Source: Mactra quadrangularis (taxonomy: Eukaryota > Mollusca > Bivalvia > Venerida > Mactridae). From it: a DNA stretch of 64,000 nucleotides. The DNA lies in NCBI GenBank assembly GCA_025267735.1, contig CM046304.1, forward strand, positions 28,399,381 through 28,463,380, written 5' to 3'. Position numbers and translations under genes: made by a program. Below the pieces are notes generated by a model that searched no databases, was not told where the DNA came from, and saw nothing but the letters and a program-made list of their open reading frames with translations. Shown piece by piece: positions 1-64,000 of this stretch (its first letter is position 1; every line of letters begins with the position of its first letter).

Positions 1-3000
1 TAGACCTTCTTCAAAGAGCATGTCTATTCACAAACCCAGCAAATAATTCTGACACATTAAAAATGCATATGAATGATTTTGTTAAAGGACTTCTAACAAA
101 TAATTTGAATATGTTTATTTGTCACTTTTCAAAAAGAAACTTCTGCTACATTCTGAATGCGAACTACTGTTTGCAAATAGGACAGCAGTCTATTCCTAAC
201 CCTATCTTTGACTTGTGACACATTCTTTATGCATATAAAAAACTTTGCAAATCGACTTCGGAATAGACATTTGAATGGACAGCTCTCTATTCGCAACTTT
301 TTAATATACTTCAGACACATTCTGGAATATTCTAACTGCATATATAAAATTTTGCGAATAGACGTCCGAAAAGACATTTGTATGGACAGCTCTCTATTCG
401 CAACTTTATAATAGACTTCAGACTCATTCTGAATGCAAATACATGATTTTACGAAAAGACTTTTGAATAGACATTTGAATGGACATCTGTCTATTCGCAA
501 ATTTATAATAGACTTCAGTCACATTTTTAAGGCATATATATAATTTTGCGAATAGACTTCTGAATAGACATTTGAATGGACAGCTCTCTATTCGCAACTT
601 TATAATAGACTTCAGTCACATTCTGAATGCATATATATGATTTTGCGAATAGACTTCTGAATAGACATTTGAATGGACATCTGTTTATTTGCAACTTTAT
701 AATAGACTTCTGACTCATTTTGAATGCATATATATGATTTTGCGAATAGACTTCTGAATAGACTTTTGAATGGACAGCTCTCTATTCGAAATTCTATAAT
801 AGGCTTTAGACTCATTCTGAAGGTATATACATGATTTTGCGAATAGACTTCTGAATAGACATTTGAATAGACATCTGTCTATTCGCAACTTTATCATAGA
901 CTTCAGTCACATTCTTAATGCATATGTATGATTTTGCGAAAAGACTTCTGAATAGACATTTGAATGGACATCTGTCTATTCGCAACTTTATAATAGACTT
1001 CTGACTCATTTTGAATGCATATATATGATTTTGCGAATAGACTTCTGAATAGACATTTGAATGGACAGCTCTCTATTCGAAACTCTATAATAGGCTTTAG
1101 ACTCATTCTGAAGGTATATACATGATTTTGCGAATAGTCTACTGAATAGACATTTGAATAGACATCTGTCTATTCGCAACTTTATCATAGACTTCAGTCA
1201 CACTCTTAATGCATATATATGATTTTGCGAATAGACTTCTGAATAGACATTTGAATGGACAGCTCTCTATTCGCAACTTTATAATAGATTTCAGTCACAT
1301 GCTTAATGCATATATATAATTTTGCGAATAGACTTCTGAATAGATTTTGAATGGACAGCTCTCTATTCGTAACTCTATAAAAGACTTCTGACTCATTCTG
1401 AACGCATTTACCAGGTTTTGCGAATAGACTTCTGAATAGACTTTTGAATGGGCAGCTTTCTATTCGAAACTCTATAAAAGACTTCTGACTCAATCTGAAT
1501 GCATATACATAATTTTGCGAATAGACTTCTGAATGGACATTTGAATGGACATCTTTTTATTTGCAACTTCATGATAGACTTCAGACACATTCTCAATGCA
1601 AATATATTATTTTTCGAATAGACTTCTGAATAGACATTTGAATGGACAGCTCTCTATTCGAAACTCTATAAAAGACTTCTGACTAATTCTGAATGCATAT
1701 ACATGATTTTGCGAATAGACTTCTGAATAGACATTTGAATAGACATTTGTCTATTCGCAACTTTATAATACACTTCAGTCACATTCTTAATGTATATATA
1801 TGATTTTGCGAATAGACTTCTGAATAGACATTTGAATGGACAGCTCTCTATTCGCAACTTTATAATAGACTTCAGTCACATGCTTAATGCATTTATATAA
1901 TTTTGCGAATAGACTTCTGAATAGACTTTTGAATGGACAGCTCTCTATTCGTAACTCTATAAAAGACTTCTGACTCATTCTGAACGCATTTACCAGGTTT
2001 TGCGAATAGACTTCTGAATAGACTTTTGAATGGGCAGCTTTCTATTCGAAACTCTATAAAAGACTTCTGACTCAATCTGAATGCATATATATAATTTTGC
2101 GAATAGACTTCTGAATGGACATTTGAATAGACATCTTTTATATTTGCAACTTCATGACAGAGTTCAGACACATTCTCAATGCAAATATATTATTTTTCGA
2201 ATAGACTTCTGAATAGACATTTGAATGGACAGCTCTCTATTCGAAACTCTATAAAAGACTTCTGGCTAATTCTGAATGCATATACATGATTTTGCGAATA
2301 GACTTCTGAATAGACTTCTGAATAGACATTTGAATGGACATTTGTCTATTCGCAACTTTATAATACACTTCAGACACATTCTTAATAATTTTGCGAATAG
2401 ACTTCTAAATAGACTTTTGAATGGACAGCTCTCTATTCGAAACTCTATAAACGATATCAGACTCATTCTGCAGGCATATACATGATTTTGCGAATAGACT
2501 TCTGAATAGACATTTGAATGGACAGCTGTTTATTCGAAACTCTATAATAGACTTCTGCCTCATTCTGAACGCATTTACCGATTTTTTCGAATAGACTTTT
2601 GAATAGACTTTGAATGGACATCTTTCTATTCGCTACTTTAAAATAGACGTCAGACACATTCTAAATGCGTATTTGCATATGATGTTGCGAATAGACTTCT
2701 GAATAGACATTTGAATGGACAGCTGTGTATTTGTTACTGTTTGTTAGTTCTGACTCATTCTGAACGCATTCACCAAATTTTGCGAATAGATTTCTGAATA
2801 GACTTTTGAATGGACAGCTCTCTATTCGAACTCTATAATAGACTTCTGACCCATTCTGGACGCATTCACCAGATTTTGCGAATAGACTTCTGAATAGACA
2901 TTTAAATGGACATCTGTCTATTTGCAACTTTAAAATAGACTACAGACAAATTCTTTATGCATATATATGATTTTGCGAATAGACTTCTGAATAGACTTTT

Positions 3001-3640
3001 GAATGGACAGCTGTCTATTTAAAAATTTATAATAGAATTCTGACTCATTCCGAATGCGTTCACCAGATATTGCAAATAGTCTTTTGAATAGACATTTGAA
3101 TGGATATCTATCAATTCCCAACTTAATAATAGTCTTCAGACACAGTCCTAAGGCACATATATGATTTTGCGAATAGATATCCGAAAAGACATTTGAATGG
3201 ACATTAGTCCCTGGATTTTTGGGAATAGACCTCTTGATCATTAAGATTTCATTACTATGTTTTTGCGAATAAACTTCTGAATAGACTTTTGAAAGGACAT
3301 TTGTCTCTTTGCGTATTCCACGAAAAGACTTTTAAATCTGTTTGATTGCATTACTGGTTTTTTTCGAATAGACTTCGGAATAGACTTTTGAATGGACATT
3401 TGTCTATTTATGTATTCTATGAAAAGACTTTTAAATATGTTTTATTGCACTAGTGATTTTTTTCGAATAGACTTCTGAATAGATTTCCGAATAGACAGCT
3501 GTCTTTTCGGCATTTTGTGTACAGATTTTTGTACAGATATTTGAACTTTCCTATATCAATGTATACAGTAAATGCGAATAGATTTCTGCATGAATAGATT
3601 TCTCAATGCATAGCTGTCCATTGAGCGAATAGACTTTTGA
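1..3640. repeat. 97-bp satellite array with higher-order repeats
   Basis: About 35 head-to-tail monomers of roughly 97 bp are visible; the phrase TTTTGCGAATAGAC recurs near 544, 641, 738 and 834. Each monomer carries GCGAATAGA and, about 40 bp on, its inverse TCTATTCGC, so each can form a 9-bp hairpin. Variants repeat at longer spacing: the block with AGGCTTTAGACTCATTCTG recurs after about 291 bp (three monomers). The block with CGAAACTCTATAAAAGAC and the ATTATTTTTCG variant recurs after about 581 bp (six monomers; 1597 and 2178). The array decays after 3240. It starts at or before base 1, so its true length is unknown. The many short minus-strand open frames here come from the repeat; 97 is not a multiple of three and the frame rotates. 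Confidence 0.95.
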
Positions 3641-3819
3641 ATAGAGAATAGACAATAGATCGCTAACTTCACAGACCTTATCTCCCTAAGGGTATTGCAT
3701 CCAAGACCAGATTGTTCGCCGATGTCTGTAGTTTGTACAGACAGATCACGACACAAGAAACCCAAAGACCACTTCAATTTGACATTGACTCTTTTGTATC
3801 ATGAGAACAAAGATAGGGC

Positions 3820-4490
3820 ATGAAGTTTCATCCCCAGAAGTGCAGAGTTCCTAGATCCAAAGCACCCATCCAGTCCCAATATGTTATCATAGGCATCACT
3901 TCGGCTAAAGAAACAACTTCAAAATATCTTGGTTTAGTCCTACAATCAAATATGTCATGGAAGTCACACATTAACAGAATATGCAAGAAAGGAAATGTTA
4001 TGCTCGCCTTTCTACACATAAATCTGCGCCCAGCCAACAAGACGACAAAAACAAGGGATTATATCTCCCTATTTGGAATTCTCTCATAATCTTACATCAA
4101 CCAAATTGTAATGACACAAAGAAGAGCATCCCACTTCATTGAAAATCGATTCTGTAACACAAGTGGTATCAGTGTAATGTTGCGGGGCCTAAACTGGGTC
4201 GGTTTAAACTGGATCGGTTTGGAACATCACAGATCCAGACTCCAGCTATCTTGTCGACAGTGATTCTAATCCGTATCTCACACCAGATAAGATCCTACCC
4301 GGGTCTAAACATTCAAGAAGATTTCTACCACACTACACATCAACTGATTGTTACAAACATTCTTCTTCATCAAATGTATACCATTATGGAACAATCTACA
4401 AGCAGCAGTTGCTGATGCCACTCTTTGGCATTCTTTAAGACAGGGCTCTCAAAATTGATGTTTTAAATGGGGGCTTAATCCAGCAACCTT
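3820..4490 (+). pseudogene. Non-LTR reverse transcriptase 3' fragment (decayed)
   Basis: The open frame from 3820 reads KFHPQKCRV, then a KYLGLVL box, then SWKSHINRICKKGN. This is the conserved region just after the catalytic palm in Jockey-type retrotransposon RTs. After a stop near 4087 the same frame continues with a family-like stretch (QRRASHFIENRFCNTS, then GLNWIGLEHHRSRLQL) and further stops, ending near 4490. The endonuclease and YADD palm are absent. It is a 5'-truncated dead copy, typical of incomplete target-primed reverse transcription. Confidence 0.75.
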
Positions 4491-5385
4491 AGATGATTAG
4501 AAAGTGTGTTGCTGAATACATTTTTCTTTCTTATGCATTTGCCATTATTTATTGTCTGGCTCTATATATCTTCTTACTTTACACTATAACTTCTTATACA
4601 AAACTCTTCCTTAGCGCACCGTTTAAGCATTGTCAAACTGACTTCTGTTGACAGTTTAACGTATAGATGTGAATGTAGAAAAAATGTTAATATACTTTTT
4701 GCAAACACCGTGAAAAACCTGCTAATGTTTGACCAATTGTAGTCCAGTGAATTTAAATATTCAGGTTTTTGTAACTCAACATAAAGTGTTTCATATAAAT
4801 AAATTGTAGAATAATTATCAACATTTAACTTTTTACACGGGCATGGTTTATATAAGTAAGTAATAATTGAGATAAAGACATTACTCCTGTCAAAATGTAG
4901 TTCATTGTTACTATCTGAAACTAGACGTAAGCGACATATCTAATAAGTTTCTTCAAAGCTAAATAATCAGAGTTTTATGTGATGGGTTCACAATAGGTAG
5001 GTAAATATTAGTTTGGTATTTATAAACGATGAGAATAGTAACTTGTTTATTTACGACATTTTTTAACATTCAAATATATTTATTATCACTGTTATCACAA
5101 ATATGTCGATAAAATGATTAGGTATTTAAATATTTCAAGTGTGAGAAAAAATGTTTTTTTATCTCTAAGCCATGGTAATTTTTTAGAGTAAACAGTGCAA
5201 TAAATGTTCATTGCTTTCTACGCGAAAGACAAAAAGGTCAATTATGCTTCTTTTTAATATAATTTACGTAACTTTATTTTGATAAAGATCGGACAAGAAA
5301 ACATTTAAAAACGGAACACAAACGGCATATTAAAAGATTTTATATTTCTTTTGTTTCAGTATTTAGCACCAAAATAAAACGCACA
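4491..5385. other. AT-rich interval upstream of the arylsulfatase gene
   Basis: No open frame or repeat that I recognise. TTTCTTTTGTTTCAG at 5345-5359 is a good splice acceptor 26 bases before the arylsulfatase ATG, so a non-coding 5' exon and the promoter probably lie further upstream. I cannot place the promoter. Confidence 0.4.
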
Positions 5386-5497
5386 ATGATGGCAATAGTG
5401 TGGCTAGTTACTTTGTTAAGTGTTATATCAGGAAGTGGCTCATTCCTGCTGGATAAACCGAAACCTCATATAATTTTTATAGTTGCAGATGATCTCG
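5386..5497 (+). CDS. Arylsulfatase exon 1: signal peptide and DD metal motif
   Basis: ATG at 5386, directly followed by a second ATG; either could be used. The exon encodes a short hydrophobic leader and then [12 protein letters not shown], the first sulfatase metal-binding motif. It ends after the first base of a Gly codon at donor CTCG|GTAAGA. The acceptor at 5359 suggests that this is not the first transcribed exon. Confidence 0.9.
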
Positions 5498-8400
5498 GTA
5501 AGATAAAAATCATTATTAAACATAATTACAAAAATATAATATGTATTGCTGATGCTGCTTTCCTATAGAATGTTATGCTACACAGTCAGTGGTGCATAAA
5601 GGTCTCTTTGAAATATTTCTTATCAATATACAAATTATGAACGGGGAAATTGTATATCATCAGGTGAAGGTTGATACACTTAAATGAGCATGAAACAAAA
5701 TGTACCATGACATCGTTTTTTATATTAGTATAGAAATAATATAATTAATATGTTCGTTTGCTCGTGCACAAGTCGTGCATGTACTTTTTTCTACTATAAA
5801 CTTTACATGCTCTATTAAAAACAATACTTTTGGAAAGCATATTAACAATATAGTAGGTTGGTTAGTTATTTATATAATTATTATTGACAGTTATTTATGT
5901 ACAATTTACAATGTGAACAATGGATAACGAATGCTGAATGTCAAAATAGTATGTTTTATCAGCAAAATATTGAATGGGCGTGTCATTTCTTTAAGACAAA
6001 AACACGTTTGACCTATTTACCCCCATGATGCCACGTTAACTGCATTACATAATTTACTTCTGTCTTTTAATTCGATGAGTTTTGTATGAATGTATCATCT
6101 ATCATTGTGTAACATAATAATTCATGTTTTATCATTTAAAGGTTGGAATGATGTAGGCTGGCATAATGATCAGGTTTATTCACCTAATCTAAACAAATTG
6201 GCTAGAGATGGGGTTATATTGAACTCTTCATATGTACAACCACTTTGTTCACCGTTAGTATTACATATCATTATTTCAAGATCTATGTAATATTGCACAT
6301 CGTATGATCTTTATTAAATTTGTATATGGGTAAATTGTATTGGACTGTCAGTGGCGCATACATATATTTTAACTCCGCTGAATTAGGTACTCGAATACAG
6401 ATACACTGAAGAGAGAATATTTATATCAGCTAGGGTTAATTTATGCGCCATCGAAAGTCGAGCAAACATTTGATTGAAAATTAGCTGATAACACCAAGAG
6501 CCGCTCTGTTAGCCTTGTATGAAACACACAAATCTACTGCTCGATGGGTCGTTGGTTCGATTCCCGGGCGAGGTATACTTTCGTGGAGCTTGGTCATAAC
6601 AAAATTACTACGTTCATTGTCACCCCTACCAATGATTCTAAATCATGTACGACTGTTGTAAGTCTCTGACGGAAGTATGCACCTAGTAATGGTTAACAGC
6701 TAAATTCAGGTACTGATTTATTCCAGGAACGGTGATAGGTTGACTGACCGCTTTGATACGACCTATACAATTTATTGCTAAGGCATTATACTCGACAAAA
6801 ACAATATCAAATGGTTTCAATTAATAATCGAAATCTTATCTTATTTTTAAGATCACGTAGTAGTTTTATGACTGGTTATTATCCATATCATTTAGGATTG
6901 CAGGTATGATCTGGTATACAATCAACTTTTCTTGACTTTGTTTTATTATCAACATTAGGATCACCTCGAGTGTACATTACATGATAATGTGCGGAAGGAT
7001 TCATGGGGGTCCATAAAGAATATTGAGGCGAAGGTTATGCCAAGCACACAACTAATTATGCAGAAGAGTTCTTGTCGTAAACACGCAAGGCTTCGTTAAC
7101 GCATTTTATTTTACATTTGTGTTTAACTATGTGCCTAAATATTGTTCAAATTTATCAGCTAAAACGCCTTAGCAATCGTGAATTTGATTGCGTCAACACC
7201 AGAAGTTTGTCAGCTAATATGACGCAAAAGAGTTCCAACGTGGTGTTTTAATGAGTCCCAGAATATTCGTAGTTAATGGTTGACGAGCTCCAAAGGACAT
7301 TATCGTTTGACAAAAAACAAACTAGATCAATGTTTATCTGGTTGCTAAAACTGCAATATATAGATGCTGGAATGTTTCAATTAAATTTATTTTTTACTAT
7401 TGAACTTGAGTAGGAATGTATTATGATCCAGAACAAGTTGATTTGTAGATTTCATATGTCCGTGGACAAGTAGAAAAACTTGGGATTTCACAACCCTATT
7501 CTAGTTATCTATTCTACTTGTGTACTAGGGTTCGTACACGTGGGTGGTTTAGTAGTTAGCATACATTTGATTCAAATCAAGCATGTGTGTTACAAGTCAC
7601 TGCATTTAGTGATCAAATGAGCTGCTGTATGAGATGGTATTGTATTAATTGTCAATTTTACACAAGTCCATGAGTAAAATCAATAGTATTGTACTAGCCG
7701 ATAGTATAATTACTTTTATATTATTCATATTTTTAATTTCTATCACAGCATTCGACAATACAGGCACAGCAAGCCAATCACCTTCCTTTATCTTATCCAA
7801 CAATTGCTGAAAAGTTAAAAGAACAGGGTTATACAACTCACATGATAGGAAAGTAAGTGCAATTCGATATATTGGTTTAAAAGACAATTTAAAATGTTAA
7901 AAGTATTATACCATAATTAAAAGTAGATCTATATGCATTCGTAATTAATAGGATATTCATAATTTGCTTTAAACCTTTACCTCTAAACATGAAACATTTC
8001 AATGACTATCTGAATGATAAACTGAAAAAAATATATGAGATAATAACTAACATTTTCTATATAAAATTCAAATAATCAGAATTTTTCTACGTGTATAAAA
8101 CATAATTTCCTTAGACATGCAGTTCAAATTTTAAGCAAAAAAGCTTTGGTTTAATGGGTACGTGTCATAATCAGAACAGCCGTAGATCAGTAGATACAAA
8201 ATAACAGCTAAATTTGAGGTTCCAACGCCGAATTTATGTATCACGTTACGCAGTAATATTCAACAATTCTTTAATTAATTACACCAGAAGTATGTCGTGA
8301 TGGTTTGTATGTTGTCAATGCTAAAACATATGTAAACGTTTTGGTAGAGTGCCATAACTCCACGTTTCGTTAAATGAACGACTTTTTGGGGCATAATGGA

Positions 8401-11400
8401 CGTATGATGAAGTAATCAACATGTTATTTTTACTTTGATAATAATACATATATTGTAGTTATATCACTGTTTGATAGTATTGTTGATTTTTCTCCATAAA
8501 AGGAAAATCTGTATGTTCATAGTTGAAGGAAATGCATTAAATGATTAACAAGAGTCCTAGAGCGTTGATTAGAAAAGTCAATTTCGCTAAAAAGAATATA
8601 CAATTCAAATGATGATTTTAAATCCAAACACCTAATATCTATAATTGTACATAAGTGTAAGATCATATTCTATTTTATGACACAGGTGGCATCTTGGTTT
8701 TTGTAATTGGAAGCATACACCAACATATAGAGGTTTTGATTCCTTTCTTGGACATTATACTGGATATGAAGATCACTACAATCACACACACTGTATTATA
8801 AACATTGTTCCTATATATTTCTTTGCAATTACAATTACAATAATTTAGTTGATATCCTAAAGACCGCTGTTAAAGGATCTCCCAAAGACATCGCACAGGA
8901 GGGGACAAGTTCAGATAACCTTAGTGTCAACCAATCAATAAGAAGCTTTCATCTAGACGAAACACTGCTAATAAAATCATGATTTTGTTATTTCTTTTTA
9001 GACCAAACCACGGTGGTGATATTCACAGACTCACAGACTGTAATTGGACAGTTTCTTGCAAAATGCTTCACATAGACGATGTAAACAAGACTTAGTCACT
9101 GACCAAAATACTTGTGTCAAAAATATCATATATAAAAGCAAAGGTCAGCTGAACGTGACCCGAAGTGTGAAGAATCCAGACCTAAAATAGCCAATTGTGC
9201 GAGTGGATGATTCTAGAACGAATTTAATGAGAAAATTGAAATTCTTAAAAAATGAAGATAAAAAAAAACAAAAACAAAAACGTCTTGTAAACGAGCATGA
9301 GAAGCTGAGTTCAAAATAAGATGTTGGTTTTGTATAAATGTTATCGAATAATACAGTGTTTTATGATATATCGAGAAGCAAACAGAAAACAATATTTTAT
9401 TTTTTTAAATGGCATCATGAGGTAATAATTCAGTTTAAAACACACTTTAGTCCAGATGAAATACACTTTAGCCAACCACGTGTATGAGATGTATTTCAGA
9501 TCGTATAGCAAACAAAGGAGATGTGTATAATAATTTGAGAATGCGATGTTTGTAAATGCTATTAATGAGGTGGGCGTGTCCGAGTTCTCTTTTGCATTAT
9601 TTACAATAGCTATGACGTCATTTTGTTTTGAAAGCAAAATATACTTTTATACGTTAAATTATTTGATTTGCAGACAATGGATATGATTTTAGATGGAACG
9701 AAACTGTGTATAATAATGTAACTGGCCAATATTCTACGGTAACAAAGACTTATCGTAATGACTTATATTAATATAGCACTCATGTTTGTCGGTTACGCGA
9801 AAGTTGATTAACTATGCCGATTTGTTAAATACTCATTAGTCAAAAACATCTGAGTTCTTAGCCATGTACAAAATATTTCATTTTGATATAACTTTATACT
9901 TGTTATTTTGATTAACTACAATGTTGATCTTCAGTAATACAATATTTGTGGAAAGTCATTTTTACACGTACTTCTGCCACGATTGGTTGCTTTCTTGTAA
10001 ATGATATACACCATTCCTTGCTCTGTTTACTGTACGTGTCTGTATATAGAGTCTGCCAACCATATTTAAATGCTCTTCTTCCACCAGACTCCATGGCCCT
10101 ATACAGTATATACAAATAACAAGTTATACGCTTTCAAAAATGTGCCGTGAAGTTTATGACAGTGTTATCCCTGTATATATAGCAACACTAGAGAACAAGA
10201 CAAACCAAGGACACTTACCCTACATAAAATGGTTCACTAAGAAATTTAATGTACATGTATACGTAATTTATTCTGAAACTTTTTAACAAGACTTGAAATA
10301 GAACCATGATTATACTACATGCAATTGAATATTCAAACTCGTATTTTATGTCGATTATCTTGTCATAAAGGTTGTCTTGGATTAACAATTTTATTTTAAT
10401 TTAATATTACTTCAGGAAATTTTCGCTGATCACGCGGTGCAAATTATCAACAATGTAGATCCAAGCACACAACCTTTGTATATGTACATACCATTTCAAG
10501 CAGTACATTTTCCACTGCAGGTGATACATTCTTGATGACCTTATATATATATATCATGTATATGTATATAACGTTGTTATTAACTCTTTTTATAAAATAA
10601 TTACAAGTTTTGTGAAAGAAATAGCGAGGTATGCAATTCCTATGCCCGACTTGTCCGACTCGTACATTTATGTCTACGGACATCTGTTTTGTTCCCGGAC
10701 AGGTTATAGTTCAGCTGTATATATACTAACATAGCAATGCTTGATTATGCTAATTCAAATAGCACTTAGAAACCTAGCATATCATGTGCGATAACATTTG
10801 CACATTATTGGTATCAAAATATGAGGCGAGCATGAATAGCATCTAAAACACACTCATCGGAGTGTATTCTGTGTCAGGACATTACATGTCTACAACTACA
10901 AAATGCATAAGTAAGCACTACAACGATCTACTTAATCTAAGGTTCGAACTAAACGTATTTATGAATTGATTGCTTCACTAGTCATACAAATGACCATTTA
11001 CAATTCATTGTATCAATACCTTTTGCAATAGTATACAAATATATTATTATAATGCTTCATTTTCAAGCAAGGGATAACAAGTAAAATACAAGCACATAGA
11101 GCGCAAGTTAGCCATTTAACTAATTTGGTATTGCCAAACATAAATAGTGACATTTTGTTATACTTTTGCTTTGTAATGTTTCAAAACGTTATACAAGTAA
11201 ATTTAAAGTACATCTGACCTACCTTTATGGTAAGTGAAAGTACAAACTAAATACAGGATTTACCTTGCAGGTACCAGAAAAGTATATGAAACATTACCCA
11301 ACAGACCTTGGTCAAGACAGGAGATCATTACTAGGTATGTGATACATCCATGTTTGTTTTTGCATTCGCTAAGTAAAGAGAATACGGTGCTAACATGACC

Positions 11401-14400
11401 TCCAACCATTCATCAGTGTTTTGTCATTGATAGTAGAGGTAAATTTCGAGAAGACCGCAATCACAGGCGGAACCGAAGCACAGAACAATTATATCTACAT
11501 CCAACAACAAATCCATACATTATTAGTGTAGTAGTACTGAAGATTCAGTTATAGTTCAGTCATGAAACCTAGTACATGATGTTATATGCAGCTAATACAT
11601 ACTACATACTTCAGCACTTTGAATCCAATTGATCCACGGCTAACAAGTTTCAAGAAAATCTTAATTGTGTTATAGAATATATTAAACACAATTTTGTCAA
11701 AAAGTTTATAGATGGTAAATGGTTAAAAGTATCTAGCTTCATTGTTTAAGTCAATATAAGATAATGAACTTGTTCCTGAACGGTATGATATATTGATGTG
11801 TTGTCAACAGAACCATAATGATAACGTTTTATATTAGAACATGGTCCGCAATTATTTTGTCTGAGCAGTGTATGTTCTACCAACTCCATATGTTTGTAAA
11901 AAAATTCAATTAGTTTGTCACTATTCGTTCCAATGCGTAAATCTCTCTGGTTTATGATTTTGATTTTTGTTTGTGGCTTGTTTTTTTAGAAAAAGTTATC
12001 TCCTCTTTGCTGTTTGGCTGTGTGGAAGGCCCGAGTGCTGCTGTTTCTGATGCATTTTCAAGCGCGTTAATCAAACGTATTGAGTACTTTTACGTAGTAC
12101 ATGTAGTTGGTTTTAACCGATTTACGACTTTTAACAATTATCAAGATGATTTGTAATGTGCAAATGATTTACTAGTATTTAAAATTCAGTTTTATATCCG
12201 ATGGTTTATAAAATTCACCAATAATGTAGATACAATCTATTTCAGGAATGGTTACTGCAATAGACGAAGCAGTTGGTAAAATCGTTGATAAACTGCGGCA
12301 ACGTGGATTTCTACAAAATACTTTATTAGTATTTACAACTGATGTGAGCTCATTCTTCTATATTGTTTTCTATTGGCCACATATAAGGCCCGCCTCTATT
12401 TTTTCTGTTTATTTCTGACTTTGATTAAGCCTTTTGTTTCACACTCAAACCTATAAATCTCTTACAAATATCACCAATTATATTTTATGGAAAACCTATT
12501 TTTCATTTTTCTACACAAAACGGTCAAGGACTTGTCAGTGTTGCACTCTGAAAAGGAAAAGCTTTAAAGGGTGTTAGCAAAAAGTTGACACTTGGCGTTG
12601 GAGTTGTGATGCGCAGCAAATAGTATATACCTATCTGCTAAGCCTCGCGTAGGTATCATTTAAATCTGACAAGAATTAAAATACAGCTCATGAAAAATTT
12701 GAGTAGAGGCAGTTTTTCAGTTGTTTTTCTTGAAACTGTGGCATTTGTGATGTCATAGTCACGTGGTAGGCCTATTGCCACCGTGTTACCTCACTTTGGA
12801 AGTATATTTTTCATTTAAAGATAAAAAAGAGCAAACGCTGTAGCAAACTATGTTACTAAGATTTTGAACTAGGTATTGAAGGTGGAGTCTAGGGTGGAGA
12901 GAGAAGGCGGGTTATTAGATAATTAAGAGCGCCATCGATCGAAATGCACATTGGTAGATTTTATACTTTTGTGAACAATTTAAAGGACGACAAACAAAGC
13001 CGGCGCAGTTTTTATGTATGAGATGTTAATGAGGTGTCATGCTAGAAGTAACACTCTTTGTCTTCGTTGAAAATTGCTGAAGCGTGAAGAGAGTAATCTT
13101 ATACTTTCTTGTTACCATTGAAACGATGCTTGGGCATCGTTCCAAAAATGAACATCTCTTACTAGAAGATACAAAAATGAAGCCGTTTAAGTGTGTAGAA
13201 TATCATGGAGTGTAAACCTGACAGCAGCAGGTAGAACTATTCATTGTTACTCGAATAGACCAGTTCACGGATGACGTCACAAGCACCTGCTACCTATATT
13301 TAGCTGATTTACTGGTTGGCAGAAAGAAACCAATGTTTACATACATTTGATAGCAGCAGAATTTTTAAATCATAATAACTTTTTTTGACCGATTTTTTAT
13401 GATATTCATATTGATAGAAAGCTTTAAATTCATATTTTTAAAGTTAAGGAGATTGCCAAATTTTGATTTGAAAAAAAGATATATTAGGTGATTTAAACCT
13501 GTCTTTTGAATAATCTTCTTGCCGGTTTGAAGCACTAGGTTTAAACACTCGCTAATAATAAACGATTCTGTTTTGACAAATTTAAAATATTCAAAATATG
13601 AGTTTCAAGAACTTTCTAATGATATAAAATACTAAATTGTTTGATGAAAAATGACTTCGTAATTGCAATTTTGAAATCACTGTGTTTTTCATTTTATCTA
13701 CTCGCTATCATTTTTTGCCAACTATCAAATGGTTACCTGTATTTTTTATCAGCTACTTGTTACTATTTATAGATTTCATAACAATAACAATGAACTGGTC
13801 TATACCTCAAATGTTCATGTTATACCTATTCTATCAACCATTCATCCTCGGTAACCCAGTGTTTTATTCGTCAACAATAATATTCATAACGTAAGAGTAT
13901 CGTTGGTTTCAGACGATGGCTACCATTACGGTGGTATCTACTATTGGTTCAGTCTCTGTATTGTTATTAAGTTCTTAGCAAAGCCCTATTTTCTTTATCA
14001 CAGAATGGTGGAGATCCCCTACATGGATCCAGTAATAATCCACTTAGAGGTGAAAAAGGGTCTCTTTGGGAAGGTGGTACCAGAGGTGCTGCATTTGTTT
14101 ATAGTGAAACATTGTTGAAGAAAACGGGATACGTGAATAATGGGTGAGATAACAGCTAGTGTTCGTTTGTTATATTTATACATTGTGTATAGAAAGTACT
14201 TGGAAACCCGCCCTGGTGGTTGCATCAATAAGGTTGCTGTTTTTTATCCTTTTACTGAAAGAGTAATGTTTGAATCAACCTATTTTCCATTACTCTTGTT
14301 GTGTGCATGTTGCTAACTAAAGATGATTATGGTCAATTTCATTCAACTGACAGTGGCACAAACATTAACCCCGCTTATTTAAATACTCAGTACATTTCTA

Positions 14401-17400
14401 TACTTGTGGATATCTTGATTTCATGCACGGGGACTATCGACCACATATCTTGTATTTGAATCAGCAGAGTAACTTATGCGCCCCTGACGCATGTATAAAC
14501 TTTGAAAATACCATACTGTCGACTCTTCGCGAGAGCCATGGTTAGGGTAAATGTTTATCTCATGTAACCTTTATAAAGACAGTGTTATCACCAAACAACT
14601 ACAGTTATAGCTACTTGAAACAAACAGTATCAGGTATAATAATAAATCGATTTGAAAGAAGAAATATTTAAGGAATACATGTATATTATGAAATACTTGA
14701 TCATTATCATTTTGTTGCAGGTTAATGCATGCTGTCGACTGGTATCCCACTTTTCTTACTCTTGCTGGAGGGAATCCAGGTACACAACAAACTTCTCGCA
14801 TTGGCGAGATTATCTTATTTTTGCTAGTTAGTGTATTTATCTAGGGAAGTTACTGTCGTCTTGAATTCGGGAACACTGTACATGTACATACAATATAAAA
14901 CACATTAATTCGCCTAGTACTATATTTGGCATTAAAATGGTTTCTATGCTGATGTTCTTAAAAATTACCGTCACCTGTACACTGTACAACATACTTTTAC
15001 CGTTTAAGGTTCAAGTAAAGTCTGTGTTTGCATTAAAAATATTAAAATAAAAATGTCCTTACTCTTTCATACTTCCACCAAGAACAGTGTATCATACAAC
15101 AAAATGTTCCTTAAGAAACATACAATGTGATGCTGGTAAATAACTTGGGTGAAAACTTTTAACAAATGATGCATTTGCAAAATTGATGCTGTAAAAATGA
15201 AAATACAAACAGACATTAAGAATTTTTTTTCAAACTAATTGAACATTAATTCATGTATATAACATTATAGTTTCTATTCCAATGTTAAAACAAAACGAAG
15301 GCAAATGAAAAACATTTTGGCAGATACAAGTGTGATGTGTTTTCACGACCCTGTTTCTACTTCAATTTAGTTTTTCATTTGCCTACGTTTTGTTTAAACG
15401 TTTATTGAGGTTATAAAATTTGCAGTACATTCAGTGGAATATGTACTATAAGGTTCTGTAAAGGATTTAATGTTATATTTTGGTATAAGAAAATTTTAAT
15501 GTAAATTGGTATTTTTATTCATGCGACATCATTTTTGCAAATGCATTTTCAGTTAAATATTGTTGTCGTAATTAATGTTCAGCATCACTTTGTATGTTTC
15601 ATAAGAAGCATTTTGATATATATTACAATACAGAAGGTGGAAATATGACTGAACTAGGGATATTTCATTTTTACTATTATTTTGCAAAACACTGTTTTGA
15701 TCGACTCAAAAACTAATCTTGGGTACAAATCTAATATGAATCCAGGTTCTATGTTTGTACATCGTCTGGTCATACATCACAGTGATTTACATGTTATGTT
15801 GGGAAACATTTTGAAGTTTGCAAACTTTGATTTGTTTGGAATATACGCAATAAAATTGTAAAGCGGCATGAAAGAGTAGTATAAGACAGCGTGTTAATAC
15901 TCCCTTTACAACAGTATATTTGATTGTTTTGTAATAGAAGTAATCTGAAACCGGAAATTTTTTAATAAAACACTTTTAGACATTGACTAACGGGCAGAAA
16001 CCAGTGGAAGGGCGCACGCTTAGGGATCGACAGATCCTAGGTTGGAACTCCACAAGGGACAGAGCTAATTCATTTGAGCGAGAAATTAACCTAAAGTTGT
16101 TCCAATGCACTCAGTTGTCAATCGAAACTGAGATGGTCGCCTGCTTGAATACTATTTCAATGACCAGGGTATCGTTCAAAAATGGTTAAGTCTGCTGAAC
16201 ATGTCGTAAGAAACAGAATTTAAACCGCACTTTAACTTTATTAATTTATCTATTATTAATTAAAGCATATTACCAGCAAATGTCCTTCGTCACGAATTAT
16301 TGTTAAGACTTTTTTGAAGGTCATCATGATAAACAAGCATCTATTATGATTATATTTTAGATTCTGGTATAGATGGTGTTGATCAGTGGCCATCTCTTAG
16401 TCAGGGACTTAACTCTTCTAGGACTGAATTAATCTACAATATTGATGAAGCGACTAATTCTTCTGCAATAAGGTAAGTTTGAGTTTAAAAACAAAAGGTA
16501 TTCCATTGAATGTGTTTACATATGCTGTGTATTTAAATGTTTTATTTCTGGATCTTAGAGCCTAATTCTAGAAAACGCTGATTAATGTACATAGCGCTAC
16601 AAGACTGTTAGTGACTTGGAATAATTTACAGCCTTTGACCGTAACTATGATAAGAAACATTAGAAAAGGGCCATTAAGGTTAAATATTTAGAAAGTGAGA
16701 CTATACAGAAAATGAAAATTTGCTCTTTTCACATAATACATTATTTTCAAAAAATATCTCACTACATATGGAGAAACAAAATTCGCTACTGGAATTCCCA
16801 TGCGTTTCAAAAAATATTATTTTGTCTTGCAGAGTAGGAAAATACAAAGTCACACATAATGCTGGCAGACAAAACCAATCTGGACGACCACAAAACGGTA
16901 CTGGAGTTGTGTCTTCTATGAATAAAGTTACAACTACACCAATGTTTATGTCTGAGTATCAACTCTTTGACTTAGAAGGTAAAGGGCATATTTTTGCTGT
17001 ATATGTGTGTAGGTCCTTATTGTTTAAGATATGTGAATATTGATATACGCAAACCGTACGTGTATTTAAGTAATTCAACACACGCAGATTTGTTACAATT
17101 TCATTTCATAAATACTCTTAAGTGTTGTGTGTATCAAAAACTTAATAACGGCTGTTGTCCTGATGTCGAAATGTTTGATTAAATCAAGAACATTTTTCTT
17201 CATTGTACTTACAGTTAATATAATGGTCAAAAAAGTAGCCATGTTGTAATCTCTTATTTTATCGACATTATTTATAACCATTATAGGTTGTTAGGGACCC
17301 TCAGCAACATTTGTATTTTACAATCATAGCAACTGCGAATAAGTCAACTCATCATTAAAAATTTCATGACTATATTTCATACTTAATTGATTATTTATTT

Positions 17401-18067
17401 GTACTGTGGAATATGTTCAGTGTAAATGAATACCTTTGTGGATATAATTCATTTTAAAGACACGCATTCAAAGATTTAAACTTAAATATCAACTTTTTTT
17501 AAAACTATCAAAACTGTGGGGAAATATTTTTGGAAGCTGGAAAGTAGTGTTTTGATAATAGCAATTTTAGTGCAAATTGATGGTATTTCAAGTAGTAAAA
17601 ATCTACACCGTATGTCTTATGACTTTTATAGTATATTTCATGCAATCTATAGGTCAGTTTGTCCTTGCCACACACAGACACTGAATGGTATTTTGAAAAT
17701 ATAGAAAAATCTTAACCAAATCTGTGAATTAGTATCTTTAAAGTCAGTAACTAGCACTTCTTGATGCAACAGATGTTTGTAAATTACAAAAAAACATGTA
17801 AAAACAAATGCACAAGTTTGATGATTTCAAGCATTTGATATGACAATTACTAACAACTTAATTCTAATAGTGTGTCACACATTTATTTCAGATGATCCAC
17901 TTGAAAATCACGACCTATCGTCTCAGCTACCAGATGTTTTAGAGAAATTAAAAACAAGACTTACTCAATATCAACAGACGCTTGTTCCAGAACTAGGTAC
18001 AGGTCCTAAGCTAGCTGAAGCAGATCCGTCATATTTTAATGACGTGTGGAGTCCTGGATGGTGCTAA
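5386..18067 (+). CDS. Arylsulfatase B-like sulfatase, 14 coding exons, complete
   Basis: Predicted to hydrolyse sulfate esters of glycosaminoglycans in the lysosome or outside the cell. Coding exons: 5386-5497, 6142-6253, 6852-6903, 7749-7852, 8686-8792, 9674-9738, 10416-10520, 11271-11334, 12246-12343, 14004-14143, 14721-14779, 16361-16472, 16833-16978 and 17892-18067. Every junction is GT-AG and phases agree, giving 483 residues plus TAA. A hydrophobic signal peptide spans residues about 3-18. Metal and active-site residues of the family are all present: Asp35-Asp36 (VADDLG), Cys73 and Arg77 (CSPSR, the formylglycine site), Lys127 and His129 (GKWHLG), His215 (AVHFPLQ), Asp273-Asn274 (TTDNGG) and Lys291 ([11 protein letters not shown]). 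Several N-glycosylation sequons are visible (NET, NVT, NGT). The C-terminus WSPGWC resembles invertebrate arylsulfatase B/I/J proteins. The exact subtype and substrate are not determined. No clear poly(A) signal was seen. Confidence 0.93.
6142..6253 (+). CDS. Arylsulfatase exon 2: first half of the C-x-P-S-R site
   Basis: Encodes [20 protein letters not shown] through PLCSP. The catalytic Cys73 lies 8 bases before the donor at 6254. The exon ends with CC, and the Pro codon is completed by the first base of exon 3, so the formylglycine signature is divided by an intron of about 600 bp. Confidence 0.92.
6343..6459. mobile_element. Small inverted-repeat element (MITE-like), copy 1
   Basis: The left end GACTGTCAGTGGCGCATA and the inverse of the right end agree at most of 18 positions; the right end reads TATGCGCCATCGAAAGTC. 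The element is 117 bp with no coding content and sits in arylsulfatase intron 2. A related copy lies at 14347-14488. Confidence 0.6.
6490..6800 (+). repeat. tRNA-derived SINE, family B (diverged copy)
   Basis: The tRNA-like head includes the B-box GGTTCGATTCCCGGGCG, followed by the body phrase TACTTTCGTGGAGCTTGGTC, then ATGGTTAACAGCTAAATT and TAGGTTGACTGACCGC. The same body recurs at 39911-40225 and, inverted, at 61090-61290 and 61930-62190. The head is diverged in its A-box half. It lies in arylsulfatase intron 2, downstream of the 117-bp element. Confidence 0.8.
6852..6903 (+). CDS. Arylsulfatase exon 3: second half of the active-site signature
   Basis: Only 52 bases long. It completes Pro75 and encodes [17 protein letters not shown], matching the family's sequence after the modified Cys (x-P-S-R...T-G-x-x-x-x-x-x-G). 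Splicing with exon 2 is needed for an active enzyme. Confidence 0.92.
12246..14143 (+). CDS. Arylsulfatase exons 9-10 and their intron: D-N metal pair
   Basis: Exon 9 (12246-12343) ends with LLVFTTD and exon 10 (14004-14143) begins with NGGDP. The second metal-binding pair Asp273-Asn274 is thus split by a phase-0 intron of 1.66 kb. Exon 10 also carries [16 protein letters not shown] with Lys291, which contacts the sulfate in characterised family members. The intron holds the 12871-13143 repeat. Confidence 0.9.
12871..13143 (+). repeat. 273-bp dispersed repeat ending in a hairpin, copy 1
   Basis: It begins AGGTATTGAAGGTGGAGTCT and ends with the hairpin GAAACGATGC - TTGG - GCATCGTTCC. An inverted copy lies at 42997-43259. 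There is no coding capacity, so it is probably non-autonomous. This copy is in arylsulfatase intron 9. Confidence 0.7.
14347..14488. mobile_element. Small inverted-repeat element (MITE-like), copy 2
   Basis: The ends CTGACAGTGGCACA and TATGCGCCCCTGAC are approximate inverses and match the family seen at 6343-6459. It lies in arylsulfatase intron 10. Confidence 0.5.
15030..15690. mobile_element. 650-bp fold-back element in arylsulfatase intron 11
   Basis: The two halves are inverse copies of each other. The innermost 30 bp are almost perfect (15284-15313 against 15370-15399), enclosing a 56-base loop. Outward, CAAAATGTTCCTTAAGAAAC on the left matches the inverse of the right arm (CAAAATGCTTCTTATGAAAC), as do GCATTTGCAAAA and the CTTCCACC end. 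The arms are about 250-290 bp. There is no open frame. Read as RNA it would form a long hairpin. Confidence 0.8.
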
Positions 18068-18428
18068 ATGTAACATTGATCGTACCTATACCGTATCATT
18101 GTGGTATAATTTATATCAAACTTTTAATGTAATGTACGTATCTAGCGTTTCTGTTGTTTTTTTACAAAATATTATGTTGCACTTCAGTAGCACAGACATG
18201 TACCTTTCTATCGCTGAATGTACCTTTAAAAAGGCAGTTAAGTGTCTGCTTTCATGTACATGTTCAGCCGACTTTACTTTTTTGTACGACAACTCCTGGT
18301 TATCGAAGTCACTTGTATCTGGATTATTCAAGGAGAAACTATTATCTGCTACATTTATCAAGCTAACATGTCTCAAGATGACGTTTTATCAATAGTGCGT
18401 ACTTGACAATTATTTATTAAGGTTGTTA
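18068..18428. other. Arylsulfatase 3' flank / probable 3' UTR
   Basis: AT-rich sequence directly after the stop codon. There is no canonical AATAAA in this stretch, so the mRNA end cannot be placed. The short open frames here have no recognisable content. Confidence 0.4.
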
Positions 18429-18722
18429 CCCGGGTAAGTAGCGCAGTTGGTAGCGCGCCGGGATTTGGAATCTCGTGCCCGAGGGGGTGCGGGTTCGAAT
18501 CCCACCGGGGGAGGTTATACCCTTCCATTAAAATTTGACAGTAATGTCGATTTTCCTCCATTTATTAGATAATATGGAGAAGTTTCCGGCCTAGTGGAAG
18601 GGTTGGATAGTACTGGTTATAGACTATGGTCCAGGAAAGCTAGGTTAGGTGCGCTTGACGCCGTAAAATGGCCTAAATTGTGTTGACATGGCGTTAAATC
18701 TAGTTAATAAAAAAAGAAGAAA
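18429..18722 (+). repeat. tRNA-derived SINE, family A
   Basis: The head resembles a tRNA: A-box-like TAGCGCAGTTGGTAGCGC, an anticodon loop reading TTTGGAA (Pro-like), and B-box GGGTTCGAATCCC. The body runs through TGGAGAAGTTTCCGGCCTAG and GGAAAGCTAGGTTAGG to the tail GGCGTTAAATCTAGTTAATAAAA, with an A/G-rich end. An inverted copy lies at 43800-44095. Family A and family B share the GCGTTAAA tail motif. Confidence 0.88.
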
Positions 18723-20270
18723 AATCATTTACTGTCCCCTCACAATCGTGACTAAAAATTAAAGTATCTTGCTCACGCACAAATGGGTAAAATATCTAAC
18801 TATGTATAATCTATGGTACTAAAGACAAAATGTATCACGACGAGATAAAAACTAGACGAATTTCAACTTTCGTTGATAAGAAAGGTTAAGATGTTATCTT
18901 CTGTCTGAAAATCTAACTTTTGAATTATATACGCATTGTTATACTGCACTGTGAAGGCATCAATTGTTTATGGAGTTGTTTTGAGAAGTATACGTGTCAC
19001 AATGAGTGAGGTATGATATTAAATAATTACTTTTTAAACACTGCACTTCTTTAATGATATGAATATAAAAGCATTATTAGTTTGTTAATTTCTAGCTAAA
19101 TAATTATTCGTAACTGGTATGGTGATATTAAGTTCACCATGTTTGCATGAGTACCAATAATTAATAGTTACAGCAGATGTGGCTTTAATACTGACCAGTG
19201 AACGTGTTCATGAATCTGTAATTTGAATTTGAATTGTTTATTAAATGATCGGTTTTATCTCTTACGATATATACTGGTATGCCAGCAGTGCACGTGATTT
19301 TTAAAATAGTTATTTGTATTTCCAAGATAAATTTAAAAGAACAATAGGAGTATGTCGTCTAATGTGTTCGCCAATTCATTTGTGATGGATGATAAAACGA
19401 CATATTTTATTTTTCTGTTGGTGGCTTGTTACAGCTTCTGTAACAATTTAAAATCAAAGTGCTGGAAATCACAACAAGACTGTATCGAAGGCTTAAAAAC
19501 TTAAACAACCATCAATAGTTCATGTTTTGGTCCACAGCTGGATCTGTTAACATATTCCATACTTCATTCGTAGCACATCACGGTATTGGCAAAGCTAGTC
19601 ATCGACACATGAACAGCTTCTTTCGCCAAGTTGTCAATTCAACATTGGAAAAATTGCCACAACAAATGTTACGCATTATTCGAATTTTTGCGGCGAGGAG
19701 TATACTGATCAGTCATTCGGAACAACCTCGGCGATCAACTTCGAAGACATACCTCGGATATCAGTCGTAGTAGGAATACAAACAGGTTATAAGGTCGGCA
19801 ATTAACTCCTTGATATCATGGAAGACCACAGTACACCCGACGGTATTGATAAGTATATAGTTCTATTATTGTTTATACATGGACGTGTAAAGTCAATATT
19901 ATCAAACAATTTGCCCGCTATTCTGCAAATTAGCAACAAAACAATTTTCAGAAGTCTTAATTATAGCAAAAGACCACGGATTGTCCACATAAACATTGAA
20001 ACACGGCCACCCGTCATTTTCATGTACAACGCTTAAAATTTACAAGATTACACGCTTTATCAAAACATTCCATCGGTACAATGTCTTACACGTCGTATTT
20101 CTGAGTTCAGACAATATTACGGCTGAACCCAAATTCCATTAAATTCTCGTTTTCTACGGAATCCATGTCAGATCTACGTTTTCATCTTATGATATCCGAG
20201 GTTTATCTGCATAGAAGATCGCCGAGGTACTTCTGAATGCTGAACAGCAGATATCGACGTAGGAAAAAAT
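18723..20270. other. Intergenic, no recognised gene
   Basis: AT-rich with many short spurious frames. The phrase ATTCGAATTTTTGCGGCGAG near 19677 is related to the duplicated unit at 20280-20690. No family-like protein is seen in any of the longer frames (19522-19770, 19818-20036). Confidence 0.4.
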
Positions 20271-20690
20271 TACTACGGTGAGGGGTCCATTGTACAGCTT
20301 GCATAGCTTGTTATACAATAAATGTATCTTTTGGGCCGCAGAAATACCCATTAACTTCACTATCATAATTATTAAGATACTATGCTGTCCTTACAATTTC
20401 ACGAATGTTACGCATATTCGAAGTTTCACGGCGATGAGACTATTGAACAGCAGTTATAAACGTAAGAAATATTCGAATTTGCACGGCGAGTAGACTACTT
20501 GACAACTTGCATATTGTGATATTCAATAAATAAATTTTGTTTATTTTTTGGCGCAGTAATAACCATTTATTCCACTGTTAATATTATTATGAAAGTGAAC
20601 CGTTCTTACAAATTCAAAGTAGAGCGATTTAGTCTTTCCAAGTTCATTGTTTAAATCACGTGACTATAGTGCTTGATACGGGAACGAGTA
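20200..20690. repeat. Tandem duplication of a ~205-bp unit
   Basis: CAGCTTGCATAGCTTGTTAT to CCTTACAATTT (from about 20293) is repeated with divergence as CAACTTGCATATTGTGATAT to CTTACAAATTC (from about 20502). Each is linked to an ATTCGAA...CACGGCGA phrase. A related phrase ending ATCCGAGGTTTATCTGCATAGAA (20190-20220) recurs near 55885-55945, so this belongs to a dispersed repeat. Confidence 0.55.
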
Positions 20691-21545
20691 AAATATTTTC
20701 AAACATAACTGTTCATGAATGAAATCAATGTATACATCCGCGGTAATCAGTGATGTAATTAATTGTCTGCCATTGTTCAAATTGTTCACAAAATTGTCAA
20801 TATTTGGTGTCACTATGATTTTTTTTTGAAGAAAGATGTAGAAAGGAATTGTATACATGGTATATGCAGATATATATCGAGTTTTGAATATTATAGAACT
20901 ATTTGCTGGCGAGAGGAAAAATGGACCACAAATCTTGGTCGCAGTTCTGGAATGCCGCTAACAGCTTCGACTGTTGATAACAGTCTTGCTAAAACATATG
21001 CGTATGAGGTCCTAAATATAACATGCGTACAAAGGAACGGAGCGTACTTAAGTTGGGCTAATTATTGTTCAACAAAACATCATAGACATAGTTGAAATAA
21101 CACTAATATCTGAGTATATTTAACAAATTGGAAATTGAATACGGTAGAATCGAAGGTACTGAATGTACCAACGCTTGTGTGAACTGTGTACCCAAAATTC
21201 TGTCGAGTCTGAATACTATTTTTATTCTGTTGTACTAGTTGATATTCCCCTGTTAGATCAAAATACTTTGGTAACTGCTCCTGGCCTACCGTTGGTAAAT
21301 ATATTTATTTGATAAAATCTAAGACTAAATAGATATTAATATCGCCAAATTTATATAAATATCTACAAATGTATATCCATCAGAAATTGTTGTCTTAACA
21401 TTTAATAACTGTTTCATATACTAAGTATTGTTTTATCAAAATATTGATGCAACTGTTTTATAATACTTGAATTTTGTATTTGTTATGTATATTTGGCATG
21501 AATATGTGGTCTTTGGCACGAGTCTTGTTTATAGCCAAAGACATA
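20691..21545. other. Intergenic, nothing recognised
   Basis: AT-rich sequence without a supported gene. The open frame 20763-21095 has no family-like motif. Confidence 0.35.
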
Positions 21546-21550
21546 TATAT

Positions 21551-21825
21551 GTTGATGCCGTTTTGCCAATGAAGATGTATGTATGTATCAAACACGATGT
21601 AAACATTTGTTTGTCACCAGCATAATACGTTATCTTTGATTGATGCCGTTTTTGCCAATGAAGATGTATGTATGTATCAAACACGATGTAAACATTTGTT
21701 TGTCACCAGTATAATATGTCATCTTTAATTGATGCCGTTTTTGCCAATGAAGATGTATGTATGTATCAAACAAGATGTAAACATTTGTTTGTCACCAGTA
21801 TAATACATTATCTTTGATTACGAAG
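21551..21825. repeat. Minisatellite, three 88-bp copies
   Basis: Three nearly identical units begin GATGCCGTTTTTGCCAATGA at about 21553, 21642 and 21730, each followed by AGATGTATGTATGTATCAAA and TTTGTTTGTCACCAG. Differences are a handful of substitutions, so the duplication is recent. Confidence 0.92.
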
Positions 21826-22339
21826 TGTACTCGTGCACTCGTTACAAATTCCAACCGTGCAATAACCGTAAACACAACTTTTCGCGTACTAAATTTGTCC
21901 CACACTTGTTCAATAGACAGTACTAGTTCATTAATTAATAATGATATTTTCTGGTAATACAAACAGGAAACTCGACAAAACATGGCGTCGATGAGTTCAT
22001 ACACGCACTCTTATTTTGACTGTTCGACGTCCATTTTTTCATCATGTGACCTCAAATGCTTCGTTTAGATTGGCTTGGGGCAACCGGTGTCGACACAAAC
22101 ATGCTCTAATCTTGATAATTGTCATTATCATCGCCTCGAAAAACATGAAGTGAGTAATTTACCGAATGAAGATGGGTGTTAAAGCAAGAAGAAACACTGT
22201 AGTAGCATGAAACTGCTCTGAACGTTTAGAAGTTGTGACTTATGTCCAACTTTAAGGCCCATACATGATCTCAAGACGATGCTCTATTTCAATAGAAAAG
22301 TATAGGAAAAAAATTTAAACGGCCATATCTCATATAAAC

Positions 22340-22350
22340 CAAGATGGCGG
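22340..22350 (+). promoter_or_regulatory. YY1-like site in the LINE 5' UTR
   Basis: CAAGATGGCGG fits the YY1 core (AAnATGGCG). In human L1 a YY1 site near the 5' end directs accurate transcription start. Here it lies about 155 bases before the ORF1 ATG. A shared role is inferred only. Confidence 0.4.
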
Positions 22351-22505
22351 ACAGTGTAGGCGCGGAAAATATGTCGCGTACATTTTAAGCTTCAAAATTA
22401 ATTTAACGCACTGGATAAGTCTTTATGTTGGCTAAAGTGATTGTTGAACCTGTCTTCTATAAACTGTGAAAATTTTGGACTATAAAAATAAATAAATAAA
22501 GGATT

Positions 22506-23846
22506 ATGGCAAATAAGGATATTTTTTCAACAAAGAACCGGTTTGAAATACTGGAGTTGGACACTATGAGGCAAGACTTTATTGACAGTTCTATTGACAA
22601 TAAACTTTTGAGCATGTTCGATGAACTAAAATGTATAAAAAATGAGCAGGTCAATTGTAATAAAGGTATTGAATATTTTCAACAATGTTTGGTAAATATC
22701 GATCAGAAAGTGGAACAGGTGACACACGTCACAAATTTACAAACTGAGTTATTAACTGCAGTAGCGTACAAGTCTATTGATATTGAGGCCAGATCACGTC
22801 GGAACAATTTAATTTTTAGAGGTATTGCAGAATTAAAAGATGAAAACTGTTTCTCAATGGTATCTGATTTCTTGGAATCTAAAATGGACATTAATGCCAG
22901 AGATATTTACATGGCAAGGGCTCATCGACTTGGTGGTAGATCGAGGGGTAGAAATTTTAACAAAAGACCCATTATTGTTAACTTTAGAGATTATGGAGAT
23001 GTTCAATATATTATGAGCAAAGCCTACAGACTAAAAGAGTTCCCTGGATTCTCCGTTGATTTAGACTTTCCTAAAGAGATCAATGCAGCTAGGTCGAGAT
23101 TATGGCCTATATTTAAGAATTTAAGAGCCAAGTACAACAAGTCCAAAGTGTCAATGGTATTTCCTGCAAAAATCACAATTGATGGAAGGATTTTACATGA
23201 TGAATTGCCCAACTGGGGTCATTATACTAATTATGATCGTACTACAAAAATCGATATTATCAATCAAACAGCAACAACGAGTGATAGTGTCTTATCAAAT
23301 AGCCAGGGTGTTAATACTGGTCATGTCAATAGTACAAATATTCAAACAAAAAACAAATCATCATTATATAATCAAAACAATAACATATCTAGTGATATAA
23401 CAGGATCATATATACAGTGTACAAGCACTAATAGCTCATATAATGGATATAATGTACCAAGTCAACCAAGTTTAGTCAACAACCAGTTTGAAAATATGGA
23501 GGTGCAAGCTACTACTATGAATACAAATACAAGCTACGCTCCTGATTATACTCAGCACAAATCGTTTACACATGAGTTATTACATGAGAACAATCAGTCG
23601 TGTGTTCTCACATTCAATGAATATAGTAACCAAAACATGGATAAGACGAGGTCAACAACTATGATTAATACTACAGATTCTGTACATACTACTACAAGTC
23701 AACAAAATAGTCAACAAACAACTACAGTACCTGAGAAATCATCAAACCATGATGTCCATTTTGTACATTCTACATCTAGTGAGAATAGTGTGAAGCATTT
23801 TGGTGAAATTCCCACTTTATTGAGTGAAACCTCAGCAGTGTTATAA
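22506..23846 (+). CDS. LINE ORF1 protein (L1-ORF1p-like RNA-binding)
   Basis: 446 codons. Residues about 25-90 are charged and heptad-like (coiled-coil candidate). Residues about 93-107 read IEARSRRNNLIFRGI and 137-143 ARAHRLG, then RPIIVNF; this is the order seen in RRM-type ORF1 proteins, which bind the element RNA and trimerise. From about 250 to the end the protein is rich in Asn, Ser, Thr and Gln, of low complexity. After the TAA the same Asn/Ser-rich style continues in another frame (23824-24129), so this stop may follow a frameshift rather than be the original end. Confidence 0.85.
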   Translation: MANKDIFSTKNRFEILELDTMRQDFIDSSIDNKLLSMFDELKCIKNEQVNCNKGIEYFQQCLVNIDQKVEQVTHVTNLQTELLTAVAYKSIDIEARSRRNNLIFRGIAELKDENCFSMVSDFLESKMDINARDIYMARAHRLGGRSRGRNFNKRPIIVNFRDYGDVQYIMSKAYRLKEFPGFSVDLDFPKEINAARSRLWPIFKNLRAKYNKSKVSMVFPAKITIDGRILHDELPNWGHYTNYDRTTKIDIINQTATTSDSVLSNSQGVNTGHVNSTNIQTKNKSSLYNQNNNISSDITGSYIQCTSTNSSYNGYNVPSQPSLVNNQFENMEVQATTMNTNTSYAPDYTQHKSFTHELLHENNQSCVLTFNEYSNQNMDKTRSTTMINTTDSVHTTTSQQNSQQTTTVPEKSSNHDVHFVHSTSSENSVKHFGEIPTLLSETSAVL

Positions 23847-24129
23847 TAATTCCTCTAGTTTTAATTCAGTTAGCACCAATAATCCAAATACAAGTATAGT
23901 GTGTTCCAGTAATAATAATCATTCACAGGAGAAAATTTCAAATGAATCAAGCAACAATATCATTCCACAAGGTCCACACGTGTCACGCACAAAAACACGC
24001 AGCATTAGACGTACACACTCGGCAAGTCCATATGGACGAAATGTGTCAACTAATAAACGGTTTCCCCCTGTTTCTAAAAATAGATCTCAGGTGTGTGATG
24101 TTACATGTACTGACCAACAGGAGAAGTAG
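23847..24129 (+). pseudogene. Shifted continuation of LINE ORF1
   Basis: Frame +1 relative to ORF1 carries NNSSSFNSVSTNN and then a basic stretch (RTKTRSIRRTHSASPYGR), ending in TAG at 24127-24129. Composition matches the ORF1 tail. The frame is the same as that of the endonuclease that follows; only this TAG separates them. Confidence 0.55.
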
Positions 24130-25758
24130 GACAGACAGGAGAAGGTCAAGTGTGCGTATATAAACATAAACGGACTTTGTAGTAAACGAACCAATAAACT
24201 TCAATCAAACTTTATGAAAGATATTTTTTCAAAAAATGATGTTGTACTTTTAACTGAAACATGGACTGACTTATACTCAAATTTAGATGTTAATGGGTTT
24301 GAACATTTTGTTTTGCATAGAAAAATACAAAAATCGTCCGCTAAGCGGAATTCTGGTGGTATAATTATATATGTAAAAAATAATTTAGTATGTGATAATA
24401 CACTTGTTTATACATCGCAAGATGACATATTATGGTTAAAAATTTCAGCTAATAAATTGTCTATTGATAAAGATTTTTATATAGGATTATGCTATATAAT
24501 ACCTGATGATAGCAGTAGACAATCTATGGTTGATAATAATGTTTTTGACAGATTATTGGATTCTATTGTATATGTTGAATCTGTCGCTGGAAATGATTAT
24601 TATTGTTATTTATTTGGTGATTTTAACTCACGTACATCTACCTTACCTGATTTTGTTGAATATGATACTATAAATGTTGATTTATTACCTGAAGACTACT
24701 TACCTGATATAAATTTACCTAGGGTCTCACAAGATAAAGGTCATGTTAACAGTAATGGTAGGTCATTGTTAGACTTTTGTAAACATACCGAGTTACGGAT
24801 CACTAATGGTAGAGTGAGTAATGATTCCATGATTGGTAAATATACATGTATAACTAGTCGAGGTTGTAGCGTTGTAGATTATCTTTTATGTAGATATCAC
24901 GATTTTCAATATATATCATCATTAAGTATTGATGATCCAAATATTATGTCAGATCATTGTTTGATGAATGTTGAATTTTGTTTTAATGCTGTTTGTAATC
25001 AGATACATAATGATCCTGTAAACAATAATTATGATAGTATTCCATATAAATATGTATGGAAATCTGATGATAAAAAATTATATACAGATAATTTAAACAC
25101 CACTGAAAATTTGTCGTCTCTTGAGGACCTGTGTTTAAATATTAATTCATGTATTGATCAAAATAGTATAGATGAATGTATACACCAGTTTGGACATATA
25201 TTTAACCATGTCGCGGAACCATTTATAAAGAAATTAAACACAACACAGTGTGTGTATTCTTCATGTAACACTGAATGTAACCAGCCTTGGTTTAACAATG
25301 ATTGTTTTATTAAGAGAGAATGTTTTAATAGTTGTTTAAATAAATATAGATTATGTAAAAACGACACGAATAGAATTCATATGGTTAAAGCTCGCTCGGA
25401 TTATAAATCAACACTTAGAAGGGCAAGATATAACTATGATAAAAATAAAACTGATAACTTACTGATTAATAAACAAAAGAATGCACGTATATATTGGAAT
25501 ATGTTAAAGGAAGCTTCGGGAGTCAAACAATCTAATATTTCTTTATCAAACTTTGAAAATTATTTTAAGGCAATAAACGACCCTGAAGATAGATGGTTCT
25601 CTCCAAATGAAGAAGTTTTAAACTTTGTTGAAAATTATGAAAAACAAGAATATAAAGTTATGTTTAAAGAGCTAAATTTAACAATCACTGAGGCGGAAAT
25701 AAGCTTAGCAATTAAGCAACTAAAAACAATAGATCTGGTGGTCCAGATCTTTTATTAA
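24130..25758 (+). CDS. LINE ORF2, APE-type endonuclease part
   Basis: The domain begins at VKCAYININGLCSKR, upstream of the first in-frame ATG (24214), so initiation does not use that ATG alone or the original start is lost. Endonuclease motifs in order: LLTETW (catalytic Glu), GGIIIYVKN, LFGDFNSR, VVDYLL and SDHCLM (catalytic His). The frame ends at 25758 after a one-base deletion within the run TAAAAAC at 25721-25727. Past that point the correct protein continues in another frame. Confidence 0.9.
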   Translation, partial: DRQEKVKCAYININGLCSKRTNKLQSNFMKDIFSKNDVVLLTETWTDLYSNLDVNGFEHFVLHRKIQKSSAKRNSGGIIIYVKNNLVCDNTLVYTSQDDILWLKISANKLSIDKDFYIGLCYIIPDDSSRQSMVDNNVFDRLLDSIVYVESVAGNDYYCYLFGDFNSRTSTLPDFVEYDTINVDLLPEDYLPDINLPRVSQDKGHVNSNGRSLLDFCKHTELRITNGRVSNDSMIGKYTCITSRGCSVVDYLLCRYHDFQYISSLSIDDPNIMSDHCLMNVEFCFNAVCNQIHNDPVNNNYDSIPYKYVWKSDDKKLYTDNLNTTENLSSLEDLCLNINSCIDQNSIDECIHQFGHIFNHVAEPFIKKLNTTQCVYSSCNTECNQPWFNNDCFIKRECFNSCLNKYRLCKNDTNRIHMVKARSDYKSTLRRARYNYDKNKTDNLLINKQKNARIYWNMLKEASGVKQSNISLSNFENYFKAINDPEDRWFSPNEEVLNFVENYEKQEYKVMFKELNLTITEAEISLAIKQLKTIDLVVQIFY

Positions 25759-27629
25759 ATGAATTCTTTATTGTTGGTAAAGATGTTTTATTACCAGTTT
25801 TATATTCTCTTTTTGATAAAATATTTACTGTTGGGTACTTCCCATATAGATGGTCTGAAGGCTTTATTATTCCTTTACACAAAAAATCAAGTATTAATGA
25901 TGTAGCGAACTACCGTGGTATCACTCTTTTATCTTGCCTTGGAAAGCTTTTTACTAGAATTATAAATAATAGACTTACTTCATGGGCAGAGGATTATAAC
26001 GTCTACATTGAGGCACAGGCTGGGTTTAGATCAAATATGAATACAGTAGACAATATTTTTGTTCTGCATGGCTTATTATCACATGTTCTCATCCAGGGAA
26101 ATAAATTGTTCACATTATTTGTTGATTTTACTAAAGCATTCGATTATGTTGTTCGTGATAACCTTTGGTTTAAATTATTAAAATTAGGGCTGAGAGGAAA
26201 TATTTTCAATATCATTAAATCAGTTTATGAAACCGTAAAATCTCGAGTTAAATATAATAATAGTTTAAGTGATGAATTTACTAGCTTACTTGGTGTAAGA
26301 CAAGGGGAGTGTTTATCTCCCTTTTTATTTTCTATTTTTATAAACGATTTAGAAGAAAAAAATATTAGTAATAATATAGAAGGTATTGATGTTAACTATT
26401 TTAAAATGTTTATGTTACTGTATGCAGACGATATTGTTATTTTTTCAAAATCTGCATCAGAATTACAAGAAAGTTTAGATTTATTATATGAGTATTGTGA
26501 AACATGGAAACTTAAAGAGAATGTTGCCAAAACCAAAATAATGATTTTTAGAAAGGGAGGTAACTATTCTAGAAACTTACTTTTTAATTATAATGGTCAG
26601 CCTGTAGACATTGTTTCTAACTTCACATATTTGGGGATAGTTTTCACTTCAGGTGGTTCATTAAGTACAGCTCAAAGCACATTATCTAGTCAGGCTAATA
26701 AGGCAATGTTCACATTAAATAAATACTTATTCAAATTTACATATATTTCTCCAAAACATAAGCTTGAACTATTTGATAAACTTATATCACCTATTTTAAA
26801 TTATTGTTGTGAAGTGTGTGGTTTTTCAAACAACTTATCTATAGAAAGAGTTCATTTAAATTTTTGTAAACGAATTTTAGGGGTTAAGAAAAGCACACAA
26901 AATGATTTTATTTATGGAGAATTAGGACGTGTGTCTTTTAAAACAATTCACTCATTGAAAATAATTAAATATTGGTTAAGAATATTGCAAATGAAAGATA
27001 ACAAATATGTATATATTATATATAATTTATTAAAAAGTGATCTAGACAGGTATCCAAATAAATCAAATTGGTGCCTGCATGTTAAAAATTTACTTTGTTC
27101 ATTGGGTCTATTAGAAGCTTGGACTTATCAGGGTGTTGGAAATGATAAAGTATTCCTTTCCCTTGTTAAGCAAAGGTTAAATGATCAGTTTATACAAAGC
27201 TGGAATTCCAGACTGACAAACTCAGATAGAGCTAGATTTTATAATAATATTTCAAATTTTAGATTCCAACCTTATTTAGAATACTTTACAGTAAATAAAT
27301 TTTGTCAAGCTTTAAGTCGCTTAAGACTATCATCTCATAAACTGCATATTGAATCTGGCAGGTGGGTTAAACCAATAAGAACTCCAGTAAATGAAAGAAT
27401 ATGTTTTAACTGTAACAAATTAGAAGATGAATTTCATTTCATCCTTGAATGTAATATGTATATAGATCTTAGAAAACAGTACATTCTTAGAAAATATTGG
27501 TCAAGACCAAGTATGGTCAAATTTATAGATCCAATTAACTCAGAAAGTAAAGCAATAATTAGAAACCTGGGTATGTATATTCACAATGCATTTATTTTAA
27601 GAAATTCTATATTATATAATGTTAAATGA
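25727..27629 (+). CDS. LINE ORF2, reverse transcriptase and C-terminal domain
   Basis: Continues ORF2 after the frameshift. RT motifs: SGGPD, ANYRGITLLSCLGKLF, LFVDFTKAFDYV, GVRQGECLSPFLFSIFINDL, YADD at 26421-26432, KTKIMIF and FTYLGIVF. The C-terminal part has CFNCNKLEDEFHFILEC, a Cys/His-rich motif of many invertebrate LINEs. The ATG at 26037 is internal and not a real start. TGA at 27627-27629. Confidence 0.92.
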
Positions 27630-27971
27630 AAATATATACATTATTTTGTCATGTTTAAGTATATATGTAAGTAGTATATATGTATGCATATATCTGATAA
27701 GTACTTAATGGTAAAAAACATTTTAAAAAAAAATACAGTTTTACAGTGTCACCACGTAACTAATTAATTAGTAATCATATAATCTGATGTTGCTAAATGT
27801 GTCATATATATATGACCTTCTCCACGTACTTGAAATTCGAAATACAAGTACTAGTATTCAGATATATTTATATATATTTATCTATGTTCATTTTGTATTG
27901 ATTTTCTGTACACACTGTTTTGCCATCTTATACTATGCATTATTGTCCTCATACATTTGTAAATGTTATGG

Positions 27972-27998
27972 AAATAAATAAAACTATCTATCTATCTT
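27972..27998 (+). terminator. LINE poly(A) signal and (TCTA)n tail
   Basis: AATAAATAAA is followed by ACTATCTATCTATC. LINEs of several clades end in a short tandem repeat instead of poly(A); this marks the 3' end of the element. Confidence 0.65.
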
Positions 27999-30009
27999 TT
28001 ATTTTTTAAGATATCAATTTTGTGCAAATGATGCTAAAAATGTAAACTTTCTTCTTTCGTTAGATTGTTTTTATAAATTGTAAGATTGTAAAGTTTTGGT
28101 CTGTTTTAAGGTTTAATTTGATTACTCACATTACTATAAAATAAGAAGGAAAAGAAATACCCATGCTGATATAAGTTGAAAAATAAAGTCTTTCCGGTTC
28201 TTTGATCAAGTTTGTGCAAGCGACATGAGAAAGCTGTATGTTTCTCGTGTCCGGAGCATTTTTTTTTTATTTTGAAGAAAGCCATATGAATTGTTGGTCT
28301 GTTTGCACTTTTTCCCAAAAGTTTTGGATTTTTAAAGTACTTTTTCGTAATTTTATACTGGCGCTATCGGATATAGGGGCCCCTGGTGTGATTGTATAAC
28401 ACACTGTGTATACAGTGTAGCAAGGCATAGCGGGTAAACTTTTATGACAGAATAACCTTCCTGTCTCTGTTTTATTGATAATTAGTTGTATCTGTCAAAT
28501 GATATAGCAATAAAGGTTTAGAAAAAATATTATTCTAGACTTTTAACATAATATAATTTTTGGTAGATTTACTCGACTATGAGAACCACTGAAATCAGTA
28601 TTATAAAAATAATTATTACTTAAAAACACTTGAAAAAATACTCCTGCATTGCTTATAATATGCATATAATTTGGGTTTCTAACGTTTTCGTATCTCTCTG
28701 ATAAATGAATATTTTCACACACTAATTAATTGTTGTGGTTTATTTGTCGGCATACTAATAACCGAAATATTGACATGTAATTGTTTTAATTTCACCTCTA
28801 CCGTTATTATTTCTTTAAACGAAGATACTTTGAAAACTTTTTTATTGACTAACTTATTTAAGTAAAGCGGATTCATTAAAAAGGTGTGACTAATTAAACA
28901 GTTATACAGAATGCATCGACATTGCAGTCAAAGTAAAATATTGCAATGTACAAACGAAACAAAAAAATAGTTATTAACGGTTTAACAATAACGTCGAGGA
29001 TTAAATAAGTTGTTGCAATTTAACATTATCATTTAACTTTAAGCTTTTGATACAATAAAAATATGATATCAAAATTAACGGACGGGCAATATATCAATTA
29101 AAAAAATAAGATGTATTAGTGTAATATATTTCTCATTTCTTACATAATTAAACAATCAAAAAATTATTTCCATCGTTAATTTTGTTTCAACCAGGGATTT
29201 TATGTAACATTTTTATATAACATATATACATTAGTTACATAAAACCACTGTTTCAACTAACTGTCATGTATACAAAATGTCACCTCTTAAGTACTGTAGT
29301 GACATCTTCTTCTGTTAATTTACACCTCATGCACAATGGACAATAACACAAATATAAAACATTTTGTCTTCAAGGTATTTAATCCCCCAATGATAAATTT
29401 AAATCTATATGGTTATGATCGTGATCTATGATCCTTATCTAACATTATCGATCACAACATGGTGTCATGGCTTGTAGATTATGTTATAGCAAAATTGATG
29501 TATCTACAGTCAGTGCTATATAGCTGTATCATACAATGAAATATTGATTGGTCTAAAAGTTGGGTATGTCGAGAGATGAAATTCAGCAGCGGATGATGTT
29601 ATATAGGCCTCAATTACTTGGACGGTCATAAACACGTCAAGTGTAATTTAAACTTCAATTTTCTCGCGATTTAGTACATACACAAGCATGTGAATCATTT
29701 TGGCATCCACTCCACTATGCAACATACCTATCGCGATTGAAGATTTCCCAGTTGTTAGTTTCATACGTCGCCATATGATTGAAATTAGTACAGAATTCGG
29801 TAATGTAATAATTTGTCGTGTTTTTCATCAAATTGGGCGTACATCTTGAACACAAATAACTAGTCTCTGAAGTGTACATATGTACATGAGTATTTTATAT
29901 TTAATGCTATTTTTATCCATTACAAATTGCATGAAAAAATGTTAAGATAACAAGTACTTTTGGATTAACGAAGCGTTGACCTAGTTTTGCTTCGATCAAT
30001 GAGTATAAC
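27999..30009. other. Intergenic, no recognised gene
   Basis: Very AT-rich. No supported open frame, RNA gene or named repeat. The minus-strand frame at 29913-30209 overlaps the start of the next inverted-repeat element and is not considered a gene. Confidence 0.4.
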
Positions 30010-30655
30010 TTAAAGCCACTTAACGAAGACAAAATCTTTATCATCAATCTAAAAGCAAGTAATACTATCAAAAAGGCCATATAATTTAATTGTCCAATCA
30101 CTCTAGCGGATTCCCTTGTAGGTTCAAGTTCTTCAAATATCAATTTATTATAAAGGTGGGGTACTTTTATAATATCTAAATTAGACAACGGTGGTACCCT
30201 CTCAGCCACTCAAATTGCTTAAAATGTGTTTGATATAACTTACACAACATTGAAAAGTGTCGGATATATCAAATTTGTTTTAGTGATTAACTCGAGAAAC
30301 CAGTGCGTGCAAGTTTTGAGAACGCAAATTGGCTTTCGCACAAAATTCACTATTATACAAAAGTGTATTTATCAAAGAAGAAAATTTGTTTTCTTCCGAT
30401 TTGAAGTTTTGGTTATTTTTAGCCACGACGGGATGTTCCGATCTCATTCGTTGAGTTCCGTGATTTTCCGTAGAGTCATTTCTTTGGGTTTTATCGCTAA
30501 TTTAAAAATAGTATTAGTATAAATTCTGGAAAAAAAACTTTAGTTTTTTTGTGCCTTGGGTGCGTTTTATATATTCATTTAACGTTTGCATAAGTTTTAA
30601 GCCAAAGCGTGATACTTGACAATTATCAGTGTTCTATTTAGTAAAGGGGCTTTAA
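30010..30655. mobile_element. Non-autonomous DNA element, TTAAAGCC ends, copy 1
   Basis: It starts TTAAAGCCACTTAACGAAG and ends GTAAAGGGGCTTTAA; the ends are inverse over about 15 bp with few mismatches. Internal phrases (GATATATCAAA, CACGACGGGATGTTCCGATC, GAGTTCCGTGATTTTCCGT) recur at 51719-52551 and partly at 31150-31485. No transposase is present. The outer TTAA or TA could be the target duplication. Confidence 0.78.
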
Positions 30656-31149
30656 ATGTGACTGTTACACTGAAACAGTTACCTTACATCGTATTTTTCA
30701 TAGTCAGTACTTTAATACTGAACGTAACTATTGTCTGAGCTGAATTAGTTTCAGTTTTGGGATTAGGTGAGTACAGATATATGATAACATTGTCCTGTCT
30801 TGAACAATGCAATTACTTATTTTGGCAGCACTTACAGGTTCTGACGCTTTTAGATTATTTGTAAAGTATGTCAACAAAGTCATTCATTGATGAAATGTGT
30901 ATCTATGTTTTGTTTATATTTACATGCTTGTATATATAATATGATTCATGTTGTTTATTTACTCATACATTGTCTGTTAATATGTAACTTATGTAACTAT
31001 TCAAAACTGGAGGTAATAAAAGTATATATTACGCGAAGACGTTGGCGTATATATAAATTATCTAGTTGTCTTGTCTTACCGACATTACCACTCGTTTAAC
31101 CTGAACGTAGCCTATCAGCAAACGTTTCTCTATATCTAAAAACTTAATT
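30656..31149. other. Interval upstream of the TLDc exon; first exon not found
   Basis: A good donor, GGATTAG|GTGAGT, lies near 30769 with an acceptor-like TTTCAG just upstream, so a small non-coding exon is possible. ATG at 30868 opens MSTKSFIDEM but has only weak donors in the right phase. I cannot assign the missing first coding exon of the IFI44-like gene. Confidence 0.3.
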
Positions 31150-31485
31150 GCTGCGACTCGTTTTCCTGTCAGTATATGTTTAGGTATAAAACTATTTACA
31201 TGAGTTTTGAATAAGAAAATTTCTTTACTTCTGATTTAAAGTTGTGGTTAGTTTTAGTCACGACGAGATATTCCGATCTTGTTCGTTGAGTTCCGTGATT
31301 TTTCGTTGAGTCATTACTTTCGTTTTCAATCGTAAATTTCAAAATAGTATTAGTATAAATTCTGGAGAAAATACTAGAGATTTTTATGCCTGTGGTGCGT
31401 TTTATATATTTATTTAACGTTTGCATAAGATTCAAGCAAAACCATGATACTTGACAATTATCAGCGTTCTATTTGGTAATGGGGC
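31150..31485. mobile_element. TTAAAGCC-type DNA element, 5'-truncated copy
   Basis: It shares CCTGTCAGTATATGTTTAGG, GAGTTCCGTGATTTTTCGTT, TAGTATAAATTCTGGAG and the end GGTAATGGGGCTTGAA with the copies at 30010 and 51719, but lacks the left end. It also shares an internal segment with the 51719 copy that is missing from the 30010 copy. Confidence 0.65.
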
Positions 31486-31630
31486 TTGAAGCATAAATTG
31501 GACAAAATCTGACGAAAAAATGATTAAATAATTTTCCACTTCGTTTTTTACTTAAATTTTGATTTGGGACATTTGATTTAATTGTATGCAAATTGTCATT
31601 TAATTTAATTTTCAAACGTTTCTTCCTCAG

Positions 31631-32189
31631 GAATTATTTAGAACAAGCATCAGAAATGCGTTGAGAGAACGTATATCAAAAGCACATACAGAAAACAAAA
31701 CATTTAGACTCATTTACCAAGCGTCACGAGATGGTTGCTGTGTTAAAGCATTTAGAGATAAATGTTTGGAGAAGGGACCTACATTGACGGTTTTGTATGG
31801 TAAAGATGGCACAGTGTTTGGTGGCTATACGAGTAAATCATGGAGATCTGGAAACCGTGTGGCAACAAATGACAACGAAGCGTTTCTCTTTTATTGTCAT
31901 CCTGGCGAGACGACAAAATTTTTAGAGATTAGTGAAAGTTGTTATGATCGTGCTATTACATATCACGATGAATGGGGCCCTACATTCGGAGGTGGCAGAT
32001 ATATTACTGGAAACGATTTGCAAGTTTTTAGGAACACAAAGGAAATTCCCAGAAAAAATGGCTATTTTGAATTGAATGGTAAAACAAATTATGACTGTAT
32101 CTACAAAGCACAGGAAGCAGGTTTTGACGCGAAGAGTATAAATGGAGGAACGCTCATTGTAAAAGATTTAGAAGTCTTCGGATTAGAAC
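31631..32189 (+). CDS. IFI44-like exon: TLDc domain
   Basis: Acceptor CTTCCTCAG at 31622-31630. The frame is open from the first base (ELFRTSIRNALRERISKAH). TLDc hallmarks: FRLIYQASRDG (residues 25-35), KGPTLTV (48-54), FGGYTSKSW (63-71), EAFLF (83-87) and WGPTFGGG (115-122); it then ends TLIVKDLEVFGLE. TLDc occurs in OXR1, NCOA7 and TLDC2, and at the N-terminus of IFI44. The exon contains no in-frame ATG, so translation starts in an earlier exon. Donor GAAC|GTATGT, phase 1. Confidence 0.9.
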
Positions 32190-35100
32190 GTATGTATATT
32201 TACAGATCTAATTTTAATACTTTGTTTGAAAAACAAATAAAGTATATCGAACGCATGCATACATAACATATCACGAATCGTGAGGTACAGTATGTAGAAA
32301 AACAGTAAAATATGATCAACTAAATAAACATTTAATTGTACATTACATAGTTATCATATTGTGTTCATTAATTATAAATACTAGATTTCTGAAGCGTAAT
32401 TGTAACGGGTGTTCCTAAAATACTATGATTCGATCAACTTGGTTTACATCGATATGTCGATCGCCAAACAAATTTCACCAAATGTATTTATGTCCCCTTC
32501 GCCTAAATCACGATTCGGGTTATCACTGTGTGCCTTCACAAGCAGCTAATTTATAAAAGTAAACTAATGGAACATAATATCCTAATATTTAATATTTGCT
32601 AGCATTTATCAGTATACAATTTGAATAGAGCATGTTAATTAACACTTCACCAAGTTCAGAATTTGACTTGTACAAATGCGTTGTTCACACAAATATATGT
32701 TTGTTGCAAATTAAACTTCTTTAATATTAATTGTCAGCTTATGTTTTGAGCATCAGTCGCAGCCCTATGTAAAAGTAAATCGAAACCGTAATTAGTAATT
32801 GATAGATTGAATATTCTCCTAATTATGCAAGTATAGCAACGATTCTTCTTCAATTGATTTTTTTCTAACTCGTTCCCACAAGAAAGGAGAGTAGGTAAAA
32901 CAACCTTTCTCGTTCCCTCAAGTTAGGAGAGTAGGTACATATTACTAACTTGTTCCTACAACTTACGGGAGGTGATATTTTTTTCTAATTCGTTTATACA
33001 AGTTAGAGAATGGGATAAATGTTATTGGTACCTCTTTCCCACAACTAACGAGAGGTGATATTTTTTAACTCGTTCCTTCTAATTAAGGGAGTAGGTAACA
33101 TTTTTTCTTACTCGTTCCCATAACTTAAAAGTGGTGATGTCAATTTTCTAACTCGTTCCAACAAGTTTACTCGATGCTTTGTTTTCACAGCATACCTCCT
33201 ATTACAAGTTAAATATATACTCGCATCCTCTATTATCTATTGGCTATATCTCTTGCTTGTTTCTGCCATTCAGTCTTCACCATTTTAACTGTGTATATGT
33301 ATCCTTCAACATGATTAATAACCTGTTGGTTTTTTTATTGCAGCTTTTGATTTTTTCAACGATACGGTAATGTAATTTTACTAATTTTAATCGGCTAATC
33401 CAATGATGATTCAATGAACATTTAGATTTTTGGTTATCAATTAGTTGCAGGTTGATACTTAATTAAACTCATATAGCTAAAATTGTTTGGAATATATGTT
33501 GTGTGTCTTATGCATATAAGATATTTTGGACGTTTTCATACATGCTGTAACAGAATATATTTTCGTAATTCAGCTATAATACTTAAATATAATTTCTCAT
33601 ATAAATGATTATGAAAATATACCCGAATGTGAAATAGTAAATTCTATATGGTTTGTCTTGAAAACAGGTTTACATTTAAGTTAAAGCAAGGTTTTTGAAG
33701 TCTACTTTTAATATCACAAGCATTCGACTCTTAACATTAACTGTATTGCACAGTTTACAGTGCATAACCCTAACAGGAACCCATTTACACCTGTGTGAAA
33801 GGAAGCAATCGTAGGTAAATTTCTTACTAAAGGAAATAAGCAGTTCCCTTGGTGAGATTTGAACCCAGGATCTCTCGATCCATAAGCGCGCGTACTACGA
33901 CTGGACGGCTGCTGCTAGGCACATATAGAAACAGTGATGATTGCGTTGATGTTAATTTTTTTATGTTATAATCGTAAGTAATCTAGCAAAGGTTTTGTAC
34001 TTTCACTTACGAAATTAATGTAAATTTAATGGCTTATTTACATTTATATAAATATCGTTTTATCTAAGTACCCATTCCTTATTGGAAAACCTTTATAAAA
34101 CAGACATGACTTGTGTCACAAAAGTGCATTTATGCCTATGAAATCTTTGCATATTTTATCAAAGAAAATGGAATGTGAAAGAAGAATTTCATCATCATGT
34201 TCGGACGCTCATGTAAAGTGTTTCAACATACTAATGACTGGTATAATAGGTGCTGGAAAAACAAGCTATTGTAGAACTATTAACATAGCAAGTACAAACG
34301 AAATACAAAATTATGCTGGTCCAATTGCACAGCAAGGTGAAAGTGTTACAAGCAAGGTACATATGTTATTTTGTTATTTTTCATATTGATTACTTATAGT
34401 CAAACATTGCTTTACAAGTTTACAAACAATATAATAGCAGGAAACGCTCGATATTGTCTATTTTTTCTCAACTGTCAAAGTTTGAATAATTTCACGATGA
34501 TTGATTACACACTATCATAATACCATGGATGTAAAATAAAGAGCACGAAGTCACCGTGAAATTATTCATGTTTAGACAGAACTTGAGAAAAAAAAAATAA
34601 CAATAATGACAAAAAGGAAATGTTTATAGTTACTGATATTTTGTCAGTAGGTGTTTATCGATCTAGAATCAAGCGAACGAACGTTAATTTGATTTCATTA
34701 CAACATATTTAAGCAACAAATTCATGTATAACCATGCTGGAAACATTATTATTAACTGTATCGATGTTTTTGAACATTTTCTTTATTATTTTATTCAAGC
34801 TGGTTGAAGTAGTTATCAAACGCAAAGATGTTTGTAAAATTCGAATGTTGGATATAAGAGGTTATGAGAATGGGAGGACTTACAAAGAAGAACTTGGACT
34901 TTTGATAAAGGGGAAACTAAAAGATGGCTATAAGGTTAGACTCATTATTATAGTTTAATTTTCTTAGGGGAACGGGCAAGAAACCTTCCATTTTGAACAC
35001 AAACGGTCTTACTGATCTTTGCAATTTGACGCACCAAAGGTAAAATGTTTATTTACTTAAAAACATGAGGCAAAATTTACATTAGAATAATTCCATAGTT

Positions 35101-38100
35101 CAACTGTTCAAATAAAAGTATGTTTGTGTGGCTACTCAATAAGATTTCACTATCCAACAAAGTATTTTTTTACTTACAAACCGAAAGTTTAACATCCAGA
35201 CTGCGTGTCATTCTTTACACACACATTTGAAAACGAAAAGAGAGTACATATCGTATTCTAGGTCATGCGTTTATTTGTATTTTTGATAATGATCTTGCCC
35301 ACTAAATAGGTGAATAAGCTGATGTATTAACAACATTTTAATGATTTAAACATACCACTTTGATATTTAACATTTATTTAAATAGTGCGTATGCACACGT
35401 TAAATTCAATATAATGATATGTTTATAAAATAAATTAAAATTAGGAAAAATATGGAATTGTAAAAATAATCCACTCCAAAATCAAGGTGTGTAATGAAAC
35501 TGGTTATGTTTATATAAGCTATGTTTACGTGGACGACCTGTGCACGATTTTGATATGCATCTATATCCACCGAGGGTTTGAAGTACATTGTACTTTGTAT
35601 CTATGGGCTGATATTCTTGGAGCTTTATTTATCATTTATCATTTGCTTAAACAATGATTATATTAAAAGCAGAAAACAAATTAACGATTTTGTCTTCATA
35701 CGCTGCACTATATTCTACTGCGTACCAAAATCACCGAATATTTTGATGCGTTGTGCGCCTTAGAATAGAGTTGATACCTTCGGAGCTCATTGAATTGGAA
35801 TTTACGGACCCACAGCCACTGTCACTCAGTTTGTAGAAGATTTCCACCATTTATTGAAGATTTAATTCCTCACTACTCTACATGAATATCTAATCTGTTA
35901 ATAATGGGAGAATTTAGTCTACATCTAGAAGATGTCTCCATTTCTTTGGTCTAGAGCAGCATGTAAATTTTAAAACACATATCCGTGATAACATGTTAGA
36001 TCTTGTACTTACTGAAGTAGTAAATAGTATTCGGGTAAAGAGATGTGATCAGGAACCGTTTTTATCGGATCATTTTGTAGTTAAGATATTAATAAATGTT
36101 GAAAAAAAGAATATTTTGTGCAAATTCTGTAAATTTCGCAATCTCAAAAAAGTCATGAAAAATTTGTTTCTTATTTAAAGACATTACTTTTGATTGTGAA
36201 GATGTAGATTCTTACGTGAATATTTTTGCGTCAAGACTTCAAACCACTCTTGACAAGCATGCTCCAATATTAAAAAAACAAAGATTCATAGGGCTCCAAA
36301 ACCATGGTTTACAGATAATCTAGTGATACTTAAAAGTTCAATGAGAAAACAAGAAAGATTATGCAGAAAAATATGTAAAGCCTGAACAATTCAAAGCTTT
36401 CAAGGTTATGAGCAACCGTTATCATTATGAATTGAATGAGGAAAAGTCAAATCACTTAGTCAAAGATTTCTTGATGCTAAAGGTGATACAAAATATTATA
36501 TAATTTAGTTGCAGAAATGACAGGCGTAAGATCTGATATCCAATGCCGAAATGCCATTCTGATCTCTCCATAGCAGAAAATTTTGCTGATTATTTCTAAA
36601 ATAAAATTTCAAAAGAATCCTTGCTACTCCAACAGAAGGATGAACCTAGTCTTGACCATTTTAAGGATTTCACAATAGAAGAGGTCAGAGATCTTATTAT
36701 ACCAAATCATCTGATCTAGACATATTGCAAAAAAAACACGCTGAAATGTTACTTAAAATAATTATTACCTCTAATTACGCATTTAATAAAAATTCTGTTG
36801 AAACATGGTGGAAAGAGGCAGTTGTTAAGCCTCTTCTCAAGAACGTGAGTCTGGATCTGAAATATTCTAACAATAGACCAGTTAGTGATTTGTCCTTCTT
36901 ATCTACAGTAATTGAAAAGGCCATTTTAAATAGATTGAATACCAAACATTCAGTCTTCATATAGACGTTTTCACTAATGTGAGTCAGCCCTTCTTAGATT
37001 CGTTAATGGCCTACTGGTTGGTATGGAGAAACTAGACGTTACTGCGTTAATAACTATTGATCTGAGTGCTGTATTTGACACTGTTGATCATGAGATTTTA
37101 TTGTAAGTACTTAATAATCAATATGGCCTACGGAACAGTACACTTCACTGGATTGACTCATACCTTCGTCCACGTGCATGTTGAGTCAACGTCAATACTA
37201 GTTCATCATCTCTTCGTCCATTAGATTGCAGTGTTCCACAAGGTAGTTGTTTGAGTCCATGGCTTTATCTTACCTATGCAGGAACCTTAATTGAATGATT
37301 CCATCTGATATATCAGTGCATGGTTTTACAGATGACCACACTGCCAATAAAATATTCTGTCCTAACAATCAGCATTAAGAAGCAAATGCCATATCTGATT
37401 TTAAAAAGTATTCCGTAACTATAAACTCATGGATAATTGAAAATAATTAAAAAATGAACAACTCATATACTGAGTTTATTATTTTTGGAAGCAAAGCACA
37501 GTTGAAAAAATGTTTAACCCAGTTAATCAATATTGCTGGTGAAACTGTAAAATCTGTTTTTTATGTGCTTTTCTTAGTACAACTTTAAGCTTTAAAGATC
37601 ACTTCAAAACAAAAAGAAGAACTGCCATGTTCAATTTTTACATATCAAAAGTATATGAAAATATTTGGATAAATATGCAGCGGAAACACTCGTCCTATTT
37701 TAGGTTTTACCCACATTGATCATGTATGGAATCTCAAAATGTGATCTATGCAAGTTTCATCGAATTCAAAACATGCGTGCCTAACTAGTATTAAGGTTAA
37801 TCATTAGACAGTTCAAAAGATACTTTGTAATCACTGCCCTGGTTACTAGTCAAAGCAATATTAAACTTTAAAATATGTACTTTCATGTACAACTGTTTAA
37901 CTGGAACCGCACCTGCAAATCTGACTGAAATTCTCCAAAAGCATGCACAAAGCAGATCTGGTCCTAGATCTGCGAAACCAAAAGACCATAATTTTGTGAT
38001 ACCAAAAAATAAGAAAAAAAGCATTCAGTGACAGAAGCTTTAGTACAGTGGGTCCCGTGCTATGGAATAAGCTACCAGATGATGTCAAATTATCACCTGC

Positions 38101-41100
38101 TTTGAATGAGTTAAAAAACTATTAGAAAACACACTATTTCTTTACTTTTATGATCTGTATTAAAATTGACTTGCTAGTAAATGCCTTAACATTCAGTGGT
38201 TTTATATATTAAATGATTAATTGAATTCATTATGACGTTAGAATGAGGATTGCCTCGCTTTCTATCATTGCATACCTTGTTTTTATATGTCTGCATTACT
38301 GTTTAAATAAGGGGTCCCTTTAAAGGTGATGTTTCGACACCTTTGGGGATGTACTAAGGACCCTTTAAAGGTGAGATTTCGACGCCTTTAGGAAAATGTC
38401 TGGTTGACAGTGGCGTTATGTTACACTGTTCAGGAAACCAACGTTCAATATTAAATAAATGAAAACATATGTAAATTTAAGTCTAATCATGAAATTTGAG
38501 TGATGTAGGTCCAATAAACTTGAAATATAAAAACTTGAAATATAAAAACTCAATGAAAAAAACAATAAAAAAACAATAAAAAAAAATACTCATTTTTAAT
38601 CATTCATTATTGTTAGTATTCATCGTTTTGTACAACGTTATTGATTATGTAATATAGAAATAGGCGTTTAATCAAATGAAAAATTTTAAGTTAAAGTTTG
38701 ATATGATGTTTGTCCTTCGCTGGCGAAGATGACCATAGTGTATTACGTCTAAATGGGTCTTGTGGGTCCGTTGATGGCTAATCAGACTGATATTTGCCCT
38801 GAGGATACGATCATAACATGGATAAGATGGAGCTGCCAAGTCGATGGAGACAGCACTGGGCTTTCATTTTTCCTGTTTTCTCTTGGCCTCGGTTATCCTT
38901 TTTGCTTCTGCAACATGTGACCCAATTAAAATCTGACGATGCCATGAGGATCTGTCAGTAGCAGTTTCTTCCCAGTTGTTGTGGTCAAAGCCCAAGTCCT
39001 TTTGTGAGGATTTGAGGCTGTCCTTGAAACGTTTTTCTGCCCACCAAGAGATCGTTTACCTTCACAGAGTTAACCATACAGTAGCTGTTTTGGTAACTTA
39101 TCATCAGACATACGGACAACACGCCCTTTCCATCTTGCTTGGGATCTCTTCAGAAGAGTATGTTAGTTTTGGAGTCCAGCACGCTCAAGAAATTCGGTGT
39201 ATGGTACCTTGTCTTGCCATTTGATGTGTAATAGTTTGCGCAGTTAGCTGAGGTGAAAGTGGTTTAGTTGTCTAGCTTGTCTTCTGTAGACTGTCCCTGT
39301 TTGACTGGCATAAAGAAGGGTGGTCATAACCACAGCTTTATATACCTTTAGCTTGGTAGCTAGACTAAGACCTCGTCTTTCCCAAACCTTCTTTCTCAGT
39401 TTTCCAAAGACTTAGCTGGCTTTAGCTATTCTGTTGTTTACTTCAGCATCAGTGGTTGTGTTGCTTGTATGTGTGCTTCCAAGATAGGTTAAGCTTTCTA
39501 CTGCATTGATACGCTGTCTTTTCACCATTATGCAAGTCTCTTTGTGTGTGTCACCTAGTGCTGGTTGGAACATAACCTCAGTCTTCTTTGTGCTGATAGT
39601 TAGTCTGAATTTATCACAGGCGTCTGAGAACCGTTTCATTTCAGCTTGCATTTTTGGCTCAGTGGCGGCATTGAGAGCAGTCATCAGTAACAAGAAAGGA
39701 TCTGATGACAGTTTCTTTCACTTTTGTCACAGCTTGTAGGCGTCTGAGGTTGAATAGTTCACCATCAATTATATATGTGAGGTGGATTCCATCTTCATGT
39801 TAGCATAGCACAGAAGACCATACTGAACAGAGTTGGTGCAAGAACACAACCCTGTTTTACACCATTCGTCTCTGAAAAGGCTGATGATTCATCACTATCG
39901 TCCATAACCTTAGAAGCCGCCCGGCTCAGTTGGTAACACGCAAGTCAACTGATCGAGGGGTCGTAGGTTCGATTCCCGGGCGGGGCATACTTTCGTGGAG
40001 TTTGGTCATGAAATTATTTCTACGGCCATTCTCCCTCCTACCAATGATTTTTAATTATGTAGGACAGTTGTCAGTCACTGACGAAAGTATGTGCTTAGTA
40101 GATGGTTAACAGCTAAATCAAGAGATTTAGCCTTTCCAGTAGGAGTGAGTAGGTTGACTGACCGCCGTTATATGACCTATAAGATGTGTTGCTACGGCGT
40201 TAAACCCAACAAAACAACCAAAAAACCATAACCTGAACTATCATACTACCATACCATCATGAAACTGACGTAAAGTAGAGATGAACTTATCTGGACAGCC
40301 AATCTTTTATGATTTTCCATAAGCCATTCCTGCTGACAGTGTCAAAAGCCTTTGTGAGGTCGACAAATGTGATGAGGAGCTCTCTATGCTGCTCCATTGA
40401 CTTTCCTTGTAACTGACGAGCTGCGAAGATCATGTCTGAAGTTCCTCGTTCCGCGTGAAAGCCAAATTGTCTCTCTGGAAGGATGTCTTTTTCCAAGTGA
40501 TAAAGAGCCTGTTAAGCATCAGTTTAAGTTTAGGTTGAAAAAGATAGACAGATTACATAGATTCTTTAATGGCCTCCCTTAAGGACAGCTATCATACATA
40601 CAGAACATATATACATTGACAAAAATAAACGTGAAGGACTACATATACATAATATTAAATAAAATTAAAGTAATGTACGTTTTTAATTGTATACTAAAGT
40701 AAATTAATAGTGTCCAGTGTCAGTTAGTTATATAAATGTGTACATGTACATGTATATGATGAAATCAATGATGCCTTATATTTATGTAATGGACATGCAA
40801 TACTCTATGTAAAAACAAAACACTATGAGTTCATCATGTATATGTACAGGTGGTAAGTCTATACCAGGAAGAAGTTCACTAACTTGCTGCCTGGGTTCCT
40901 TCACAATAAGTTTGCGATATTCATTAATACCCATGCTTACTGTCACTTACACCCAGAATAATTCTCTAATTTGTTCATATTTTATGCTATAAATATTTCA
41001 AGAAGTTTTATTCCATTTTTTCACCGCTATGGCGATAAATAGGTATTGTACGGTATTGTACGATCATTTAATAAATACCAATGGTCGACTATTATTATTA

Positions 41101-44100
41101 CTGTTCCGAGAATAATGCAGGGACATCTTCATTTCTGTGTTTATTTAAAGTCGCATGGACTATATTTTATGTGATGTCACAGAAATAATAGTCTAATTTT
41201 GCTTGTACATTTTTTCCTTAAGATAGTGGTCTGCAAATATACGCAGAAACACACAAGCTATAACAAATATATAAAAACGACAAAATGAACGCCTTTTCGC
41301 TAGAGAAGAGTTAAGTGTTAATTCGAGTAAAAAGTGTAAGTGAACAACAATACATAAAGAATCGTTGGCTAAAGGGAGTTACTATAAATAAATAATTGTA
41401 AATAAACATGGCAATAACTTAAAAAAACACGTTAATACGGAAGATACACACACCACACTTTATTTACACCAGGCACAGCTTCTACTAAACTTGTGTCAGT
41501 AATACATTAATGTATTATATTTTAGTTTCCAGATAAGCCTGGAAAGCCTAGTGAACTTGTTGATGATTGTAACATTACTCCAGACAGAATCATGCATACT
41601 CTATGTGTAGTCATTGACGGAACAAAGTTTGAAGTTCAAAGTGAACAAAATCTAAAAGATTTGAGAGATATTTTTAAAGAGGCACACACCCAAGGTAATG
41701 TTTATATTATTGTTTTATTAGCATCATTACAGTTTAAATAAAGTTTTCCATCTATATATGATATTATGTCTTTATACAGAAATTTGTATTGTATTTGTAG
41801 TACTTTCCTAATGATTATATCTAACTGTTAACTGGTGTTTGGTTTATATAACATCTGATATTATTATTTGTTGTTAATATCATATCGTAATGTAAGGTTT
41901 AGATTAAGCGTTTTCATTTTTTAAATTGTATTTATGCATGCTGTGAGAAAGAGAAAATCACTTTAAAGTCTACAATAAACTAGAGCTGGGATTTTATATA
42001 ACAGGGATTTGTAACGACATAGATTTTCATCAAATTTCACTGTCTTCGCTTTTATTTCGACATATCCGGAAAACAAGTATAACAAGTTTAAATAAAGATA
42101 TCCACATGCAATTTTGTACCAGTACCATTAAAATTGACATAAAGATTAGGAAAATGTGTTTCTAGATGATTTTGAGGTAAATTACGCTCACAGACTGTTT
42201 CACAAAACAATGCATTTTCCCGGTGATCCGTCATTTTTAGCCCCATATTACATCAACTGAGGTAATATTTTCGGTCATAAACTGCATAATATTTTGTCCA
42301 AAACTTCAGAAACATTCACAAGTTGCATAGAAGACATGTACAAAACATAAATCAAGTTTTTAAACTCTTGAATAGTTTGTACAACCTGCTTCAGCCAGTT
42401 ATAGACAGTGACGACCGTGAAAATTCAAAAAAGCACTTCGTTACAAATCCCTGTTATATAGAATCCCTGACTAGAGTGATACATATAACATACGTCAACG
42501 TCTGTTACAACATTACAAGTCATGTGCATTTGCAACTTGCTTTTATAATAGAGCATGAGACTGGAGGGTGTCCCTTAAATGTAAAATTTAGATGCTTTGA
42601 AATCTGTATTGCTTGTCAAATTCCATTTGCACTATCTAAAGACATTATGATTTTTTAATTCAGGGATTCTTGTCTGTATAATTGTTACACACGTCGAAAA
42701 CGTGTGTAAATATGTTCAGAACTCTCTAGATAATATTAAGAGGAGTGTAAAGGTTAACAACCTTATGGTGAAAATAAGCGAGACATCAGGAATTGGCTTA
42801 GATGATATATTTCCTGTTATTAACTATACTGATGAAAAGTCCATCGACGAAGTTAAAGACATGCTGGCACTGAGGGCATTATCAAAAATGGTTGAACATG
42901 CGAGGGAATTTGTAGCGCAAAATATTGGTAAATACATGTACTGAAAATTGATGTTTTTCAGGTAAATTGTAAAAATGAATTTTCTTGATCCCTTTTGGAA
43001 CGATGTCAAAACATCGTTCCAATGGTAGCAAGAAAGTATAAGATTACACTTCACGCTTCAACAAGTTTCAACATAGACAAAGAGGCGTAGTTCAGGCGTG
43101 ACACTCATTAAAATCTCATTATAATAAAAAACTACGCCGGCTTGTGTTGTCGGTCGTTAAAATTATTCACAAATGTATATTATCTAGATTTTCCTAACAC
43201 CAGGTGGCGCTATAAAATCCACATTCTCGCTTCAACATAGACTCCGCCTTCAATACCTTAATGTCTTGGACGGAGCTTGTCGTTTAAAAGGTTAAACAAA
43301 TTGCAGGAAGCGTTTAAATTTTATACATTCAAGAATTATATATATTTAACATTACGATAGCGAAACGCAGAAGTGTTGTGTAAAACCATGATATTTATAT
43401 TAAACATTAATTCGGATAGACAAAACATTGAGCTAATTTCTCCACGATTTATATGAGCGACTCACTAACTATCTAACGCTGTATGCGAAAGTAAACAACT
43501 TACATGCCCAGAGTGAAAATCCGCCCTCCAAAATATTTAATCGAGTAAATATTGGTCGCGTTCTCGTATCGTTTCGTAACTCAAATATAGTTTCTATGCA
43601 CCACATTAGCTTTTTCCTATATTGTATAAACTTGTATCAGTCAGTAATTCAAGCTCATGTAGAGTCAATTTAATAATTTTTTGCAGCGATCAAAATTAAT
43701 TTTAGTCATTTGTTTGGTAAATAATTTTAACTTGTTTGTAGTTTTGAATGGAAATTGATAAAAACAATATAAGATGTGGCAGCATTTTCCAAACCTTTTG
43801 GTATTTATGTATTTATTTATTGGATTTAACGCCGTATCAGCACATGTTAGGTCATTTCACGGCGTCCTAACCTAGCTTTCCTGGACCCTTGTCTGTAACC
43901 AGTACTCACCTACCCTTCCACACGGCCGGAAACTTCTCCATATTATCTTATCAATGGAGGAAAATTGACATTATTGTCTAAGTTTCATGGAAGGGTATAA
44001 CCTCCCCGGTTGGGATTCGACCCTTACCCCCCTCAGGACACAAGATTCCAAATCCCGACACGCTACCAATTGCGCTTTCGACCCGGGTCAAACCTTTTGA

Positions 44101-47100
44101 TATTTGATTGCAATGACATACATGTATTCATCGTGTCTAGTTAGACGTGTGCATACTTAATTAAGATATCTAAAAGAAGCTACGTCTACTTAACTTTGAA
44201 GGGACGTTACTATGGATTTATGTGATAGAAGTTATGCCTCTTTACTGTTTATATTAATTGGTTATTATTCTTTGAGTGATTTATAGTTCTGTTATATTAG
44301 CCTGTCACAACTTAAATAATTACACGGTTTTGAATTTGTTGTTTTGAACTTGTTTTTTCAACTATATTCAAAATTGCTACATATATGGTTAGATCATCAA
44401 TAATTAATATGGATGGGCGGCTCAATGGTTTAAAAGAAGATAAATACTAACACATTCACTGAGGGTGTAATTATTCAAGTTGTGACAGGTTAATGTAATA
44501 GAACTAGATTATGTTTGATAAAGTAAGATATCCCTTGCCATGAGCAAAACACTCGAAAAGTCTATTGCTGTCCTTGGACTGCTCTTGTTAAATGATATTA
44601 ATTGATACTTAATACATTATTTTATAGATAAAATTGCAGCACAAGTTTGATATTTTGACATTATTATGATTATAAATAAGTTCAGGACATCGTTCCCCCA
44701 GCACTCCAGTGCTTTGATTATATTACGCCGCTTATAAATACATGTAAATACGGCGGAAACTGACCTAATGTTACTCTTTGGGCATTTGTCTTATCAGTAT
44801 TGTCTTTCCCTCTCACAAAGACCCTAATTCCTCCCTGCAGGGATAAATATATTATTATTTTTGGAAGCATGTTTATTGTCAAATCTCTGTAACCTATGAT
44901 GGCTTGTACATGTACAGAGGAATAGAATAAATTGTGAAAAGTAGAGTTATCTTAACGACTTACATTATGACTTACACAATGTTAGACAATAAGGATGTTA
45001 CCGGAGCATAATTATATCGTTTTCTGTTTACAGGACGCATTAAGGTAAGCATCTGCATATTTCTATTCTAGTATTGTTATTAGTTATTCTTAATTTGTGG
45101 CTTTTGTCAACATTTATCCACTGACTTTAGCGTTAGCTTTACCCGGCAACAGTTTTCATGAAAACCAAAATTGTGAACGACGTGATGATAAATTCAATTA
45201 AAGCGCTAAAAGCACTGAAGTTGTTCAACATAAAAAAATATTTTGCTTCGGTCACTTGTTGTGCTTAAATTTGTAGAATATGATACCTGAAACATAGACT
45301 GCAGATCTCTCGTGGTACGAAATATATCTTCAAAACTGTGCCATTTGAACTTGTTGATTCAACATGAAGATCCAATGTCATTCATTACACAGACCTTTGA
45401 AAACGAAAATAAAATACGGCTATGTACTAGTATATATACCCATTGAGGTTTAAACACTACTTGTACCTATGTATTAGTATTCCTGTTATTAGCCAGCATT
45501 TATTACAATTAAATAATAATATTATTTTTTAAAAAAATACTTACATTTAATGTGATACGCAGCACGACTTCCTGTTCTCCTATTACTTAACCTTAAAATA
45601 ATAAATTCGTGAATTTACGGAGATTTCATACGGGAATTCACGACTATGCATACAGTGCATGTTTTATGTTGCCAAATTATATTTGTTTAATTTAAACATT
45701 TCTTTGTAATACACATGCTTTATAGTGTTGAGTTCCTTTATGGACCTCAAAAGTAGTTTTTGTTGTTAGGTTTAACAACTATAATCAAATGTTTCAACAT
45801 ACATGCTAAATAAGATACTCTATTATATACAGATAGAATATATACAAGCAAAATTGAAAACTGTGGAAGGAAATGGATTGAACATATTGTGTGTTGGAAG
45901 GGTTAATGTAGGAAAGTCTTTCTTTATTGATTCAATTATGTCTACGTTCAAGAAAGATCTAATTCATAGAGCCAGTGGAGGTAAAAAAAGAAATGAAGCA
46001 TTATCCTTAGTTCCTGACACAAAACTGGTATTTTGTTTATTTATATATTTGTATTTGTACAATTGCACAATTTCGATGAGGAATATGAAATGTAATGTTT
46101 AATGATAGTGGCAGTAAGCAATTCTGGTGATAAAACAAAAATGTGTTAATCATTATGTCATTCATAAACCGTTTTTTGCTATTTTATTTATCAAAGAGCT
46201 TTTGATACCGTTAATAGAGATGCAAACAGGCATCCATTGTAAAATGAACAATATGATTAAACGTATTATAATGATGTACAATCTTGTATCAAGTTTTCAA
46301 GTACTATTGAGCTTACTGATTTTTTAAAAAAAACCAATGTGAACCTTTGTCTCCATTATTATTCATTATGTTTATAATTGACATTGTTGATTGTTTTATT
46401 GTGAACGCATTGACTGAAAAAGATTTAAAGTTTTTATCAATGTACACGATTCTGTTTGTTGATGATATTGCTTTTACTGAAAAGTGGGGTTTAAAAGTTA
46501 TCGTAAATAAGACAAAGGAAGTATTTTTGAAAACAAAAGATTAAATAACCATCCTAATTTTTTATAAATGGGTGTAACTAGAAATGGTTGATAATTTTAT
46601 ATACCTAGGAATTATTTTTTCATACAATGGTATAATGGTATTACCAGTGAAACACTAATTGAACAAGCAAATTCGTTGAATTAATATCCCCCGCCGAGTA
46701 CTTGTTTTTACTAACACAACAACTGGAGACATAAGGCTTTATTAATAAATATAAAAATCCATAAAACCATAATAGGGAACATACATAACTCCATGTTTAA
46801 AATTATCAGGACATGCCAATCAGATGCAAATTTCTTTTCTGTATTGATGGTTTCCATAAAATCTTGTTGAAATCAATCCAGCTGTTGCAAACAAATAGCA
46901 ATATTTCTCTATTCGAACACTGCACAATTAATCAAGGGCAATAACTCTGAGCTGAAAGGTCTGACCAGAACAAGGTGACGATATGCGCGTCTCCTCTAGA
47001 TATTGATGATTCCCAAAAAGTTTCGTTGAATTCCAGCCATTAGTTGCAGAGAAATAGCGCAGAATTTTTTTTCCTCTATTATGCATACTGCATAACTAAT

Positions 47101-50100
47101 CAAGGGCCATAACTCTGAGTTAAAGAGTCTGACCTGAACAAGGCAACAGAATGCCTATCTCCTCTTGGTATTGAAGATTCCCATAAAGTTTTGTTGAATT
47201 CCGGCGAGTAGTTGCAGAGAAGTAGCGTGGAAACGATTTTTACTCTATATGCATACTGCATAACTAATCAAGGGCCATAACTCTGAGGTTTAAGTGTCTG
47301 ACCGAAACAAGCTGAAGATATGTGCATCTCCTTTTGGTTTTTAAGGTTCCAATAAAGTTTCGTTGAATTCCAGCCATTAGTTGCAGAGAAGTAGTGCGGA
47401 AACAACTTTTACTCTAAATGCATACTACATAAATAATTAAGGGCCATAACTCTGAGTTAAAGGGTCTGACCCGAACAAGCTGACGATATGCGCATCTCCT
47501 CTTGGTATTGAAGGTTCCCATAAAGCTCGTTGAATTCCAGCCAGTAGTTGCAGAGAAGTAGTGCGGAAACGACTTTTACTCTATATGCATACCGCATAAC
47601 TAATCAAGGGCCATAACTCTGGTTTAAAGGAATTGACCGGAACAAGCTGACGATATGCGCATCTCATCTTGATATTGATGATTCCCATAAAGTTTCGTTG
47701 AATTCCAGCCAGTAGTTGCAGAGAAGTAGCGCGGAAACGACTTTTACTCTATATGCATACTACATAACTAATTAAGGGCCATAACTCTGAGTTAAAGGGT
47801 CTGACCCGAACAAGCTGACGATATGCGCATCTCCTCTTGGTATTGAAGGTTCCCATGAAGTTTCGTTGAATTCCAGCCAGTAGTTGCAGAGAAGTAGTGC
47901 GGAAACGACTTTTACTCCATATGCATACAGCATAACTAATCAAGGGCCATAACTCTGAGTTAAATGATCTGACCGGAACAAGCTGACGATATGCGCATCT
48001 ACTCTTGATATTGATGATTCCCATAAAGTTTCGTTGAATTCCAGCCAGTAGTTGCAAAGAAATAGCGCGGAAACGACTTTTACTCTATATGCATACTACA
48101 TAACTAATTAAGGGCCATAACTCTCAGTTAAAGGGTCCGACCCGAATAAGCTGACGATATGCGCATCTCCTCTTGGTATTGAAGGTTCCCATGAAGTTTC
48201 GTTGAATTCCAGCCAGTAGTTGCAGAGAAGTAGTGCGGAAACAACTTTTACTCTAAATGCATACTACATAAATAATTAAGGGCCATAACTCTGAGTTAAA
48301 GGGTCTGACCCAAACAAGCTGACGATATGCACATTTCCTCTTGGTATTGAAAATTCCCATAAAGTTTCGTTGAATTCCAGTCATTAGTTGCAGAGAAATA
48401 GAGCGGAAACGACTTTTATTCTATATGCATACTACATAACTAATCAAGGGCCATTACTTTGAGTTAAAGGGTCTGACTCGAAAAAAGCTGACGATATGCG
48501 CTACTCCTCTTGATATTGATGATTCCCATAAAGTTTTGTTGAATTCCAGCCAATAGTTGCAGAGAACTACTCCGGAAACGACTTTTACTCTATATGCATA
48601 CTACATAACTAATCAAGGGCCATAACTCTGAGTTAAAGGTCTGATCCAAACAAAGCTGACCACATGCGCATCTCCTCTTGATATTGATGATTCCCATATA
48701 GTTTCGTTGAATTCCAGTCAGTAGTTGCAGAGAACTACTCCGGAAACGACTTTTACTCTATATGCATACTACATAACTAATCAAGGGCCATAACTCTGAG
48801 TTAAAGGTCTGATCCAAAAAAAGCTGACCACAGGCGCATCTCCTCTTGATATTGATGATTCCCATAAAGTTTTGTTGAATTCCAGCCAGTAGTTGCAGAG
48901 AACTACTCCGGAAACGACTTTTACTCTATATGCATACTACATAACTAATCAAGGGCCATAACTCTGAGTTAAAGGGTCTGATCCAAAAAAAGCTGACCAC
49001 ATGCGCATCTCCTCTTGATATTGATGATTCCCATTAAGTTTCGTTGAATTCCAGCCAGTAGTTGCAGAGAACTACTCCGGAAACGAAATTCGGAAGGACG
49101 GATGGACGGACGGACGGACGGACAACGCCAAAACTATATCCCCCTCCCGATTTCATCGGCGGGGGATAACAAGCCTTATGTGCTTATCACAATTTGATAA
49201 GGTTAGTTTAGGTATTAAAACAAAATTGTCTTTATTTGATTCAATGATTACTCCAATACTTTTGTACGGGGCTGAGGTCTAGGGGGTTTATAACCACATT
49301 GAAATCGACAAACTACATTTTCGATTTTGCAAATCTATATTAGGAGTAAAACACCAAGCACCCGATTTTTTTTGTTTGATGAAGTAAGATAAATATTGCC
49401 ATTAACAAAACACTTGAAAAGTCTAGTGCTGTCCTTGGACTGCTCTTGTTATTTAAAGTCTATTAATTGTACATTATTCATAGATAAATTTGCTGCACAA
49501 GTTTGATATTTTGACATAACTATATTCTTTATCTAATAAATAAGCTCAGAACATCGTTCCTCCAGCACTCCGGTGCTTTGATTGATAATAAAGCTAGTGT
49601 GTAAGCATTGTACTATTTTACTTTTGAGTTTGAATGTTAATATGATGTATGCAAAAAGAACTAGATAAGTATGTATATATTTCTAAATCTAAATAGAACC
49701 CATACTAAACTGTAAGTTCACGATGTATGTTCAGTGTTTTCAATTGTACAAAAAGGTTATTTCTAGGCATTCAGTATAGGTAACAAGGTGAATACAATAG
49801 TATATACGTTCAATTTCAGCTTCGTCGATACCATTTAGGTATAACAGATGCACTGAGAAATTACCACGAGGCAAATGTTCACATTTTTGATATGCCTGGA
49901 TTTAGCCCAAAGAATAGGATAAGTTCGGAGCAAATAAACAAAGTCGTCGAAGGTCACTGTGCAGAGGGATTTGATGTAAGTTTGGTTGGTAGCTTCGAAC
50001 AGAATAACTGTTTTTTAATAATCAGTAATTCGCGACTATACTTAAATGTAAATTATATAGATACATTCCAGTTAAATTACAGGATAGGGAAACGATCCAA

Positions 50101-53100
50101 TTATATTACATGCATTTACAAACATTTTAAGAAATTGTAAGATTGGTTTTGAATTCAATGTACTACATTGCATTTCTACAACTTTTATTATATTTTAATG
50201 GATTTATATGCCTTAAATGCGAAATTACAATTCACTTGTGTTGCTTTGTGGTTATTACATGTTTGCTTTCAATGTATTGTTGATTCTGATAACTCGTTCA
50301 AAGTTTATAGGTCACATATATTAACAGCGACATCTTCTAACAATATATTCTTATCCAAATCTTGTGGCATTTATAATTGACGTACAATGGTTTATAATTG
50401 TAGTTTAAGACTCCAATCAACGAGGAAATGAGTGATTACATACAAAACCCTGAATGGATGAATAGAATTCACGTCGTTTGTTTTATTCTTGACAATAAAA
50501 GCCTTGATAAGCCAGCGGAAGAGAGGCGTATGATTCAGAAAGTAATATCTAAAGTTCTTACTCCAAAAGGTAACTTTATTTGACCATTACATTAAGTACT
50601 TGGAAGTTAATTTCTGTCATGTTAACGACAAGTTAAAGATAAAAATATCGTAAAGTGAACTTGTTTGTACATGTTCCAGTTCGTTCTGTGGAATTTTCGA
50701 GCTTTTTCAGCATTTGCAAACCAAGCTTTGTCATAATATTTCAAGCATAAAACTTTATTAAGATTGTTTGTTAGCATAGTCACAATATGACCCCGGGAGT
50801 ATATCTGATGAAACTTTGTTGATTACTTTGTGTCCTATATCTACAAAAGGCATTCATTATAATTACCGTAGCAATTAATTGAGTCGGGCGTTTGATAAAA
50901 ATACTGTGTTAACATTGGTAAAAAACAAACGTTTTGAAATCCTTAAACATCATAACATTCTTATTTCATAAACTTATTAATAGGAACATGACCTTTCATA
51001 TGGTCAAAACGTTTAGCAACTGTATCGGTCCTACAAACTTTCAAGCATGCAATACTGAAGAAAACAACATGTTAGTTTTTCCATTTGATAAATATCATGA
51101 CTTGTAAAATATGAACTATTATATGGTTTCCAATACCGGAATTTATCGTTGAAAATAATTTTGTTATTTGTCACTGTTTGGATACGCCGTTCTGATGCTA
51201 TATTATGCATAAGCTTTTAAAAAGCCAGTTTCAAGCATATAATAAACAGACAATTTGTTTATTTCAGTGTAAGATCTATTTATTACACTCGTGAGCTAAT
51301 TATATTATATTTTCACTCGTGGCTACGCCACTCGTGAAAATATTGCATCTTAGCTGACTCGGGAAATAAAAATCGATCTTACCTCAAAATAAGCAAATAT
51401 CCTCTATATTGCTTTAAAATGTCTCATTGTCAAAAACCTTTTACGACTACTTAAGAATTCACTACCATGTGCAATTGATTATTATTGCAATTTATATTAT
51501 GTTTTAATTACAACAGGTATACCATACATTGTTGTTGTAACAAAACTTGATAAACTTAGAGAGAGAGGACTTAGTAGAGATGAAGTAATAAAAACGACAG
51601 CAGATTCATTTGGTTTAGTAGCTGGGAAGGTACATGCTGTACAAAACTATATCGATGAAATACAAACTTCAAAAGCAATGGACATTCCTATAATTGGTAA
51701 GTATAACTTTGCAATTTGTTAAAGCCACTAAACGAAGCCAAATTCTTTATCATCTATTTAAAAACAAGTAAAACCATCAAAAAGACAATAGAATATAACT
51801 GCCTTTGGATTATAATAACTCTCTCTAGCGGGTTCCCTTTTAGGGATCAAGTTATTCAAAATATCAATTTCTTATAAAAGTAGGGTACTTTTATAACATG
51901 CAAATTAGATTACGGAGATATCCTCCCAGCCAATCAAGTTGCTTAAAAGTGTTTGATAAAATTTACACAAAATTGTAAAGTGTTGGATATGTCATATCGT
52001 TTTTCCAGTGATTTACTCGAGAAATCAGTGCATGCAAATTTTGAGTACGCAAACATCTAAACTGATGCTAAAAAGAAACGCCTCATTTCTACTAGGTACA
52101 TAATTTTCGTGATTAAGAATAAATAAGGAAACATTTTTGTATAACGTAAGACTTAATGGGTTCTTTTCTTTTTCCCGTCAGTATATGTTCATGTATAAAA
52201 CTATTTACATGATTTCGTGAGTTTTAATTGGCTTTAGCACGAAATTCACTATACAAAACGTGTATTTATCAAAGCAGAAAATTTGTTGACTTAATATTTG
52301 AAGTTGTAGTTATTTTTAGCCACGACGGAATTTTCCGATCTAGTTGTTGAGTTCCGTGATTTTCCGTACAGTCATTACGTTGGGTTTTATCGCTAATTTC
52401 AAAATAATATTAGTATAAATTCTGGAGCAAATACTTGTGTTTTTTTGTATCTTATATGCGTTTTATATATTCATTGAATGTTTGCATGAGTTGTAAGCAA
52501 AAACATGATACTTGAGAATTATCAGCGTTCTATTTAGTAAAGGGGCTTTAATACATATATTAGACTATAACTAAATCGGGAGTTTTGTTGTAATAAACTT
52601 TACTTAAATAGTATTGTCAAAGCTTAACATCCTGGGTTACGGTCCGAAATTTTGTATTTATTTTTATATGCTTTCAATGATATGTTGAATTATTGAATGA
52701 AAATGTAATGTGAAAATGTAAACTCTCATACAATCTTACACAAAAAATGGCGAGTATCTTAACTATAAAGTTATATCTTCATGATCATTATAAAGCATAT
52801 AATTACAACCAAAACGAAATAATATAGTTTGATTGGTCAAAAGTGAACAGGTGACTTGAAAAAATGTGTTTTCATTTCCGTATAAACGCAGTTGCCAACA
52901 AGAATTCATTAATATTCATGACTTTAAATTACGTCATGCCGGTGCTAATTTCATGAACGAAAAATCTATTTTAGCTCTGTCACACGCAAAACAAAAGCTA
53001 TGCATGTCAATAAAAGAAGTAAATCATCGAATCATGAAAAATGATCCGATGATATCATATTTAAAATAAAATAAGAAATAAATGTTAACCGAAATAAACA

Positions 53101-54499
53101 TTCCAGTTTCACTTTTATCTTTACTATAAATAGCTAGTTGACCTCGACCTTGATAAACGCGCGGGAAAAGCGTAAAACTTTCAACTTGTTTACACGATTT
53201 TTTAAGCTTTACAATCTTGGTTTTCCCTTCCAGTGTTCTTTCTATACAAATTAGAATCCAATTACTTATATTTCTTTGCATAAATGGTTCTTGAAAATTG
53301 CATCGAAGCGGAGAATAAAATGGCTGACGGCTGGCATGAAAGACCTGTGTACGACCAAGATTATTCCGCACTACAATGCATTCGGCTCTTACGCACTAAT
53401 ATATAGTTCCTCATATCAACGCGAATTCCGCCCAGAAAGGTTGTAATTAAAAGGAATGAATTCATAGAAACTGACTTTCATCGAAATATAAATGTCATTT
53501 TGATGATAGCTAATTTCAGCATAAAGGCCAAAAGTGACATTCAGTTTCTATGAATTCATTCCTTAAAGAATCGACTAGATGTGTTAATTTTGTTATCTGA
53601 GATCTGGCTTGGTTTAACGAACACTTTCTTATCTTAAATTGCTTGATAAACCTTAATATTATATTTTAGCAAGATACAAGATAAGATACTAGATACAAAT
53701 ATTTATTAAGTAATATAGGCATCTGTCCCAAATAAAATATATGCATTATACAAACTGTCAATTCATTGGATACTTTGTTCAATACAGATAAACAAATGTT
53801 CATAAACTTACATAAACATATTTTCAAAAGCAAAAGTTAATGTAACTAAATTAAATGAAGGTTTATAGTTTTACAGTAAATATATGAATAAGGAAGATCA
53901 CAAAAATAATTAACCCAATTTTTTCTAAATAACATCGCTAAATCTATATAATTAGCAATTGCAGTATATAGTGTTAGATCAAACTTTTTCCATAAAGAAA
54001 TGTATTTTAAAGAAGACGGTTTGTCATTAAGATAATTAAGTTAATATTGCTTCCTAATAGAATTTGGTTTCGTACAAAATAAAATGAATTTCATCATCAA
54101 GTGTAGATTTTCATTATATTTTTAGCATTTTAGTTTAAGTGCGTTTCGCAAAATATTACTATTTATTTTACTCTAAAAAGTCTACATTAAGAGTAGAATT
54201 TTTATCATAATGCTCTCAGTTAAGGATATTTTATTTGAAGCATGCTTAAATCTGTGCAAATTATGAGTGCGTTCGTGATACCGGGCCCTGGTAACATGAC
54301 ATGCAAATTGTACATTTTTGCTGTAAAATAAGCAAGTAACTGTATAATCAAATACCATTAAAATAATAAGTATTAATCTTTATCATTTAAAACAGGTTGC
54401 ATGCAAGCTATCGTAGAAGAAGGTTGTTTCTACTATCAAAACCCTGACAAACAAACATTATATCAGCGGAGACCTGTTTCCAGCGATGAGGTTCGGTGA
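31631..54499 (+). CDS. IFI44-like gene: TLDc plus two tandem G domains (model)
   Basis: Exons: 31631-32189, 33344-33366, 34165-34356, 34800-34934, 41526-41694, 42664-42927, 45034-45044, 45833-46027, 49820-49975, 50404-50569, 51517-51696, 54396-54499. All are GT-AG and join in one frame to 717 residues; the first coding exon is not found. Domains: TLDc (about 20-186), G domain 1 (P-loop GIIGAGKTS 220-228, DIRG 276-279, THVE 368-371), G domain 2 (P-loop GRVNVGKS 473-480, DMPG 540-543, TKLD 632-635). Vertebrate IFI44/IFI44L have TLDc plus one G domain and are interferon-induced; a role in innate immunity is inferred. Exons c-f and h-k share intron phases (0-0, 0-0, 0-1, 1-1), supporting internal duplication. 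Alternative: two adjacent genes, the second starting at ATG 45803. The joining microexon is the weakest link. Confidence 0.65.
32190..32860. other. Intron sequence, nothing recognised
   Basis: AT-rich start of the intron between the TLDc exon and the 23-nt microexon candidate. No gene, hairpin or dispersed repeat found. Confidence 0.35.
32866..33175. repeat. Imperfect minisatellite, ~43-50 bp units
   Basis: About seven units built on AACTCGTTCCCACAAGTTAG followed by GGGAGTAGGTAA or GGAGGTGATATTTTTT. Unit length drifts between about 43 and 55 bp. It ends 170 bases before the microexon candidate. Confidence 0.8.
33344..33366 (+). CDS. Candidate 23-nt microexon linking TLDc to G domain 1
   Basis: A strong polypyrimidine acceptor (GGTTTTTTTATTGCAG) is followed 23 bases later by donor ACG|GTAATG. 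It takes the phase-1 end of the TLDc exon to phase 0, encoding PFDFFNDT. That is what the next exon needs; direct joining of the TLDc exon to the P-loop exon is out of phase with every acceptor I see there. Confidence 0.5.
33765..33925 (-). repeat. tRNA-derived SINE-like element, third family
   Basis: On the minus strand the sequence reads a tRNA-like head with GATCCTGGGTTCAAATCTCA (B-box GGTTCAAATC) after CAGTCGTAGTACGCGCGC. A body with AGAAATTTACCTACGATTGC follows. The other end was not defined. Confidence 0.55.
34165..34356 (+). CDS. IFI44-like exon: P-loop of G domain 1
   Basis: Encodes VKCFNILMTGIIGAGKTSYC, the G1 motif GxxxxGK[ST], in the same place as the vertebrate IFI44 P-loop. The exon ends AGCAAG|GTACAT in phase 0. 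The 5' boundary is uncertain: ATCAAAG at 34164 is chosen because it alone is in phase with the microexon; CAG at 34103 is a stronger site but needs phase 2. Confidence 0.85.
34455..34602. repeat. 148-bp fold-back directly after the P-loop exon
   Basis: The left arm 34455-34496 ends GTTTGAATAATTTCACG and the right arm 34555-34602 begins CGTGAAATTATTCATGTTTA. Further out, TTTTTTCTCAA pairs with TTGAGAAAAAA. The loop is about 58 bases. It is a small inverted-repeat element within the intron. Confidence 0.75.
34800..34934 (+). CDS. IFI44-like exon: switch II (DxxG) of G domain 1
   Basis: Acceptor TTTATTCAAG. Encodes KIRMLDIRGYEN; DIRG is the G3 motif and aligns with the CDSLG of vertebrate IFI44. 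The exon ends GGCTATAAG|GTTAGA in phase 0. It is followed by an intron of 6.6 kb filled with retrotransposon relics. Confidence 0.85.
35190..35765. repeat. Dispersed repeat, copy 1 (interrupted)
   Basis: CATTCTTTACACACACATTTGAAAACGAAAAG, and further on GAGGGTTTGAAGTACATTGTAC with TCATACGCTGCAC, correspond to the repeats at 45365-45600 and 63630-63900. The middle is diverged or interrupted. Confidence 0.45.
35780..38400 (+). pseudogene. CR1/L2-like retrotransposon relic
   Basis: Pieces in order: endonuclease C-terminus (NMLDLVLTEV then SDHFVVKILIN, 35990-36090), linker (PKPWFTDNLVIL), RT start (WKEAVVKPLLKNVSLDLKYS, 36800-36880), palm (LITIDLSAVFDTVDHEILL, 37050-37105), CSVPQGSCLSPW, and the late motif FSTVGPVLWNKLPDDVKLSP (38040-38095). 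Numerous stops and frameshifts break it. It ends near 38310-38400 with two copies of CCTTTAAAGGTGA(T/G)(A/G)TTTCGAC. It fills the 6.6-kb intron of the IFI44-like gene in sense orientation. Confidence 0.85.
38700..40500 (-). pseudogene. Minus-strand LINE reverse transcriptase relic, SINE-interrupted
   Basis: Read on the minus strand: LPERQFGFHAERGTSDMIFA and FVDLTKAFDTVSRNGLWKII (40290-40490), FISTLRQFHDG (about 40255-40290), then the SINE at 39911-40225. The RT resumes with GVKQGCVLAPTLFSMV, LTISTKKTEVMFQPA-like text, LTYLGSTHTSN, and near 38710-38790 a terminal ISLISHQRTHKTH resembling the C-terminal zinc finger of this LINE group. Stops and frameshifts abound. The endonuclease half is missing. 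Confidence 0.85.
39911..40225 (+). repeat. tRNA-derived SINE, family B, with target duplication
   Basis: Head GCCGCCCGGCTCAGTTGG, B-box GGTTCGATTCCCGGGCGG, body TACTTTCGTGGAGTTTGGTC, ATGGTTAACAGCTAAATC and TAGGTTGACTGACCGCC, tail GGCGTTAAACCCAAC then A-rich. It is flanked by CCATAACCT at 39902-39910 and 40226-40234, a 9-bp target-site duplication. This is the best-preserved copy in the window. Confidence 0.92.
40501..41525. other. Intron remainder, nothing recognised
   Basis: AT-rich sequence between the LINE relic and the next IFI44-like exon, with no gene or repeat I can name. Confidence 0.35.
41526..41694 (+). CDS. IFI44-like exon: central beta-strand of G domain 1
   Basis: Acceptor TTATATTTTAG. 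Encodes FPDKPGKPSELVDD, then DRIMHTLCVVIDG, corresponding to the DRIHCVAFVFDA region of vertebrate IFI44. It ends ACCCAAG|GTAATG, phase 1, one base into a Gly codon, exactly as exon 50404-50569 does in the second G domain. Confidence 0.85.
42664..42927 (+). CDS. IFI44-like exon: G4 motif and C-terminal helix of G domain 1
   Basis: Acceptor TTTTTTAATTCAG. Encodes GILVCIIVTHVENV (G4-like THVE, as THVD in human IFI44). It then runs through ISETSGIGLDDIFPVINYTD to the helix LALRALSKMVEHAREFVAQN. It can leave at donor ATTG|GTAAAT (42928) in phase 1, or read on to TGA at 42942-42944, ending GKYMY. The second option gives a protein that stops where vertebrate IFI44 nearly stops. Confidence 0.88.
42997..43259 (-). 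repeat. Dispersed repeat ending in a hairpin, copy 2 (inverted)
   Basis: It starts with the hairpin GGAACGATGT - CAAA - ACATCGTTCC and ends AGACTCCGCCTTCAATACCT, the inverse of the repeat at 12871-13143. It lies in the intron between G domain 1 and the 11-nt microexon, 53 bases past the alternative stop codon. Confidence 0.7.
43800..44095 (-). repeat. tRNA-derived SINE, family A (inverted copy)
   Basis: The minus strand reads from CCCGGGTCGAAAGCGCAATT (head) through TCGAATCCCAACCGGGGAGG to the tail GGCGTTAAATCCAATAAAT. It matches 18429-18722 over its length, with a diverged B-box. Confidence 0.82.
44284..44506. mobile_element. 223-bp element with 42-bp terminal inverted repeats
   Basis: Left TAGTTCTGTTATATTAGCCT then GTCACAACTTAAATAATTACAC; the inverse of the right end differs at only a few positions. 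No coding content. A TA on each side may be the target duplication. Confidence 0.85.
44512..44720. repeat. ~210-bp dispersed repeat, copy 1
   Basis: TGTTTGATAAAGTAAGATAT through GCTGTCCTTGGACTGCTCTT, GCACAAGTTTGATATTTTGA and CATCGTTCCCCCAGCACTCC. It matches 49373-49585 throughout. It begins six bases after the 223-bp element. The AGCACTCC(A/G)GTGCT palindrome is near its end. Confidence 0.75.
45034..45044 (+). CDS. Candidate 11-nt microexon joining the two G domains
   Basis: GACGCATTAAG is framed by a strong acceptor (TTTTCTGTTTACAG) and a near-consensus donor (AAG|GTAAGC). It turns the phase-1 end at 42927 into the phase-0 start at 45833 and adds Gly-Arg-Ile-Lys. Without it the two halves cannot be joined in frame. 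No transcript data are available here. Confidence 0.5.
45365..45600. repeat. Dispersed repeat, copy 2
   Basis: CATTACACAGACCTTTGAAA, CCCATTGAGGTTTAAACACT, TTATTAGCCAGCATTT and ACGACTTCCTGT are shared with 63630-63900 in the same order and orientation. Confidence 0.65.
45833..46027 (+). CDS. IFI44-like exon: P-loop of G domain 2
   Basis: Acceptor TTATATACAG. Encodes GLNILCVGRVNVGKSFFIDS, a second G1 motif. It is 195 nt, against 192 for the first P-loop exon, and both are phase 0-0. The frame is also open upstream to ATG at 45803, so a separate gene could begin there. Donor AAACTG|GTATTT. Confidence 0.88.
46110..46684 (+). pseudogene. LINE reverse transcriptase relic, 5' part
   Basis: Translated pieces: MNNMIKRIIMMYNLVSS, then LSPLLFIMFIIDIVDCF and a TILFVDDIAF box where the family has ADD, then WGLKVIVNKTKEVF. 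Premature stops and a deletion show it is dead. It continues at 49169 beyond the 2.5-kb insertion. Confidence 0.8.
46685..49168. mobile_element. 2.5-kb inverted-repeat element with a 168-bp tandem array
   Basis: It begins TATCCCCCGCCGA and ends TCGGCGGGGGATA, a perfect 13-bp inverse; the outer TA on each side is probably the target duplication. Inside, AAGGGCCATAACTCTGAGTT recurs 13 times at 167-169 bp spacing (46934, 47102, 47270, 47439, 47606, 47774, 47942, 48110, 48279, 48446, 48615, 48783, 48951). A GGAC microsatellite (49096-49125) precedes the right end. There is no transposase. It split an older LINE relic. Confidence 0.92.
49169..49370 (+). pseudogene. LINE reverse transcriptase relic, 3' part
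   Basis: Resumes the relic of 46110-46684: LGIKTKLSLFDSMITPILLY, GAEV, stop, GVYNHIEIDKLHFRFCKSIL, GVKHQAPDF. This is the usual post-palm region (FDSMVTP...YGAEVWG). It stops where the dispersed repeat at 49373 begins. Confidence 0.8.
49373..49585. repeat. ~210-bp dispersed repeat, copy 2
   Basis: Same order of phrases as 44512-44720: TGTTTGATGAAGTAAGATAA, GCTGTCCTTGGACTGCTCTT, GCACAAGTTTGATATTTTGA, CAGCACTCCGGTGCTTTGAT. Same orientation. Confidence 0.75.
49820..49975 (+). CDS. IFI44-like exon: switch II (DMPG) of G domain 2
   Basis: Acceptor TTCAATTTCAG. Encodes YHEANVHIFDMPGFSP; DMPG is the G3 motif. Phase 0-0, as in the matching exon of the first G domain. Donor TTTGAT|GTAAGT. Confidence 0.87.
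50404..50569 (+). CDS. IFI44-like exon: central beta-strand of G domain 2
   Basis: Acceptor TTATAATTGTAG. Encodes EWMNRIHVVCFILDNKSLDK, the same region as DRIMHTLCVVIDG in the first G domain. 166 nt, phase 0-1, ending CCAAAAG|GTAACT. Its twin is 169 nt with the same phases. Confidence 0.87.
51269..51382. mobile_element. 114-bp inverted-repeat element
   Basis: The left GTAAGATCTATTTATTACAC and right AAATAAAAATCGATCTTAC are imperfect inverses. Inside is a nested hairpin, ATTTTCACTCGTGG - CTACG - CCACTCGTGAAAAT. It lies 134 bases before the TKLD exon. Confidence 0.65.
51517..51696 (+). CDS. IFI44-like exon: G4 motif (TKLD) of G domain 2
   Basis: Acceptor TTACAACAG. Encodes GIPYIVVVTKLDKLRERGLS; TKLD fits the [NT]KxD guanine-specificity motif better than THVE of the first domain. 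It then runs through VQNYIDEIQTSKAMDIPIIG. Donor ATTG|GTAAGT, phase 1. Confidence 0.88.
51719..52551. mobile_element. Non-autonomous DNA element, TTAAAGCC ends, copy 3
   Basis: 833 bp from TTAAAGCCACTAAACGAAGC to AGTAAAGGGGCTTTAA. It matches 30010-30655 at both ends and has an extra internal part (CCCGTCAGTATATGTTCATG) also seen in the truncated copy at 31150-31485. It is therefore closest to the full-length form. It starts 23 bases after the TKLD exon. Confidence 0.8.
52552..53452. other. Intron sequence, no recognised gene
   Basis: The frames at 52866-53069 (+) and 53024-53371 (-) have no family-like content. Nothing else was found. Confidence 0.35.
53453..53562. repeat. 110-bp palindromic element, perfect 21-bp ends
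   Basis: Left GGAATGAATTCATAGAAACT(G) and right (C)AGTTTCTATGAATTCATTCC are exact inverses over 21 bp. The interior is not self-complementary to the same degree. Confidence 0.8.
53563..54395. other. Intron before the last IFI44-like exon
   Basis: Minus-strand text here (for example LWKKFDLTLYTAIANYIDLA) ends toward 53660 in a TATCTTGTATC-type repeat. It may be the 3' end of a decayed LINE, but no diagnostic motif is present. Confidence 0.25.
54396..54499 (+). CDS. IFI44-like last exon
   Basis: Acceptor ATTTAAAACAG, phase 1 as needed. Encodes CMQAIVEEGCFYYQNPDK and ends SSDEVR-TGA at 54497-54499. A weak donor (GATGAG|GTTCGG) precedes the stop, but no in-phase downstream exon was found. No poly(A) signal is evident nearby. 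Confidence 0.75.
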
Positions 54500-57400
54500 C
54501 TTTAAATGATTGAGCTTACGCGTTGACACTTGAACATTCTTTTTCGTTTTACGATAAATTAACTCATAATTTCATTACTCGTATTTAGAATTTACTGTAT
54601 ACATGTATACAGATGCATAACTGTAACTTTGTGCTTAGAATTCAAAATTCATAATAGCCAATGCGTCAACGAACAACGAATGAAAACGAGGTGTGCATGT
54701 AGATCTTTGCCCTTTTCGGAAATTTATTTTCCGCCTTAAAACTACGATTACAATGTTTGACTTTAACTTAGTTGTTAAAACTGTGCTTAAATATATCATG
54801 TTTGTAACAGGTAATTTGTAGAATTGCACAATTTTTGATGTGCTTAAAATTCCATGGTGTAAACTGTTTACGGGTGTCGGGCTTCAATGACATTCTTTAA
54901 ATGTCTAAGCATTTTATGAAATTACAAAATTTACATATTGCCTGATATATGTTTAATATACATCTATATAATATCTATGTAAATGAATTTTATCTTATTT
55001 TAATCCAAATTTTTAATGCCTTGTGAAGTGAACATTAAATATCAATTCATTAGTGTGCCATATATACTGCAATTTGAAACGTTATGTTTCTTCCAGATCT
55101 TGATCTAGTACATGCCAAACCCTGCCACCCACATCGTCTTAACATTCACCACATTACGGCTATCATCAACAAAACTATGCCTTGGACATTGGGTGCGATA
55201 GGAATAACAAGTAACAAGGCCGGCGGATACAATGTACATTTTTTCAGAATTTAATGAATTTATGATATAGAAAACAAAATTAAAATATTCCTGGTAGAAA
55301 AAAGTTACATCTATAAATATAAGGGCATTTTATTAACGGAGTTTGCTAATTTTCTCAAGGCAATTATAACATTTTAGTTTTTGGGGTTACCATTTATACA
55401 ATAAAATTAAATTATTTACTGTGCTCAAAGCTTTTTTTGAAAAAACAAAGGTGACATGCATGTTTTTACTTGTAATATTTTTTTAATCAAAGTAGCACAA
55501 AAGCCATATTGTCATCATTGAATTCATTATTTAATTTACATTCCAAAAAAGTATATTGATAAACACTTACCTTTAATACTTGTGATGGTACTATATGAAA
55601 AAGACAACTTGTGTAAAAAATAGAGGTCGACAGAAATACTTTGTCTTACACATGGGTTGGCTTAACCCGAAACGACTGTCGAGATGGTCGTAATAAGTTT
55701 AGCGCTTAAAAAGCACTAAACTTAAAAACGAAGAATGCTTATCATTTACAACTACGTAAACCTTAAGATATTGGGAGGACTTTACCTGATAAGGTCATAG
55801 AATGAAATGGGTTAAGCATCATACTTCTTATTCTAACTTAATTTCAACATGATCCAAGTCAAAGGAATTTATACTAAATACAGAATCCATGTCAGAACTA
55901 ATTTCCCTATAATGTCCGAGGTATATTTCGTAGAAAATCGACGAGAAGTTCCGTAACTATGTTATTATCTTTGTATTCCTTTTATTTCAGTGTTTATATC
56001 TCAAATGGTGAGTGTATAATGTGTTGTATAGAATTATTTAATTCGAAATACTTATGATAATTAAATGTTAAATGGTATCCGTCGAATGTAATGTATACTC
56101 AACAAAAATGTTAAAAGGGCAGAGTATAACTGTACCAAAATTACATTATGAAAATTGGTCTGTCTATAAATTAAATAAGTACAAAGAAATGCCTTGACAA
56201 AATGGGGTAAGATTGTCTATGGTTAATCATTAAAAGTACCTGATGTACTGCAACAAAGCAGTTAAGTCAATGTAACAGTAAAGAATTTTCATAGTTGAGT
56301 AGGGCAAGAGCTTTGCAGGTTTGGTGAGGACTCGGTTCTGTTTTGGGATGTCATGCGGCGGTCTTATGGAACTTTATGCTGCCAGGAATGGAACCCTGAA
56401 GACTGCAACATTTAGTTATGAGATGCTTGATTCTTATAAGCAAAACCAGGGATATTAAATGGTTGGGTTAATGTTTACTTCTATTGTGAGTTTGTCTACA
56501 ACGTTTAAACTGCAATGAACATTCAAATAGGATGTTCCCTTTTGACTTTACACTATGGTATGGTTTATTGAATAAAATATATGCTTTTATACACTTCTAA
56601 GATGGTTTTATTACCGCCTCTTTAAATTGGTTGTTGAGTATATAATATAGTCACATGTTTATCAGATGCTATCTTTATCGTTTGTATGTGTTTCGTAATC
56701 AATTGGCAATTCAGATACATGTACTTTAATCTGTCGAATACATGTAAATGTATCGTTGATATGATTGCAATAAGCAGTAATAAATTAGATGCGAGTCTTA
56801 GCATACCAATGCATAACTTTCGCAAATGGCATAAGACTAAGTATACATTTTGTATATCGGTTATATTTGCTCAATCAGTTATGTCAATATGTTGTTTTAA
56901 AAGCGTGTAATGTACCAATTCGTCTTAAATTGTCCGTTTGGAAAAGCTAAAATTGTATAGTTTTTACAATATCCTGGAATGCTAAGACCGCCCACGCTGT
57001 AACAAAATGTATTTGGACGTAATTATTATGATGATTAACTTATAATGTTTATTTGTCTATTTGATTAAATTAAAGCTAATTTGATTGAACTATAAATTGA
57101 TTGATTTTATTAATTTATTGTAACATTGTTTGGTCGTAGGATATGTTGATTCATATATGTATTCATTTTTTAACCTTTGTTTGCTATATAATATCAGTAA
57201 CAAAATTGTAATTAAAATCACATGATCAAGAATTGATATTCTTACTCAAATAAGTCACATGTATCATGACCATGGAAAATATAATAAACATTATACACAT
57301 AGTTTTGTTTTCTTTCTTTTCTGACAACTATATTTCTCTGAATCTTGACTTCTTTTTACATTTAAAGTGTGAAGAAAATTTTATATTAGGCTTACTATAC

Positions 57401-57825
57401 ATTTAAGGAATAGCAATTTAAATTCTATAAACATATAAAACTATAGTAATCTGTAGTCTAATTTCATACAAAATCTTTTTACTGACAGTAAATGCACAGA
57501 AACTTGAGTCGCCTAACCATAAACTGGTCAATCCCGTAATTTTACGTGTCAAGACCCCTTTCAAAATGGCCGCTACAGCCTCGAAACTGGCGTTGTGAAA
57601 TAATACCGAACTCTCAAATACTCGCCAAAAAGTACATTTTGAGTGAAATAGGGGATTTGAACTGAACTGTAGTATAAATTCGTCGAACAGTTACGAGCCT
57701 TGACAATCAATAAGAAAACCCAACAATACTTAGCAGGTAGGACAGGAAGAAAATTTTACATTCTTACAATTTTGAGGCCCCAAAATCATCTTACATGTTC
57801 GATTTAATTCTAGTGCTATTTTTGG
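54500..57825. other. Intergenic, no recognised gene
   Basis: AT-rich. TCCATGTCAGAACTAATTTC to AGGTATATTTCGTAGAAAATC (55885-55945) is related to the repeat at 20160-20230. An open stretch after TTTCTTCCAG near 55097 (HRLNIHHITAIINKTMPW) looks exon-like but matches nothing I know. Confidence 0.35.
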
Positions 57826-57852
57826 AAGGAATTCTTTTTCAAAGAATTCCTT
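57826..57852. repeat. Perfect 12-bp hairpin
   Basis: AAGGAATTCTTT - TTC - AAAGAATTCCTT. Isolated; function unknown. Confidence 0.7.
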
Positions 57853-58132
57853 ACTATGTCAGCGCTCTTGGAAATTTGAAAAAGAACAAACAACACATAA
57901 TTGAACTCTGTTGCGACCCAGAAAATAGAGCAACAGAAAAATGTGTATACTATCAATTGCAGACGAGTTGAAAAAAATACAAATATAAACAAATACTAAA
58001 AATTACGATATTCAATGTTTTTTCACATTTATCAAACTTTGTTTTATCTGTGTACGGAGAAAAATTATTTTGTATCATTGCGCATTTTCTATCTATGTAT
58101 ATGTACATAAATTTAGCAAACTAAGTTTATGT

Positions 58133-58222
58133 TGCGGCAGTGGCGTAGTGGATAGCATGGCAGGTTACAAATCATGAGGTTGCGGGTTCGAATCCTAGTC
58201 GCGTAATATTAATTTTTTTTTT
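58133..58222 (+). repeat. tRNA-like Pol III head with T10 terminator
   Basis: The A-box TGGCGTAGTGG and B-box GGTTCGAATCC are both near-perfect and correctly spaced for a 73-nt tRNA-like body (58133-58205). A run of ten T (58213-58222) would stop Pol III. Stem pairing is poor (acceptor about 5 of 7, weak anticodon stem), so it is a tRNA-derived SINE head or tRNA pseudogene rather than a working tRNA. Confidence 0.6.
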
Positions 58223-60119
58223 GGTTTAGGCTACAAAAATTTGATCATGTTCGTCAGATTTACGCACTTAAAATTCAGAAATGAAAAAAATTGCTCTAGT
58301 TACTTTTCACTTATAAAATGAATACATCAATTATAAATGCAATGCACGTTAGCCATAAACTATATATTAACGCATGATCATCAGTTGAACACTGACGTAA
58401 ACTTGATGTTTTAATCAACTCTACACAGCTCTGGTTATGTGACGTCATATGTCCCCCCCCCCTGCTGTGTAAAAATAATTCAAAATACTATTTACGACAA
58501 GCAGGTAAGACGGGGTAGAATATTTAACATTATAATTGTTAATACCCCAAAATACTCAACCGACTTATTTTGAAATAAAGTTGTATTTTGCATAACGTAC
58601 CCCAAGACTGTATTTATTTCACGGCGTCTCAACGCCGTGATATTGTGATGGGTATATTTTGATAGCAATGGGCAAAAGTCACATGACATAAATCCTTTCG
58701 ATTTCTATTGCCGACAAATTTATTGCTTTTTTAATGCAGTTATAGTACAGCGCATTCCCGTTAAAAGTTACATAGAAAAAGCATTTTTGGTGGAAACCAT
58801 TAACAATATTTCTATCAACAGTGCAACAAACGAAAAATCAGCGTTTAACATCAACACATTTCCGCAAATCCTTTCGACTCACATGAAAAGGGGTAGGTAT
58901 AATTTGCGGACCAACCGGACCAGCGGACCAGTTTAGTATACGGATAAAGTATAACAATTTGAAATATGCGTATCATAATGTGTGTATAGTCGATATATAT
59001 TTGAGATTTGCCAATATTTTATATGAAAAGATAAGATTGATAGAGTTTTGGGAAATTACAATTAATATTTATTCAAATGTAAATATATAAATACTAATAT
59101 CGAAATTATTTTTTAAGAAATAAGTTTGCAGATTTCAACTATAAAAAGAATCGTCGATTGATTCATTACATATTGTTGTAATATTATATATTTCAACTAT
59201 CAGAGACATGATCATTTGAAAACAATTTTGATAGGATTCAAATGTAATATTTTAATGATATACCTTTTTGTCCTTTTTAGCGGACTGTATAAATAAAGAA
59301 GCCTAATCGTGTAACATTGACTTTTAATTCTTACTTTAATTGAGATAAATTGACGATCTTTTCAAACTATGATTAAGTGTAGCGGACCAGTTAATTTCAA
59401 GAGCGTAAGAGTTACGGACCAGGTTATAGATCGAGCAGTTGTAAAGATAAAATATTTTGTACAGCAAATCTACATCCTACTGCTTCTGGACAGTTCGGTA
59501 TGGGCTAATCTGTGGACGAACTTTCTAATGATAATTATGACGCACCTTTACGTCTGAAACCGGTTACGTCATGTTTTGTTCTTGGGAAGTAGCTGTTGCG
59601 GTTAAAAGGCCTCTTTTTATGTACTTTGATTTTCATTTTGCCCTGAGACCAACGATCGTCCCTTATTATACAGATCACTTTGGGGAACCAATAGTCACAC
59701 GGATTGGTAAGGACAGATCCGCAATGTAAGGAGTACTTGACTGAACAGAAGCGATAAGTCATGTAAATAGCTTCTGTTCTGAAAGACTACGTTTTCCCTT
59801 TTGCCGATCTTTTTAAGCGCCATGCAAATATGAATTACTGGAAATAAATCCAACTGAAATCAAACATCCTGTCGGCATAAAGATGGTGTCTAGATCCAGA
59901 CCATTCTCGTACCCCAAGGTTATCAAGATTCTCGATCTAACTAGTATCGAGAATCTTACAAGGCTCTTGGAACGAAAATAATACATATGAACAGGAAAAC
60001 GTTTTATAACAAGTTACCTTTTTATTACTGAAAAACCTTAACATGACAATTCAATATAATGCTTTTTGAGTTACCTTTAGATTATACTTTATAATTCTTT
60101 TTTTTGTTTGCCGTGACAA
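58223..60119. other. Intergenic with two small dyads
   Basis: No gene recognised. A C10 run lies near 58453. Dyads: TCACGGCGT - CTCA - ACGCCGTGA at 58619-58640, and AAGATTCTCGAT - 9 nt - ATCGAGAATCTT at 59925-59957; both stems are perfect. Confidence 0.45.
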
Positions 60120-60445
60120 TCAATTTGCTGCATTAGCAGCAATTTTTTACTTGTATACCTAAAGGTTTAGTCAATTTTTATTTTAAAAGGGTTCTGATGT
60201 AATTGTTTTCTTCCACATAATTTAGGTATATTTACACGTTGCAGTTGTTTCTTGTTTAGTCTATAGCATAGTTGGCATAAATGACAAGCCTGTATTTTTT
60301 TCACTTTAAAGTTTACCAGTTTGGTCCATTTTTATTTTATAGGGATTCTGACATATTATCCAAATAATATAACTGTATTTATACTCAAAAAGTCAACAAG
60401 ACTCGTCCATTTATATTTACAGGGGTGCTCAGCTGGATTACTAAA
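60120..60445. repeat. Degenerate tandem repeat
   Basis: TGGTCCATTTTTATTTTATA followed by GGGATTCTGA recurs in diverged form near 60167, 60322 and 60403, and again near 61483. Confidence 0.45.
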
Positions 60446-61009
60446 TTATATTGAGCAGTTGTATGTTGTAGAGTCAATCTCTTATTTACTCAATAACATT
60501 AAGACTTTACTTAAACATCAAAATCAACAGGTTTGATCTATCATGATGTTAGCCGAGCAGATTCTAAATTGTGCAGAAATATTGGAAGTATTTAATTAAA
60601 GGTTAATATTGAATGAATTCACTTAATGTATTAGCTATGCAGTATAGTAAATGCAAATGGAACAAAATACAGTCATTTATGATGTATGTACCCTATTAAA
60701 AGCATTTACGCATGTTAACAGCAAATAATCTGTCTCACAACAACCTGCAAAATAATCAAAACTATATACCCTGTACCCCAATATCAAAATAATAAAGTTC
60801 AAGTAAGAAAGATTTTGACATATTTTATCTTTAAATGTACATGATTGTATCACATCAATATGCTGAATAAATGACCAACTGGTATAAACACTAAAAAGTT
60901 ACTTATTATGCTTTTCTGAACTACATGTTATAATGTGGTTTTCTGTATAAAGTTCATATTTAACATGTATTTTTCCATTTGTATAAAAATGCTCATGAAA
61001 ACATCACAC
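60446..61009. other. Intergenic, nothing recognised
   Basis: AT-rich, no gene or named repeat. Confidence 0.3.
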
Positions 61010-61440
61010 ATTTATTCCTCGCCTTTCACTCGCTTCTCAAAATGGATTTTTTCGCTGGCTCGCTCCATTTTTTGAGACCGAATTCATAGAACATATGATC
61101 AGTTCGTTGTGGCCTTAACGCCATAGCAACACATATTGTATAGGTTATATCACGGAGATCAGTCCATCCACGCACTGTTCCTGAAAAGGCAAAATCTCTG
61201 GATCTAGCTGTTATTATTTCATAACTAAGCTCCACGAAAGTATGCCCCGCCCGTGAATCAAACCTACGACCCCTCGATCAGTAGAATAATGGGCCAGTAT
61301 AATGAAATATGAAACGCAGTTGACTATGAATTGTATGAAGGTAATGAGTGATATCGAAATAGTATCTTTGAGCTCTAAAATAATAAAATCCTTCAAAAAT
61401 TCCTTCCGACAGTACTTTCAGTACTTTGATTAGACATTAG
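61010..61440. repeat. Local duplication unit 1, with family B SINE (-)
   Basis: Order: TCGCTTCTCAAAATGGATTT with its inverse (fold-back), a minus-strand SINE B (61090-61275, body TCCACGAAAGTATGCCCCGC, internally deleted), AATGAAATATGAAACGCAGT, ATATCGAAATAGTA, and AAATTCCTTCCGACAGTACT. The same order is found at 61840-62325. Confidence 0.78.
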
Positions 61441-61839
61441 CATAATTTACCAAAATAATGAAATACACAAAAAGTGAACAGGGCTGGTCCATTATAATTT
61501 TAGTGCGGTTCTGATAATTGGTATTATTCTGTGCTTCCTAGTTATCTAGTATTAATAAAAGTAATACCAAAGACAAATGAAGTGATCTTTTACTTTTGAA
61601 TTCATGAAGGTGTATACCTCTTCACCCCTACTGCTTACTTGTTTTAAATTCAATTGAATTTGCATTTGGAGTAATTATTACCTTGCATTATATTGCATAG
61701 AGCTATTTAATTATTACTTGATTACACTATATATGGTTATACATGTATCTTATATAAGAAAGTCCTTAAGAAAGTCCATACTTTCTATGCCTTTTTTCAC
61801 TTATGGTAAAATAATGTCTTAGAAACCGCAAAAAATATT

Positions 61840-62325
61840 CTTCGCTTTTTGTTCGCTTCTCAAAATTCGAAATATGGGAAAAAATTTGCTTGCTCACTCC
61901 GATTTTTTCGGACAGACTCCATAGAACATGCGATCAATTTGCTTTGACCTTAACGCCATAGCAACTCATGGTCATTGTCTATATGTTATATCACAGCTAT
62001 CAGTCACTGTTTCTGAAAAGGCTAAATCTCTGGATTACTACTAGGCGCAATTCAGTGACTGACTACTGTCCTATATGATTTAGAATCAGTGGAAGGAGGG
62101 AGAATGTCCCTAGATATTATTTCATGACCAAACTCCACGAAAGTATTCCCCGCCCGGGAATCGAACCTACAAACCCTCGATCAGTAAACTATTTGGCATA
62201 TAAAATGAAATATGAAACACAGTTGACTATGATTGATAAAGAGATAATAATGGATATCGAAATAGTAACTTTGAACTTTTATAATCGTTCAAAAATTCCT
62301 TCCAACAGTACTTTCAGTACTGTGA
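61840..62325. repeat. Local duplication unit 2, with family B SINE (-)
   Basis: Repeats unit 1 in the same orientation: TCGCTTCTCAAAATTCGAAA, SINE B on the minus strand (61930-62185, less deleted, with TCCACGAAAGTATTCCCCGC and GGGAATCGAACCTAC), AATGAAATATGAAACACAGT, AAATTCCTTCCAACAGTACT. The open frame at 62124-62402 is only SINE sequence. Confidence 0.78.
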
Positions 62326-63018
62326 TTTACTTTTTCTTGTTACTGTTTCTGTACCTGATATGTTGTCAGACTTGTTTTGTAAATATTATGTTTGAATTTT
62401 AGAGGTTATTAAACAGGGCAAATGTGCCGTAAGGAAGTTATAGGCACACTTGCTAAGGTATTGGCGTGGGGTAAGTGTACTGATATCGTCTTAAGAGACA
62501 TTTTACTACAAAGTTTAACAACTTTTTTTATTGAATATGCTGACTCTATATGATAATTCTTCTAAAATCAAAGCGTCAAAGGCACTGGAGTTGTTCGACA
62601 TAGAAAACACGTTGTGCTTCGGACACTTAATGTGCTAAAAATGTAAATGATGTACTAAAATAAAGTATACATGAAAATCCATTTTTCATTGAATAATCAA
62701 ATCAAATCGCTGAAGGCACTAAATTTGTTCGGCTTAAAAAGTAAAATGAGATTCCCGGCTCCAACAACGTTTGTACATAAATAACAGTTCAGTGATATTA
62801 GTTTCATAGGTAGAACAGCATTGTTCCGGTTCAAAACACTCTCAAACAATCGACCTACAGATACAGCTTGTTAATCAAGTAATGATAAGTGCTCTTAAAT
62901 TTGCAAGGAACTTTTAACTTAAATTAATCACCAATTTCAGAGCTATGAGAAAAATACAACGTGGAACAATTTGACCAATAATCCTAATAATCTGTAATTT
63001 CCCATCCATTGATATATA
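62326..63018. other. Intergenic, nothing recognised
   Basis: AT-rich. The phrase GGCACTGGAGTTGTTCGACA near 62581 resembles AGCACTGAAGTTGTTCAACA near 45210, so part of this may be a decayed dispersed repeat. Confidence 0.3.
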
Positions 63019-63416
63019 TTAGGCCATGCCAAATTGACTTTTGTAAAGCGTCAACTCAAGTTTGATAAACCTAGGTACCTATTCACAAAAACACACAAAC
63101 CGAAAACGAAAACACATGTCCATTCTAGCTAGTATTCACACAAATAAGTACTTGGTAGTACATGAAAGTTTATGACATTAATGTGAGGTTAAAGTAATTC
63201 TATAAAAAAGTATATACAACATACACATGTACATTTCTATTAATCAATTACACAGAAACAATGAACTATCAGTATTTCCTGAAACAATCAGTCATCGAAT
63301 CCTGGAACAACAGAATTATTTAAGAAAATTCCACCAACAATTTTTTCATTGGATTGAGGACTCTAAATCCTACGCGCACGCGGACGATTAACAAATTCCG
63401 ATATGGCATGGCCTTA
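63019..63416. mobile_element. ~395-bp inverted-repeat element
   Basis: The left TTAGGCCATGCCAAATTG and the inverse of the right end (TAAGGCCATGCCATATCG) share a 16-bp end with few mismatches. No coding content. Confidence 0.72.
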
Positions 63417-63629
63417 GAGTTCAACATAAACTAGCTGGTCAGTACGATACTACGCTAAGCAACGTGGGTAAAACTATCTAAATACCTGAAACTACGTGAC
63501 AATTTTTACATGTACCAGTTGAATAAATGTTTTTGAGATTTCGCAATAAGATATTGCTATCTAAAAATTAATATGCACGTTAAAAAACTTTTATGCTGGT
63601 CATTTAATCTCCATGAGAAAGTGTTTACA

Positions 63630-63900
63630 TCTGTCAATCATTACACAGACCTTTGAAAACGAAATAAGGATACGCTACGGATAATACCCCAATTGAGGTT
63701 TGAAAGTACCTCGTATATATGGATAAGTATTCCTGAAGTTATTAGCCAGCATTTTTGTTTACAATTTAATCATCATGGTTATATCTTTAAAAAGAAAAAA
63801 AAACATACAACAGTTTTATATTAATTTCATGTATACGCCGAACCACTTCCTGTGCGTCGTTGTTGTGCGATATGAGTTAAGCGTCTGACCCAAGATATGT
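63630..63900. repeat. Dispersed repeat, copy 3
   Basis: CATTACACAGACCTTTGAAA, CCCAATTGAGGTTTGAAAGT, TTATTAGCCAGCATTT and ACCACTTCCTGTG, in the same order as 45365-45600. It extends toward the window end. Confidence 0.65.
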
Positions 63901-64000
63901 TTTATTGTCTACGTATATAATAAGGGATTAATGCGTCATGCCCTTTCAGATTGGGGTTCACCACAGGGAATCTCTGTTGTATATATTTTCAGTGTTTGGT

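Follow-up and report, generated by a model that had tools for sequence, protein, structure and literature searches.

The analysed window, a stretch of 64,000 nt, carries on its forward strand a predicted gene of 12 exons that join into one open frame of 717 codons ending in TGA and encode, in this order, a TLDc domain, a first G domain (G1), and a second G domain (G2) (Table 1). The exon model totals 2154 nt with no internal stop, all 12 modelled exons being open. Splice borders are canonical, with AG preceding and GT following each internal boundary, and GT-AG was found at all tested sites. The earlier note had proposed exons for one TLDc and two complete G domains in a single orientation and frame, and the stop-free splice model bears this out; its statement that the four exons of each G domain are equivalent in content and phase likewise holds for the lengths (192/195, 135/156, and 169/166 nt) and the phases.

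Table 1. Exons of the predicted TLDc-G1-G2 gene and a candidate start exon (window coordinates)
Feature	Position	Strand	Length (nt)	Phase	Support
Candidate start exon (MDNNTNIKHFVFK)	29336..29374	+		0	donor score 12; no homology support
TLDc exon	31631..32189	+	559	0-1	Pfam TLD 2.4e-18; HMM without window rows E 3.4e-48
TLDc-G1 linking exon	33344..33366	+	23	1-0	ad hoc splice score 24 vs 21 for next candidate
G1 P-loop exon (GIIGAGKTS)	34165..34356	+	192	0-0	HMM E 5.1e-9
G1 DxxG exon (DIRG)	34800..34934	+	135	0-0	HMM E 2.6e-6
G1 strand exon	41526..41694	+	169	0-1	HMM E 9.6e-4
G1 G4 exon (THVE), includes G1 end	42664..42927	+	264	1-1	HMM E 2.5e-18
G1-G2 linking exon	45034..45044	+	11	1-0	ad hoc splice score 29 vs 23 for next candidate
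G2 P-loop exon (GRVNVGKSF)	45833..46027	+	195	0-0	HMM E 1.8e-9
G2 DxxG exon (DMPG)	49820..49975	+	156	0-0	HMM E 1.6e-4
G2 strand exon	50404..50569	+	166	0-1	HMM E 4.6e-7
G2 G4 exon (TKLD)	51517..51696	+	180	1-1	HMM E 4.6e-7
Last exon (G2 end and stop codon)	54396..54499	+	104		frame kept; aligns with G2 ends of relatives

Gene model and surroundings

Two very small exons link the domains. The frame breaks within a few to about 25 codons if the TLDc exon is joined directly to the G1 P-loop exon, or the G1 G4 exon directly to the G2 P-loop exon. Candidates were ranked by an ad hoc splice-site score, and the 23-nt exon came top of 51 phase-compatible open candidates in its intron, the 11-nt exon top of 89. 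Because the ranking score is ad hoc, their placement is likely to be correct, short of proven. Neither the TLDc exon nor the open stretch upstream of it contains an in-frame ATG, and the model therefore misses an upstream start exon. Between 20001 and 31620 there are 15 ATG-to-donor candidates in phase 0 with a donor score of at least 9; the two that score 13 sit inside a LINE, and the candidate in Table 1 scores one point less.

That LINE (22500–27626, +) looks nearly complete, lies directly upstream of the gene, and has open reading frames in overlapping frames: one of 446 aa without a Pfam match, an endonuclease (Exo_endo_phos, 3.3e-10), and a reverse transcriptase (RVT_1, 8.6e-35). Within the gene, the intron that separates the P-loop exon of G2 from its DxxG exon holds a 168-bp tandem repeat of 12.8 copies (46929–49086), flanked by reverse-transcriptase-like remains recognized by reading at 46320–46541, where Pfam gave no match, and at about 49165–49380. 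Elsewhere in the window, what is probably an arylsulfatase gene of several exons was identified in pieces, mostly by eye, at 5383–18064 (+), one exon of which matched Sulfatase at E 9.5e-5 (22.3 bits, under the Pfam cut-off of 25), and a 97-bp tandem repeat of 29.6 copies containing inner 12-bp repeats occupies 329–3203. A scan of the window with bacterial settings returned no tRNA genes.

We scanned the whole window, as 2059 six-frame open reading frames of at least 20 aa, with two HMMs whose rows (112 for TLDc, 47 for the G domain) all came from database proteins and none from the window. The scan gave one TLDc match and eight G-domain matches (E 2.5e-18 to 9.6e-4), and all nine matched exons lie on the forward strand in domain order, whereas the next-best matches were at chance level (E 0.36 and 0.8). 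Although the proteins behind these HMMs do not depend on the window letters, they had been retrieved by searching with the model itself or with proteins related to it. This approach cannot pick up the 23-nt, 11-nt, or last exon singly (last exon E 8.6). Across the six-frame reading frames, the scan found neither a second TLDc nor extra G exons anywhere in the window, and neither a second TLDc nor a start region ahead of G2. Pfam assigned the TLDc exon to TLD and G2 to MMR_HSR1 (3.9e-6), and G1 alone reached no Pfam GTPase family.

IFI44 kinship and relatives with the same layout

An HMM of single-G IFI44 relatives, for which 106 of 114 candidates were used after eight without the P-loop pattern were dropped, reaches 1e-36 on G1 and 1.2e-29 on G2. 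By this profile evidence, both G domains are of the IFI44 type. The predicted protein has the N-terminal TLDc of IFI44 and, straight after it, an IFI44-type G domain; in place of the single G domain of IFI44 it has two complete ones. The gene is a TLDc-G-G variant placed alongside the single-G IFI44 type. Among solved structures, a sequence search found no close relative for the window G domains (best E 0.053 and 0.052), and a search with the clam profile brought up, besides TLDc proteins, only GTPases of a generic kind, EngA and septins among them.

In the alignment, both G domains of the window gene have an intact P-loop and an intact DxxG motif. The G4 motifs differ, with THVE in G1 and TKLD in G2, exactly as the earlier note had read them. 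All 11 other G1 domains and all eight G2 domains, including that of the window, have TKxD; the THVE motif is therefore a change of the window copy, and on the alignment it is peculiar to that copy and not to the TLDc-G-G architecture. The two N-terminal G domains of fish proteins that were aligned carry THVD, so H for K is tolerated within the family, and the D-to-E change is absent from the other 48 alignment rows. By motif, G2 has the full set of P-loop, DxxG, and [N/T]KxD, and G1 has P-loop and DxxG with THVE.

A protein search with the whole model returned one match, P0001, a 747-aa protein on a 2834-nt contig with 30% identity over 94%. We infer that this contig is probably a transcript, because 2834 nt is too short for introns this large. 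Since the whole-model search gave a single protein, the family was assembled through profile searches. A profile of the window protein and P0001 retrieved 13 proteins, including nine from Mercenaria, one from Ruditapes, and one oyster IFI44. Among the named proteins, Mercenaria and Ruditapes matched best, which points indirectly to a bivalve; a wider profile gave 307 matches, the best 120 of which were used. Each of the three protein searches scored the 7994 to 7996 candidates with most shared words, and absence in other animals cannot be read from such word-preselected candidates or from the best 120 of 307.

The 130 retrieved proteins comprise 115 with the order TLDc-G, eight TLDc-G-G, three G-G, three G-TLDc-G, and one TLDc-G-TLDc-G. 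Three of the eight TLDc-G-G proteins are complete, namely P0001, P0002 (Mercenaria mercenaria LOC128558524 X2), and P0003 (Ruditapes philippinarum LOC132744342 X2). In P0004 just the end of the TLDc is present; the second G domain is cut in P0005, P0006, and P0009; and in P0007 it is a half-domain, G1-like in reading, which may be a joined neighbour. The search for TLDc with two G domains in other bivalves that the earlier note had suggested thus yields complete examples among the Mercenaria and Ruditapes predictions. Judged from these proteins, the layout is also present in venerid clams and not private to the window gene. Clam TLDc-G-G predictions were already in databases, mostly as ‘uncharacterized’: of the ten named clam proteins in the 13-protein set, eight are listed as ‘uncharacterized protein’ and two as interferon-induced protein 44-like. 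We found no description of the layout in the open-access literature, subscription papers being mostly outside the search.

P0001, P0002, and P0003 share with the window gene the order TLDc-G1-G2 with all domains complete, and the window G1 and G2 fall in the clades that match their positions. They differ from it in the THVE of the window G1 and in its shorter linker. P0002 is identical to the window protein at 77/183 positions of TLDc, 69/250 of G1, and 68/266 of G2, and identity between window and clam G domains is only about 25–30%. The W..R linker of the relatives has ∼24 extra residues, for which a pattern scan of 42928–45832, judged by eye, gave no convincing exon. The single-G IFI44 and IFI44-like proteins (e.g. 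Crassostrea gigas P0013) likewise begin with TLDc and continue with a G domain of the IFI44 type, but have one such domain against two in the window. Vertebrate IFI44 has one G domain, although three fish predictions in our set (P0023, P0037, and P0050) read G-TLDc-G. These fish proteins and the abalone P0014 (TLDc-G-TLDc-G, marked ‘LOW QUALITY’) also have at least two IFI44 G domains each, in an order different from that of the window; they look like joined neighbouring genes, or else are other multi-G IFI44 forms.

Origin of the tandem and competing explanations

We built a tree of 49 G domains, in which TLDc-G proteins from P0013 onward were reduced to 24, hand-picked for spread. It omits the partial second G of P0005, P0006, P0007, and P0009, the partial first G of P0012, the first G of P0014, and both G domains of P0050. 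Twelve G1 domains form one group (100/98) and eight G2 domains another (99/96), with a window domain in each, and a split at 98/94 sets G1 and G2 together apart from the rows of single-G and fish proteins. The window G1 and G2 are long branches (2.03 and 1.94), and the program warned that such branches can distort the tree; in tree reruns, dropping either one leaves the placement of the other unchanged. Forcing the window G1 and G2 together, as a private duplication, was rejected (p-AU 0.016), as was placing G1 among the single-G rows (0.015); placing G2 there was barely rejected (0.049). In an alignment made without knowledge of intron positions, the three G1 introns share columns 71, 137, and 197 and phases 0, 0, and 1 with G2 introns. 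G2 has one additional intron near its end that is absent in G1.

Taken together, the G1 and G2 clades, the topology tests, and the common introns make one internal duplication the best explanation. The earlier note's IFI44-like TLDc-G-G fusion with a duplicated G domain agrees with the HMMs, the tree, the introns, and the clam relatives alike. Our main reading, to which we assign a probability of roughly 0.85, is that the locus is one gene for a predicted IFI44-like TLDc-G1-G2 protein whose tandem arose by an old internal duplication of G-domain exons. In a bivalve ancestor, the G-domain exons of an IFI44 gene would have been doubled inside that gene before the lineage of the window split from the lines to Mercenaria and Ruditapes, and the window copy would have diverged fast afterwards.

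The long branches and the low identity to clam G domains could also point to a tandem that arose independently in the window's lineage and merely resembles that of the clams. The rejection of a joined G1 and G2, and the grouping of each with its positional counterpart even when the other is omitted, argue against this, and we hold it to be very improbable. The same divergence, together with a THVE unique among 12 G1 domains, the shortened linker, and introns crowded with repeat and retrotransposon remains, might instead mean that the locus is a degenerating and perhaps silent copy of a working clam gene, with THVE and the short linker as marks of decay. This we consider improbable, less strongly so than the preceding explanation, as every modelled exon is open, the tested splice sites are all GT-AG, G1 and G2 each keep an intact P-loop and DxxG, and TKxD is intact in G2. 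That G2 is an unrelated GTPase fused to the gene, and no copy of G1, would fit its MMR_HSR1 assignment beside a G1 that reaches no Pfam GTPase family, and the neighbours of the two domains do differ in generic fold lists. The IFI44 G-domain HMM nevertheless covers G2, three introns lie at identical columns and phases in both domains, and G1, G2, and the single-G rows all align across the entire domain. The HMM match and the common introns led us to reject an unrelated G2, the least credible of the explanations weighed here.

Two adjacent genes or alternative products would require a TLDc-G product ending near 42944 and a G-only product starting near 45803, never in one mRNA. A stop does lie a few codons past the donor at 42927, an in-frame ATG is present at 45803, and four AATAAA and four ATTAAA motifs, which resemble poly-A signals, occur between the two G-domain halves; plain TLDc-G is moreover the order of 115 of the 130 retrieved relatives, and in three others a G-G pair stands with no TLDc. 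Against separate products, the 11-nt exon with the top splice score among its 89 candidates restores the frame, three relatives hold all three complete domains in one chain (one of them within the single 2834-nt contig), and G2 is not preceded by a second TLDc or start region. We regard separate products as quite improbable, if marginally less so than an independent tandem, and retain the single TLDc-G1-G2 gene.

Immune context and possible mode of action

IFI44 is a widely used marker of antiviral responses. In oyster, IFI44 is reported to rise after poly(I:C) in a manner that depends on an interferon-like protein (PMC8218723), and also to be lower in infected adults, in a report that cites earlier work with raised levels in young animals (PMC4198667). 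In the Manila clam, one IFI44-like gene went up and one IFI44 gene down after poly(I:C) (PMC7430831). Human IFI44 is described as binding FKBP5 and dampening antiviral responses (PMC6712396), and human IFI44 and IFI44L as restricting RSV, with the predicted GTP-binding region dispensable (PMC7459546). Given this mixed record, an immune role of the window gene is likely by kinship, and its direction could go either way.

As a tentative working mechanism, the protein may be a GTPase of the cytosol that responds to infection or stress, and its TLDc domain would act as a docking module. Related paraseptin-type G domains (Toc34, septins, and GIMAPs) pair between chains, and G1 and G2 would pair in like fashion within one chain. 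G2 would be the nucleotide-dependent switch, and G1, with its THVE, would be in the window copy a weaker or less guanine-specific partner site. In a structure comparison, the predicted TLDc fold of P0002 matches the TLDc domains of mEAK7 and NCOA7. TLDc domains of several proteins are reported to bind V-ATPase, although for Tbc1d24 and Tldc1 the purified domain failed to do so, and G815 of NCOA7 is required for this binding (PMC8608904). The window TLDc keeps the G815-like and FGG glycines, as mapped to NCOA7 by mEAK7 alignment and spacing. The window, P0001, and three single-G relatives have the likely equivalent of G815, whereas P0002 and P0003 lack it; we counted this against the mechanism. 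We also counted against it that the predicted models (pTM 0.50 and 0.52) are too low in confidence to fix G1 relative to G2, that mt-EngA, to which Foldseek matched the clam G-G model best, agrees in domain order only (TM 0.24, rmsd 22 Å), and that the human proteins restrict RSV without the predicted GTP-binding region.

Known GTPases with more than one G domain offer partial parallels. EngA/Der likewise has two G domains in tandem (PMC3466195); it is a ribosome-assembly GTPase with a KH domain, and its arrangement is not superposable on the clam G-G model at that TM score. A Pfam search up to E 1 found no KH domain in the piece of G2 that reaches the stop. GIMAP8 is an immune GTPase with three G domains on one chain, belongs to the AIG1 family, and has no TLDc in the description given in that source (PMC4201521). 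Neither window G domain matched AIG1 in Pfam at E up to 1; weak AIG1 matches under the cut-off occur in P0001 and P0005, and GIMAP2 is among the Foldseek matches to the clam G-G model. A more far-reaching idea, which we consider unlikely, is that clams own a separate IFI44 line with a built-in G heterodimer (docking TLDc, switch G2, and partner G1), in which the partner site of the window species would have lost its guanine-specificity motif and turned into a regulatory pseudo-site. If true, such a heterodimer would let the clam protein pair without a second molecule.

The TLDc-G-G layout gives a name to clam proteins that are mostly listed as ‘uncharacterized’, and it indicates that bivalve IFI44 has been altered in architecture as well as in copy number. 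The doubled form is also of interest for the function of the IFI44 G domain: a chain that carries a pair of these domains, with G4 changed in one, would provide a natural test of whether IFI44 G domains work as pairs.
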